From the NCBI RefSeq assembly GCF_000787575.1, contig NW_012236506.1, positions 314,225-378,224 on the forward strand: DNA of 64,000 nucleotides, in the 5' to 3' direction. This DNA is from Acytostelium subglobosum LB1. Its lineage: Eukaryota; Evosea; Eumycetozoa; Acytosteliales; Acytosteliaceae. Position 1 is the first letter of the stretch. Each line of letters begins with the position of its first letter. This document shows, one piece after another, positions 1-64,000 of this stretch. A program made the translations under genes and the position numbers. Below the pieces are notes generated by a model. That model was given only the letters and a program-made list of their open reading frames with translations. It had not been told where the DNA came from and searched no databases.

Positions 1-2297
1 CAAATGGTGTAATCTGGAATTGATTGATTGATGAGTGATTAGTGATTGAGTGAGTGATTGGAATAGTTCCAGTGATCATCCAGATGTACATACATTCTCA
101 TTGATCTTGATGAATATTGATCCAAGTACTTCCAGTAGTTTACACTTGATGTCCACATTCTCCACGCGCTGGAAGTTGTTCATGATTGATAACAGTGTCC
201 TGTCAATATAAGGTGAGAACTCCTCGATAGTGCATACATAGTCGTCAACGTCTATGTTGTGATTGATTGATTGATTGATTAGTCCAGCGCCACACCATCG
301 CGATCAACAACAACAAACCAAACTTACAAGCCTTGAGTGAGTCCCATGCTGTGAGTGAGATGACTAGATCATCGATGCTGGTCAATTCTAGGATTATCTG
401 GACGATGGCCATTCGCATGTTCTCTGGTATCTTTGGTATCCAATAGCTGATCAGCCAGCATATACGTCGTCTGATGATGTTGTATCGCTTGTCCTGCATC
501 TGCAACTCCACCATGAATACGTTGGAGAACAGAGTGTCAAAGTTGACATTGTCGTACAGGTCATAGTAGCCCAGTCCAATGGTCATGTAGCAGGCCTCCT
601 TGAGTAGCAGCTGCTGAGTGGTCTGTGGCTGGCCGGGCGCCATCGCGCCACTGGTGACGTAGAGCAACATCTCGTGCACAGTCTTGACGCCAACCTCGTG
701 GAAGTGTCTCATCAGCAGGATGAACAAAGAGTACGCGACCGGCTTGATCTCGTAGGCGTTGGACTCTGCGCCATTGTCAATGTCAAGAATGAACTCCTCA
801 GGGTCGTCAGTCCACTGCAACAGCTCCTCCTCAGTCAGTATCAGATAGTTGGACACCAATGCCTTGAGCAGCTCAGACAATAGTGTGGCCGAGAAGAACT
901 GATGGACGTACTGCTGCGCCCTGTGGGTGGGAGTGATGACGTCGGGCAGTGTCTGTGCGGCCAGCTTGGAGATGGGCTCTGACTCGTCGTCATCCTCAAA
1001 CATCATCTCTGTCTGATAGCTGTGACAATCGACCACTGACTTTAGGAATGTGAGTGATTGGACCAACGACTTCTTGAAGAAAGACCTCTTTGCATTGTCG
1101 TCCATGGCATGCGGGTTGTACCGCAGTATCTGCTGATTGAAGTAGTTCAAAGATGATGGAAGGAACTCAATGAATGACAATGGATGTTGAAGCTGTGCCT
1201 GAGTGATCGTCTGTGTGTGAGGTTGGATAATGTTAGTTTATGGGACGGAATGATTCCAAGCCTTGATTGATTGAATGATCATAGTGCATACCTTTTGAGA
1301 GACAAGTATGTATTGATCGAGAAGGCCAGGGAATGAGTTGTCTGATATGCTGATGTTGTTTGAGTCTGGTGTTTGTGATACTGTTGATGAGGTTGATGAT
1401 GCGGAGGCGGAGGCGAGGAGTGTCGACCTCAGTGAATGTAGACGCGACAGTGTGTTGAAGAGGTAGTTGAAGTGCTTGGTGATCTCAGAGCTCTCTTGAT
1501 ACTCTGTATGTCCATATTGAATGATTCGTCGCATGATCTTGGCCGCCATCAACAACTGCTCAAGTGAGCTGAGATGTTGCTGTAGCGTAGCCTCGATGTT
1601 GGTGTCATTGCCAGGCTGTGCCTGTGCTTGTGTCAGTGCATGTTCGAGCACCTGAGCCAGTAGATTGGTGCCATTCTCAATGTACGGACTGAAGAACTTG
1701 AACAGCTGATTGGAGATGGCGTAGAGTGCTTGGCGCTCGGGCAAGAAGCATCGCGAGGCCAACTCGTTCAATATATGTTTGATCGTAATCATCGCACTCT
1801 TCTTGTTATCATCGTTGCCCTGCTCCAATAGTGTAAACATCGATTGAAACAATGTTGGCCATTCAGTTGGATAATCAATACGTGCCACATGTGATATAAT
1901 GATTGATAAATGAATGGATATCTTTCCACTCTGACCAAGATGATTGAACTTTGTCAACAATGTCAACAACATCTCTCGATATAGTTGTTTATCCTGTGTT
2001 GATATTATACTACTACACTCATTCATTCATTAGTATCATTGATTGATTGAGCGAGGGGATGTACACATACGCCTTCTTTCGCCATACTGATGTGATGTTA
2101 TTCTTTAGGATGATTGTTGCTACGTATTGTACAAGTTGTGGAACGGTTTGATCGTTGAGCAACTGCATTAGGGCACCTGTGAACTGTGACACTTCACTTA
2201 ACTTCTTGATCTGTGTCTCTGCATTCCTCAACACATCTACATTAGGTGACAGTACATTGCAAAGCAATGTATACAACTGTTCCCTATTGATATCCAT
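1..2297 (-). CDS. ipo11: importin-11-like karyopherin, 3' end outside window
   Basis: Nuclear transport receptor of the importin-beta family, which carries cargo through nuclear pores under Ran control. Exons read 2297-2071, 2017-1292, 1210-328, 251-94 and 13-1 (continuing off the window); each junction is GT-AG and keeps frame. The N-terminus has the importin-N pattern: paired helices with AETQIKKL, then a stretch matching the ARIDYPTEWPTL motif where importin-11 has ARLDCPRQWPEL. The rest is helical HEAT-like sequence with a Ser-rich loop. About 670 residues are visible of a family length near 1000. The start is the first Met, in an AT-rich leader. Family identity rests on the N-terminal motif; another importin (7 or 8) is less likely. 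Confidence 0.85.
59..71. repeat. TGGAA-N3-TTCCA palindrome in an importin-11 intron
   Basis: Inverted 5-bp arms TGGAA and TTCCA around TAG. It lies in the intron at 14-93. One of a set seen across the window. Confidence 0.6.
1246..1258. repeat. near-palindrome GGAA-TGA-TTCC in an importin-11 intron
   Basis: Core arms are perfect and the outer base mismatches (C versus A). The same intron (1211-1291) holds, at 1229-1245, a 17-nt block also found in a CARMIL-GAP intron at 25330-25346. Confidence 0.55.
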
Positions 2298-2659
2298 TAT
2301 ATATAATAACTATTAATATACTATGATATGTTGTAGAGTTGTAGTTGTCTAAGTTTATTTGAATGATTAGTCGACCTCACATTCTTCGTTTGATTGAGTG
2401 ATTTTTGATCAAAATAAAAGCCCGGGCCTATTTCAAAAGCTGTAAATGGCAATGAACCAGGTGATCCATGTCATTGTGATGTGAGACATACAAAAGCGAA
2501 AGAAAAAAAAGAGTCTCGTTTTGCTTTTGAACGAGTCCACTAACTGCACTACCAACCACACTCACACACACGATACTCATACTTCAATTCAATTACACTC
2601 TCATTCCCTACAGTTATAACCGTCACAACAACATATATATAATATACACATAATATAAA
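2298..2659. promoter_or_regulatory. shared upstream region of importin-11 and the SLIRP-like gene
   Basis: The two genes point away from each other, so both promoters should lie in these 362 bases. AT-rich runs flank both start codons. I see no distinct element beyond this and no convincing ORF. Confidence 0.4.
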
Positions 2660-3311
2660 ATGAACAGAATCTTCGTTGCTCGTCTCCCATGGTCTGTCTG
2701 CAAGAGTATGTCAGATCAACAACATCGAATGTCTGGCTGGCGCAACAACAGTCAACAACATCGTCATCATCATTGGACAGGTGAATGAATGACATTCAGG
2801 CCATTCATTCATTCAATCATTCAGTTTGAATCGCATGCATTGCAATCATGTTCTCGAGTTGAATGAATGGTGAAGATGTTGATGTTGTTGGATGACCAGG
2901 CCAGCCAGCCGCGACAGACACTCATGTGATCAATCACAGTATCGACAAAGTACTAACTCAATCAATCAAACAATCAAACAAACATAGTCACTTTGAGAAA
3001 CCACTTCTCCAAGTTCGGCCCAGTTCAGGATGGTTACATCGTCTTGGACCGTATTACTAGAAGATCAAAGGGTTACGGATTCGTCACCTTTGCCAACAAC
3101 GAGTCTGCTCAGAACGCCGTTGCCGCCACACACGAGATCGAGGGAAGACAGCTGGTCGTCTCCATCGCCGTTGGTATGTATCATCAATCCTACTACATAG
3201 CGTCATCAATCAGACACTAACAAACCAATCAATCAATCAATCAATCAAACATTAACAGACAAGAGACAAGGAGAGCAAGCTCCCTCCACTCAGGACAACG
3301 TTGATGCTTAA
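2660..3311 (+). CDS. single-RRM protein, SLIRP-like
   Basis: Small RNA-binding protein of 94 residues, essentially one RRM. Exons are 2660-2705, 2988-3173 and 3259-3311. The joined N-terminus reads MNRIFVARLPW..., with an RNP2-like FVARLPW, then LRNHFSKFG, and RNP1 as KGYGFVTF. The layout matches SLIRP, a mitochondrial mRNA-stability factor (FVRRIPW, LKEHFAQFG), though a nuclear RRM protein of similar size cannot be excluded; no clear mitochondrial presequence is visible. Intron 1 is long for this window (282 nt), carries TACTAAC at 2951-2957, and intron 2 carries sense-strand CAAT repeats. The short acidic tail ends in NVDA. Confidence 0.75.
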
Positions 3312-3581
3312 ATGACGAATAAAAGTACGACAACATATATTCTTTAATCAAACAAGCATTATTCCCAAGGATCAATGGGATTCAATCATTCATTCGCGAA
3401 CGATGGCTTCATTCAGTCTCATCCACTTCTGGTCAGGGAGTCAGTCCCTTTCACACAAAGAGAGTTGAATGATTCATTGAGTTACTGTACATGACATGGC
3501 CTGAGGTAGGTTGAATGACCATCCTTCAACCTTTGCCATTGATATATTATTATAGCCACTACTGGCTAGCAGCCAACAATG

Positions 3582-4009
3582 CTACAGCTTCTGGAATGGG
3601 TTGCCACTTGGTGGCAAGTCAGCATCTTTCTCCACCTTGCCTGTTATGACCTATGTTGGAAGAGGTCAGTAAGAGTGATTAAAGTAGCATAACGAGTCTG
3701 AGATCTTGACATACTCCTTCTTGTATCTTCATTAGACAATCTCGTCCGACCATCAACATCTGTATCAGTGTTTCAGGATTCGTCTCATACTTTGAGTTCT
3801 CATAGTCTCTTCTTACACTCTCTCTTAGCACTACCTTCCTGTTGTTATCGTGTGTAAGTAGGTTGCTCTGTTGTGTCCTCTGATGAGAATGATTGATTTG
3901 AATGACATTACCATGGTATACCCTGTTCGTTTGGGTGATTGAATGTTCGAAGTGTCCTCATTATATCACGATACAGCCTGACCGCCTCCCTACTACCTGT
4001 TGCGACCAT
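3582..4009 (-). CDS. LYR-motif (Complex1_LYR) small protein
   Basis: About 105 residues from three short exons: 4009-3912, 3865-3715 and 3650-3582. It starts MVATGSREAVRLYRDIMR, so the LYR tripeptide sits in the first helix and is followed by charged residues and a downstream aromatic, as in LYRM proteins that work with mitochondrial acyl carrier protein in respiratory-complex or Fe-S assembly. It ends PPSGNPFQKL. The first intron is only about 46 nt with donor GTAATG, so its exact edges are the weakest part; the second (3651-3714) is a clean GTATGT...TAG. Which LYRM subfamily is unclear. It faces the AAA gene across 160 bases. Confidence 0.65.
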
Positions 4010-4170
4010 CCTTGTATCTATATGTGTATATGTTTGTAAACGAATGTGCTCAGAAGTGAAAGACACTTTACATCTTTCGTTTCATTCTTCAATCCCATAA
4101 TCAAACATCAAAGTTGTGTAACAAAGACAAGACGAAGAGATAAGATACAAGTTCAATCAATCAAGATAAG
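4010..4170. promoter_or_regulatory. divergent promoter, LYR gene and AAA gene
   Basis: A 160-base gap between two outward-facing start codons, with A-rich leader (CAATCAATCAAGATAAG) just before the AAA start. Confidence 0.35.
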
Positions 4171-5191
4171 ATGAGCGAACAACAACAACAACAGCAACAA
4201 AGAAAGGAGTCATCCTTAAGGACACACATCAATGGTGTATCACTGGATGATCAGAGATTCAGAGGAATAGATCCTGTTTTAAGAGATAGAGTACATGATG
4301 AGCTGATGTATACAGGTACAAAGTCATCATGGGAACATATAGTTGGATTGGATCAAGTTAAGCAACATCTAAAGGAGATCATAACATTGCCTATTCTAAT
4401 ACCAAGTCTCAAAAGTCCATCTGATCCCAAGTGCGTCTTATTGTTTGGACCACCTGGCACTGGCAGGAACATGATAGTACAAGCACTTGCCAACGATATC
4501 AAAGCCACTATATTCAACATATCAAGGAAGACCCTGGAGTCAGGTGATTGGGTATGTTGTACTTGGAGATGGAGACAAAGATAGACATGTCCTCACTCAC
4601 TCAATCTCAATCATACATTCATTCAATCAGGGATGCAATGGATCGACACTGATACGCGCAGTGTTTGAGGTCGCCAGCTGCTATTCACCGGTGATTGTTC
4701 ATGTTGATGATTTGGAGATGATCATGTCGAGTGGATTGAATAATGAGGAGATGAGACGTAATAAGACAGAGCTAATGGTACAATTGGATTCATTGAAGGA
4801 TAGAAATGAACAACAGGATGATTGGATGTTGGTCATTGGTACAACCAATCGTCCACAAGACGTGTGTTCATCATCACTCAAGAGATTTGTCCAGAAGCTA
4901 TATGTCCCGCTACCAGAATCAGAAGATCGTTATAAACTATTCCAACGACTATTGCCAGAGGATCACGAACTCGACGAGAATGATGCCGAGGAATTGGTCA
5001 AGATTACCGAGGGATACTCATGCACCGAGTTGGATAGCCTTTGCGTCGAGGCATTGATGCTACCGACTCCCAACACAGGTGTTACCATGGAGCACTTCAA
5101 ACAGGCATTGATCAGAGTGAGGCCATGTGTCAACGCAGCCCAACTTAAGTCATACGAGGCCCTGGATCAACAGTATAATAATTACTTTTAA
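4171..5191 (+). CDS. fidgetin-type AAA protein with degenerate ATPase motifs
   Basis: 313 residues; exons 4171-4551 and 4631-5191. Order: short Gln-rich start, linker helix, a W-x-HIVGLD motif typical of katanin/spastin/fidgetin AAA proteins, the AAA large subdomain, then the small subdomain and C-terminal helix. Active members sever microtubules. Key residues are changed. Walker A reads GPPGTGRN, with Arg99 for the invariant Lys and Asn100 for Thr. Walker B reads VIVHVDDL, with Asp154 for the catalytic Glu. The pore-loop region is shortened to DWGCNG. Sensor-1 TTNRP is kept, and the arginine-finger region SSLKRF is partly kept. I infer a weak or pseudo-ATPase. The long N-terminal MIT or linker region of spastin and katanin is missing. 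Confidence 0.8.
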
Positions 5192-5678
5192 TATTAATAG
5201 AATAGTGTATATGTGTGCTCCATGGATTCCATTCATTTATAATTACATTACAACTTCCATCTGGAAGTTGACACTTACACGAAACTCAACGATCACTCAC
5301 ACACTCACCATTCCATTCCATTCACACTTCCAACAACACCCACTGTTGTTGGTGGTTGATGTTGTTGCCGATCAACTCATCAGTCAGTGATTGAGTGAGT
5401 GAGGGTGTGGGGGCGAAGTTGGAAACAAACACACTACCGTTGTTAGAGGTAAGAAGGGCGAGTCCTTGAACAAGGATGAAATGAACCAAAGCCTAGCCTT
5501 GGCTTATAACTGGCCCCAATCACACACATAGTGTGCGCCAATTCGTACACTCTCCGCTTCCTACCTTGGATGCCAACTGCACCTGTCATGGGCACATCCA
5601 TCACCTTGTTTTGTGATTGGTTGAGGTTGTATTTGTTATATTAGTTCACAATCTTTAAATTCTAAATCAACATCAACA
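5192..5678. other. intergenic region before the Ras gene
   Basis: Contains C/A-rich sequence, then a GC-richer block (about 5420-5620) with an open stretch on the minus strand of about 50 codons that I do not recognise and that lacks clear splice or start context. Probably 3' flank plus promoter. Confidence 0.3.
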
Positions 5679-6583
5679 ATGAAGGAAACTATTTATAATA
5701 ATAATAATACAAAGATACCCTATAATATAATATTACTTGGCAGTGGAGGTGTAGGGTATGTATATCTCATTTCATCATTTATTCAAACTCATACTCAAAC
5801 TCAAACATTAGGAAATCTGCATTAGCCAATCAATTTGTAAAGGATGTATTCATAGAGGAATATGATCCAACTACTGAGGATAGATATAGCAAGTCTTGTA
5901 TAGTCAATGGGAAGCATTATGATATTAATATAACTGACCCTTGTGGAGAGAATTACTACTGCTTGTCAAAGTCATACATGGAGGAAGGTGATGCATTTGT
6001 TCTGATATACTCAATCACCGAGAGATATACATTCGACTTGATACCATCTATTGTGGACTCTTTAAGAAGGATCAAAGGACAGGACAACCTACCCATTGTG
6101 TTGGTTGGAAACAAGATTGATCTGGTGGTGCACCGAGCCGTGGACCATCAAGAAGGTGAACAATTGGCACAAAATATTGGATGTCCATTCCTTGAGACTA
6201 CGTCCAAGCACAAGGTGAACGTTGACGAGGTGTTCTATCTATTGCTCAATGAGATAGAGATGGTCAAGGAGATGGCCAACCTGTCTACTCGCAAGTCGTC
6301 TCGTCGCCCATCACTGACACAACATTTGGAGACTTTGAAATGTCTGCTGAGTAGACCTTTCACAAGCAACAGGAAGAGGAAGTTGGAAAAGAAGAACAAC
6401 AGGTCGAGTCAAGAGATGAGCATGGACTCCAGGTCAATGAGTGGGCAACCAGAAGTAGTGGTCGGCTCTCTAAGAAGAGGTGACTCCACTATCAAGCTGT
6501 CAAAGAAGAAGAGACCAGCAATGACCCATTCCAAGTCATTATTCAATGTATTGATGTGCGGCGGTAATCATGTACCTGAATAA
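5679..6583 (+). CDS. atypical Ras-family small GTPase
   Basis: 282 residues; exons 5679-5755 and 5812-6583, joined inside the G1 loop. G1 is GSGGVGKS (21-28), switch I is YDPTTEDRY (43-51, Ras/Rap type), G4 is NKID and G5 is a poor ETTSK. The G3 loop reads DPCGEN (68-73) where Ras has DTAGQE: the DxxG frame is kept but the catalytic Gln is Glu. Loss of that Gln usually slows GTP hydrolysis, so a GTP-locked or differently regulated switch is inferred. The C-terminus is a basic Ser/Arg/Lys-rich extension ending CGGNHVPE with no CAAX box, so membrane attachment, if any, would rely on basic charge. It converges with the phosphodiesterase gene, 88 bases away. Confidence 0.85.
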
Positions 6584-6671
6584 AGACGTTGACTGGATGG
6601 ATGGTTGGATGTATATATTATAGTACTATCCTATTTATTATTGGCATAGTCAATGGCCTGTCTCCATCACT

Positions 6672-9305
6672 CTAATAGGTCAACTTGCCATTCAAAAGAA
6701 GGTTCATTGGTTGGTCTCTAATGGCATCGATAAACAATGTGTCCAGGAATGCCATGTGCAGGCCAGGATTGTGTTGGAAGTACTTGTTCAAGTCACTCGA
6801 GTATACTTTGTATATTACACTCTGTTATAATATTAAGTAATGGTTGTTAGTATTCAATCATTCATTCAATCAATCAACTAACATACATTCTTCTGGGCGA
6901 TCACTGTTGTCCTGTGGACAAGAGGAGGTTCGTTGGTCATTGCATTGACATCACCAAGGAATGAGCCATTTGTGAAGCTCTCCAGTGAGTCCTGCTCCTT
7001 GAATATGAATGAACCATCGGCAACCAAACATCCATACTCTGCCGTATCTCCCTGCTTCCACAGACATTCATTCTCATTGATCTGGTCCCTGTGTAGGATT
7101 GATTGAAGCGCCGTCTTCTGTGAGTTTGTACATCTGCTGAGTACACTGTTGAGGTTGATGGTCTCCCATGACTTCTCATTCCTCATCTCCCAGAGTTTGG
7201 TTACAAAGTTGATTGATTCTGTGCTGTTCCTTGTTATCGATAGGAAGTCCTGATGATTAGGTGAAGGAGATGGGATGTCAGCACATTTCTAATGTTACAA
7301 CATGTGATCACTAACACATACCTCCTTGCTAAACACTAATACTCCAACATCTGTTACTGCTGATACTTTGGCCGACCGTCTACCTCCCATGATCAGTGAC
7401 ATTTCTCCAAAGTAATCGCCAGCGATAAGGTTCTTCTCGAGGTCGCCAACGGATACCTTGACAATGCCAGAAGCCACGACAAAGAATGCATCGGGCTCAG
7501 AGTCCTGTGCAATGATAACGCTGCCCTGTGGATAGGTCTTGCGCGTGGCCGTTCGAAGAATCTCTGCCGCCTGTGACAGAGGGATCGAGCGGAAGATGTC
7601 CACCGATTCCATAAGCTTGAGAATGTCGACGGCCTCTGAGTGCATGTGCTTCTCGACGTCGAGCCGCAGCGTGTGACGGACGCCCTCGTGCGCAATCTTC
7701 AGACCACTGTCGGCGGGAAGTGATTGCTCGGAAATGTGGACGAGATAGAGTCGAGTCTTTATCTCGCATGGAAGTGATGCCAGCACTGTTACCGGCGTGT
7801 GAATTGGCGGGACACCCGCCTCGTGCAATACTATCGTATGGTTCCAGGGCTTCAAGAAGAAGTTCATCCTCGTCGAGTTCATTATATTCTTACAGTTCAT
7901 CTCCTTGATTCTTGTTGGATCGAAGCATGTATCGCCAGAGTAGTATCTTTATAAAGTATGGCAAATGATTAGTATGATTGGTTGGTGGTGCATGCGTGTG
8001 GATCATGATCTGATGTACGTACATGCTCTTGCCTCCAAAGAATACTTCAAAGGAGATGGTTGGTATCGTATGGATGGTGTAGAAAAACTTTAGTTCCGCT
8101 CCCTATGATTGATTGATTGATTGTCAGTAATTGATTGATTGAATGAATGATTAACTGGATAGTTACCGCTATATTCATGGGCTCTCCAATGATTACTGGT
8201 CTAAATATGAAGAGTCGTCGCAGCATGTCTTGACTGAGATTGGACAACGCGCTATACTTCCTGAGGAATGAGTTGAGGATGGTTGGTGTGGTAACAACCG
8301 TTATCTGATACTCCTCCAACAGCTTTTGAAACGTTCCCGAGTCATGATCGGCATGGCAATGTGTCAGAATGATATAGTCCACGCGTCTAGTTGGCACTCC
8401 CTGACTCTGCAAGAAGCTACTCGAGTGCAATGGAGGATCGACCATAACTATAGTGTTGTTGGCGGGGGTGGAGGAGGGAGTGTGTCAGTTGGATGGACGA
8501 ACGAAAGAATGATTGAATACATACTGCCTCTCTTGTTGACCCAAAGGACAAAGCCTGTTGTTGACTTCTTGGGATCGAATCCATGTGATGAACCAATGAT
8601 GGTGATTCCGAATGTGGGCGGCTCGAATACATCGTTGCTCGCAGAGATTGAGTGGATGGGATCGGGGAATGCGATCTTGGACGGCAGACAAGACACTATT
8701 TCATCCTGCTCGCCATCATTGCGCGCCTTGTTGACCACCTGAAACGTGCCCTCCTCCATCTTGTAGTGCACCTCAACTTGCTGCGGCAGACGCGCGACGC
8801 CGGCCTCGTCAAACAGGGCAAAGTCAAACAGCTCGTCGACGCTCTGGAACGTCCTGAGATACTTGCACTCGCGCTCAATGTCGGGTATCTCCTCCTTGGG
8901 ATAGGTGCTGTGGAACTCCTGCAAGAAGTCGTGGTTCAGATGATGGTCCTTGTTCTGGTTGAAGTCGACGGGACCGAGTAGCGTCTCCTGGAAGACGATG
9001 CGAATGCGCTTCTCCTGCTCGGGCGTGCACACAAACAGCACCTTGCGCTTGAGTATGAAGAAGTTGAAGTAGGCGGGGAACTCGGCCTCGGCGGCGTTGA
9101 TGCCCGTGCGGCGGTCCCACAAGTCCTCTGGGAACACGTAGATCGTGGGCACGTCCAACTTCATTGCCATTGAATCCTTGATGGTCTCTGGTGGCACGCC
9201 AAACTGTATATTTCCAAGGCGACTCTTCACTATATAACCGCCGCGCGGCAGACTAATATAGCTGCCGATCGGCGTCGAGTATCTATTTGAGCTTCGTTTA
9301 AACAT
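6672..9305 (-). CDS. cyclic nucleotide phosphodiesterase, metallo-beta-lactamase fold with two cNMP-binding domains
   Basis: 759 residues from six exons (9305-8525, 8447-8167, 8102-8023, 7946-7322, 7249-6887, 6821-6672), all GT-AG and in frame. An N-terminal extension leads into a class II-like phosphodiesterase domain with the metal motif THCHADHDSG and a later YYSGDTCFDP. Then come two cyclic-nucleotide-binding domains; the first has the FGEMSLIMGGRRSAKV phosphate-binding cassette, the second a weaker FLGDVNAMTNEPPLVHRTTV. This is the architecture of the Dictyostelium GbpA/GbpB enzymes (PdeD and PdeE), cytosolic phosphodiesterases stimulated by cGMP or cAMP that shape chemotactic signals. 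I cannot tell which of the two it is. Introns carry sense-strand CAAT repeats. Confidence 0.88.
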
Positions 9306-10099
9306 TGATTCGAGCGAGATTAATCTTATCTCCTGCTCCTCCTTTCTTTTTGTTGTTGTTGTTGTTATTATTGTTGTTATTGTTGATATTGTAGTTTGTT
9401 TAGATATGTATATCTATTACTATATACTGTCCAGTCCTGTCCTGTCTTGTTATGTCCTGTCCTGTTCTGTCGTTTGATTGAGTTGTATTCACGTCGTCTT
9501 TTTGATATTAAATATCTTCAAGATCACATGTGTGTCTGTTATATAATATATATGTTATTATGATTAATGAAGATTATGTGAATGAGTGAATGAATGAAAT
9601 GAATGTGGTCTCTTGTGCACAAGAAGGGCTTGTTTCGAGACTCAAGCATGCGGTCCCACATGTCACCTGAATCAAGCTCAAGATCTACAAATTTGAATTT
9701 TTTTCGATTCGAGTCTAGTTGTTTTGTGTTGTTTGGGAGGTCTTTGAAACATGAACTCAATTAATAAATTATTGGGCTAACAGATAAAAAGATGAATACT
9801 AAGTAGTTGTTGTTAACGACAAAGAAAATATAACTAAGAGTAGTTTAGTTTATTATTAAAGTTATGTACAATTGAAGAAGTTGGAACTATTATGGCTCGA
9901 TTGTGTGTAAAGATAAATATATTTAAATATACAAATAATAATAAATAAATAAATACAGTTGTTGATTGATTGATTGAATATTAGGTGAGATATAAAATAA
10001 AGTGTACAAATATTAGATATTAATATCATCAGTTCGGATAATATATGTAAGATGTCGTCCAGTCCTTTGTAGGAATTAATGTGTTTGCCAATTATGGTC
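9306..10099. other. intergenic region between phosphodiesterase and ARID genes
   Basis: Holds the upstream region of the phosphodiesterase: GTT-rich leader, then imperfect TGTCC repeats near 9427-9471, then AT-rich sequence, then the 3' flank of the ARID gene. A minus-strand open stretch near 9539-9760 has no recognisable domain and a low-complexity end; I do not call it a gene. Confidence 0.4.
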
Positions 10100-11411
10100 T
10101 TAGGTCTTTTCCAAAGGTCTGATGATGGAGGTATTGTTGGTCTCTGGATATTTGATTGATTGAGTTAGTGAGTGAGTGGATGATCTATGATTGTGGACAT
10201 GGGATGATGAACTTACCTGCTTTGATACGTCTGAGGAATTGGATGATAATGGACTCTTCATCAATATTTTGTTGTTGATCAAAGTGATGGATGACGGCTT
10301 TGACGAGTTCACGACGACTTGGTTGATTGGATACTTTGAGTCTATGTACAGCATTATACTTCCTCAGTGATTTTAACTCTAGTTGACGTAGATTAACTGA
10401 TTGATTGTTGTTGTATGGTGAAGTTGATGATGTTGAGGAGATTGATGAGGATGAGGGTAGTGGATAGAAGTGCTCTTCATTGTGATCGTAGGGTGATGGC
10501 TCGACCGTGTGTGCAAGGTATGATGGTGGTACATGTTGATCGACGTTGTATAAATTGTTGATGTTGAGCAATGACTCAATGGTGTTGTGGGCGGCCGATG
10601 TACTGTGTGCATGTGGACTGGCAAACTGAGGTGGCGTGGCATGGCAGTCGGAAGATGGATGCATTGACATTGTACTCGACATTAACAATGATGATGGCGA
10701 AGATGTTGGTGAAGGAGTGGACTTGGCACTGTTGGGCGGGGATACCATGGACATATGTGGGTGTGAGTGCGCGGCAGCGGATGCCATCTTTTTCTTCTTC
10801 AAGTTGGCAGCCTTCTTCTCTGAATGTGTCTTGGACAAGTGTTTCTCGTAGGCCTCAAAGTCAAAGTTGGTGTCGTCGTCCATCTTGAGGAAGTTGAGTC
10901 TCTCAAATGGATACAAATACTTGAGATAATGTATCCTGAGACGGAAGCCGGCATCAGTGCGCTCTGGGTCGACTTCAAGGTCAGTGGTTATCTGGCGCCA
11001 TAACTTGTTCTCGATGACAGACTCTAGGCCACCTCTGGAAATGACACACGAGTAGAGACGGTATAAGTTGAGCTCCTTGTGGTCAAAGATCGGTATCTTC
11101 TCGATCGGTGTGCCTCGGTTATTCATAAATGTGAACAAGGTCAACATGAACTTCTTCTCCTCTTGTTCATCATAATGATGATGTTGTTGGTGGATATGTT
11201 GAGACATTGTTGGAGGTGATGAGGCACGATGATGAGGGGGCGAGGAATTGTGGATATTGTGATTATAATGGTGTTGGTGATTGTGAAGACTGTGGGTTGG
11301 GGCCAAATGATGTTGATTGTGATGTTGAATATGATTGGACATGGCCATCATATGTGAGGCATGTACTGGACTTGATATTGGACTACTACTACCTTGTTGA
11401 TGATGATACAT
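10100..11411 (-). CDS. ARID-domain protein with SAP30-like C-terminus
   Basis: 412 residues; exons 11411-10217 and 10143-10100. The chosen start is the Met before YHHQQGSS; an upstream in-frame Met only adds an AT-rich Ile/Asn tract that looks like leader. Order: His/Ser-rich disordered N-terminus; ARID/BRIGHT DNA-binding domain (about 85-180: FMLTLFTFMNNRGTPIEKIP, then the W-R-QI helix and LRIHYLKYLYPFE); a basic Lys patch; a long Ser/Thr/Pro region; and near the end LKSLRKYNAVHRL with ELVKAVIHHF, which resembles the Sin3-binding domain of SAP30. I infer a DNA-binding subunit of a Sin3-type histone deacetylase complex. The ARID call is firm; the SAP30 call is moderate. Confidence 0.8.
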
Positions 11412-11700
11412 ATTTAAATTAATATTAAATAAATAATAAATAATAATAATAATATTATTAATAATAATAATTAATAATAATATATTAATTAAATACAAGA
11501 GCTAATTAATATTAGTGAGAGGCTCTCTGCCGATTATAATATTATGATTGAGGATCCTGGTTTGAGTTTGAGTTGAGGAAGTACCTGTGGCCTGTTCTGT
11601 TTGGAAGTTGATTGATTGAAGTTGTAATTAACAACAGGTAGTTGGGTTGTTTGTGAAATGACTAGTTGGGAACTGGAGGTGCTGATCTTGTTGCTGTTGC

Positions 11701-11731
<31 letters not shown>

Positions 11732-13331
11732 TGTTGGTTGATGATGTTGATGGAGTGAGTGTGGTGAGTGATCAAGGTGCAATGCAGTGAGGGATGGACT
11801 ACCCTGCTGTTATGGTTGTTGTTTGAATTGATTGATTGTTTAAACACAGAAGAACAACAACATCAATCTTAAGTTGTAGGAGTGAGGCTACTACTACAAT
11901 CTAGGTAGGGTACTATTAAGGAGGTTGAGTTTGGATGGATGGAAAGGAGGGGGATTGAAGAAATGGGAAATGGAATGCCAAGCAAGATGATAAGGTGCAA
12001 CATCATTCATTCAATCATTCATTCAATAATAATTCATTAATATTCTATCTTCCGGCACATGCCAGGCCATCACTCCACGGGTGCTCAAGGAAGGGTAGTA
12101 TAGGTCTGATCGATCGCAACAGAGCAACAATAACAACAACAACAATGCAACACCAAGTGGTGCAGCCAATCTGGTCGGGCTACACGAGGGGTGTGATGGT
12201 CACCAAGGGTACCCGTATGCGCCATATTAATTATAGATGGCCACCACTATCCATTGGATAAACGTGGTTGGGCAGCGCTGCAGGAGCGATCTATCAAGGC
12301 GCGTGGGGGGTGGGTGAGTGGAGGATAGGTGATCAGCTGCCACTACCCCGCCAACACAATAATTCATTCATTCATTCACACACTCGAGAGTCAACTTATA
12401 AGATATATAAATAGGAGGTGATTGATTGATAAAGTGTGTGTTTGGACGGTGTGCTTTGATCTCCAAGAGGTGTGTGTGTTGTGTGTTGGATGGTCGACAG
12501 AGCCCCCATGGTATCCCCTACTTACATCCTACTTCTAATGAATAGATTGGCCCATGGGGACCTGTGTTCTTAGGAAACGCCACTGCAATCAGCTGATTGA
12601 TTGAATAATAGACTGACTGACTGAATGAATGAATTAATGTATAGCGGGTGGTGTCCTAAACAGCGAGTACCATTGATAATAGTGAGGTGTCACTGTGAAT
12701 GGAGCGACTGTGTAAGTGTGAAGGTGTGAAGAGAGATTATCATGTTCAAGTTAAGGTGAGATTGATTGATTGATTGATGGTCATATGACTATGGGGTTGG
12801 TGGGTGGGTGTGATCAAGTTCCAATTATCAAGAGAGAGTCGGTTGGAGTTTGAACACAACTCACACACTCACTATCATATTATTTGTTGTGTTGTACTTA
12901 CACAATGATACATGTATATTCATACAGATGGTGAATGATAAATGGAATGGTGTCGACACATCACATTGATGGTAGAGGCATGACGAGTTGACGTCATGAG
13001 ACGTACTTACTGCTGTCAGTCCATGCATTATGACCTCACATACATTACGATGTGCCGATCTATGGTCACAGCACAACACGTTCACTCGCACACTATGCTA
13101 GCGAGGCGTAACTCTGAGGTGGTTCCAGATGAGTTATCATGATTGAGCTTCCATGGTGTTCGATTGATTGATCGCGATGTGAGTGTGTTTATGTGTTCCA
13201 ACAAACTGAACTTCTTCCATCCTTGCATCCATCTATCCAGGCTGATTGGATTGTCATATGACATGTACTTAAAAGGGGTATTATAATTATAAAATGGAGT
13301 TATTATTAATGTTCTTAGTGTACAACAATGT
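11412..13331. other. 1.9-kb gene-poor region upstream of the ARID gene
   Basis: No ORF with a recognisable domain. Next to the ARID gene lies an AT-rich leader, then CAA/CAG-type runs read on the minus strand (11660-11740). Several blocks carry TGATTGATTGATTG on the plus strand, the orientation seen inside introns of minus-strand genes here, so leader introns of a minus-strand transcript are possible. A hairpin candidate pairs CCCCATGG (12504-12511) with CCATGGGG (12552-12559). Minus-strand GTAAGT sites near 12900 and 13010 could be donors. I cannot assign a function. Confidence 0.35.
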
Positions 13332-16300
13332 TTAGAGGTCTTCATCCTCTGCCTTGATCGCATTGTAGGTGTCCTCATCGATTTCGTCTACCTGGATGTC
13401 ATCGTCATCAGTCTGATTCTGCATTTCCTTCTCGAGCTCAGCCAACTCCTTCTCATCGATCTCGATTTCCTCATCGTCGTCCTCAGTGTCCTCTCCAATC
13501 ACAACCTTCTCAGTTGTGGCGACCTTGGTAGATTGCTCTCCAACAACCTTCTCTTCTTCAACATCGATTGTTGGAGTTGCTGTTGGAGTTGGAGTTGGGG
13601 TTGGGGTTGGGGTTGGGGTTGGTGTGGCTGTGGCTGGCTTCTCAGGGACAGCAGCTGGTGTTGATGAATTCTGTTCTTCTCTCTCCATCATTGCGAGCTC
13701 AGCCTCGATCTCTTTGTTGAGTTCTTCGTCGTCAATGTCGATATCATCATCGTCATCATCGTCATCGTCTGTTGCATTGTTTGATGATAGTGGTGCAGCG
13801 GGCTTGGTGACTGCCTTGGCAGGGCTTGGAGTTGGAATGACTTCATCTACTTCCACCTCTGCCTCTTCCTCTGCCTCCTCCTCCACCTCTTCTTCCTCTT
13901 CCTGTTGCTCTCTAGATTGAATGAACTCAATCGTGGTCTTCTTGATCACACCCTTGAAAGTGGCCAGAATGTCCTCAGTGGGATAGGTCTCATCCTCTTC
14001 GAGCTCCTCTGTAATTCCAACATAGACTTGTTGCATCAGCATCTTGATCTCGGTGGTGATGTCTGGTAGGCTGCCTGCTGTTTGCTCTTCTCTTGCTGCA
14101 ACTGCTCAGTGACTTTGTTCAGCTCCTTCATGGTCGACTGTAACTTGGCGGTGATCTCTGCGGTGTCCTTGCCGCCAGCGGCTGGTGCGGCATTGTTCAT
14201 GCCCTCGTTGAATCCCTTCTCATAGGCCTCCTGAGTCTTGGCACGCTCTGACTGGAGTTGCTTGACAACATCCTCTCCATTGCTCTTGAGCTTCTCCAAC
14301 TCGGACTGTGCATCGGCCAATGACTTGCGGTCGTTGGCAAGGTCCGCTTCCAAAGCGGTGATGACTTGGTCCTTCTTGACGAGCATCAGACTGAACTTGG
14401 ACTCGACCTCCTGCTTGGTGCTCTCGATCAGGCTGTTGGTGCCGGTTGACGAACGCTCAGTCTCCAGGGCGTCCTTTGCGGCGGTGACCTCGACGGTGAG
14501 CGTAGCAACCTTCTCCTCGTGACGCTTCTTCTGTCGCAGCATATCGATCTTGAGCTTCTTGACCTGCTCCTCGAAATTCTTCTCGATCTGTTGCACGGAC
14601 TCTTGTGAGTCCTTCAACTCGTCCTCCAACAATGTGATGCGGTCGACATCTGTCTTGCGCGAGTTCTTCTCGTTGAGCAACAGCTTGTTGAGTGCGCGGA
14701 TCTTGGCTGTGAGCTCCTTCTCGACGGTCCTCGACGACTCTTGATCGGTGGAGCTCTTTAAGATGTCGTCCTTGGTGCTCTGCAGGTCCTCCTTGAGCAC
14801 AGCGTTCTCACGCTTCAGTGTGTTGATCTGGCTGAGAGCCCTGTTGAGATGGATCTCCTTCTCGGCCATCTCATCTTCGATGATCGACTTCTCCTTCTGC
14901 AGCTGCACGACTTGCTTCCTCGTGTTGGATACATTGTCGCTGAACGCCTCATTCCTGTTCTCAATCATCCTGGTGTTCTCCTCGAGGAACTGCTCGTTCT
15001 TCTTGTGCAGAGCGGCGATGGTCTCCTTGTAAGAGGTCAGCTTGGTCTCCTTCTCGACGTTGTCCTTGACCAGACGGTCGTTGTCCTCGACAATCTTGTT
15101 CAGCGTCTGAACAAGAAGCATGCCCGAGATGGGCACATCACCATGCACGATCGGATGCTTGAGCGTGTCGAACTTGGAGTTGACCTCACTCAGCTGCTGC
15201 TTGAACTCGGCCAGGCTGCTCTTGATCTCCTTCTTCAGCTTGTTCTCCTTGGCCAGTATCTGGAAGGTCTCAGCCGAAGAAGTTGGCATCTGAGGAGTTG
15301 GCAACACTGGTGCTGGAGCGGGTGCGGGAGTGGGAGCAGGGGCTGGAGCTGGAGCGGGCGCTGGGGCGGGGGCTGCAGCAGGAGTGGGCTGCAAGATGAT
15401 CTGTGGCGAGCCGGTCGCGCTTGGCTGAACCATTGGAACAATGGCGCCCTGGTGTGTGACAAGTGCACCAGAGTAGATGCCTGTTGCGCTGCCATACGGC
15501 TGTGTCTGGCCAAACTGTTGGGTGCCATAAGGTGAGTTGAAACCTTGTGCGCCATACTGTTGGCCCTGCTGTCCAAACTGACCCTGTTGTGATCCATAAG
15601 GCGAGTTCGATCCATATCCACCCTGGTTGTTGCTGTTGTATCCCTGTCCATAGTTATTGCCACCTTGTTGATTGTTATAGCCATAACTGTTGCTGTTATT
15701 GTTATTGTTGTTGCCATAACCATTGTTGTTGTTGCTGTTGTTGCCTCCATTGTAGTTATTGCTGCTGTGGTTGCTATTGTTATTGTTGTTGCCACTACCA
15801 TAGTTGTTGCTGTTGCTGCCACTGTTGTTGCTATTACTGCCACTGTTGCTGCTGTTGTTACTGTTATTGTCTGGCTCAACCTCTGAGAGTTTGGCAACAC
15901 GCTGGATATGATTGATCAGTGTACCCTTGTCATTGGACTGTGGTGTGGGCATGCTATCAAACAATGCGTTTGGTAGATTCTGTTGTGGCACTTGTTGTGG
16001 TGCCTGTTGTACAGGTAGCTCGCTACCGGGTGCCGCGGCAGCCTCACCCACACCTGCCTGCTTCTTGAAGCCGATAAGATCGAGCTCAAATACCAGGTTG
16101 GAGTTGGGGGCGATCGAGCCGTTGCCAGTCTTGCCATAGGCCATGTCGGACGGGATGACGAGGATGCGCTTGACACCCTTTTTCATGCCGACGACACCAG
16201 TCTCCCAGCCCCTGATTACCTTGCCCTCGCCAATGACGAATCGCAGAGTGCTGTCCGAGTTCATGTTTGTGTCAAACATGGCGCCTAGATGCTGATTGTT

Positions 16301-16969
16301 GTCCAACCAGCCAGTGTACTTGATGGTGACGCGGTCGCCTGCTTGGACGCCCTTGACTCCGGCGGGAGCAGTCGCCAGCTCCACGTCAACGACCGACTGG
16401 TAGTTGCCAGCGGCACACTTGGCAATGGCGACGTGAGTGGCAAACTTGACGGCCTCCTCCTTGGTGCCAAAGTTCATCGACCATGCCTGGCCCTGATCAG
16501 TGAAGTTGGCATAAGTCTCATTGACCGTGTAGACAAAGACCGGTGTGATAGTCGTAGTCACCATAGCCGTCCTATTCTTATCATACACCATCAAATGGAA
16601 CTTGCCATTTGGTCTATATGTAATGATCGCCGCTGAGAAGCTTCCAACTGTAGTGTATTTATCCTGCTCACTGTTATCGTTTTCGTGTCAATCATTCAAT
16701 CAATCAATCAATCAAGTTGATCAATCCAACTCAATCACAAACAAAACTTACAACTTATATAAATGTACTGCTGAGCCTATGATCAGTTCTTGTGTCTTTT
16801 GTGTAGAGGCTGATGTGGATGCCGTTGCAGAGCTCTGCAGCTTTGTGCTGTTGTACTGTAATGATTGATTGCCCTGCATATTGCTACTCTCACTAAACAA
16901 CGATCCTAGTTTCTTTGAACTAGATGTTGTCTTGTTGCTATAAGAATCATCATCATCAAGGAATGACAT
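13332..16969 (-). CDS. fkbp15: FKBP15/WAFL-like protein: WH1 + FKBP + coiled coil
   Basis: About 1185 residues; exon 1 16969-16752, exon 2 16670-13332. Order: Ser-rich start; WH1-like domain (about 60-160, ending FGTKEEAVKFATHVAIAK); FKBP-type prolyl isomerase domain (about 180-270, with FD, KVIRGWE, AYGKTG, LVFELDLIGF); a Gly/Asn/Ser/Gln-rich linker; a Pro/Ala-rich tract; a long coiled coil (about 430-850); and an acidic tail with TP repeats and Asp runs. FKBP15 acts at early endosomes with actin and microtubules. Odd point: near 14066-14082 the frame breaks. The coiled coil runs into a short dead end, while the conserved tail (EIKMLMQQVYVGI...) continues in the next frame. No intron fits, so a one-base assembly error or a real frameshift is likely. 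Confidence 0.85.
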
Positions 16970-18423
16970 GTTTTATATTATATATATATATAAAGTAAAG
17001 TATGTAAGTGATACAGATAGTAAAGTTGAATGATTGAATGATTGAATGAAAGAGTAAGTGCGCGAGATACTTATGTGCGTGAGTGTGATTCAAGTAGAGT
17101 GAGATCCCCAACACAAATTTGATATTTCCTCAATTCGCGCGATCAAGCCCAAGACAGAGCATTCGTCTGACTTTTACTACTTGTTTCAATAATTATTACT
17201 ATGGAATAAGTCAAACCTTGTACATGTATGTTCATATTTATATATGTTTGTAATAATAATAATAAATGTATTTATCCAGTGTCATTCACTTTCACCTCCC
17301 TATTAATTAAAGCATGAATATGTTAGATGTGATTATTTATAATACTACCTAACTATCACCTCACTTCGTACAAGGTCAAGGTAGGTAGTTGGATTTATTG
17401 CATGATGTTGTTGTTGGATGTTGGTTGTTTGTTGGTTGTTGTTGGTCGGACAAAGAGAGAGTATGGAGATGGAAGGAAGGGTCAAACGCCTAGACAGCAG
17501 AAATGTGCACGTGATTGATTGATTGATTGATTGAATGATTGGTGATTAGAACTTATATAAATATATATACTGTGGAAGTCATTGACGGATCCGACAGACA
17601 GACGGAAAGGGTGCAGATGGTGGATGTTCGTATATGTTATGTTATGTTGTGTTTTGTTATGTGCAAGTGATGATGAGGGTGGATGGACATATGTCTATTA
17701 CGTCCAGTGTCATGATCCTGAGAGTGATGGATAGAGATTGGGAGAGTTACGATATATCTGTGTTAGACTTGAATGTTAATGAAGGTCAGGTCGCGCGCGA
17801 TGGGGAGAGGGGCAGGTGGGATTGATTGATTGGTTGGTTGGTAGTGAGGCGTGACGTGGCGGTGTGACATGTGATAAGGTAAGTGGAGTGGCTGATGGAG
17901 GACAAGTGAGTGGCACTGGCCTCCATTTCAATATTATGGTGATCAGGAACCTTGAGTAATGGAAATGATAAAGGATAGAGGGTTATTATTGCTGGGTCAT
18001 GTCATCGAATGAGTGGAGGGAGTGAAGTGATGTGATGTGACGTGATGTCATGTGATTGTGATGAGTGAGTGGAAGTGTGAAGACAGACAGACAGACGACA
18101 GACAGGACGATGCATGCATCATGATCGAATATCTACCTTTTGTTGTTGTTCGTTCGCAAAGAGATGGATGGATGGATGGTTGATGAGGAGGTGTGTGAAG
18201 CGATGAATGAATGAGAGAGAGGATTGCAATGTTGTTGTCGGAGAACGAGTTGTTTAATGTTATTGAGTTGGGTTGTGTCACATACCATCATCATCTTGAA
18301 TTGTTATTGTTGTTGTAGTATTGATTTGATTGGATTGATAGGATTGATTGATTGAATGATTGGTTGTTGGAATGAGGTGTGTTGCAGTGGAGAGGGGAGC
18401 AATGAGTTAGTGACTATGATCAA
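16970..18423. other. 1.45-kb gene-poor region
   Basis: Upstream of FKBP15 and downstream of a possible small gene, both on the minus strand. It holds TGATTGATTGATTG blocks (for example 17514-17535), an ACAG-rich run (18075-18105), and a minus-strand ATG-ATG-ATG directly followed by GTATGT near 18285, which could be a tiny start exon. No domain-bearing ORF is visible. Leader exons or a non-coding transcript are possible. Confidence 0.3.
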
Positions 18424-18891
18424 CTATGTCGAGCGACACATGCATGCAGTGCATTCATCATTCAAATAAATACCATCAGAGACAATCCAGAAACTACTAA
18501 TCTTGAATTTGGCCAACTTGGCTGTGATCTTTATACTGTATTGATATGAATGGATGATGGATAGGTATATGTTAGCGTATGAATGAGTGAATGAATGAGG
18601 TGAACAGCAGTACACATACCTGTTGGGTAGTTGTGATGAGAATGATGATTGAGTGCATGGCTTGGACATTGTGGATGATAATAGGGGCGTTGATGCAGAC
18701 GACGATGACGATGCTTGATTCAGCATCGATGTCACTGATATATTTATGGATGCAATCTTGGTGTTGCTACTATTGATTATATTGCTAATGTTACGATTGA
18801 TCATCTGTTTGGACGCTGATCTGGCAGTGGCATGTGATGCAGCTGACAGCGATGCCACTCTGACACATGACGACAGTCCTCTGTTCATCAT
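18424..18891 (-). CDS. possible small mitochondrial protein, unrecognised
   Basis: 127 residues if exons 18891-18620 and 18535-18424 are joined (GTATGT...ACAG, in frame). The first 60 residues have several Arg and Lys, many Ser/Ala/Asn and no Asp or Glu, which looks like a mitochondrial presequence. A Ser-rich stretch follows, then AKLAKFKISSFWIV and a Cys-containing end (DECTACMCRST). I recognise no family. A GTATTT donor inside exon 2 could lead to further exons in the gene-poor stretch to the left, so the C-terminus is uncertain and the call may be wrong. Confidence 0.35.
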   Translation of the reverse strand: MMNRGLSSCVRVASLSAASHATARSASKQMINRNISNIINSSNTKIASINISVTSMLNQASSSSSASTPLLSSTMSKPCTQSSFSSQLPNRYVYCCSPHSFTHSYANIYLSIIHSYQYSIKITAKLAKFKISSFWIVSDGIYLNDECTACMCRST

Positions 18892-19526
18892 TGTTTATTT
18901 ATTTTTGTATATAATATATTATATGTATGTGTAATCAGTATGACTCGTCTTGATCTGATTGATCATTCATTGTCGGCAAAAGCAAGTGTGTGTGGACATG
19001 GAATGATGATGGTTGAGGAGTGTGTTTGGTAAAAAATTGGTCATTCTTGCTGAACTTCGCTTCAAACATTGAACACACAACACAATGCGAATTACGAATT
19101 GAACAACTTATGTGTTGAGGGTTAGTTAGTCCACAACACTAAGGTAGAGGATGTTATACTCAACATTTAGATGCCCTTTAAGGTTTGTGTGTTCCACATG
19201 TCAATGATAAAGGTTGACTTTGTATTTATTTGGATTAAAGAGATCCAAACATCACTCTTAGATATCTTGTTTAAGGTTCAATGTATATCACTCACTATGT
19301 TCACACTGTACATATTAGTATTATAGACTATGAATCTAATCTAATGACTGGAGGTAGGTGAGTAGGGTAGGTAGGTAGGTAAGTGGGAATGACTGGTCAA
19401 CCAATGAAGAGCGTATGTATGTTGTTTATCTATGAACTATAAATATGATAAATGTTTGTTAGAATATTATAACAATTCAATTCAATTATTTATTTATTTA
19501 TTTATTTATATATATAACAAATAATA
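18892..19526. promoter_or_regulatory. upstream region of the secreted PT-stalk gene
   Basis: Lies between two outward-facing genes. It carries a TTTATTTATTTATTTATATATATAA run just before the right-hand start and short GTAGGTAGG repeats near 19355-19380. No ORF of note. Core promoter AT tracts are the only feature I can support. Confidence 0.35.
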
Positions 19527-21294
19527 ATGAAGATCCAATTGGCTTTGTTATTAGTAACTCTGGTTGCAATTTATGCTCAGATTGAACCATCATGTCATTA
19601 CCTAAGTATGTTTTAAATATTCATAAGTTTGAATGTTTGGAATAGTTCCATGTTCACTCACTAACTAATATTATTGCTGGATATAGATGTTAACGCAGCT
19701 AGGATTGACCCAACTTACTNNATGAGGGTACAGGTGGTCACTCGATAACATTCGGTGATGCCAATATACCGGGTGGAAATACGATCTGGGACTTTTACCA
19801 AGATCGCGCAACAATTTTGAATGATGGAGAGTTGGTGTCATTGTCTGGCACTTTGGTTCCACCAGGTCACACATGGCCTTACATGGAGGCCAAGCTTGTC
19901 CTCCGTCGCGCAAAGGGTTCATTTATGCCAAAACAAGAGTTGAAGCCAAGCGCCTACGTTCCATACGGCCCAGTTGACCCACAACTCTGGACCTACTACA
20001 CACTCGAGTCATCCACCATTGAGTGCTTTGGAGGTGAGATCGATGGAATGACCATCGAACTATCTGAACATATGGACATGCCCATGCAAGTTGGCATTGG
20101 TGCCAGCGGAAAGAACGTTGTCAATGGATTGTCGTCATGGTACAACTTCAAGTTCATGAAGAATGGTCAGGTCGTCTACACTTCGGACCAGGTCGTCGAT
20201 ATCAACGTGGACATTGACTGCTCAGATTGTGAATATGACCGCTACCACGCCAAGGCTGCTGCAGCTCAATCAATCTGGATCAATGCCGAAGACTTGACTC
20301 CATTCGGTGGCTACAACTCCTGGGACTTCATTGACAACAGGGGTGAGGTTTCACTCAACCCAGACTACTCAATCACTGTCTCTGGCATCTTTGGATCAAC
20401 TACCAACGACACAATCCCCATCATGAACTGCAACTTTGAGTTCATCCCAGACATTCAAACATTCCGTTCAATGAAGTTGGAGTTGGCCGAGCAGGTCTAC
20501 TTCCCCACTGGCCCAGTTGATGTTGGCACCTGGTTCTACTACCGTGTCAACCCAGCCAAGTCCAGCTGCATCATGTACAATGGATACTTGGTGACAATCG
20601 TCGATGACAAGAACATGCCAGCTCAAGTTGGCTATGGTGCCAATGGTAAGAACCAGAACTTTGGTCTCTCAGTTTGGATGAGCTTCAAGGCTACTGCACC
20701 CAATGGAACTGTTACCTTCCTCTCATCAGATGTTATGGATATCAACATTGACATGGAGTGCATCAACATCCCACCTCCCACCATCCCACCAACTCAACCA
20801 CCCACAGCTCCACCAACTACTCCACCAACTCAGCCACCCACAGCTCCACCAACAGCTCCACCAACTCAGCCACCAACTCAGCCACCAANNNNNNNNNNNN
20901 NNNNNNNNNNNNNNNNNNNNNNNNNNNNNNNNNNNNNNNNNNNNNNNNNNNNNNNNNNNNNNNNNNNNNNNNNNNNNNNNNNNNNNNNCCACCAACTCAG
21001 CCACCAACCCAGCCACCAACCCAACCACCTACCGCTCCACCAACCATTGCACCAACTAAGAAGCCATGCAACACTCCAGCTCCACCAACAGTTGCCCCAA
21101 CTCATCCACCTACAGTAGCTCCAACACATCCACCAACAATGCCACCAACAGTTGCCCCAACTCATCCACCTACAGTAGCCCCAACTCATCCACCTACAAT
21201 TCCACCAACTCATCCACCAACAATTGTCCAAACTCATCCACCTACAACAACTGCACCAACTACCAAGCCATGCAAAACAAAAGTAATTAAATAA
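19527..21294 (+). CDS. secreted protein with duplicated domain and Pro/Thr stalk
   Basis: Exon 1 19527-19605 encodes a signal peptide (MKIQLALLLVTLVAIYAQ); exon 2 starts at 19687. Two copies of a domain of about 150-160 residues follow. Shared landmarks are NxxWDF near the start, then GPVDxxxWxYY, MPxQVGxGAxGKN, GLSxW and VxDINxDxxC. The C-terminal stalk is built from PPTQPPT, PPTAPPT and VAPTHPPT units, likely O-glycosylated, ending PCKTKVIK with no anchor signal. I infer an extracellular matrix or sheath protein; the domain family is unknown to me. Oddities are assembly-linked: two Ns at 19720 coincide with a frame break, and the 100-N gap in the stalk changes frame, so the true repeat length is unknown. 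Confidence 0.75.
19638..19650. repeat. TGGAA-N3-TTCCA palindrome in intron of the secreted-protein gene
   Basis: Perfect 5-bp arms around TAG, inside the intron at 19606-19686. Confidence 0.6.
20761..21280 (+). repeat. Pro/Thr-coding tandem repeat interrupted by assembly gap
   Basis: Tandem CCACCAACTCAGCCACCA-type units coding PPTQPP/PPTAPP and, after the gap, VAPTHPPT units. The 100 Ns at 20889-20988 are a nominal gap placed where the repeat could not be assembled. Confidence 0.85.
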
Positions 21295-21879
21295 AGTACT
21301 AAGATTGTCCCTGGTTTGATTTTATCAAATTAATCAAGATAATTATNAAAATTATGGGGACTAGGTTATCTCCTTCCCCACTTACACTACCCTGGTTTAG
21401 TCCCTTCGTTCAAGAGGTATTTAACATTACACCAATCTGTACACTCACTCGTACATAGAATCAATCTTTGATTGCAAAGATTGAAAGAATCACACACCAT
21501 ATACTCCTCTTACACCATTCCATCATTCCATTCACCTACACCTCCCCAAATCAGAACACTTGAGTGTGTTTTTTTGATAAGCTTCACCCAAACCACACCA
21601 TCACTAAAAATATCTCTCTTCTTTGATGTGCGAGCAAGGTCGTGCCCCATAACTGCACCACAGCCCCACCTCCCCTCTATTCACACAACCAGGGGGGATT
21701 GATTGATCAATCACATAACTCATCACTTAAGCCACCAAGATAAATAACAACTTACCCATGGTATTGTATTGTCAACAAACAATATAAGAAAGAGATAGAG
21801 ATATATATATAACAATATTGTTATAATCGATCAATCAATTAATCAATCAATCAAACCTACAAAACAACAAACAACAACA
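21295..21879. other. intergenic region with one ambiguous base
   Basis: 3' flank of the secreted-protein gene and promoter of the next gene. Near 21330-21355 an A/T-rich imperfect inverted repeat surrounds the N at 21347. The last 100 bases are AT-rich with CAATCAATCAAACC. No gene seen. Confidence 0.4.
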
Positions 21880-22954
21880 ATGGGATTCAGCAATGCAGTT
21901 GGATTTCATTTACTCCTAGTAATAATTATACTTATACTTTGTATTGTATCTATTGCCTGTCCTTGGTACATATCCGAGTTTAATAATGCACAATATTGGT
22001 GGGATGGTGTATATCCCGTGGATGTAAGTTAGTTCTAGGATCTCAGTATTTCCGAGAACTCAACAATCTCATCTCCTCATCTTTCTTCATCTCTCTCTCT
22101 TTCTCATTCTCTCTCTCATTCTCTCTCATTCTCTCTGTCTTTCTCCACTCTATTCTCTCTCACTTGTTGAATGATGTTTGTTTGATTGATTGAATGTGAA
22201 TGAGTAGGATCGTAGACGTTTACCTTATAGAGATCTCAAGAAGACCTTTATACCAACTGTTATAATGTTGGCAATGACCATTATTGTTTGGATTGTAGAG
22301 TTGGTATTTGTTATTATGTGGAAGAGATGTAAGGGAAAGATTGATAGACTTCATCGTCCAATCAAGGCCTTTTGGATCATTGGCATGATATTGTCAGGCG
22401 CCACACTTGGCTACTTTGTAACATTCTGGTACTTTGCTTATCAAGATTCAAAGTACTGCTATTCATTGAAGAATCCAGCGAATGATTGCTACTTCTGGAT
22501 GAAGAATGAGCCAGAGACATTCTTACCTGCCGATGGATATTGGGTACAACTCACTGTTGGCCTCCTGTCAATCATCTTCTGTTGGATGCCATGGTATAGT
22601 ACCAACCCTATCAGACACATGGAAGACGAACAAGAGGCTGCCAAGAAAGTAATCGACGACCAAGCCAGAATTCAAAAGATGGAGGAGAAAAAGAAGAAGA
22701 TGGCTGCAAGGAGAGAGGCAGAGTTAGAGCGCAGAGCCAAGTGGATTGCATACTACCAGACTCACCCGAATGCTCGGTTCAGTGACTCTCCATCATCCGA
22801 CTTTACATTTGACAGCAACATTGGAATAGACACTGGATACTCTGGAGGATGTCATTTCTCTGGTGGTGGAGATGGAGGTGGATACTCGGGAGGAGGTGAC
22901 TGCGGTGGTGGCGGTGGTGGAGACTGCGGAGGTGGAGGTGGTGGATGTGACTAA
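21880..22954 (+). CDS. multi-pass membrane protein with Gly/Cys-rich tail, unrecognised
   Basis: 296 residues; exons 21880-22023 and 22208-22954. Four hydrophobic segments: residues about 6-28, one soon after the exon junction (TVIMLAMTIIVWIVELVFVIMW, split by no break), one around FWIIGMILSGATLGYFVTFWYF, and one around VQLTVGLLSIIFCWMPW. A charged coiled segment (EDEQEAAKKVIDDQ..., KKKKMAARREAELERR) follows, then a tail of GGG, GGD and GDCGG units ending GGGCD. The first long loop has paired Cys (KYCYSL, NDCYFW), suggesting an extracellular disulfide. I know of no function; it looks like a lineage-specific family. The intron is unusual in having TGATTGATTGA on the sense strand. Confidence 0.7.
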
Positions 22955-23099
22955 GCCTTCCTGCCAGTCAGTCTGTCATGTACATGTACATAATCAATCA
23001 ACATCCTAGTGATCATAATTAATTTAATATACAACATGTTGTTGTTCTTCATTGAACATTATAAATAGAATAGTAATAACTTGTGTAGAATGTACTCGC

Positions 23100-26000
23100 T
23101 CATTCACTGATGTTGACTGGCACTGGGATCTCCCATTCATCTTGGAATAGGGATGATACGGTTCGAGAAGACTCGCTCCAGCCTTCAGAAGCGGGCGAGT
23201 TTGATGATGAGTTGCCTCGCGCACGAGGTACACTTGGCGAGTAGGATAGTCGATTCATTCTGGAGAATCGTTTGCCTCGCAGTGTCATATTGCCATCCAT
23301 TGAAGGTGAGCCAGGTGGTGATGTCGACGACGGCGTGCCGCCACTGCTAAACACTTGACTGTTGTTGCCATTGATACTGTTTGGTGATAGCTGTGATGCT
23401 GCCACACCCTCGTTTGTGGTCGATGTGGCTAAGGTTACACTGAGACGGGGCTTGGCAGCTGGCGCGTTCTCTGGATCAAAGATGTCAAAGTAGTGCTGGA
23501 TGAGGAATGCGTTGATGGGCAACAGGTCTGAGGAGAACGATCGGAAGAGTGTGGGGGCCCAACATATCGAAAGGTTCTCGGCTGACATCATGTTCTCATC
23601 CTTTTCCAACGCGATCAAGTGCAGAAGGTAAAACAACTTCCTTACCATCTTGGCCTCGAGTGGCGTCAACAGTTCAACAATATCACGGTAGCCAGCTATC
23701 TTCTCATCTAGTGCCGTCTGTCTTGATGCCAGGAAGAAGCGATCGTGAATGTTCTCGGCAAAGAGGGGCACTGGAAGCTCACGGAAGTAGCCCTTCAATA
23801 CACCGGCTACCGTGTCTGGCTCCACTCCCTCCAAGTCGACATCCTCACCCGCTTCAAATCGTGCCTTGATCTGTTTGAGCATGTTGGCGCTGGCACATGT
23901 CCTGAAGATGCCAAGCACCTTGGTGCCCTTGGCCAACAACTGTGTGATTGACTTGGCGACGATGGGTGGCATTTCGATGGAACCGTTGATTGTTCCTCCC
24001 CTCTGTGGCACGAATGAGTCACTCTGTTGTAGTTGACGTCCTGGGTAGAGTGGTCCTCGAACGCCTGTGGCCACCTTCTTTGTGATGTCGATTGTTGCTG
24101 GTGGCTTTGGACTGGCCGCGGCCGGCTTGATGAATGAGCTGGAGTTTGATCCTGTGCGGACATGAAGTGTGCTGCCACTCTGTCGCATGGGCACTGGTGG
24201 CGCGGGAGATGACGCGCCCGTGCGCTCAGGTGGCGGTGGAACATATTTGAATTGATGAGCGACGTTAGAGTTGATCAAGTTCTGTATCTCGATCAGAGCC
24301 TTGTGTGTCTTGTCCTGACCAGTGGTGGACTTGTCGCCAAGAAGTATGGCGTTGATATCCAACAACGGCATGTTGAGCAATGTGACCGACTTGTTGTTTC
24401 GCTTCATTGATTGTTTGATGATCTTGAGAGCGTCCATTGAGAAGTCATTGCCATCGATCTTGATCTGTTTGAGTGTCTGATTCTTCCAGAGTATCTTGGC
24501 CAGCGCCATCGCACCAGAGTCTCCAATACCATTGCCACTGATGTCCAGCTTGACCAACGATTCGTTCTTGAGAAGCAATAGAACGAATGGAACAAGGTCG
24601 TTCTTGAGTCCCCTCGTGCCACTGGTACATGCGATGGACAATGACTCGATCGTCACATTGTCCTCGATTAGGTTGCAGAGTGCCTCAACAGCACGAACAC
24701 GCAGCTTTGATCGTGATGTCTTGAAGTTATTGTCGATTGCTAGATGTCTGAGGTTGGTGTTTGGATACATGACCTCGCACAGCCTGATGATGCCCGAGTC
24801 GCCCAGGTCGTTATCAGACAAGTCGACGTTGGCCGCCTTGATCAACGATGTGGCGGGTCCAAACAACTGTTTCAAATCATGTTCGCTAAAGTACAATCGT
24901 GCCAGATTGATGCTAGTGAGCGCTGGCAGCTGCTTGAGGAAGCTGAACAAATCGACAATGGTCTCCTTGCTCGATGATGGCTTGTTGCCTGAGAAGTCTA
25001 GCACCTTGAGTGAGTTGTTGCCGCTCTTGAGCTCTTTGTATACTGGTCCGGTGTTGGACATTTGTAATGTGTGTAGTGCGGTTGCCTTGGAGAGGAAGCG
25101 ACATAGTGCTCCACTTCCTGCAAGTTCCAACTTATTGTTGTTAATCGACAAGAAGTTCAGAGTTGACACAGATGGCGATGCCAACAAAGAGTGGAAAAAT
25201 GCCTCCATTGGCTTGCCAGCACTCGATGTATTCTCCACATTGATATAAGTCAGTCCACTTGGCAATGCCTGGATTGTTGTGCCAAGCGCCACTATGCCCT
25301 TGCTCTGTGTAGTCGACATTGGAGGGTAGAATGTTAGTTTATGGGATGGAAGTGGCATGATTCCAGGTCCACCCAACACATACCTCGAGGATGTTGTTGC
25401 TGAGATTGATGTGTTGTAACTTGATGGTCTTGTTCTCGGATAGACCGGCGAGCATTGCCATGATTGACTCTTTGGATGACTGTATGTTGTTGAGGTGAAG
25501 CTTTTGAAGTGCCGAGCTGACACGCACTGTCTCTGTAAGTTGATTCATCTCCTCGGTGGACAACTTGAAGTTGCTGGACACCAATGATGTGAAGTAATTG
25601 TTGTAGGCCAATGACATTATCAAAGCTCGAACATCATATGGTGTGCATTGGTACACCTCATTCAAGTTGAACTCCTTCACATTGTTGCATGGGTACAAGT
25701 TCTCAATGTCCCAGATCACGCTCAACAATGGTGCAATGCCCATAAAGTCGCAGACCGACTTGTATGTAATAGCGAATGATCCACATGGAGGTGATGGTCC
25801 TGTCGAGTCCTTGTTTACTTTGTTGTGATCGATTGATCGAGTGTAAGTAAGTATGATGTGATTGATTGATTGAGTGTCCGGACGAGTGTCCGGATACTTA
25901 CTGTTGGCCTGGAATATTGGCAATATCCTGGACTCGGGTAGGATGGTGAAGATCAATGCCTTGCCGATGGTGAGTGCCGGGAATGTGTTGACGAATGAGT

Positions 26001-26439
26001 AATGTAGACTCTTTAGGATGTTGTCAGTGTCGGCTGTGGTGAACTTGAGCGTGTCGTTGTTCTTGAACCGGATTGCCATCTCTTGGCATTTTGGACTGCT
26101 TATCTCTACAATGTCCAGATAATGATGATCTTCGTCCAGTTTTCCATTTGGTTTGAATATGAACATCCTATTCATTCCAAGGATCAATGTCAATTCCTCA
26201 GTCGGCTTCTTTGCATCCTTCTTTATCTTATCATTGATTGGTACTATCTTGGNCAATGACCTTTCCCTCCTCTTTCCTCTGTGACAATACATTCTCTATA
26301 ATCTCTGTTTGATTGATTGATTGATTGATTGATTGATGAGGGTTAGGACTTGGGTTGGTTGGGGTTGGTTGGGATGATTCCAAATGATCCAGATCATACT
26401 CTTTTCATTTGGAGATAGTATAACTGGTTGGCTTGACAT
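23100..26439 (-). CDS. CARMIL-like PH + LRR protein with RhoGAP domain (CARMIL-GAP)
   Basis: About 1026 residues; exons 26439-26400, 26304-25902, 25817-25384 and 25304-23100. The true start is a short first exon (MSSQPVILSPNEK). Order: CARMIL-type PH domain (about 25-125); leucine-rich repeats (about 190-530) with repeated LxxLxLSxNxL-type units; a Pro/Ser linker; a RhoGAP domain (about 640-820) with the arginine-finger motif GIFRTCAS and later ENLSICWAPTLFR; and a Ser-rich tail. CARMIL proteins control actin capping at the leading edge; the GAP domain would switch off a Rac/Rho GTPase. A CARMIL-GAP of this plan is, to my knowledge, known from Dictyostelium. The N at 26253 sits beside one surplus base that breaks the frame near residue 32, an assembly defect. 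Confidence 0.88.
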
Positions 26440-27265
26440 CTTATATCTCTATCCACTCTGTATTATTATTAATATCTAATCTTTTGATGTTCCAGGTGAC
26501 TTTGTTCTGTGACTGAATTTGGACTTTGAGCGCGGTAAGTGAGTCTTCCTTCCTCCACCTAGTGTGTCCACTCACTTTATGCTAGCAATACAATGTATGG
26601 GAGATAGAGATAGAGTAATTTATATATGTTTTGTGTTTGTGTTGGATGAGGACACAATGAGAATGATTGAGTACATTTGCAAGGTTGTTGTTGATTGGAT
26701 ATGTTGGTATGGGTATGGGAGGCATCCCAGGATTGGGTGGTAGTCATCATATCAAACTTATTGATCATCATCGTCACACATAATCATGTGAGTGGCTATG
26801 ATAAATGAAACACACAACACATCAATACCCAACAACGTGTATGATGGCAACCCGATTAAACACACCAGTTCATTCCAAAATCGCCCATAAAAGATGTGGG
26901 GGTGGTTTCTGGTCCCACACATTGCCGTTGGGGCATCCAACTGTCAAATAGTATCACCGGGTCATTGAACACAACTAAGCCAATGTTCAGAGTCTCTGCC
27001 GTTGGTTTGTTGTTGGTATCTTTGTTGTTGGGTTGACTGGTCTGGGTATGGTCTATGTGTATGTGTATGTCTTGAGGATAATGTCAACAAGTGCACTAAG
27101 GATAGTGAGTTTATTGACTAATTGATAAGGGAAGGAATGAAGGAGAAGTGGACGCCACGACGCCAAAAGGGAATGGTAATACAAAGATGGTACGATTGAT
27201 TGTTTGAATGATTGGTTGATTGGTTATTATATAATATATATATTGATATCTTGTGAACTTGTTGA
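26440..27265. other. intergenic region, CARMIL-GAP promoter and SNARE 3' flank
   Basis: About 830 bases with GT-rich and AT-rich stretches. A GC-richer block at 26820-26980 has an open minus-strand frame of about 60 codons without recognisable features. Nothing else seen. Confidence 0.4.
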
Positions 27266-28305
27266 TTATTTAACGAATGAATAGATCAATCCACCAATGC
27301 CCAGGAGTACACAAAGAAGGATGACATCTAGAATGAATCTGTCTGCCTTACGGACCTAATGAATGAATCAAAAAGAAGAAGAGTTGTTAGTGTTTGATTG
27401 ATTGATTGAATGATTGAGTTGAATAACTTACATCTTTGATCATTTGGCCTAGTCTAACGTTGATGTTCTCAAGCTTCTCATCCAGGACATCTGCTCTATC
27501 ATTGAGGTCATCGAGCATCTTGCCCTGTCTCTTGGCAGCAGAACCCATGTTCTGAGCAATATTGTGGGTCTCCACAAGATGTGTTTGAATGATCTCCAAG
27601 TTGCGATCCTATAAAGAGTTGTTGTTGATTGTTTGATTGATTAGAATGACTGCACTGCCTCTCGAGACTTCATCATGAAGTCGTGTATAACTAACTTACA
27701 ATCTCTTGATCATTTCTCCTAAGCTCTCTAAAGTCATCATTGTCAATGTCTGGCAACTCTTTGATGGTGGCAGCGGATGGGTCGATTGGGATGAAGGCAT
27801 TGCGATCACCTCCACGCTTCTTGTTCAACAACTCCAACTCCTTGATGTGGTTCCAGACCAGCTCGCACACCTCCTTGTCCAACTCGAGTCTCTGCTGCTT
27901 CTCTGCATTCTCCTTGTTCTTCTTGGTGTACTTGTCCTGAGCTTTATCATACATTCTCTGCAACTTTTGTGCCTCTCCCTTAATATCCATTATTGCCTTA
28001 CGAATGTGATGTGACAGCTCAACAGTTCTAACTGAGCCTGGCATATTAATCTCTGCTTCATCTCTCTCCTTGATCAACTGTATATTATATCATATTGATT
28101 GAGTTAGTATGAGCATGATGCTATATATATATATATATGTGAATGATAAACATACCTCTTTGATACCCTTGATATCTAGACCTATCTTCTTTCGGAGCAG
28201 AGTGAAGGCATCGACATCACCCTCCTTTAACAGCTCCTTGTTCTTGTCTTTGGCATCGACAGTCTCTCTCTGTATCTTCTCTACTCTTCTAATAAGTGAG
28301 TTCAT
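27266..28305 (-). CDS. Qc-SNARE of the SYP7 type
   Basis: 264 residues; exons 28305-28156, 28077-27700, 27608-27432 and 27355-27266. An N-terminal helical region (MNSLIRRVEKIQRE...) is followed by a Lys-rich coiled segment, the SNARE helix (about 175-235: heptads with NLEIIQTHLVETHNIAQNMG, zero-layer Gln, then LDEKLENINVRLGQM) and a C-terminal anchor LDVILLCVLLGIGGLIYSF. The anchor and the RF-LDV lead-in strongly resemble plant SYP71-73, ER/plasma-membrane Qc-SNAREs, more than syntaxin-6, -8 or -10. It would join a four-helix bundle for vesicle fusion. All introns are 76-91 nt, and two carry sense-strand CAAT repeats. Confidence 0.82.
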
Positions 28306-29091
28306 TCTTGTAGATGTCTAGAATGTATGTATATGTATATTATAATAAATGTTAACTACAAATGATATATAAAGTAGTAGAGCAAGTTGAAAACTGTTGT
28401 TGTTGTTGATGATGTTAATAAGGGTAATAATACAAATAAATAATAAACTTGTTGTATATGTATAAATTATATGTATATAAATGTATGTTGGATGTATTTG
28501 TAATCAATCACGATTGAATTAATGAGATGATGACTTTGTCGTTGTTTGAATTAGTTTTGTGTGTGTATGATTACATTGTTGTGTATGTGTGGGCAAAATA
28601 ATTTGAAAAACTCCAACTGCCCTGGGCAGAATCACAAGAACAACAATAACAGCTGGCAGACCATCGAATGTTGTCTAAAACCAAGTTCCAACACGACAAG
28701 GAATGAATTAAATTCAAGTAAAATGACTACATAATCCTATTCCAAAAGAATGAGTGATAGAGTGAGGGAGATAAAAGTAATATTATCCTCAATTCATTGT
28801 TAATATATCTTGTAATTGGAATCATCCCAACATTTTATTTATGATAAATACTCTATCATCAATGAACATGTTAACTTTTTCTCAAGATTGATTCGTCCAC
28901 AATTAAGATATTTTTATGATCAGTTTCCCATCAAAACACTCAAAAATATCTAATCTGAAGGGTTTGATTGGTGTAAATAGTAGATTAAACTGGGACTCAA
29001 TGATTCATACCAACAATATACTTACTTGTACAAGATTAAATATTATTATTATCAAACATACAACTTAGAGATAAAGAAAGAAGATAAATAG
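28306..29091. promoter_or_regulatory. divergent upstream region, SNARE and beta-helix genes
   Basis: AT-rich near both starts. A perfect inverted repeat CTGCCC-T-GGGCAG lies at 28617-28629, and a degenerate copy of the window-wide palindrome (TGGAATCATCCCA) at 28817-28829. No gene seen. Confidence 0.4.
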
Positions 29092-30541
29092 ATGGCAAAA
29101 ATATTATTATATGTATCAATTGTAATGTTGTTGTGTTTGTACAACACGAGTGATGGTCAAATATTTTCAATGACAACCATATATGTTGACCCATCATCAA
29201 CCAATACTAAATTACAATGTGGACTTTATTCAAACAACAATCAATCATGTGCCAATATCCAAGCAGCACTCAAATCTTACAAATCATTAATCCCAAATCC
29301 AACCTACTCTTTATTGAATATTGTATTGGCGAGCGGAGTCTACTCCCAGGACACTAGTATCGACAACCAACCAAACTGAACCCAACTCAGACATAAACCC
29401 ATACTCCCTCAACATTATCATTGGTCCAGCATCATCTTTATCAGGAGGTGATGTAATAATTGACCTAAACTACACTACTCGAGAATTTATATTACTATAC
29501 TCAAACAATATTTATAACGACTTCTTGGCAACAAACATTACTATCAACAATATAACAATTAGGAATGGACAGAAACCGGCAATATACGCATCTGTTATCT
29601 ATTGTAATATTACACTCAACAATGTCACACTTGTTAACTTCAACTCAACAACACTATTCAACGTGATAGCTGATGACATTGACACCAACTACCTCACCAT
29701 CAACGGTGGACTCATATCCAATATCAATGGATCGCACACATCAATATTCTCTATCTACCCATCCAACCTTGTGCTCAACCATGTGATCATATCAAATAAT
29801 AATGTCCAATACCTGTTCTCTGGTTCAAACGGTGGCACCCAAATGATTGTCAACACTTCATTCCTCTCAAACACATTCGACGAAAACATGATATTCGTTT
29901 CTGGATACGACTCATTCAATCTTAATAATTGCTCCTTCATTGATAATCAATCATCTAGGACAGCGAGCAACAACAATTTCACTTCAATTATAAATGCGTA
30001 TTATAATGATATTATCATCACTAATACAACAATGAGCGGCAACTCCAATGTTGCCAATTTACTATCTCTCTTTTCATTGAATGCTACAATTGATTGCTCC
30101 TCATTCAATGGCAACAACTGCACTGGACAACTCTTTTTAGTCCAAAGAGTCAATCTCACAATGTCTTCCAGCACATTCTCCCTCAATGAAGTTGGAAAAC
30201 CAGCTGTATTGGACATTTGGGGCTCTAATGTGTCTCTTTCCAATGTAGTATTTGGTCCATCTAATGAATCATCTTCAACAACATATATTCAATGTTTACA
30301 TGGAAACTTAACAATGAACAATATCACCAAGAATGGAAATAATCAGCTATTTACTTGCTCGGCCATTGATAGTTGTACAGTTCAAAGTGACTCGGAAATC
30401 TGTGCTAAAGGTGGATCGAATGGAGGACAAATAGCAGGCATTGTCGCGGGCTCCATTGGAGGCGTTATTGTGATAGTGGTAATCGTCCAAATCATCATGC
30501 GCTATATAAAGAGAAGTCAGTACGCCCCTATTGAAGGATAA
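29092..30541 (+). CDS. right-handed beta-helix surface protein, type I membrane
   Basis: About 482 residues, single exon. Signal peptide (MAKILLYVSIVMLLCLYNTSDGQ), then TTIYVDPSS and a Cys-x-IQAAL motif that starts pectin-lyase-fold proteins, then about twelve short beta-helix turns rich in Asn, Ile, Thr and Ser (NITINNITIRNG, LNNVTLVNF, SNNNVQYLF) with many N-glycosylation sites, then a TM helix (IAGIVAGSIGGVIVIVVIV) and a short tail. Dictyostelids have large families of such glycoproteins; the role is unknown. The reading frame breaks once between about 29345 and 29378: the N-terminal frame ends in a stop while the helix continues in the next frame. One surplus base in the assembly, or a real lesion, explains it. 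Confidence 0.75.
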
Positions 30542-30547
30542 CGTGTT

Positions 30548-30560
30548 TGGAATAATTCCA
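30548..30560. repeat. TGGAA-N3-TTCCA palindrome in 3' flank of the beta-helix gene
   Basis: Fully palindromic over 15 bases (TTGGAATAATTCCAA) when one flanking base on each side is counted; seven bases after the stop codon, followed by CAATCAATC. Confidence 0.65.
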
Positions 30561-30687
30561 ATCAATCAATCAAACAACAAGCAGGTCCCTAGGATATCAA
30601 GCTCCAAATAAATATAAATATATTAATAATATTTATTACCATGTTGACATACTGATCGATGTAGTCAACATTGTGTTGAATAATCAA

Positions 30688-32349
30688 TCATTCATGTTCA
30701 ACAATATTATCCAATAATATATCTTGATCTCCAGATTTATGATCAGATGTAGTGTTTGATGGTGGTTCAGACGATGATGATGTTTGAGGTGGACCAAACT
30801 TGCTTGTTAATATAATCTTGATGAATGTTATAAAGAATAACAATGATAGTATTGCCAATAATATTGTAAAGACAATGTTTGACCAACGGAATGAAACATG
30901 ATCCATGATGGCCGAGCCCAAGATGGGTCCAACAAAGAATCCAATGCAGAAGCAACAATTGAACAATGATGCAATCTTTCCATTGTGTTCATTATACTGA
31001 TGTGGATCGATGGTCAAAGTCAACACAGCCATCAGAGGTGTGTTGGTCATAATCAGACCCGCTGACAATATGAACACAATTACAAAGGTCTCCCAAAGGT
31101 GGCTAGCAAATGTGATGAATGGGTATACGAATATGACTGTGACCATGCCGAGAAGTACAGTGCGGAAGTGTCCAAGTACCTTGTCTGCCAGCTTGCCAGA
31201 GAGTGGCGCTATAAATACTGCTGGCAAGGTCATTGTGGCAAACATTAGACTGATCACCGTGGATGATGAGTTGTATGTGCGCTTGAGGTATAGCGGGATG
31301 GTTGGTTCGAGCGCGGCAAAGCATGCATATTGTATGATGATGGTCAGACACAGGACTATGACCTTGAAGTTGAACGCCATTTTGAAGAATGATTGTCCTC
31401 GAGCGGCCTCCTTGGCCGCAGCCTTGGCACCATCCTTGTCCTGTGCCTTGAGACTCTTTTCAACATGTGCCTCCTTTCTTTGTTTGTGTCGCTTGATGGC
31501 GTCGTCGGATACGAACACCAGTCGGATGAATAGGTCGAATGCAGTGATGCCACATGCTACTAGGAAGGGCACACGATAGCCAAAGTGTTCATAAAGTATG
31601 CCTCCAATGAGTGGGCCAACAGGGGCACCGATGGCATTGCCACCGACCACTGATCCAATGACTGTACCTAGTCTCTCTGGAGGGTAGATGTCGGCAATGA
31701 GCGCAAGACCGACGACCCAGGACACAGCAGAGCTGACACCTTGAGCAAACCTTGCGACAAACAGTATCCACAACGACTCGCCATATGCAAACATCAGTGT
31801 TGAAGCTATCAGTGAGATGAGGCCAATGAGGAATGGTGTCTTGCGTCCAATCTTGTCAGAGAGTGATCCAAACACAGGTGTAGATATAATGGAGCCGGCT
31901 GAGAACATGGCAAAGAGCACACCTGTCACCGACTCACTTTGATGATATTTCTCCTCCATCACACCTGGCAGGATGGGCAGGACGAGGCCATAGCAGACCA
32001 TGTCACAGAACAATGCCACCGAGATGGATACCAGAACTGACACCTTGCTATTCCTTACTCGGAAGAATGTGCGAAGTAAGGGGTTTGAGGGCAGTCGGAA
32101 GTCGTCGAAATCATCGTCATCGTCATCGTTGGCTCCATCTTCCAGTGTGGATGTGGCTGCCTCCAAGTCGATGGGGGTTGTGGCGGTGGTTGTTGTGTTG
32201 GCAGAGTCAGGTGATGATTCATTGTCATCTTCATATCCACCTGATGCAACAGCAGTGTCTGGTTCCAGTATAGCACCACTGACCAATCTACTATCCAGTT
32301 CGTCGTCGTCGTCGTTGATATTCTGATGCTGATACTTTGTTTGATCCAT
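30688..32349 (-). CDS. MFS transporter, vesicular amine transporter-like (DHA1 type)
   Basis: 553 residues, no intron. A long acidic cytosolic N-terminus (Asp/Glu and Thr runs) precedes twelve predicted TM helices. Signature motif A reads GSLSDKIGRKTP between TM2 and TM3, a second copy GKLADKVLG lies between TM8 and TM9, and there are antiporter-type Gly/Pro patterns (GGNAIGAPVGPLIGG). The central loop is Lys/Ala-rich. Closest in plan to VMAT/SLC18 and bacterial drug:H+ antiporters; the substrate is not predictable from sequence. It shares a 487-base upstream region with the GFA-fold gene. Confidence 0.82.
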   Translation of the reverse strand: MDQTKYQHQNINDDDDELDSRLVSGAILEPDTAVASGGYEDDNESSPDSANTTTTATTPIDLEAATSTLEDGANDDDDDDFDDFRLPSNPLLRTFFRVRNSKVSVLVSISVALFCDMVCYGLVLPILPGVMEEKYHQSESVTGVLFAMFSAGSIISTPVFGSLSDKIGRKTPFLIGLISLIASTLMFAYGESLWILFVARFAQGVSSAVSWVVGLALIADIYPPERLGTVIGSVVGGNAIGAPVGPLIGGILYEHFGYRVPFLVACGITAFDLFIRLVFVSDDAIKRHKQRKEAHVEKSLKAQDKDGAKAAAKEAARGQSFFKMAFNFKVIVLCLTIIIQYACFAALEPTIPLYLKRTYNSSSTVISLMFATMTLPAVFIAPLSGKLADKVLGHFRTVLLGMVTVIFVYPFITFASHLWETFVIVFILSAGLIMTNTPLMAVLTLTIDPHQYNEHNGKIASLFNCCFCIGFFVGPILGSAIMDHVSFRWSNIVFTILLAILSLLFFITFIKIILTSKFGPPQTSSSSEPPSNTTSDHKSGDQDILLDNIVEHE

Positions 32350-32836
32350 TATGTATCATATGTGATGTGAATGATTGTTGTGATTGAGTGAGTGAGTGAT
32401 GTTACTTGGTTGAATGAACAATATGTATGACTGACTGTCCTGTTGATTGATGGATTGAATGATTGAACTAATGGCACTCTTAAGTTATCATTGTTTCTTT
32501 CGTCACTCGTCTGCAAAAGGTTGTCTGTCTGCACACCTTATGCCAAAGTATAAACTTGCGAAAGGAACACGAATACAATCCCGTCTTATTCACAAATCTA
32601 GTGAGTAGGGACTAAGTTTAAAGTGAATGATCTAATCATCCGTTCAATGTCAGTTGTTGTGGTGGTTACTAGTTCCTAACCCTGTACAATAATTCTTTAT
32701 CGGGGGACGCGTCAAGGAAGTGCGACAGTCCATTTTCCGTCCACATCTTTTTCCGGAAGGACACTCTCCACAAATTGCTGTATCTTTGTTCAACAACTTA
32801 AATCAAGTACTTCAAATATATATATAACAACTTGAC
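32350..32836. promoter_or_regulatory. divergent promoter, MFS and GFA-fold genes
   Basis: The left half has TGATTGATTGA and TGAGTGAGTGAG runs, probably leader of the minus-strand MFS gene. The right half ends TATATATATAACAACTT before the GFA start. No other element seen. Confidence 0.4.
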
Positions 32837-33250
32837 ATGTCTGATCAACAACAACAACTTAAATCTTATAACGCTAGTTGTCACTGTGGTGATGTAAAGA
32901 TAAGAGTTAAAGTGGACTTGTCATCATCAGGCAGATGTAATTGTACAGTTTGTGTAAAGAGAAGAGCATGGAGTGCAAGAGTGGCAATAGAGGACTTCTC
33001 AATAGTATCAGGTGCAGATAATACAACTGTTTATACATTGACAGGTGCAGGTCTACATCACTTCTGTAAGAGATGTGGAGTGGCATTGTACAGCAAGTGT
33101 GACATCCCATCAATTGGACAGTTCTACACCGTCAGTGTATCATGTATCGATGGTCTCACACCCGAGGAGTTGGCTGCCATCCCCATCCGCTACAGCGACG
33201 GCTTGAACAACAACTGGTGGAATCCTCCAGCATGTACCTCATACCTCTAA
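32837..33250 (+). CDS. GFA/CENP-V fold zinc protein
   Basis: 137 residues, no intron. The fold is marked by zinc-binding Cys sets: CHC at 15-17, CNCTVC at 34-39, and CKRCG near 77-81, the pattern of glutathione-dependent formaldehyde-activating (GFA) domain proteins and CENP-V. It ends SDGLNNNWW, as in small GFA proteins. Formaldehyde chemistry for the family is disputed; many members have unknown substrates. A Gln-rich start (SDQQQQLK) is the only host-style addition. It converges with the FAR-acyltransferase gene 152 bases away. Confidence 0.85.
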   Translation: MSDQQQQLKSYNASCHCGDVKIRVKVDLSSSGRCNCTVCVKRRAWSARVAIEDFSIVSGADNTTVYTLTGAGLHHFCKRCGVALYSKCDIPSIGQFYTVSVSCIDGLTPEELAAIPIRYSDGLNNNWWNPPACTSYL

Positions 33251-33402
33251 TGTAAATAACAAAGAAATAGAGAGAAGAAGAGGATAGTATAGCTAGCTGC
33301 TTTAGTCGCAGGTGTGTTTGTTTATTGGGGTTGGTAGTTTGGGAGGGGACGAGGCGAGGTGGTAATATGACGCGTAAGAGGATGGACGAGTACGTAGACT
33401 CT

Positions 33403-36400
33403 TTAGAGCTTTGACAGGATTGGGAAGTCCTCAACGACAGCACGTTGCAGATAGCTCACGTTCTGTTGTGTTGGTAGTACTCTGCGGTAGCTGGAGAGAC
33501 GATCGGCTAGATTGCGAAGCTGTCCGTCCTTCTCTTGGTATTGAGGCAGCAGCTGGATGTATTCCTCTGGCTCCTGGTTGCGCTCGCTACGTCTGGGCTT
33601 GCGCTCCTTCTTGGTGTTCTGACGTGTGGTACGCTTGCCGACGACCTCGACGGTCTTCTTCTTCTGGACGACCTGCATGTCGATGAAGAGCTGCAGAGCG
33701 TTGGAGAGCAGCTCCATTGAGCAGGACTCGTAGTAGCTCAGGTTACCCTCCTCGTACATCTTCTCGGCGAACCAGGCCATGCGCTGCAACAGCACGTTCT
33801 TCTTGATGGTGATTTGTGGCTGGATTGAGAACAGGGCCATGAATCCGACCATGTAGCCCTCGATAATTGGCCAGAACAGGCTGGCCATGAACGAGACGAT
33901 GCCGTCGTTCTTGACAGCGTATCTAGTGACGCCGCCAGTGGTCTCTTGCGAGATGAGTCCGCGCTGAACCATCTTCTCGACCTGAGCCAGCATGAAGGCG
34001 TCAGTATCCAAACCTGGTCTGTTGACAAACTCGATCGATGTGATCTTGAAGAGGAATCGCAAGTCCTTCAACAACTGCTCCTGATCGATCGAATGTGATT
34101 GAGTGCTGCTGCTCTGGTTGTTTGTGTTCTGTTGCTGCTGCTTGATCCTGTTGGAGAGTGACAAGAGAATGCATGAGACTAAACCATCCCAGTGGAAGAG
34201 GTTGAGCAGCTGGTTCCTGTAGAAGCTGAGCACAAGGATGTTCTTGCGGTAGTTGAGAGTGTTGGTCTGCTGGCTGCCAGCTGGCTCGTACATGTTTCTG
34301 CGCTTGGCCACCAGGTTGCTGATGAGCTTGAGCGAGTGGTCGATCAGCGCGTCCGATGGACCCTCAAAGGCAACGTCGCCGCCACGTGAGAAGATCTCCT
34401 CGCGCAGCCACTCCACCTTGGTGATGAGCTCGTCACGGTTGATTCCACGACGGTAGGACAGCAGGATGGTGGCAACGGCGGCGGTGGTGGTGACGATCGT
34501 GGACTTTTGCAGGTCGTTGACGATCTGGTAGCCGAGGTGCTGGATCAGGAGACGACGGTCCTCACTGTTGGTGAAGGCATCAAAGGCCAGACCGGGCTGG
34601 CGGGTGTTGCCAGTGTTGGACGACAGGTTCTCAAAGTCTCCTTCACTGATGTTTCCAGCAATTGGCGTCGGCACCTGCTGTTGGTTGGCTGGCGATGCAG
34701 CTTCAGTCACTGGCTGCAAACGACGAGCCTCGGTGATCTCCTGAGTGACGGTCTCTGTGTAACGCTTGAGAGAGATGGGTGGTGCAAAGACGACGTTGAT
34801 GCGGCCCCAGTTCATGTTGAGCACCTTGGTGGCACGCAGCAGGCCATTGAACGACTCCTTGGTCTTGGACTCGCCCATCATCTCGTTGGAGTACAGCTCA
34901 CCCTCGAGCACCTTCTCGTAAGAGATGCCGATTGGTGCAACATGGACGTCTTGAACCTTGTTCTCAAAGAATGGGTTGGCCACCATTGACAACATGCCAA
35001 GCTTGGGGTACAAGTACTTGCCAGTCCTCGATCGCTTGCCCTCAATGAAGAACTCAACGGGCTGGTTGTCGATGACCAGACGCTGGACGTACTCGGAGAA
35101 GATGGCCCAGTACAGGGTGTCGCCGTGGAAAGAGCGACGGAGGAAGAAGGCGCCGGCATTCCTGAAGAACCAGCGGATGATGATGATGCCCAGGAAGTCC
35201 TCGCCGGCGGCAATGTGTGGCAGAGGCAAGTCGTACTCGAAGAAGATGTACGAGATGATGAGGAAGTCGACGTATGAGCGGTGGTTGGGGATGAGGACCA
35301 CAGGCGACTTTTGAATGGAGGCGCGGATTGCCTCAATGCCCTTCTCATCGACGTGGATGCCCTGGTAGATCTTACGCCAGACCTTCTTGAGGAACCATCC
35401 AAGCACGCGAACTACCATGATGTTGAGGTTGGACTGCATTCTGTCCATGATCTGGGCGGCGCGACGCTCAATCTCAGAGACGAGCACACCCTCTTCGCGT
35501 GACACCTTCTCCATGGCCATCTGGACGCGTGGCGAGTTCATCACTAACGAGCGGATCTCGCCTGGTGCGCGAGGTGGCAGGGGTGTCTGGGTGACGTGGC
35601 GGTACGATGTGTAAGCCCACGAGACGTCGGCAAAGACCCACTGCAGGAAGCCAGTCTGATGCATGTCAGACTTGGTGATGAGCGATGTGTTGAGCAGCTC
35701 GGTTGGTGGGCGAATGCCCTCCTCCTTCAGCACGAACTTATGCAGGCCGTGACAGAAGTGACAGAAGTAGGACTGCCAGTTGATCTGCGCTGCGTCGCAT
35801 GTGAAGCGGATGCGATCGTCGGCATCCAGGTGCTCCTGGAACACCTTCTCCAGGGTGGACACGGAGAACACCCACTCGTGACCGGTGAAATGCTGGAATG
35901 TGTCAGTGATCAGACGTGCTGCCTTTGTCATCTTCTTGAATGCCTCTGCCTTGGACTTGGTCTCCTCGTTGCCTGTGACGAACGCCATAACCTGTAGCAT
36001 CACACTTGGTATTCCATACTTCATGAAGAAGTGAGCTTCGTACATCAACAAGTTGGTGTGGAAGCCGAACGAAGAGCGAGCAATGCTCTTCTTTGGTGTA
36101 TGATTCCTCCAATACTCTGATACATAGTATGCAGCTGAGTTCCAAGCGACTGGATTCCTGTGACTTGTTCCAATCTGTTTATGTCGCGTGTCCACATGTT
36201 AGTTAGTTTGAGTTGGGACTTTACTGATTGATCGATAGAAACACATACCTGATAGATGTTGAGTGCATTCTGGTATGCAACGTTGGGGACGACAGCAAGC
36301 ATGGCGTTGGCGACATGGTCGACTGGAACAATGTCTGCAACCATGCGACCATCTCCCTTCATGAACTGGACAAGTCCAACACCACAGTAGAGCATGACAG

Positions 36401-37166
36401 CTCCGACGGCAGCGACAGAGTCCACCCAGCCTGGAACTGGCTCCTTGAGGGAGCCTCCAACAATTGTGGGTCTGACGAAACAGAGTGGCATGTCGCCACG
36501 CTTGAGTGCCAGGATACGCTCGGTGATGGCCTTGGTGAAGGTGTATGTGTTGGGATAGGCGCCAAGCAGGTTGGGCGTGATCTTCTCGATGTTGGAGACG
36601 TCCTGTTTCATGATGAGCTCGACCATCTCCTCGGGGTTGAAGTCGAGCACGGGCAGCTCCTCGTCGAGCCAGCCCTCGCGGTTCGAGTTGACGTAGGCGG
36701 TGGAGCAGTGCACGAATGCGGCCAGATGTTTCAGACGCTTGGCCACCTCGAAGCAGTGCAGTGTGCCGTAGAGGTTCGACTCGATGGCCTTGTCCAGACG
36801 CTCGCGGAAGTCGATCGAGGCGGCGCAATGCAGAACGATGTTGACCTCCTCGCAGATGACCTTGAGGTCCTCGGCACAGAGGCCCATGTCGTCCTTTGAC
36901 AGGTCACCACTCAATGGGATGACCTTGGCGCGCAGCATCTTCTCGAACTGCTCATTGCCGCCCAATCGCTCGCGCATCACGTCCCAGATGCGACTGGCCA
37001 CGATGTCATCTTCGAAACGATCCTTGGCGTTGCCACGAATGACAATATACACCTTCTCGACCAATGGCAGATCACGAATGATCTTCTCCAACAGTACCTT
37101 TCCTACGAATCCAGTGCAACCTGTTATAAGCAAACTCTTGCCTGCATAGAACTGTGGGATGACCAT
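33403..37166 (-). CDS. farat: fused fatty acyl-CoA reductase and DHAP/glycerol-3-phosphate acyltransferase, peroxisomal
   Basis: 1229 residues; exons 37166-36249 and 36174-33403. The N-terminal half (about 1-460) is a fatty acyl-CoA reductase: Rossmann motif TGCTGFVGK, the Y-x3-K pair in YTFTK, then the C-terminal FAR region with FHTNLLMYEAHFF. The second half is a PlsB/GNPAT acyltransferase: motif I NHRSYVDFL, motif II GAFFLRRSF, motif III FFIEGKRSRTGK, motif IV VAPIGISY. The last residues are SKL, a peroxisomal PTS1 signal. Together they would make fatty alcohol and acyl-DHAP, the two substrates of alkyl-DHAP synthase in ether-lipid synthesis. A fusion of this kind (FARAT) is, to my recollection, reported in Dictyostelium; I use that name by analogy. 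Confidence 0.9.
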
Positions 37167-38141
37167 TATATATATTATATATTATATACTATGACTAATA
37201 TAAGTTGTTTGAAAGATATATATATAATATATTATAAGTTATGAATGAATGAATGAGGGCAGGTCAAGATCGAAAGAACAAACAGACGCGTGTGTGTGTG
37301 TGTGGGTGTGTGCTGAGACCAACCAACCAACTAAATAAAGAATGATTGTAATAAATAATAATAATATTATTTATGAATGATTTTGCCAAACAAACTGTCT
37401 TTCGTTTCTTCTTCGATTAGTCTTGATAATAATCAATCCATACATCAATATCGCGAGAGACTGCAAATCGTTACCAAGCACAATACAGAAGTGTCGCGCC
37501 AGGTATGTACCATTGTCACCATCCACTCTTGCATTCATTCATCGGTCGTCGCTCACCAAAAAACAAACAAAGAAAACTTTCGTCTGGTTTTTTGTGTTTT
37601 CCCCTTGCAAGGGTGATTTGAGTGTCACTGGTCGCCTTTTTTGTTCAAGACTGACCCACATCCACCACAAGAGCACCATCAATGGAAAGTAATGTTGGGG
37701 GCCAACACCATTCAAACATTGTTAATCAATCAATCAATCAATCAAACAATTATCAGTGAACATGTATAAATTGTAATTATATGTATAAGTGTGTGTTTGT
37801 ATGAATCTTATGACATTGAGTATGTATGTCAACAGAATGACAAAGGATGAGATTGTCATTGAAAGTATGAATGATCATCGTTAGTTTTTGTCAAGATCAT
37901 TCGAAATTGAATCAAAAACAATAAAGTTCAATTTTTTTTTAAATATCTTTGGGGGATGAGTGGGAAAGGAACAGTCGACTTCCCTTCCTTTGGGGTAAGT
38001 TGTGTGTTGGAGTGTGTGTGTTGGCTGTGAGCTTGAGATTTGCCCTCACACCTCAGCTCAACCTTTCCATTTATCTCTCTCTTTCTCTTTCATTCTTGCA
38101 ACTTATATATATTACATATATACAAATATATTAGATTAAAG
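37167..38141. promoter_or_regulatory. divergent upstream region, FAR-acyltransferase and MMSDH genes
   Basis: AT-rich by both starts, with a TG run at 37291-37311. On the plus strand an open stretch from an ATG at 37377 of 42 codons ends in CAG followed by GTATGT (37503), and could splice to about 37650; the product matches nothing I know. This may be a small gene, a leader exon or chance. Confidence 0.35.
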
Positions 38142-39841
38142 ATGTTGTCTTCATCAACAAAGTTGGCCAGAACATTCACTGGTGTCAGATTCTTCCACTC
38201 ATCACAGTTCAACTTGGCCTCGGTAAGTTCGTTCGCGAACCAAAATGAATGAATGAGTGAATGTTAACATGTTACTATAGACTACCAAGTTGTTGATCAA
38301 TGGAAAGTTTGTAGAGTCAAAGACTACTGAGTGGTTGGACGTTAAGAACCCAGCCACCAACGAGTTGGTCACCAAGGTGCCATTGGCCACAGCTGACGAG
38401 ATGAAGGCTGCTGTTGATGCCGCCTCGGCCGCCTTCCCAGCATGGAGAGACGTGTCTGTCTCCAACCGTTCGCGTATCATCGCCAACTACAGAGCGTTGA
38501 TCAACAAGAACATGGACAAGATCGCAGCCATCATCACTGAGGAGCAGGGCAAGACTCTGCCCGACGCCAAGGGAGACGTCTTCCGTGGTCTCGAGGTAGT
38601 CGAGCACGCCTGCAACGTCGCCACCCTCATGATGGGTGAGACCGTTGAGAACGTCTCAAAGAACGTCGACATCTACTCGTACAACCAGCCACTCGGTGTC
38701 TGTGCCGGTATCACACCATTCAACTTCCCAGCTATGATTCCATTGTGGATGTTCCCATTGGCCATTGCCTGTGGTAACACCTACGTCTTGAAGCCATCTG
38801 AGCGTGTGCCAGGTGCCTCAATGTACTTGGCCGAGCTGGCCATCGAGGCCGGTGTGCCCGCTGGTGTTCTCAACATCATCCACGGCTCCAAGGACGCCGT
38901 CAACTTCATCTGTGACCACCCAGCCATTCGCGCCATCTCCTTCGTCGGCTCTGGCGAGGCTGGAACCTACATCCACGCTCGTGGTACCAAGAATGGCAAG
39001 CGTGTGCAGTCAAACATGGCCGCCAAGAACCACGCCACCATCCTCCCAGACGCTCAGAAGGAGCGCACTCTTGACGCCCTCACTGGTGCCGCCTTTGGTG
39101 CCTCTGGTCAGCGTTGCATGGCTCTCTCTGCCGCCATCTTTGTCGGTGAGTCCCAGAAGTGGATCCCAGAGCTCGTTGAGCGTGCCAGGAAGCTCAAGGT
39201 CACCTGCGGTTCAGTCGAAGGTGCCGATCTCGGCCCCGTCATTTCACCACAAGCTAAGGAGCGCATCCACAAGCTGATCCAGGTCGGTGTCGACGAGGGA
39301 GCCAAGCTTCTGCTCGACGGTCGTAACGTCAAGGTGCCAGAGAAGTACAGCAAGGGCAACTTTGTCGGACCAACCGTTCTGTCTGACGTCACCCCCAACA
39401 TGACCTGCTACAAGGAGGAGATCTTTGGACCAGTGTTGGTCTGTCTCAAGGTCGACACTCTCGACGAGGCCATCAAGATGATCAACGCCAACCCATACGG
39501 TAACGGCACTGCCATCTTCACCAGCTCTGGTGCCGCCGCCCGCAAGTACCAATACGAGATCGACGTTGGTCAAGTCGGAATCAACCTTCCAATCCCAGTT
39601 CCACTCCCATTCTTCTCATTCACTGGCTCCCGTGCATCATTTGTTGGTGGCTCTGTAAGTTTACATCAATCCATCCACACAATCACTCATATGCGCAAGA
39701 ATACTAATCATCATACAGCACTTCTATGGCAAGCAAGGTGTCAACTTCTTCACCCAGGTCAAGACCATCACCTCCAACTGGAGAGACGACGATATCTCGA
39801 CTGGTGTTGCCGTCAACATGCCAATCCTTGGCAAGCAGTAA
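38142..39841 (+). CDS. mmsdh: methylmalonate-semialdehyde dehydrogenase, mitochondrial
   Basis: 525 residues; exons 38142-38222, 38281-39654 and 39719-39841. The first exon is just the mitochondrial presequence ([18 protein letters not shown], Arg/Ser-rich). The rest is an ALDH6 enzyme: NPATNELV start, [14 protein letters not shown] cofactor-loop motif typical of this CoA-acylating family, FVGSGEAG, and the active-site Cys in GASGQRCMA. It converts methylmalonate or malonate semialdehyde to propionyl- or acetyl-CoA in valine and pyrimidine breakdown. Codons are strongly C-ending compared with neighbours, suggesting high expression. It converges with SCAMP 188 bases away. Confidence 0.95.
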
Positions 39842-40029
39842 ATCAAATGGTCCAGCGAAGACCATGGTCCAATATCAATGATATATATGTACACAAACAA
39901 GTGTTGTAGGTTTTTGTTGTTGATTGAGTTTGTTATTGTTTATTGGTGAGGGTTTGGTTGTTGTAGTTGTTGAAAGGTGTGTGAGAATGAAGTCTGTAGC
40001 TGGGCTGTAGTGTAGCACCGGCTGACAGT

Positions 40030-40981
40030 TTATCTGCTTCCAAGGTAGCCACGGAAACCGAGGTTGTTGGTGCCACGGTTCTTGTTGACGTTGGCGAATC
40101 TAAGGAGCTTGAAGATACCACCACAGATCAAAACACAGTTGACAACCCAGAAGAAGAGGGAGATGACGTGGAGACCACCGACGGCCTTGTGGTGGTTGTG
40201 GAAGAGGGAAATCATCCAGATGAGACCGCTATATTATTGAAGTAGAGGAGTAATGAGTTAGAGATATTCAAGGATAATAATATGAGTTGATTGTTTGTTT
40301 GATTGATAGAGTGAGAGAGAGGTGAATAATACATACTGCATTCCAGAGTACTTGAAACCAAGAGCAAACATAAGACTGAACAATAACATTCCAGTCAAGG
40401 CTAGGATGGCAGAGTAGTGTGTCTTGGCCTTTCCATTGTGGATGGCTCTATTCAATCTTCTAGTGAGGAACCATGCAATTGGAATACCAACCAACATGAA
40501 GAACAGGGTAATGAAGAAATCACTGACGGCACTGTAAACTATAACTGCAATACCACAAACAAAGTTCCAAATCAAACAGATTGTTGTCCCTATTGAATAC
40601 ATTAATTAATTGTTAGATATATATATCCTTTGTTTTAGGTATTCATTATTCAATCCAAATAATATTAATCAATTTATACATACATCCAAAGAGAGCAATT
40701 GGGTACTTGGAGAATCTAGAGCCAAGAAGTTCTGATGATGTGGCAGCTGAGGCAACATTTGCATTGGGGTAGGCACCGGTACCCATGTTCATTGAGTTGG
40801 CATTGGGTGCAGCACTGCCAGCCATGCTATTCAAGTTTCTCTCACGGCCTCTCAACTCCTCCTCCCAACGGAGAAGGTTTTGCTCCTTCTCGTACATTGC
40901 CTGAGAATCACCAGCGCTCTCCATTGGCATTGCCTGGCTTGATGATGGAGGGTACTCCATTGATCGTTGCATTTCGGACAT
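40030..40981 (-). CDS. secretory carrier membrane protein (SCAMP)
   Basis: 249 residues; exons 40981-40684, 40589-40337 and 40228-40030. The cytosolic N-terminus has a coiled coil (YEKEQNLLRWEEELRGRERNL) as in SCAMPs but no NPF repeats. Then four TM helices (ICLIWNFVCGIAVIVY; FFITLFFMLVGIPIAWFL; YSAILALTGMLLFSLMFAL; ISLFFWVVNCVLICGGIF) with the amphipathic linker between TM2 and TM3. It would sit in post-Golgi and endosomal vesicles and regulate trafficking. The C-terminus ends GTNNLGFRGYLGSR. Confidence 0.88.
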
Positions 40982-41730
40982 TCTTGTTTGTTGTTTGTTT
41001 TTGTTTGGTATTTACAAATAAATAAATAAATAAATAAATAAATAAATAGGTTGGTTTGAGTTATAACTTAAGTAATTATAATTATTACTTTTGTTCTTTG
41101 TTTGTTGGATTGATATTGGAATGAATGAATGAATTAATGGATGGATGAGCAATGAAACTACATTTAAGTTGTCATTAGCAATGAGTGTATAAGACAAGAG
41201 ATGCAACTTGCCTCGTGAGAGGGGTGAGTGGTAGTCCATTCTGCAGACATTTGTCCCACATTCCATTACGTATCTCTTTGTCTCTGTGCCTGTATGTGTG
41301 TGTGTGTCAATGAACATCCAACCCCAACCACATCCACACCACACACTCACACTTATATTCTTACTTAATAGTACTTCCTTGTGGATCTACTCAAGACCAT
41401 ATATATTCAAGAGGTCGTATCTTGAGGTACATCACATATTGGTGATGTGACGTATGTGTAGTATCTATAAGTCCTTAATAAGGATATCCTTATCATCCAT
41501 CCAAACACAATAGAGTGATTCTAGGTAATATAGGACGAACTGGAACTGGAATGAATGTGAACACACACACATTGGGAGTAAGTGAATGATGTTACATTGT
41601 TATTATATATTAGACTGTAAGTGGTGCGTGTTGTTCGTAATTATAATTATATATAAATATATGTTTGCAATTGTTGAGTTTGTGTAAGTGTGTGTGCATG
41701 GCATGGCAAGGAAGGCTTGACGCAATGGGC
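40982..41730. other. intergenic region with AAAT microsatellite
   Basis: SCAMP upstream leader carries an AAAT tandem repeat (about 41017-41048). A C/A-rich part follows, then AT-rich 3' flank of the p67phox gene. A short imperfect inverted repeat AGGTACATCACATATTGGTGATGTGACGT region lies near 41424-41452 (arms ACATCAC and GTGATGT). No gene seen. Confidence 0.4.
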
Positions 41731-43476
41731 TCATTGGTGGCCCCCTGGATGCGTCCAGGAGACTTGGCCCGTCTCGGTGTTGAGGTAGAATTGTTCACCA
41801 GAGGGCGAGACGCAGAGCTTGAAAGGATGTGAAAGTTGTTCTGGCTTGTTGGAGGGCGCCACCTCATCGTCAGCTTGCTCCGCCTGTTGTGCTCTATCCA
41901 TTGGTTCTCTTCTAATTGACTTTGGTGATTGCTTCAATGGTTGAGGTTGCTGTTGTTGTTGCTGTTCGAATAACTTAATATTGTCGGCTGTTTGTCCTCT
42001 TGGACGTGTTGCTACACGTAGTCCGCCGACGCCGCTCATTGGCGGCTTGGATGGTGTTGTGATTGTTGCAGACTTGGACAGTGATACTGATGGTGGCTTG
42101 GGTGGTGGAGCCAGTGACGCTGATGGTGATGAGGAGAGAGGTGGTGGAGGTGGAGAGAATGGTAGCTTCTTCAGTGGTGGCGCTGGTGGTGTTGGCGCTG
42201 GAGAATATGATGATGTTAAAGGTGAAGGTGTTGGTGTTGTGGATGTTGTTGTCGACCAAATTGAGGAGGTTGTAAGGGATGTTGGCTTCTTTGGAATGGA
42301 TGGAGGAGGTGGTGATGTGGCCATTGGTGTTGGCGACGGTGATCGGGGCGCGTTTATGAATGAGTCTAGTGTGAGAATGGGAGCCTCCACCTCGTGCTGG
42401 TTGGGCTGTCCATGTCTGGTCAGATAGAGCTCCTGCAGACCAAGCCGCAGCGCAATGTCCAGGTCGCCTTGTGTGATAATATCGCTGAACTCTGTGTCTG
42501 TCAACTTGTAGCGAATGTCCAATGTATCGGCCTCATCAAACTTGGCCGCAATCTTTTGTCTCAACTCCTTGACTGTACACTTGGAGGTGATCTGTATGAG
42601 TCTGCGATCGGCAAAGTAACACTTGATCGTGATCTTGGACTCGGCGACCATCGCGCTGATCGGTCTGGACGGCAGTCGCTTGCCAGAGGCGGTCAGCGGC
42701 GCGGGAGGTGGTGGGGGTGGCAGTGGTGATGACATCTTTGGTGATGAGGGCAGTTGTTTGGGTGGTGTAGGAGGGTCGATAGTGATTGTAGGCTTTGCGC
42801 CGCCAGCTGGTGACGGCGTGGGCAGTGGTTTGCTCGGCAGTGGTCGCTCTCCCGATGTCTTGAGCGCTGAAGGGGCGGACGACATGGCTGGCGATGACAC
42901 CTCCACCGTGATCTTTGGCGGCGCCTGGTCGTTGACCTTGGGCGGCCTGAACAGCACGTCCAGTGGCGCCGTCCTCACCTTTTGTTTCTGTCCCTCGCAC
43001 AACTGTCTAAGATTCTCGCGATATGTCTGATCAGATGGCATCACCTTGCATTGCGCCGCCAGCTGCGCCACTGACCCGCCCGCCGGACCCAGCGCCAACG
43101 CCTTGTTAAACAGTATCTCGGTAAGCGTCAGTCTGTAGCTAAGTCCAAGTTGTGTGTAGTCGATGAACTCATGTCCTCTGAGTTTTGAGATTGATTCGTC
43201 ATAGTCGACGATGGCATGACTAGTGTCGTCCATCTGATGATAACAGACTCCACGCATAAAGAATGACAGTGCCAAGTATTTGTCCAACTCTGTCGAGTGA
43301 GTCATATTATCGATTGACTCCTTGTAGTTGCCCATCTTAAAGTGAATGATTCCAATATTATACAATATCTTTGCTGTTGGCTCCACAGACTTTAACATCT
43401 TCAAGGCTTCAGCATTATTGCCATTCTTATAAGTCTCCAATGATGATGTCCATTTCAGTATCGTTTGTTTAAGCAT
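41731..43476 (-). CDS. ncfA: p67phox-like NADPH oxidase activator (TPR + PB1 + WW-like)
   Basis: 581 residues, no intron in the coding part. Order: four TPR motifs (about 1-150: ALKMLKSVEPTAKILYNIGIIHFKMG and so on), which in p67phox bind Rac-GTP; a short activation-type segment (PLDVLFRPPK, about 170-180); Pro/Ser-rich linkers; a PB1 domain (about 265-350: ITIKCYFADRR... then a DLDIAL acidic end); a second long Pro/Ser/Thr region; and a C-terminal WW-like module (HPFKLCVSPSGEQFYLNTETGQVSWTHP in two pieces). Animal p67phox has SH3 domains, not seen here. It would activate a superoxide-generating NOX enzyme. A minus-strand exon-like end with GTATGT near 43868 suggests a leader intron. Confidence 0.85.
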   Translation of the reverse strand: MLKQTILKWTSSLETYKNGNNAEALKMLKSVEPTAKILYNIGIIHFKMGNYKESIDNMTHSTELDKYLALSFFMRGVCYHQMDDTSHAIVDYDESISKLRGHEFIDYTQLGLSYRLTLTEILFNKALALGPAGGSVAQLAAQCKVMPSDQTYRENLRQLCEGQKQKVRTAPLDVLFRPPKVNDQAPPKITVEVSSPAMSSAPSALKTSGERPLPSKPLPTPSPAGGAKPTITIDPPTPPKQLPSSPKMSSPLPPPPPPAPLTASGKRLPSRPISAMVAESKITIKCYFADRRLIQITSKCTVKELRQKIAAKFDEADTLDIRYKLTDTEFSDIITQGDLDIALRLGLQELYLTRHGQPNQHEVEAPILTLDSFINAPRSPSPTPMATSPPPPSIPKKPTSLTTSSIWSTTTSTTPTPSPLTSSYSPAPTPPAPPLKKLPFSPPPPPLSSSPSASLAPPPKPPSVSLSKSATITTPSKPPMSGVGGLRVATRPRGQTADNIKLFEQQQQQQPQPLKQSPKSIRREPMDRAQQAEQADDEVAPSNKPEQLSHPFKLCVSPSGEQFYLNTETGQVSWTHPGGHQ

Positions 43477-44712
43477 GATATAGTTGATTGTGATTGATGT
43501 AATGCCAGAACAGTTAAGCGCGAACTAATACACCAAAGTGCTGTGATTGGTTGATCTAATGATTGATTGATACAGATAATAATTAATAAATAAATAAATA
43601 AAACAAAGAGATAATAATAAGGATTGGGTCCAACAAAATGGTTCTGGATGATTGATCAATTCAAAGTATGAATCGAGTGTGATTGGTGAGATTTTTGTTA
43701 GGGTCACACTCTTTTAAGATGTGTTTGATGGAGTTGGGCCTGGGCTTTGCAGGTCTCGCCAAATAGCGGGGGATGGATGAATGGAGGCACCTTTGACCTG
43801 TCTAAAAAGCTAAAACACGAGGCTTTCAGGCTTCACTGCCAACCAACCCCCCATGCAACACACATACCTCGGATGTTGTTGATGATGTGATGGTTTGTTG
43901 GGTTCTTTGATGGGTGATGTTGCTAATATAATACGATTGTTGTCAAAAGGTATTATTTGTTTGAATAAGTAATAGATTATGTGTGTGTGTGTGTGATCAT
44001 TGATTGGATACTCAGAGCATTGAGAATGAACTGATGATGGTAGTGGAACGGAAGACGGAACTCAAGGGTACAACTTAAAGGGTTCGCATATATTTATTGT
44101 AATTTGTATTATCATAGGTAGGTATGATTGGTCAGTTGATCAACCATACGAACCATCCATCAATGTAGTGTGCTGTCTAACCCAACCAACACCTGATGGT
44201 AGATGGATGGACAGCTGTCATTGTTGGGACGTTCAAGGTGTCGTCAAAAACCCACGAAGAGGGTCTAAACCAGCTGGGGCCCCGATTTGTGATCACAACA
44301 TCAACGCAAATTCCAAATCAGGACTCGTGGTGTCCAGATGTACGCCCAAACATGGTGACACCATCACCGTCATTCGCAAGTATAAAACTACATGTATCCT
44401 TAAGTCTTGTAGTCTACAAGGTGACACGATGGTTTGTCAGTCTGACTGAATGTCAACTTGGCAATAGCACAGCCACCCGACTGTGTCTGACTACATTTCG
44501 ATATGATAAGCTTGAATAGGCAAGGTCGGTTGTGATGTTCAGACCTCACATTACATCACATTCGTCTTCTCATTCAATGATCAATCAATCAATCACACAT
44601 AGATAGTCTATGTCTTCAATGGGTTATGGCTTGGTCAACAACAACAACAACAGTTTGCCTGTTGTCGCATGACTCATTCACTCACTCGGTGGTCATCATC
44701 AAGTGAGTGTTG
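43477..44712. other. 1.2-kb gene-poor region
   Basis: Between two minus-strand genes. The left part may hold a leader intron of the p67phox gene (about 43526-43867). The block 44160-44520 is GC-richer and open in two plus-strand frames, but neither shows a domain or host-like codon pattern. A TG microsatellite lies at 43980-43994. Otherwise nothing seen. Confidence 0.35.
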
Positions 44713-46417
44713 TTATTTCTCGATAAGTGGCGCACTGTCTGGCGCCAGTGAACTGATGTTTGGCGACTCTTGAGCAGCAGGATGGCCGGTCTGTCTCTGC
44801 CTGCGTCGGTCAAAGAAGTAGACGACCACGCCGGCGACGGCCAGCATTGAACTGAACACTCCAAACAGGGCGAAGGGGAAGCCGTTCCAACGGTCAAAGT
44901 AGATGCCACCAAGCTTTGATCCAATCAAGATGCCAATGGCGCCACAGAATGAGAAGAAGCCACCGACACTGCCTCGACACTCTTTGGGTGACTCTTGGGC
45001 GACCAGGGCGGTAGACGACACGACCATTCCTGTCTCAGTGCAGCCAATGATGCAGGCACCAACCATGAATGATATGGACAGAGGGTCATTGTTGAATGCC
45101 AACATGTAGTAGCCGATGCAGCCCAGAAGTGCGATGGCCACCATCGCCATAATGCGGTTCAGCTTGTCGCACAGGTAGCCTGCCACGGGTGCAAAGAATA
45201 GTCCGAATGTTTGGGCGATGCCCGTGATCGTTCCAGACTTGGAGAGTGCATCGATCTTGTTGCCTCCATTGTGTGCTAGAGCATATTGATAGATCCAGAG
45301 TGAGAGGAATGTTGTGGCGATGGCCGAGTCTCCGCGGGCAATGAAGCCGCTTGCGTAGGAGAGCGAGAGGATGGGGTTCTTGCCGGCCAAAAGACCCTCC
45401 TTGGCGACGGTCATCACACTGGCACGCTCCTGATGCACCTTGAGGTCCTTGATACGCTGCAGGCCGAACCAGAGGAACGCTGCGCCAAAGAATGCCATGG
45501 CCGACGTCAGACAGTATGTGAGCTGGGCCGACATTGTGATGCCCACATTAGAGTGGCTATCGATAAAGTTGGGGATCTTGAGGAGAACCAGCGAGCCGAG
45601 CACTGCACCGCCACCGGCGCAGAAGCCTAGCAGGCCACTGGACTTGCCGCGGTCCTCAAAGAGGACGTAGTCGCCCAGCACCGCCGACAACATTGATGAG
45701 GCGGCCGCTGCACCAACAGCAAACACCGCGCGGAATATCATCAGCACCCAGATGTGATTGGCGAAAGGGTAGGCGCCCAGGCCCAGACCCATAATCACCA
45801 GTCCAAGTACATAAACGATTCTTCTGCCCATTCGATCACTCATCAGACCCCAAGCATGTGATGTGAGTAGTACCACTATCTCATTGTAGAATGTTAAGTC
45901 GCCACTGACTGAGCCTGGATGTTATGATTGATTGAATGATTGAATGATTGAGGTGTAAGAATGGGTTGGACCATCACTCCCGCCGTCATGTTCACTTCAC
46001 GTAACACTTGCCTTGCTTGTCATCTGGTATGTTTAGTGAGTTTGATAGGATTAGAGGCTGAGCCACATTGATAAAGACAAAGAAACAGATGCTGAGGAAT
46101 GAGGCCACATAGCTAGCCACTATATTCAAGTATGATACACCATGATTGAGTCTATGTAACTTGAGGAAATATCTATATTGTTGTTGTGATTGTTGTGATT
46201 GTTGTGATTGATCATCATGTTGTATATTAATGCTATTACTATTGATGTTGTCGTCATGATGTTGTTGTTGATAGTGATGTGGCTGTTCCAGTACTACACC
46301 ACCTCCAGAGTCAACATAGTCATCATTATAATCTATATTATTGTTATTGTTGTCATTATTGCTGGTGATGATAGCATTTGCTTCAACATCAACATCATCA
46401 TCATCAAAGTTCTTCAT
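44713..46417 (-). CDS. MFS transporter
   Basis: 535 residues; exons 46417-46012 and 45914-44713. An Asp/Asn/Gln-rich cytosolic N-terminus precedes twelve predicted TM helices. Motif A-like SHAWGLMSDRMGRR lies between TM2 and TM3; YLCDKLNR lies in the second half. The only intron that keeps the conserved DKQG-SVSGDLTFYNE reading is GC-AG: exon ...CAAG, donor GCAAGT, acceptor CCAG (45915-46011). The next-best GT donor needs a poor GTGTTA site. Substrate unknown. The C-terminus ends APLIEK. Shares its upstream region with TBC1D7. Confidence 0.78.
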
Positions 46418-46969
46418 CTTTGTTTATGTGTAAGTGTATATATATATTTATAAGTTGATCGATGAGGGCATCGGGCCAATTGGTGAAGTGTAGGCTTGTT
46501 ATTGATTGATTGGTTGATAGAGTAAGTCAGTGATTGATTACAATGAGGTTATTGCTCCCTCTTTCATGCGACACCTATTGATTCGTCTTTTTTGTAAAGG
46601 TCATTTCAACACATATATATTACGCATTGCTTGCAAGCTTTCGATTCGATTCCGAACCACAACTAATGGATAGGACAATCCTGGTTTTTATCTTTGGAAC
46701 AAGCAAACATCGATTTCTTGCTCCAATAATAATAAATTATTATATATATATATATATTATAATAATAATCCAATCATAATTATCTTTACAAATACATACT
46801 CGAGATGTAACCTTTGGTTCACTTCACCACGTTTGATTTATTCTGTCCCATAAATTATGATCATCACCCTCTTTCAACCACAAGATGGCTCATTTCAAAG
46901 TCTTTGGTGATGAACTTGAAAAGGTGGACAAGAAAGTAGTTGAGTTATTAGTATCACTCACAACTAATA
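46418..46969. promoter_or_regulatory. divergent promoter, MFS and TBC1D7 genes
   Basis: Contains an A/T inverted repeat at about 46723-46770 (AATAATAATAAATTATTATA... mirrored by TATAATAATAATCC). A short plus-strand frame opens at 46885 and overlaps the TBC start; it may be a spliced first exon (17 codons to 46935, then a 40-nt GT-AG intron) or an upstream ORF. Confidence 0.4.
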
Positions 46970-48601
46970 ATGAAGAGAGACTTTAGAACAGCATATCTTA
47001 ATACATTGGGTTTTAAAGGTGGCCAACTAAAGACATCGTTAGAGGCAATCTTTGAGCATAGAGTAGTGGACTTGAACAAGTTGAAGAAGATATGCAATCT
47101 ATTCGAGATGCCTTCTCAGTATAGAGGCAGAGTATGGAAGATACTACTAGGTGTGGCATCATCTTATCAAGAGACATCGGACTTTATACATGAACAGAGG
47201 ACCATCGAGTATGAAGACCTCAAGCACGCCGTCTGTCTAGTGCGGCGTGGCAACCTACCAGACAACTTCTTTCAACGATGGTATGATGATGAAGATGATG
47301 ATGTTGTTCGTTGGTGTTGTCGCGTCATACTCACTCACTCATTCATTCAATCAATTGATCAATCAAATAGGAAGGATGTACTGAATGAGTACTCGATCGA
47401 CTCTGATGAACAGGTGGTGTTGGATGCAAGGGACTCAGCAGCAAGCTCATTGGCAATCATATATCATGTCAAGGAGCAATACTTCAACTTTCAAAATGGA
47501 TTGTACTTTATCACAGACGCTGATCAAGGCAACATGTCAAGCTCATCATCTCAACGATCAATGTCACCATCATCAAATGATGGTATGACATCATTCGACA
47601 GCAGCAACAACAACAGCAACTCAAAGGGCACCACCAACAGTAGTAGTATGTCACATACAATGGTTAATCCACCAACAAACACAACATCATCATCAACTTC
47701 CACAACCATTCCCAACAACAACACATTGCCCACACCACTTGTTAAGGAAGACAACAACAATATTGACAATCAGGACATTGATAGAAGGATTGAACAACTA
47801 CTGAGTGAGTACTCTGGATCACAACCAAACAGTTTGGTGGCAACCAGTAGTGGTGGTGGCAGCGGCAAGGATGACTATGGCATGCAGTTTGAAGAGCATC
47901 TCAAAGCAATAGCCGAGGTATTCTGTTATGTATGCGACACCGAGGTCGATGCCTTCTGGTGCTTCAACAGCTTCCTGAACAGATCATTGAAGCAATATGG
48001 ACACAAGGTATGTGATGTTGTGTGGCGTTGCGTGGCGTGGCAGCATTCTAATTCAATCAACCACACTCATGCAGGACATTGGCATATACCATCAGATCAA
48101 CATATTGTCAAGACTGTTAGAGCTGTATGAGAAGAGTCTTTGGGACCACTTCCATCTACACAATGTACACGTCGAGCAGTTCAGCACCAAGTATGTCTGT
48201 CCGCCAGCACACATTCAATCAATCAATCAATCAATCACACATACTAACGATCACTCAAAGATGGTTCAAGACATACTTCACATGCTTCCTACCAACAACA
48301 TATTTGTACAGAGTTTGGGATAGGATCATTGGCGTATCATTGGACTACATGGCCTTTATTGCACTGTCAATATTACAAACAAAGAGACAAGGCATTTTGG
48401 AGAAGACATCTGCCGCAGACATTCTGAACTATACTATGAACCTAAGTGTAAGCATCATCAGCCACCAGCGGCGATTCAGGTTGGATCGTACTCATTCACT
48501 CACCCATTCAATCAATCAAACATTGACACCTTTAGATCAAGGATCTGAACATCGATGCAATCCTGGAGAAATCATTGGAATACTATACCAACTCTGAATA
48601 G
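46970..48601 (+). CDS. tbc1d7: TBC1D7-like TBC-domain protein
   Basis: 438 residues; exons 46970-47280, 47371-48007, 48075-48190, 48261-48447 and 48536-48601. The N-terminus (DFRTAYLNTLGFKGG, then PSQYRGRVWKILLG) aligns by eye with human TBC1D7 (NFRSVYYEKVGFRGV, PSMYRALVWKVLLG). TBC1D7 is the third subunit of the TSC complex, which restrains Rheb and TORC1. The C-terminal half keeps the TBC pattern (FEEHLKAIAEVFCYVCDTEVDAFW split by intron; WFKTYF; YRVWDRII). A long Ser/Asn/Thr-rich insert (about 165-260) interrupts the domain. No IxxDxxR arginine finger is obvious, as in TBC1D7. An alternative start at 46885 through a 40-nt intron would add MAHFKVFGDELEKVDKK. Confidence 0.82.
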
Positions 48602-49574
48602 ATGATGTTGAGTTAGTTGGTGAGCGTGGAGTACACATGGTAGTCAATGACCCCTTCGACAATCATACATCCAGATCAACTCAATACGTTATCAACATGA
48701 CATGACACGAAGCAACACAATCGACACTTCCACATCCTCCAATCAATCAATCATCCAATCACTCAGTCACTCACTCAATCATTCAATCAACTTTAATCAA
48801 TTAATCTAAAGATGAATGAATGGATGGATGGAGAAGAGAACAAAACAGATCATACATCAGATATAGTGGTCCAATGACGCCCATGTTGCTGTCAATCAAT
48901 CATTCTAACATCAGCGTCATCATGCATGTCAACAACAAACAACTAGACCAACATCTTCATCTTCAGATCATTCTTTAAAGCAAGCACATCACTGTTCATC
49001 AGCCAACAGTTGTATATTACCGATGCAACACATACACACAATACGATACCATCCAATCACACAACTTATACATCTCAATCACAAGATTTACGACAACACC
49101 ACACACACACATGTCCATCAATCACACAACTCAACTCATACCCCATTCCCTCCACTCATCAACCACCCCCTCTACGTCCAATCACTTACATTATCGTATA
49201 TATAAATAAGGACACCTTATATATATAGTCACATTATTGCCAGCCAGAGGATACCGATGGACGCGACCAAATACGACGAGCTATCCGGATGTGTCTGCCT
49301 GCCTGCCACACACAAACACACACATACAATCATTCAAGGACGTTCAACTCCGTATCCCTCCCACTCTATAAATGGAGTGAGTAAGAGGTGGAATATCGAA
49401 TCGCAACAGGCAGTTCACAGGTGTCAACATCAACAACCATCAACAACATTGGATAGCAGCCAAGTCACAGCTTAGCAAAGGCCATCATCCATCCACTCAA
49501 TCAATCAATCACTCACTCTCTAATATTGATTGATTGATTGACTCCTTGACTCCTGGATTATTACTCCAACAACA
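48602..49574. other. 970-base intergenic region between plus-strand genes
   Basis: C/A-rich on the plus strand with many CAATCAATC and CACTCACTC blocks (48740-48800), then CACA-rich text. Probably 3' flank and leader. A TTGATTGATTGATTGA block at 49527-49541 has the opposite sense. No gene seen. Confidence 0.4.
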
Positions 49575-52500
49575 ATGTATATAACAAGACAAATATATAA
49601 TATCTTTACATTAATATTATTATCATTATTATTTATTAGTTCCAGCGACTGGATCACACAAGTGACCTCGATATGTCCAGACAACTTAAAATATTATGAA
49701 GATATATCTATGTGCCGGGGACGCGACTCTGGCCTCACAACAATCAAACTCACTCAGGTATGGCATCCACTCAATCAATCAATCACTGGAACTATTCCAC
49801 TCACTCATCTACTCAATCAAACAATTATAGTGTTTATATAGTGGATACTCAGTATATTACATGAGAGGATTGGTAAAGGATAAATATGATAATATATTAT
49901 TGAACTCACTTCAGTTATTATCGAATATCAATCCTTGGAATAATACTTGTCCAACTATTGATGGTACAGTGGGCATGGAATCATCAAGTAATATCGAATT
50001 GAATATTATTGAATATAATTACCTGGCTTATACTCAGTGCCAGGGATCGAAACGACGGAGGATGGGTGCATTCATGACCAATGACACTGACCCCGCTGGC
50101 GTTGTGGATGGCTGCGACTCGTCCTCCACATCACTGTTCGACTCGTCCAGCTATCCATTCGCCGATGTCATCCCGATTGACAAGGCGTGTGTCTCGACCT
50201 TTGCTTGCCGTGGCGCGTCATTCTCATTCCAGGTGCTCATGAACACCGCCTGCAACAATGTCTCATTCAACTGCAAGTACTTCAACGGCGACAAGTCGGA
50301 CAATTACACGTTGGTGTTCAATCAGACGATGGACGTCGGTCCACTGCGAGCTTACTCCTCAAAGTGCACAGTGTTGTGCAAGCATGGATATTGTGATGAT
50401 GTGACCTGCAAATGTGACCAAGGATACAAAGGCAATGATTGTAGTCAATGTGATATAGGATACGAGGCGCCAAGCAATGGATCATCATTGTGTCAAGACA
50501 TTAATGAATGTGTGCGAGACACTTCCATCCAATGCCAAGAGCATTCCACATGTTTCAACACGCCTGGCAGCTATCAATGTCGATGTATAGACGGTTTCGA
50601 GATGAGTGGATCAGATTGCATCGGTAAGTCCCATCATGTACCACCCTTGTGGCCCTTGACTAACACTCAATCAATCATTCAATCAATCAAGATATCAATG
50701 AATGCGAGAAGAATAAGGATATCTGTGGAACCTCATTGTGTGAGAATACTGTAGGATCATATGTATGCCAATGTCGACCAGGCTACACCTACATCTCAAG
50801 TAATAATAGTTGTTTGGATATTGATGAATGTGAGACTGGAACATCAGTATGTGGTGAAGGATTCGTTTGTAAGAATATCGATGGATCATATGCATGTGTA
50901 TGCTCACATGACTCGATGGCCGCAGAATGCCAATCATTCCCTACTGTATCAAGAGTGCAGAGCATTGGACATGGACAAGTGTTGATAGAGGGAACTGGAT
51001 CAAACTTGACAGGATCACCTTACAGCGTATATATTGGAGAGGAGCAATGTACCAATGTTCGATATCCATCAGACATATCCTTACAATGTACATTGCAGCC
51101 AGGCAACTACTTTGATCTACCAGTCCTTTTCAAGATAAACAATGTATCAAAGATTGTTGGAACATTCAAAGGTATAATACCTTGATAATTCAATCAATCA
51201 ATCATCGTACCTAACGTATTCAATCAATCTATTATTTAGGTCCATTCATAGAGTCAGTTATTTCCGCACCAACTGATGGAGGATTGATACAGGTCAATGT
51301 GACTGGACTTGAGGCAACAGATGGAAAGAATATTACTATGGTGATTGGAGAGTATGATTGCAATGTTACAGTGATCAATACAAACTTGGTCGGTTGTCAA
51401 GTTCCTCAAGGATGGGCCACACCACTTTCCATGGTCTTGACATCGAATGGACAGTATTCAACAGGAAACAAACAGTTTGAATACTTGCCTCCATCAATAT
51501 CATTCCTATCAAGTCTCCCGCAAAGAGGTGGTAATCTTACAATTGATGGATCAAGCTTTGGTTCGAATCAATCGAGTATCACAGTTGACATTGGAGGTCA
51601 ACCATGTATCAGTGTCATCATCCTAAAGGATCATCAATCAATCAAATGTATAGCCAGTCCATCCACCAACATCTCTGACCTTGTTTCAGTATCCGTGTCT
51701 GGACGTCCAGTTGCTGATCCAATGATACTACTCTATGAACAAGGTATGTTGTCTTGAGGTACCGCGTGGTCTGTCACAGTGCATACTAACTCATATACAG
51801 AGTACAAGTGTGACAACGAGACATGTAGCAATAATGGATATTGTATATTTGGTGTGTGCAATTGTAATACCAACTGGACTGGTCATTATTGTAATGAGAC
51901 GTATTCCTCATCTGAGGGCGACAACAACAATGGTTGGTTAGTGATACCTTCCAACTCGACTCCAACATCCACCATCACAAGTGATTCAACAACATCCTAC
52001 GAGATCAATATATGTGAGATCAAGGAACTTGGACCAGACTCGGACCAGCCATTCGTCGACTACGATCTCAAGAACTTTAACTGGACCAAGACCAACATGT
52101 CGTCGACCAATCAGTGGAGATACCAGTTAGTGTTGCCAAACTCTGCCGTGCTGGATGTGTACATCACACAGAGTGCAGACGCCAGTCAGTTCACATTTGG
52201 CAATGTCCAGATGTCCACATCGAGGAACTCACTCAAGTACACGATATCGATCACTGACTGGCCATTCGAGTCCAAGTCCAATCATCTAGAGTTGGTGTTC
52301 CAGAGTGAGACATTCGTCAAAGAGGTGCCCGCAGGATGTCAACAACAGCCTTCTATCACAGAGTATGGTACGAACAACAATGGTAGCAACAGTGGCGCCA
52401 ACAGCAAGACCAACAACAATACCTCACCAGAGCTGCTCTGGTTCAAGACGAGCGATGGTATGTCAACCCTCTTTGCCAGGTTCCTGAACAAGGGCATACT

Positions 52501-52903
52501 CGATGGTGTCTGGAAGACTATACGTTTCAGCTCAGTCTCCAACGGCACATCACTATCACCATCAACAACTACATCGTCTTCTTCAACGAGCACAGGACTG
52601 GTAGGCATATCATTGCTCGTACCCTACTTTGCCAAGAACTGTACAGTTGACCCAGACTACACGCTGATAATCAATCCAACCAACGAACAACAACTCAACT
52701 GTAATCCAACATCGAGCATACTTGACAACAGCATCTTCTTGTCGTCGGCCATTGTCATACTGGTGTTCATCGCTGCAGCCGCAATTGGTAGTCTCACCTG
52801 GTATCTCATCAAACAGAAGCAAAGGGCCAGAGGTGAAGAATTCACTGATCAGAACTTTGATGGCGCCTCGCCTCCACCAGGTCCCTCACAGATCAGCTAC
52901 TAG
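49575..52903 (+). CDS. EGF-like and IPT/TIG surface protein, type I membrane
   Basis: 1020 residues; exons 49575-49757, 49831-50623, 50692-51171, 51240-51743 and 51801-52903. Signal peptide (IFTLILLSLLFISSSDW), a Cys-containing N-terminal region, an EGF-like module (CKHGYCDDVTCKCDQGYKG), three calcium-type EGF modules starting DINEC or DIDEC, two IPT/TIG domains (about 440-650), another EGF-like module (CSNNGYCIFGVCNCN), a Ser/Thr-rich ectodomain with many N-glycosylation sites, a TM helix (AIVILVFIAAAAIGSLTWYLI) and a short tail. The plan resembles dictyostelid adhesion and recognition proteins with IPT domains (tgr-like), but the calcium EGF row differs. Introns lie near domain borders. Confidence 0.83.
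49787..49799. repeat. TGGAA-N3-TTCCA palindrome in intron of the EGF/IPT gene
   Basis: Perfect 5-bp arms around CTA, inside the intron at 49758-49830. Confidence 0.6.
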
Positions 52904-53016
52904 TAGTCCATCGATCGAAAGATATACAATATACAGTTTTAGTTCATTTGATTGATTGATTGTTTGTGTTGGGAGTTGGAGGATTGTTGTTGACGTTCGA
53001 TTGAATGATTGAATGA

Positions 53017-54100
53017 TCAATGTATCTTTAGATCATCACTATCGCTTGCGTATTCATCCTTATACTTGTGGAAGAGGTTTGATAGTGCGTCCATGTAGAG
53101 TTGTTGATAGTGATCGACAAGTTCCTTTGATGGGTTGTTGATCTTTGGTACATCGATGGGCTCGCCAACCACAGATACGATACGATGACGATGTGGCAGT
53201 AGACCAAAGTCATAGTTGAATATACCACGTCCATTAAACAATGCTGGTGCAATACCAGTGATCTGCATCACCTTTGTCTGTAGTGATCTAATCCATGAAC
53301 CCTTTGGGTTGTCAACCTGATCGAATATATCATTCTCGCCAAACGCATATACTGGTACCAATGATGCACTGATGATCATTGATTGATTGATTGATTGAGT
53401 GATTGAATGAGTGTGTAAGTAAGATCATCTCATCACATGATCATCAACACAATGCTTACCCATGAGCGAATGCCAACTTTATGAAGCCCTTTCTCTTCTT
53501 GAGCAACAACTCATTGTTGCCTGGATGCGCGTCTAGTGACTCTTCTGCACCACCGACGACGATCAACACTGATTGACCAGGACCAGATTGTAAGATGTTG
53601 TCGCAGCCTGCTCTGCTCACTGATGAGATGCCAAAGCTCATAAGGATGTCTCTGAGGAAGGGGAATTTGAAGTTGGAGGCCAGCGTCAAGGGATGGATGG
53701 TGACGCCAGGGAACTTCTGATCGACGCCGCATGCGTTAGTGGCAAAGTTGCAAAAGACGCCCATGCTGATGATGCCATGGGGATGCGAGCCAAAGATGTA
53801 GTTCTTGTTGGGGTCCAGCTTGGTGCTGGCGATCAGACTGATGGGGAAGTAGTCTCTGAAGTAGTTCCACACGCGGTGATTGCGCACCAGTCCTAGACGG
53901 CGACCGCCATGCTCCCATCTGTCGTCGATGAACAGCATCCAGAAGAGGTAGGGTATGGTGAGGCCCCAGAACAGCGGGATAACCAATGCATAGAATGCAA
54001 ACAGCATGCACATTGGCACGATCATCAAGTAGAACACCACTGCTGTCGTCTCGAGACGTCGATGCAGTGGTACATTAAGGAAGGGTATCCAACGAACCAT
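53017..54100 (-). CDS. dgat2: diacylglycerol O-acyltransferase 2
   Basis: 330 residues; exons 54100-53460 and 53369-edge to 53017 (second exon 53368-53017). Two N-terminal TM helices form the hairpin, then NYFRDYFPI (YFP block), the active-site HPHG in FGSHPHGIISMG, GGAEESLDA, and RKGFIKLAFAHGASLVPVYAFGE, which is nearly the consensus of DGAT2. It makes triacylglycerol from diacylglycerol and acyl-CoA at ER and lipid-droplet surfaces. Length matches the family. The C-terminus is mildly acidic. Confidence 0.95.
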
Positions 54101-54327
54101 GGTTGATTCCTCTATGTTTTCTGCTACTTCTTCTACTTCTTCTTTATCTGTTTAATATATGTTTGATTCTGATCTTTGTTCGTCAAAGTGTGTTGTTCGA
54201 GCTCAATTTCAAAATAATCACAAACAAATAAATCTGGAGAGATAATTTAAATAAAAAATAATATATATATATAAAGTATTTTCATGGTTTATTACAAAGG
54301 GTATAAGATGTATTTAAATATATTGTG

Positions 54328-55836
54328 TTAGATGAGCTTGGGTTTGTCTGTCAACTTGATTAGACTGTGAATTCGATCATTATAACCTGCCAGAATTGGA
54401 TTAATTCCTTTTATAAGATTTTCTTTGGGGAAATATTCTACTCCCAACATTCCAAGATCACTGAAGAGTGCTTGATATTCACCACCTTGTGCAATGGTCA
54501 TTTGGATAATTAGTGAGATATACTTTGGATTGAAACTGAATGGATGGAATAATCTGATGATTGATCGAATGTCAGAGTATCGTCTGTATGATTGAATATT
54601 TCTGGTGACCTCTGGTATTGTTGGAACGTTGATAAATGGTGTTTGGAAATGATTGTCCTCCAACAAGCCCTCCAACACTATGCGATAGAATGTGAAGCTG
54701 TTTGATGCGGCCTCTGATGACAATAGTGAATTGATGAACATTGAATCGCGTCTCTGTTGTTGTGTAATCTTGCTCCAAATGAATCTGATCAGTCTTGATC
54801 CTATCACGCTGACATCAATAGGTTTCGACTTGGTCTGACCGCAAAATCTCAAGACATCAGATGAATTGAAGTGTCCAAGAATTGACTTATCAACTCGCTG
54901 GGTGTGCTCAGTTGTGGAAAGAATGTAGTCGATGGCCTCAATGCATTGGTCGAACGAGTGGTCAAGGATGAGATCCATTGTTTTGGTATGATTGAGAAGA
55001 TGTACCAAACAATCTTGGATGATGGGTGCTATATCAAGTTTGGTCATCTGACGGAGTGATCGTATCACCTCGACAGGTTGTCCAGTCTTGCATGCTGTTA
55101 AGAACACTTCTCGATAGTCTAGCCATGGTGAATATAACATTTCAGCATCACCCAATATTACTGCTTGGAGCATCATACGCTCACTCAATCTATCGTCCCT
55201 TTGATGCTCATGGACCGTCAATAGATTGATAGAGTCTGCAGAGATACCAAGTGGATCCATGTCAAAGATGAGTTGTCCATCACGAACTGTGCGTAGAAGT
55301 AGGTCTTGTGTCCCTGGTTGAAGTTTTTCGAGTGCATTCATCTTGATCGCCTTAAATAGATGTTTGGGATTGTTTCTGAGCACCCTCACCACCAAGTCCT
55401 CGTTGATTGCACCTTGACCAACCACCATGCCCAGTGCAGTGTTCAATGCTCTGCTTGGATCCTCAATGCGAGGTCCAGTGTGATTGAGTGACAGTCCCTC
55501 CAATCGATAGGCTACATCCAATCGTCTGTATTTGATGGCATCAGAGTATATGCTGTCAATGTTGAGATAAAGAAACTCAGATTTTCCAAGTAGCATGTCG
55601 ATCAGCTGAAGCCAATCATTGTCCTGCTCCATATTGATTGTTGTCACACGAAGCTTGCCACCTCGAGTTTGAGGAAGATATAATCTTATGTTGTCTATCA
55701 TGATTACTGCATTCTCCATTCGTCCATGAGAAAGCGCAGTATCCAATAAATAGGCATATATGTTGTCTGAGTTTCTTCCAATTGCCAATTCCTCTAGTTG
55801 AAAGTCAAAGTTGTCTTCGTCATCATCATTATTATA

Positions 55837-55890
<54 letters not shown>

Positions 55891-57496
55891 ATTGTTGTTG
55901 ATATTGATAAAGCTCATGATGTTGTTTATAACATTCAAGGGATATGTATATTTGCCCTTGGACACTGTATCCAGGACTCGTCCGAACTCTATGATATCAT
56001 CAGTCTTAATAATTCCCTCTAAAACATAATTGAATATGTCCTTCAGATCATGAATAGCAGCAAAGTTGGCCACTTTGTAAAGTTGGATTGGGTGTGATGA
56101 TTGGTCCATGGTCAGCAACTCAATGATTTTTGATTGAAGATCTTTGAATATGTGTATGAATCGTGGATCCAATGCATACTCGACGATGACCTTGATGGTG
56201 GATACCTCAGCTGAGCGACGTGATAGCTCTTGGCACAGCTCAATATTACCATGAACTTCCAAAGCAGTGACCATCATGTCGATCAACGTCTTGGATGTAA
56301 GTGGATAGTGTTCCATCAATGTTCGTGTCATGGACAAACTAAAGTTTGAGTTTCGAAACTGATTCGAATCGAACAGATGTTGGAAGCGTGACACAAGTTC
56401 CTCAACTCCATAAGGTGACTCCTGCCAATATGACTTCATCTCTTCCATTATGGTCATGACCAATGAAGTGTTATCGCGTGCCAATGCAATACAATATTCC
56501 TCTCTAATTGTGCCCATAAGTCTAGCGAGAAGAATGAGTGCTTCGAGTTAGTGCACCTCGTTCTCATGCATGAATGAATACCTACAGAGTAATGGGAGGA
56601 CTTTGAAGTGGATCATTGAGAGTGGTATTTGTACTCAAGTCTCTAATTTTCTTCGTATAAATGTATCGTCTAGTTCTTGATATCGCACTTAATAACGTGT
56701 CCCTCTCAGATGAATCATCGGTGTACTTGACCAACTCTGACAGCAGCATGCAGTGGCTGATTGGCCTCATTGTGGGAATGAGGAGAAGTGATGGGAAGCT
56801 AGATGCACTGCACATGTGTGTCTGGGCAATAGTGTGAAGCAATTCCTCCGCGCTAGATATCTGCTGAACTCTCTTTAGCAATTGGATTGAGGCCCTACTG
56901 TAGAAGTAGAAAACAGTGTATTCCTGCATAAACATGGCATTGTCGTCAATGATGGGTGATCCACTATCCTGGAGTTTGTTTAGAAGCTTAGTGTGATGCA
57001 TATAGATGTTGTTGATCACATCTCTCATATGATCAACTTGATCCAAGGTGATTCGATTCGCTATGTTCTCGGTGGTAACACATTGAGGTGCATAACTGTG
57101 GACAATCTTGAATACATCAATAAGGATCTTGAGTTTGATCAAATAGGGCTTCTCCATGGTGATGAATTCATTGATGATTAATCTCTTTTTGTCCTCGTCG
57201 GAGAGTTGTGAGCCTCCAATAAAGTCGAAAGAGGATCTCATATGATCAAACCTATTTGCAAAGTGTTGTTTATACTTCATAACATCACCAACTTGGGCAC
57301 ATTGCCAAAGTGATACAACATCACTCCCTTTGACCGTGTGTTTGTTGAGCAACCATCTCCAACCAGTCTCTGCAGAGTACTCCACATTGTTCCTATTCAA
57401 TATCGTATTCACCCAACCAAACACATTCTCTCTAGTGATCGTATTCCAAACAAGGACTTGCCTCACCAGTGTGTCTATGTCGAACCTCACCTCCAT
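54328..57496 (-). CDS. RhoGEF (DH-like) protein with ankyrin-like C-terminal region and poly-Asn
   Basis: 1034 residues; exons 57496-56586 and 56521-54328 (intron 64 nt, GTAGGT...CTAG, with CACTAAC). Residues about 100-300 look like a DH domain: INEFITMEKPYLIKLKILIDVF (first conserved block, shown in part), and FPSLLLIPTMRPISHCMLLSELVKYT as the third block. No PH domain follows. The remaining 730 residues are helical repeats of irregular length, like the divergent ankyrin-type regions of many dictyostelid proteins, interrupted by about 20 Asn. I infer an exchange factor for a Rho/Rac GTPase, moderate confidence; the Arg/Lys contacts needed for activity are not obvious. Confidence 0.6.
55838..55890 (-). 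repeat. TTG (AAC/CAA) microsatellite coding poly-Asn
   Basis: About 17 uninterrupted TTG units on the plus strand, read as AAC/Asn on the coding strand; extended on both sides by interrupted units. Uninterrupted codons suggest recent length change. Confidence 0.85.
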
Positions 57497-57640
57497 CTCT
57501 ATCTATTATTATCTATTATCTCTTGTATGTTATAATGTACGAATGAATGAATGAATGAATGATTGAATGATGAACAAATGATTGATCACAAACAAATAAA
57601 TATCTTGTGGGTGTCGTCTGCTTTTTTGGGATCACTTGAT

Positions 57641-59284
57641 TTAGTTTGACTTGATTGTTTGAGTTTGTTGTTTGAGTGGATCATGCTGGACGATGAAGCG
57701 AACAAGTATCCAGATGTTGACCGAGAAGAATAGTATACCAGCGAGCCAGATGTTGTAGAATGTCTGATGGCCAAGGAATTCGAGTTTGAAGGCAGACACC
57801 AACCACAACGCCTGTGATCCAATCCACAGCAGGAACATAATGATACCGCCGATAATGGTGATCTTGGTCGTGGGCAGCACCAGTGGCAGCAGCGAGTAGT
57901 ACCATATAAAGTACTGCACCGTGCACACCTTGTTGAACGCCACAAACGTGATGGTCTCGAGCAGTATGCAGAACTCCAAGTCGTTGTAGTACACAAAGCT
58001 GATGGCCAACAACAGCACGACCTGTGGCAAGAACGAAGCGAGGGCGACGCCGACCGACTCCAGGGACATTCCTGCGCGCATCGACAAGTCAGCCACCGAC
58101 TCTACAATCGGGGTGTTGAGGTAGATCTGATAGAAGTACACGGAGAAGTTGTGTCGGTTGTCCGCGCGTACAACATGGTATATGTATGTTTCATACAAGA
58201 AGATGTATCCGTAGCTGTTCCAGTGAGTGAGTGAGTGAGTTAGTATCAATCAATCACATGACATGATCAATTACATGAGATAATAACTTACATCTGATAC
58301 ATTATAAAGGTCAATGGGAGGAATGTGAAGAAGGCACTGACAACAAAGAATGTGAGACGATTGCGATTGAAGATGTTGCGTAACAATGATCCAAACGATG
58401 ACTTGTTAAGTGAGTTGTACTTGTGTGCCGCCGTCTCATAATAATGCTGATCGATATAGAGATACATCGGAATAGAGTATATGATTGGATATATCTTAAA
58501 GTGTACTGATAGTCCAAAACTATGTTTGATTGAAGGTTAGTATGTGATTGATTGATTGATTGAGTGAGTGAGTGAGTGAGTGAGTGGACGAGACGAGACA
58601 TACAAGATGGATGATAGGATGAGCTGCTTCTTGAAGAGGAAGTAGAGAGATAGTAGGACCATGGCACCAATGACAGACTCGGCATTACCACGTGTCGACA
58701 CGTTGATGACGAATGGGTTCATGATCCATGCTGTAGTGCATGCATAGAGCATCGATGGCTTGATGTTTGGGAATCGTAGAATGACAATATGCTTGAGCAA
58801 GTATGCTATGATCATATCACATACTACAAAGAGTACCTTGCCAAATGCCTTATGTACCAATATGTTGGGTATTAATAAGTATGACCTATTCGTTTGTTAG
58901 TTAGTTATGAGTCATTCACTCAATAAATCATTCATTGTATGAATGATACATACAATAGAGGAGTGTATCTATATGTTGAACGATCATATGGACTGAGTCC
59001 TTCGACAACGAATCTCGATGCATCTGTGTAAACTTCATAGTCAATGTCTGTATACTTGACGAGCACTGTTGTCATTGTCATCATGTTAGTTAGTATGTTT
59101 GATTGATTGATTGATGTCAATATATGTACATACTATTAGCATCCTGCCACTCTGAGAACACGATCAATAGACATCTAACAACACAACCAACCAAGAATGT
59201 GTACTTTGTTAGATTGTATCCATTATATATAAAGTCATTACTATTAGTCTGTGACTGTTTAGTTCTCTGTTTGCTTGTTGCCAT
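57641..59284 (-). CDS. pigm: GPI mannosyltransferase I catalytic subunit (PIG-M)
   Basis: 448 residues; exons 59284-59134, 59065-58954, 58885-58604, 58519-58292 and 58214-57641. The start MATSKQRTK is chosen because it immediately precedes the first TM helix; an upstream in-frame Met adds unrelated sequence. The lumenal motif [18 protein letters not shown] is the catalytic DxD-bearing signature of PIG-M, followed by [22 protein letters not shown] and [14 protein letters not shown]. About ten TM helices. It adds the first mannose to the GPI anchor in the ER. All four introns are 68-84 nt and hold TACTAAC or ACTAAC. Confidence 0.93.
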
Positions 59285-59544
59285 GTTGGTTAAGTTAAGG
59301 TACTTGACTATAACGTGATGAAGTAAGTAAGTATGACTTAGGTGACTCGAGAGATTGACCTTCAGTCTCCCCCACATTGGTGATCTTCAAACACATTCAT
59401 TCCCACACAACAACAACACTTTGTTGGTCTTCCAATGACTCACACGAATGACTCCATTCTGATATATCTACTCCATTCATTCATTCATTCATCTAATCAT
59501 TCAATCATTATATATATATAGATAGATAATAATAATAATATAAT
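59285..59544. promoter_or_regulatory. divergent promoter, PIG-M and unnamed membrane protein
   Basis: 260 bases between outward-facing starts; ends with TATATATATAGATAGATAATAATAATA before the plus-strand start. Confidence 0.35.
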
Positions 59545-60776
59545 ATGCCTTCATCACTTGGAGTATTAAGGTTGGTGACCTTCACTTCCATTATTGCTCT
59601 AGTACTTCAAACAATGTTGGTATTCAATCAATCAATGTAGCCAGACCTTGGGATATACTAACCTTCAGAACATTGTTATAGTATCTTTAACTTTATATCA
59701 GATATTGATTATTGTGCCAGAGAAAGGGTATATGATAAATCATGGCATAGACATATCTATCTTATAGCATCAACAACCTTTGCAGCTGCATGCTTCATCC
59801 TAATAGTCATGTGGAGACCATTCAAATTAACTGTTGGATTGACTCCAGTACAGCAATACTTCAGATCATGCTTCTATGCAATGTATATAGTATTATGGTA
59901 TACGGCCACTTATTGTGTATGCGTATTTGGCAAGGAGATACTTAATGATAAGATGTGTAATTCTGAGAAGCATAACTCGGTCAGTGGTCACTTCCTCTTC
60001 CACACATTCTTTGCCGTATCAATACCATTCCTATTCTTCTCCATTGGAAGACTATCATACAAAGACTCATTACTTCACCAACTACAACAACAACAACAAC
60101 CTCAACCAAATCAGACCAGTCACCAACTAGAGGCTCAACGTCAAAGGAATGAGTTTGTTTATATTAAGAGGTATGTATTGATGAACATGGATAACGGCCA
60201 CTCAATGAGCATCCATCACTAACTCATTCTTTCATTCTTTCGATCATTCACAATGATAGCCTGTTTACATCAAGCAAATTGGTACCATTGATTGTTGTTT
60301 GTTATATTGCCTACTTGGTAACGTCAGTCATCAACATGCAGATGACCTGGTCACATGGATATCACTCACCAAGACAGATATCTTATGGATCAATCCTATC
60401 CCTACTCTCACTCTCAATCCTCTTGGCCACAACTACACAGGGTATGTTATGGATCGCGCCAATCGATCAATCGATCATTCAAACTAACACTTTGGACAAA
60501 CTAGTGAGCCGTAGGTCACTTGGTGTTTTGACATTGATGGCGGCGATGACAGCTCATTGGATGCTGTCAATTGCATTGATCTATTGGTCTGGCTTTCGTT
60601 TCCCTTTATCCAGAACAGGAATCATCGTTGGAATCATCTTCTACATCTTCATGGCTTACTTAGCCCTGAGTCATCTAGTCAAACTAACTGCGAGCAGTGG
60701 TATCATGCTGCCACAACCCAGTCATAGATCCAGAGTCGACCAAGCAAAGAGGAGGAGAAAGCACAAGAAGGAATGA
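59545..60776 (+). CDS. multi-pass membrane protein, unrecognised
   Basis: About 344-365 residues. Exon 1 starts at 59545 (MPSSLGVLRLVTFTS..., TM1); exon 2 59682-60170; exon 3 from 60260 to 60776. The exon 1 donor is uncertain: GTATTC at 59620 is the best-looking site but breaks frame, while GTAGCC at 59637 keeps frame with a 45-nt intron. A further GTATGT...ACTAAC...TAG segment at 60442-60504 is 63 nt, in frame and stop-free, so it may be spliced or kept. Seven or eight hydrophobic segments, a Gln-rich cytosolic loop and a basic C-terminus (KRRRKHKKE). Lengths and topology resemble a seven-TM family, but I find no signature. Confidence 0.6.
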
Positions 60777-60889
60777 AGATTGAATACATCATGGATATAT
60801 ATATTATTCAAACATGTACAGTTTTATATATTATTTATATATTAATGGATGGACCTGGACTTGGACATCCAAGGGTAGTGTTGCCCACG

Positions 60890-62577
60890 CTACTCGAGCA
60901 TCCTGATGTAGTTGAATGGAATGGTACCTCTGGCGCCATTCAACTCGGCGTTAAGCCACTCGCCAGTGGTGGTGTGGAGCACTAGAATGTCGCCTCTCTT
61001 GAAGGACAGCTCGGAGGTGTCCTGGCCAACAAAGTCAAAGAGTGCCTCGGCCTGGGGCAGTGATTTGCCGGCTGTTGCCGCGGCAACAGGTGTCTTTGGC
61101 ATTGGCAACGCTCTTCCTGCATTCGGATTATTGAATTGTTGTGGCTGCTTGGTGGCGCTGGCGCTGGAGAATGCTGCCGTACCATATACACTGCTACCAG
61201 GTGCAGGCTTGATCACGCGAAGTCCAGTATTGTTTCCTGGTTGCTGCTGTTGTTGCTGAGGATTGGTAGTTGTTGTTGTGATGGTAGTCATTGTGGTTGT
61301 TGTTGTGGTCGATGGCTTGGCAAGTGATGGTGCTCCACTATAAGGTGATGGCGTGGCGGCCATTGGCTGTGGCTGATATTGTTGTTGTGGTTGTGGTTGT
61401 GGCTGTGGCGGCTGGTATGACTGCATTTGTGGACTTGGTGACTTGGACAACATGACTGGCGAGGCGTCCAGTGGGGCAGGTGGTTGCTGGCTTGCCGAGG
61501 TCATTTGTGGACTGTAGGATGGCGAAGAGGTTGGCGTGGACGTGCCCACAGTGGCCGAGCGACTGCGAGTGGATGGCGAGTATTCGTTCGTCTTGCTGTT
61601 GAAGACGGCGGATGATCGAACGTTTGTTGAGATGGCCGATTGGTCGACCGGTGTGATGACCCAAGCATGATTGATTGAGTCGTACTCGTTGATCTGACTG
61701 GCGATGTGATGGCCCTTGCCATAGGCCACAGAGTTGTTGGCGTATAATCTCGCGCTAGTATTGATCAACGCGGCCAATGCTGGATTGAACACGTTCTGGC
61801 GATCGTTGAACAGGATTGGCATGTCATGCATGAGTTCGTCACTCAACTCTAGATAGCCCTCCTTTGTACGTGTGTGCTTGGACTCTGTGATTGCCAACGA
61901 TGTTGCATCCTTGCCCTTGTTAGCCTTGATTGAATAGTCGCGGAAGTACCTGTCCATATCAAGTCTGCGCACGTCCAATTCCTTCAAACGCTCCTCAATC
62001 TCTCTAAACTGTGATATATATTGTCTCAATGGATCATGGCAGTATACCTCCAAGTACTCTTGCTACGTTCATTCATTCATCAGTATCAAAGTTAGTATCA
62101 TTCACTTGTTCAATCATGTGATTGATCGATCACACATACCATCTCCATTCTTTGTCTTTCCAACTCCCTCTGGCACTCTTGGTATGCCAGACTCTGAGGG
62201 TCCTTCTCATCGAATGACAAGATATCATGAGCCATCTCATTCTGAAGGATTGATATATCTGTTGGATGTGTGAGTGAGTGAGTGTGTGAGTGATTGGAAT
62301 CATTCCAAGTGTGAGTGTGTATGTGTGATCGACCACATTAAGGTCTACGACACAAAGACTACAACATACCCTTGATGATATCTTGATACTTTGCAATGTT
62401 CTTATTGATCCTCTTTATCAACTTGAATAGAGTGAACAACTTATCACTCTCTGCTTGAATCTTGGTGTCTACTGTTGTCTCTGCAGCACCAACCTTGGCC
62501 AACACTCTATGCTTGGCTCTTGCGAATCCAGTCTTTAACTGTGACCATGTATCTCCACTTCCCTTCTGTTGTGACAT
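60890..62577 (-). CDS. BAR-domain and SH3 protein (amphiphysin/Rvs167-like)
   Basis: 499 residues; exons 62577-62370, 62258-62140 and 62062-60890. The first 240 residues form an N-BAR-like helical domain: GFARAKHRVLAKVGAAE start, FTLFKLIKRINKNIAKYQ, then YISQFREIEERLKELD and PALAALINTSARLY. A long Ser/Pro/Gln/Thr-rich linker with Pro-x-x-Pro motifs follows. The C-terminal SH3 domain (about 445-499) has AEALFDFVGQDTSELSF and GARGTIPFNYIRMLE. It would sense or shape membrane curvature in endocytosis and recruit dynamin-like or actin partners. Same plan as yeast Rvs167. Confidence 0.87.
62295..62307. repeat. TGGAA-N3-TTCCA palindrome in intron of the BAR-SH3 gene
   Basis: Palindromic arms extended to TTGGAA/TTCCAA around TCA, in the intron at 62259-62369. 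Confidence 0.6.
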
Positions 62578-63663
62578 TATTGTATTGATTGTACTATTAT
62601 ATGTTTAAGTATCTATTTGTATTTGTTTTTTTGAATAGTTGAATAGTTGTGTATTTGTTAATTGATTGATTGATTGATTGGAAGTATGATTGAACTGGAT
62701 AAAGTGAGTAGCAGAGGTCAAACACACACAATGTAAGGTATTATCTCAAAGTCGTTTTATGTTCACATAATGGGCCTTGAGGACCAGAATTCATTCATTG
62801 TGGACCAACCACAAAACACCCCACAGGCACCATCACATTCGGTCCTACCCACCCACACACTTTTGTTGATGAATCCCAACGATCGCAGATCTGAGTGGTG
62901 GCGACATCGTCTCAAACATACCCGAAATTATCCCATGGGTTGGTAAATTTGGGTACTTATTTGTAGACTTAACTTGATGTATCTATTTACATGTTATTGA
63001 TAGAGTGAGTGAATGAACTTGATCAATCAATCTATATCTTTAGTTTGGTGTTGTTGTAATGAATAATGTAACTAAGTCCATCCAGATTGGTAGTGTGGCC
63101 CTACAACGTTCGAACAGATGATGTCGGCCATCAGAGGCCATTCAACTAGTTAACAAGTTAACTTTGGTCAATGTCCACCTACATGTAGCCTCGCCTCGTG
63201 ATCACCGTGACGGACAAGTATAGTAGCATTACTTTAACATACCTTCAGCCCATCATAGGCAACACGACTCCCTCTACCTCTAGGGCAAGCCATAGCGAAT
63301 ACACTCGAGAATATGAAGGATCAATCAATCACCAACTTTAAGTTTGGTGTAGTTGTATTGTAATTAGCTTGGGAGAATGGAGGAGCAATAAAGTGATTGC
63401 AATCATTCAGCTGTGCGAATTTTGGATGGTTGGTTGTGTGTCGTGAGTGTGTTGGTTGATTGATTGTATGATTGATGGGAATGATGGCCTCGAGTAGATA
63501 GTGAACGACTTGTAAGACTAAAGGTGATTAATGTGGATGTTGTTCCTGTCTTATGCTCATTGTGGGCCATTGAAACAGAGGTTGGTAGGATGGTAGGGGA
63601 TGATTGGCGACACTGGTTAAAGTAATAGATTAACTTGATTGTTGACAACATGTTCTTTTTAGT
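62578..63663. other. 1.1-kb region between BAR-SH3 and zinc-knuckle genes
   Basis: The left part is AT-rich leader of the BAR-SH3 gene with TTGATTGATTGATTG. The middle is mixed GC without recognisable ORF; the block 63090-63300 resembles no RNA class I know. The right part is 3' flank of the zinc-knuckle gene. Nothing firm. Confidence 0.35.
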
Positions 63664-64000
63664 TTAGTTCTCGCCAGTTGCGTTGGTGCAGTCCTTGGAG
63701 ATGTGACCAAACTTGCCACAGGCGTAGCACTTCTTGTCACCGCCTCTGGAGAAGCCACCGCTTGGACGACCACCAAAGCTTCCGGTGGACTCGGATGGGC
63801 AGTTGGCCTGGATGTGACCAAAGCCACCGCAGTTGAAGCAACGCTTGGCGGCGGATGGGGCTGGGGCAGATGAGCCCTGTGGGCAGCTTCTCTGCATATG
63901 ACCGTACTGGTCGCACTTGTAGCACTTGATGTCACCACCGCTGACAACTGGCTCACGCTCGACAGTGCAGTCACGAGCGAAATGACCTGGCTGCTTGCAG
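63664..64000 (-). CDS. CCHC zinc-knuckle nucleic-acid-binding protein (CNBP/Gis2-like), 5' end outside window
   Basis: The visible C-terminal 111 codons hold four CCHC knuckles: a partial CKQPGHFARDC at the window edge, CYKCDQYGHMQRSC, CFNCGGFGHIQANC and CYACGKFGHISKDC. Spacers are Gly/Ser/Arg-rich, including an RGG-like GFSRGG. It ends NATGEN. CNBP/Gis2 proteins bind single-stranded G-rich nucleic acid and affect translation. C- and G-ending codons suggest good expression. The number of knuckles in the full protein is unknown. Confidence 0.85.
   Translation of the reverse strand, partial: CKQPGHFARDCTVEREPVVSGGDIKCYKCDQYGHMQRSCPQGSSAPAPSAAKRCFNCGGFGHIQANCPSESTGSFGGRPSGGFSRGGDKKCYACGKFGHISKDCTNATGEN

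Follow-up and report, generated by a model that had tools for sequence, protein, structure and literature searches.

The window, a stretch of 64,000 nucleotides from Acytostelium subglobosum, holds repeated copies of the palindrome TGGAA-N3-TTCCA in introns and gene flanks, which raises the question of what keeps it there: a dimeric protein bound to the DNA, a hairpin in the RNA, or the copying of introns. Promoters are the usual place to look for regulatory palindromes; in the 252 kb analysed, one of the two top spaced dyads was strongly concentrated in introns.

Occurrence of the palindrome in the window and in the genome

All five exact copies of the original prediction were recovered in the window, where 100 dinucleotide shuffles gave a mean of 0.15 and a maximum of 1. 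When up to one mismatch was allowed, 10 places were found, the exact ones included (shuffles: mean 3.31, maximum 8). Three of the five one-mismatch copies had been listed before, and those at 25353-25365 and 30970-30982 had been overlooked. The sites are as follows.

59-71, minus: exact palindrome reading TGGAACTATTCCA in the sense of its gene, which encodes an importin-beta N-terminal domain; predicted intron 14-93 (minus)
1246-1258, minus: one-mismatch copy, sense TGGAATCATTCCG, in a predicted intron of 93 nt (minus)
19638-19650, plus: exact palindrome, TGGAATAGTTCCA; predicted intron 19606-19733 (plus)
25353-25365, minus: one-mismatch copy, sense TGGAATCATGCCA, in a predicted intron of 79 nt; the change is at position 10, which is tolerant
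26370-26382, minus: one-mismatch copy, sense TGGAATCATCCCA, in a predicted intron of 104 nt; the change is again at position 10
28817-28829, plus: one-mismatch copy, TGGAATCATCCCA, intergenic, between genes predicted to be divergent
30548-30560, plus: exact palindrome, TGGAATAATTCCA, intergenic, between genes predicted to be convergent
30970-30982: one-mismatch copy inside the long open reading frame 30688-32349, changed at a G position that is invariant elsewhere
49787-49799, plus: exact palindrome, TGGAACTATTCCA; predicted intron 49758-49841 (plus), weak gene model
62295-62307, minus: exact palindrome reading TGGAATGATTCCA in the sense of its gene, which encodes a BAR domain; predicted intron 62259-62369 (minus)

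The gene model agrees with the earlier placement of six copies in introns (59, 1246, 19638, 26370, 49787 and 62295) and two in flanks (28817 and 30548). The model at 49787 is poor, giving a 30-residue protein; judged by eye, a 73-nt intron 49758-49830 would join two open frames, and the intron may end at 49830. A predicted coding stretch ends 6 bp before the site at 30548-30560.

In the whole A. subglobosum genome (30.7 Mb) we counted 1554 copies compared with 41 of the reversed pattern, which was the control genome-wide, shuffles being used for the window; the density thus stands far above this background instead of matching it. The spacing is fixed, since 13 copies in 252 kb had their halves 3 bp apart and every other spacing from 0 to 15 gave at most 2. 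TGGAA-N3-TTCCA and its overlapping core GGAAT-N1-ATTCC were the top spaced dyads in these 252 kb, and GGAA-N3-TTCC was the top dyad within introns. Lone half-sites were not enriched in introns without the motif.

Concentration in introns

In the 252 kb annotated with a custom-built gene finder, 11 of 13 exact sites fell in predicted introns, which make up 7% of the sequence; with tolerated mismatches the figure was 18 of 25. Among 74 further sites, 52 were called intronic, 12 intergenic and 10 exonic. The density in introns is thus from about 18 times (taking the 12/74 intergenic sites) to about 45 times (taking 1/13) the intergenic density. Independently of the gene finder, a GTATGT donor was found 5-35 nt upstream of the motif in 379 cases and downstream in 27. 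Motif introns, 8 of the 187 (about 4%) in the annotated stretch, occur throughout gene bodies, and the motif lies in them between the 5' splice site and a branch-point-like sequence. Some introns carry two or three copies, and three hold two sites compared with 0.39 expected (P 0.002). All 10 predicted proteins spliced across motif introns, plus one more, carried Pfam domains.

The ten exonic calls show that some copies do fall in exons, where none had been noticed before; the exon density itself came out low, not equal to that of introns. Three of these calls (L003, L065 and L077) code for FNIP repeats (Pfam) and L063 is a shifted near-copy of an FNIP-repeat gene; four of the ten are other coding words, and L001 and L048 appear to be introns of a chloride-channel gene that the gene finder overlooked. 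When the intergenic sites were scored as introns, none stood out clearly, L027 being a possible exception, and intron-like borders are mostly absent around the 12 intergenic sites and 30548. For three longer stretches around intergenic sites, the model gave no gene in one, a gene about 760 bp away in another and divergent flanking genes in the third.

The motif could also be a conventional transcription-factor site that enhances or silences its host gene from within the intron; this option shares the DNA-level evidence for a dimeric-protein site, and the homotypic clusters fit it. First introns made up 6 of 8 motif introns compared with 81 of 179 others in the 252 kb. In a larger set, however, host introns were no nearer to gene starts: a start lay within 400 bp for 12 of 55 motif introns and 59 of 171 others (P 0.095, in the opposite direction). 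The low intergenic density also counts against such a site, which we consider possible but doubtful.

Variation within the palindrome

The central triplet, previously described as free, is restricted: of the 1554 copies in the genome, 1286 carry T[C/G]A centres (627) or CNA/TNG centres (316+343), the dominant ones being TCA/TGA, CTA/TAG and CCA/TGG. The strand bias of the centres was 60:30 and 39:8, and intron composition predicts 2.67:1, between both. Near-copies are unevenly distributed over the motif positions. Six of seven intronic one-mismatch copies are changed at positions that are tolerant genome-wide (P 0.019), and double changes at positions 3/11 showed no excess (115 compared with 160 in the control), both of which suggest selection on the motif.

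We also considered a hairpin in the pre-mRNA, with a five-pair stem and a three-base loop, that would regulate splicing or be bound by a protein. The concentration of sites in introns, between donor and branch-like site, is consistent with it, as are the restricted loop and a predicted fold of -2.3 kcal/mol (three exact forms). Variants were counted genome-wide, over all locations together. Single G·U variants, which keep the pairing, were no commoner than A·C variants, which break it (164 compared with 259, a relative tolerance of about 0.4 to 1). The stabler G-C form (-4.7 kcal/mol) is rare, and its number, about 45 when extrapolated by hand from the matches listed, is near the 34 or so expected for independent halves. 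Paired double changes were in slight excess at positions 4/10 (35/72 compared with 28.1 expected, P 0.047), a point in favour of pairing. No compensation was seen at 1/13 (19/71 compared with 24.5 expected, or 15/51 compared with 17.2 once 20 CCA-centre rows were removed), nor any excess at 5/9 (28/75 compared with 26.0). Double changes at 5/9 numbered 265, compared with 52 in the reversed control; CAA, their most frequent centre (26/75), is rare in the motif (4 of 100 CNA copies), and they therefore read mostly as background. Intergenic copies also speak against an RNA structure, and we regard the hairpin option of the original prediction as improbable. The halves vary largely independently, which points to a dimeric site in double-stranded DNA, and the motif seems, from its variants, to be under constraint at the level of DNA and not of RNA structure.

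Possible explanations: spread introns or a dimeric DNA-binding protein

The least probable explanation, with little in our view to recommend it, is that the motif marks introns spread by introner-like or other copying. Such spreading is consistent with a vocabulary common to the introns, CTCACTCA and ATCAATCA, that is denser in motif introns, with a 3' flank (gene sense) phase-locked to TCAC repeats, and with the 25 best intron-intron matches, of which 15 join two motif introns (52 of the 231 introns) and none is a mixed pair of one motif and one non-motif intron. Against it, the 20 bases 5' of the motif carry almost no information. The motif-motif matches reach only 67-78% identity, extend across repeats, take in the motif itself and are biased towards long, multi-copy introns, and the top matches of all, at 82-92%, pair introns that lack it. 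The motif sits within the intron and not at its ends; the uneven near-copies and the borders of the intergenic sites also argue against copying. Motif introns and the other introns have broadly similar exon flanks. Support for the proposal is weak at best: motif introns are alike in repeat content, but almost no common sequence lies upstream of the motif.

Introners are intron-generating DNA transposons (PMC9860276), and the likeness lies in many introns of one genome sharing sequence, and in an inverted repeat. The repeat here is 13 bp long and internal, and homology across whole introns, by which introners are recognised, was not seen beyond the repeat content that motif introns share. A term search of the main text of that introner survey, PMC9860276, gave no mention of Acytostelium or dictyostelids, a further point against spreading.

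A dimeric factor fits best among the options first proposed, in view of the fixed-spacing dyad, the independent halves, the clusters within introns and the sparser intergenic copies, and the original interpretation as a whole is partly upheld. The motif is, on balance, probably a selected site for a putative dimeric, sequence-specific DNA-binding protein, concentrated in introns. Each half-site would be TGGAAY, the A at position 4 being partly replaceable, and the halves would face each other around one central base. A protein dimer would occupy the site as double-stranded DNA, and selection would maintain it chiefly in the stretch that separates the 5' splice site from the branch-point-like sequence. 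Bound within the gene body, the protein would slow or mark RNA polymerase II and so help elongation control or co-transcriptional splicing. A transcriptional role of this kind appears the most likely one, an intronic enhancer or silencer being nearly as likely as the slowing or marking of the polymerase. It is also conceivable, if unlikely, that several per cent of introns are marked within gene bodies by a dedicated dimer that ties splicing to the passage of the polymerase, so that a DNA code specific to introns would be read before any RNA is made.

Four observations weigh against a dimeric-protein site. A regulatory DNA site should be common between genes, where the density is 18-45 times lower; positions 4/10 show a slight surplus of paired changes; the phase-locking to TCAC concerns the 3' flank and hardly the 5' one, although a symmetric site calls for no such difference; and the 15 motif-motif pairs among the 25 best intron matches are what shared origin would also give. 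If the dimeric-protein reading is true, it would point to a DNA-binding protein not yet described in a dictyostelid, and roughly a thousand natural intronic sites (extrapolated from 63/87 intronic) would serve as a test bed for the effect of proteins on intron DNA upon elongation or splicing.

The general literature, judged by titles and the openings of abstracts, gave no description of the motif, and that on intronic motifs in dictyostelids gave none matching. The exact strings turned up, among the matches listed, only in two papers on cattle bacteria, presumably as primers.

Among known systems, the decay elements recognised by Roquin are triloop hairpins, and the motif resembles them in its five-pair stem and a triloop that mostly starts with a pyrimidine; it differs in that its variation does not preserve pairing. 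TEA/TEAD proteins bind MCAT sites, CATTCC, and CATTCCA occurs on one strand of copies with TCA/TGA or CCA/TGG centres, but TEA/TEAD sites are usually not inverted dimers of this type. A search of the genome for the TEA-domain family gave no match, nor did its search controls. STAT, Rel/NF-kB and the steroid receptors are dimeric transcription factors with palindromic sites which, like the motif, show inverted half-sites at one fixed spacing, independent halves and clustering; the halves of STAT sites have the orientation opposite to GGAA...TTCC. We know of no dimeric-factor site with exactly this spacing and half-site. Unlike the usual sites of such factors, the palindrome is concentrated in mid-gene introns.

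Abundance and architecture of the motif

All five exact copies of the 13-bp palindrome TGGAA-N3-TTCCA (positions 1 to 13, N3 being the centre) that the original prediction had placed in the window were found, and the excess over chance that it claimed was borne out, since 100 dinucleotide shuffles gave a mean of 0.15 copies and never more than one. When up to one mismatch was allowed, 10 places matched, exact copies included (3.31 expected). The same held in the whole genome (30,731,823 bases in 56 contigs, about 56% A+T; Acytostelium subglobosum is reported at 30.9 Mb and 55% A+T in PMC4334915), where we counted 1554 exact copies against 41 for the reversed pattern used as a control.

We ranked inverted five-base half-sites at spacings of 0 to 15 in a 252-kb stretch around the window (C30:234225-486698). 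Among dyads with at least 6 copies, TGGAA at spacing 3 and the overlapping core GGAAT at spacing 1 were the two most over-represented, the other high-ranking dyads being mostly AT-rich. TGGAA/TTCCA at other spacings gave 0 to 2 copies, and each of 29 alternative arrangements of the same five letters at most 2.

The central triplet, described at first as free, turned out to be restricted: 627 of the 1554 genome copies carry T[C/G]A and 659 carry CNA or, in complement, TNG; the remaining 268 have neither kind of centre. On the sense strand (that of the host gene), 98 donor-linked copies read TCA (33), TGA (18), CTA (15), CCA (12), TAG (10) or other triplets (10). The sense 3' flank runs on in phase with TCAC repeats, and the 5' flank is almost without structure. 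TGAT or TGAG preceded the site in 8 of 30 copies with an opposite-type centre compared with 3 of 61 others (P 0.005, in a test chosen post hoc); the extended site may therefore be TGAK-TGGAAYNRTTCCA-MTCA, with the outer part required on one side.

Intronic location and exonic exceptions

Locations were called with a simple hidden-Markov gene finder trained on the 252 kb, which it divided into 163,751 exon, 17,386 intron and 71,337 intergenic bases, with 187 introns of median length 77 nt. Eleven of the 13 exact copies fell in predicted introns, one in a predicted exon and one between genes, an intron density 45 times the intergenic one, although this ratio depends on a single intergenic copy. 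A relaxed motif, in which positions 1, 4, 10 and 13 could change while the centre had to be one of the permitted triplets, occurred 18 times in introns, 5 in exons and 2 between genes, and its reversed control once in total. A further 74 sites were drawn from 64 loci (listed genome-wide sites plus 21 regions picked for the two common centre kinds). Of these, 52 were called intron, 12 intergenic and 10 exon; with base shares borrowed from the 252 kb, the site density of introns is 18 times that of intergenic DNA and 49 times that of exons. Independently of the gene finder, the donor-like GTATGT lay 5-35 bases upstream of the motif 379 times and downstream 27 times. A branch-like CTAAC is found near the 3' end of many of the 187 introns (within the last 50 nt in 73, and 15-51 nt from the end in 74); where it is present, the motif thus lies between donor and CTAAC.

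The ten exon calls run counter to the original prediction, which had noticed no exonic copies in the window. Three (L003, L065 and L077) lie in FNIP-repeat proteins (Pfam), where the site reads GTIPSS or GMIPAS, and a fourth lies in L063, which closely resembles L003 but is shifted. Another four fall in coding words of other kinds (AGG, GAG and AGG being the centres of three), and the remaining two (L001 and L048) look like missed introns of a chloride-channel gene. At L003:1501, L065:401 and L077:401 FNIP coding words (GTIPSS and similar) give the exact palindrome through codon choice, and the genome-wide counts therefore include some unrelated exonic copies. Near-identical gene segments occur across contigs, L001 (C2) resembling L048 (C17) and L003 (C10) resembling L063 (C19); the first of each pair is on a small contig, the L063 copy appears frame-shifted, and the pairs are either recent duplications or uncollapsed contigs. 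In the window itself, a run of 100 N (20889-20988) interrupts a Pro/Thr-rich repeat coding region, and isolated single or double N positions occur at 19720, 21347 and 26253.

Motif introns are enriched in TCAC (39 per kb compared with 16.5) and in CTCACTCA (8.7 compared with 3.2; 0.15 between genes). Sense-strand arrays of the tetranucleotides CTCACTCA and ATCAATCA are common to introns in the 252 kb and in L024-L083, and much rarer between genes. Lone TGGAA shows no intron enrichment (1.2 to 1.4 per kb, intergenic 1.5), whereas lone TTCCA is enriched in motif introns only (3.1 per kb; other introns 0.6, intergenic 1.5). The best 25 intron-to-intron matches cover repeats; 15 pair one motif intron with another, at 67-78% identity and with the motif itself included, and 10 pair two other introns (74-92%).

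Genes whose predicted products are spliced across a motif intron encode, among others, an arginine methyltransferase, Coq4, a phospholipid-translocating ATPase, a calponin-homology protein, an SPX/EXS protein, a 5'-nucleotidase and a BAR-domain protein, and no theme was shared among the ten such hosts considered. Motif introns were not nearer to gene starts (within 400 bp, 12 of 55 compared with 59 of 171 others, P 0.095, with each of the 11 copies from the 252 kb entered separately). In the 252 kb, 6 of 8 motif introns are first introns (81 of 179 others), and 3 of the 8 hold two copies (0.39 expected, P 0.002).

RNA pairing or double-stranded DNA

If the constraint were on pairing in RNA, variants with a G·U pair on the sense strand should be retained more often than those with an A·C mismatch. 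In genome-wide counts, which take intronic and other sites together, the G·U variant TGGGAYYATTCCA occurred 164 times and the A·C variant TGGAAYYATCCCA 259 times, a G·U-to-A·C tolerance ratio of about 0.4 to 1 after correction for intron composition and strand mixture. Double changes at both members of a stem pair, likewise counted over intronic and other sites together, exceeded the control at 4/10 (130+120 matches compared with 7+9), 5/9 (133+132 compared with 25+27) and 1/13 (62+60 compared with 14+10); at 3/11 there was no genome-wide excess (60+55, control 88+72). Among the first matches listed at each pair, paired forms made up 35 of 72 at 4/10 (28.1 expected with independent halves, P 0.047), 28 of 75 at 5/9 (26.0 expected) and 19 of 71 at 1/13 (24.5 expected), or 15 of 51 (17.2 expected) without 20 CCA-centre rows that may be FNIP coding. 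The paired G-C form is rare despite a more stable predicted fold (-4.7 kcal/mol, compared with -2.3 for the exact hairpin). As to the centre, its strand preference was 60:30 in donor-linked copies and 39:8 in a second sample, and intron base composition alone gives 2.67:1, between the two. Altogether, we take the motif to be constrained as double-stranded DNA, its two halves being largely independent of each other. The RNA hairpin offered earlier is thus disfavoured, G·U variants being no commoner than A·C variants and compensation being slight at 4/10 and absent at 1/13 and 5/9; the alternative of a site for a dimeric DNA-binding protein fits these data better.

A possible role within genes

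The excess, the intron preference, the fixed spacing, the restricted centre, the largely independent halves and the clustering are directly supported by these data. Purifying selection probably acts on the motif, since in 6 of the 7 near-copies within introns the mismatch lies at a position that tolerates change (P 0.019). A TEA search of the genome gave no match, nor did its controls, and we found no description of the motif in the article listings of one open-access library. We infer that a dimeric protein binds the motif; once bound, it could, more speculatively, influence elongation or co-transcriptional splicing. Such a role would explain why copies lie within genes, spread along them, and are sparse between genes, a distribution for which a classical enhancer accounts less well.
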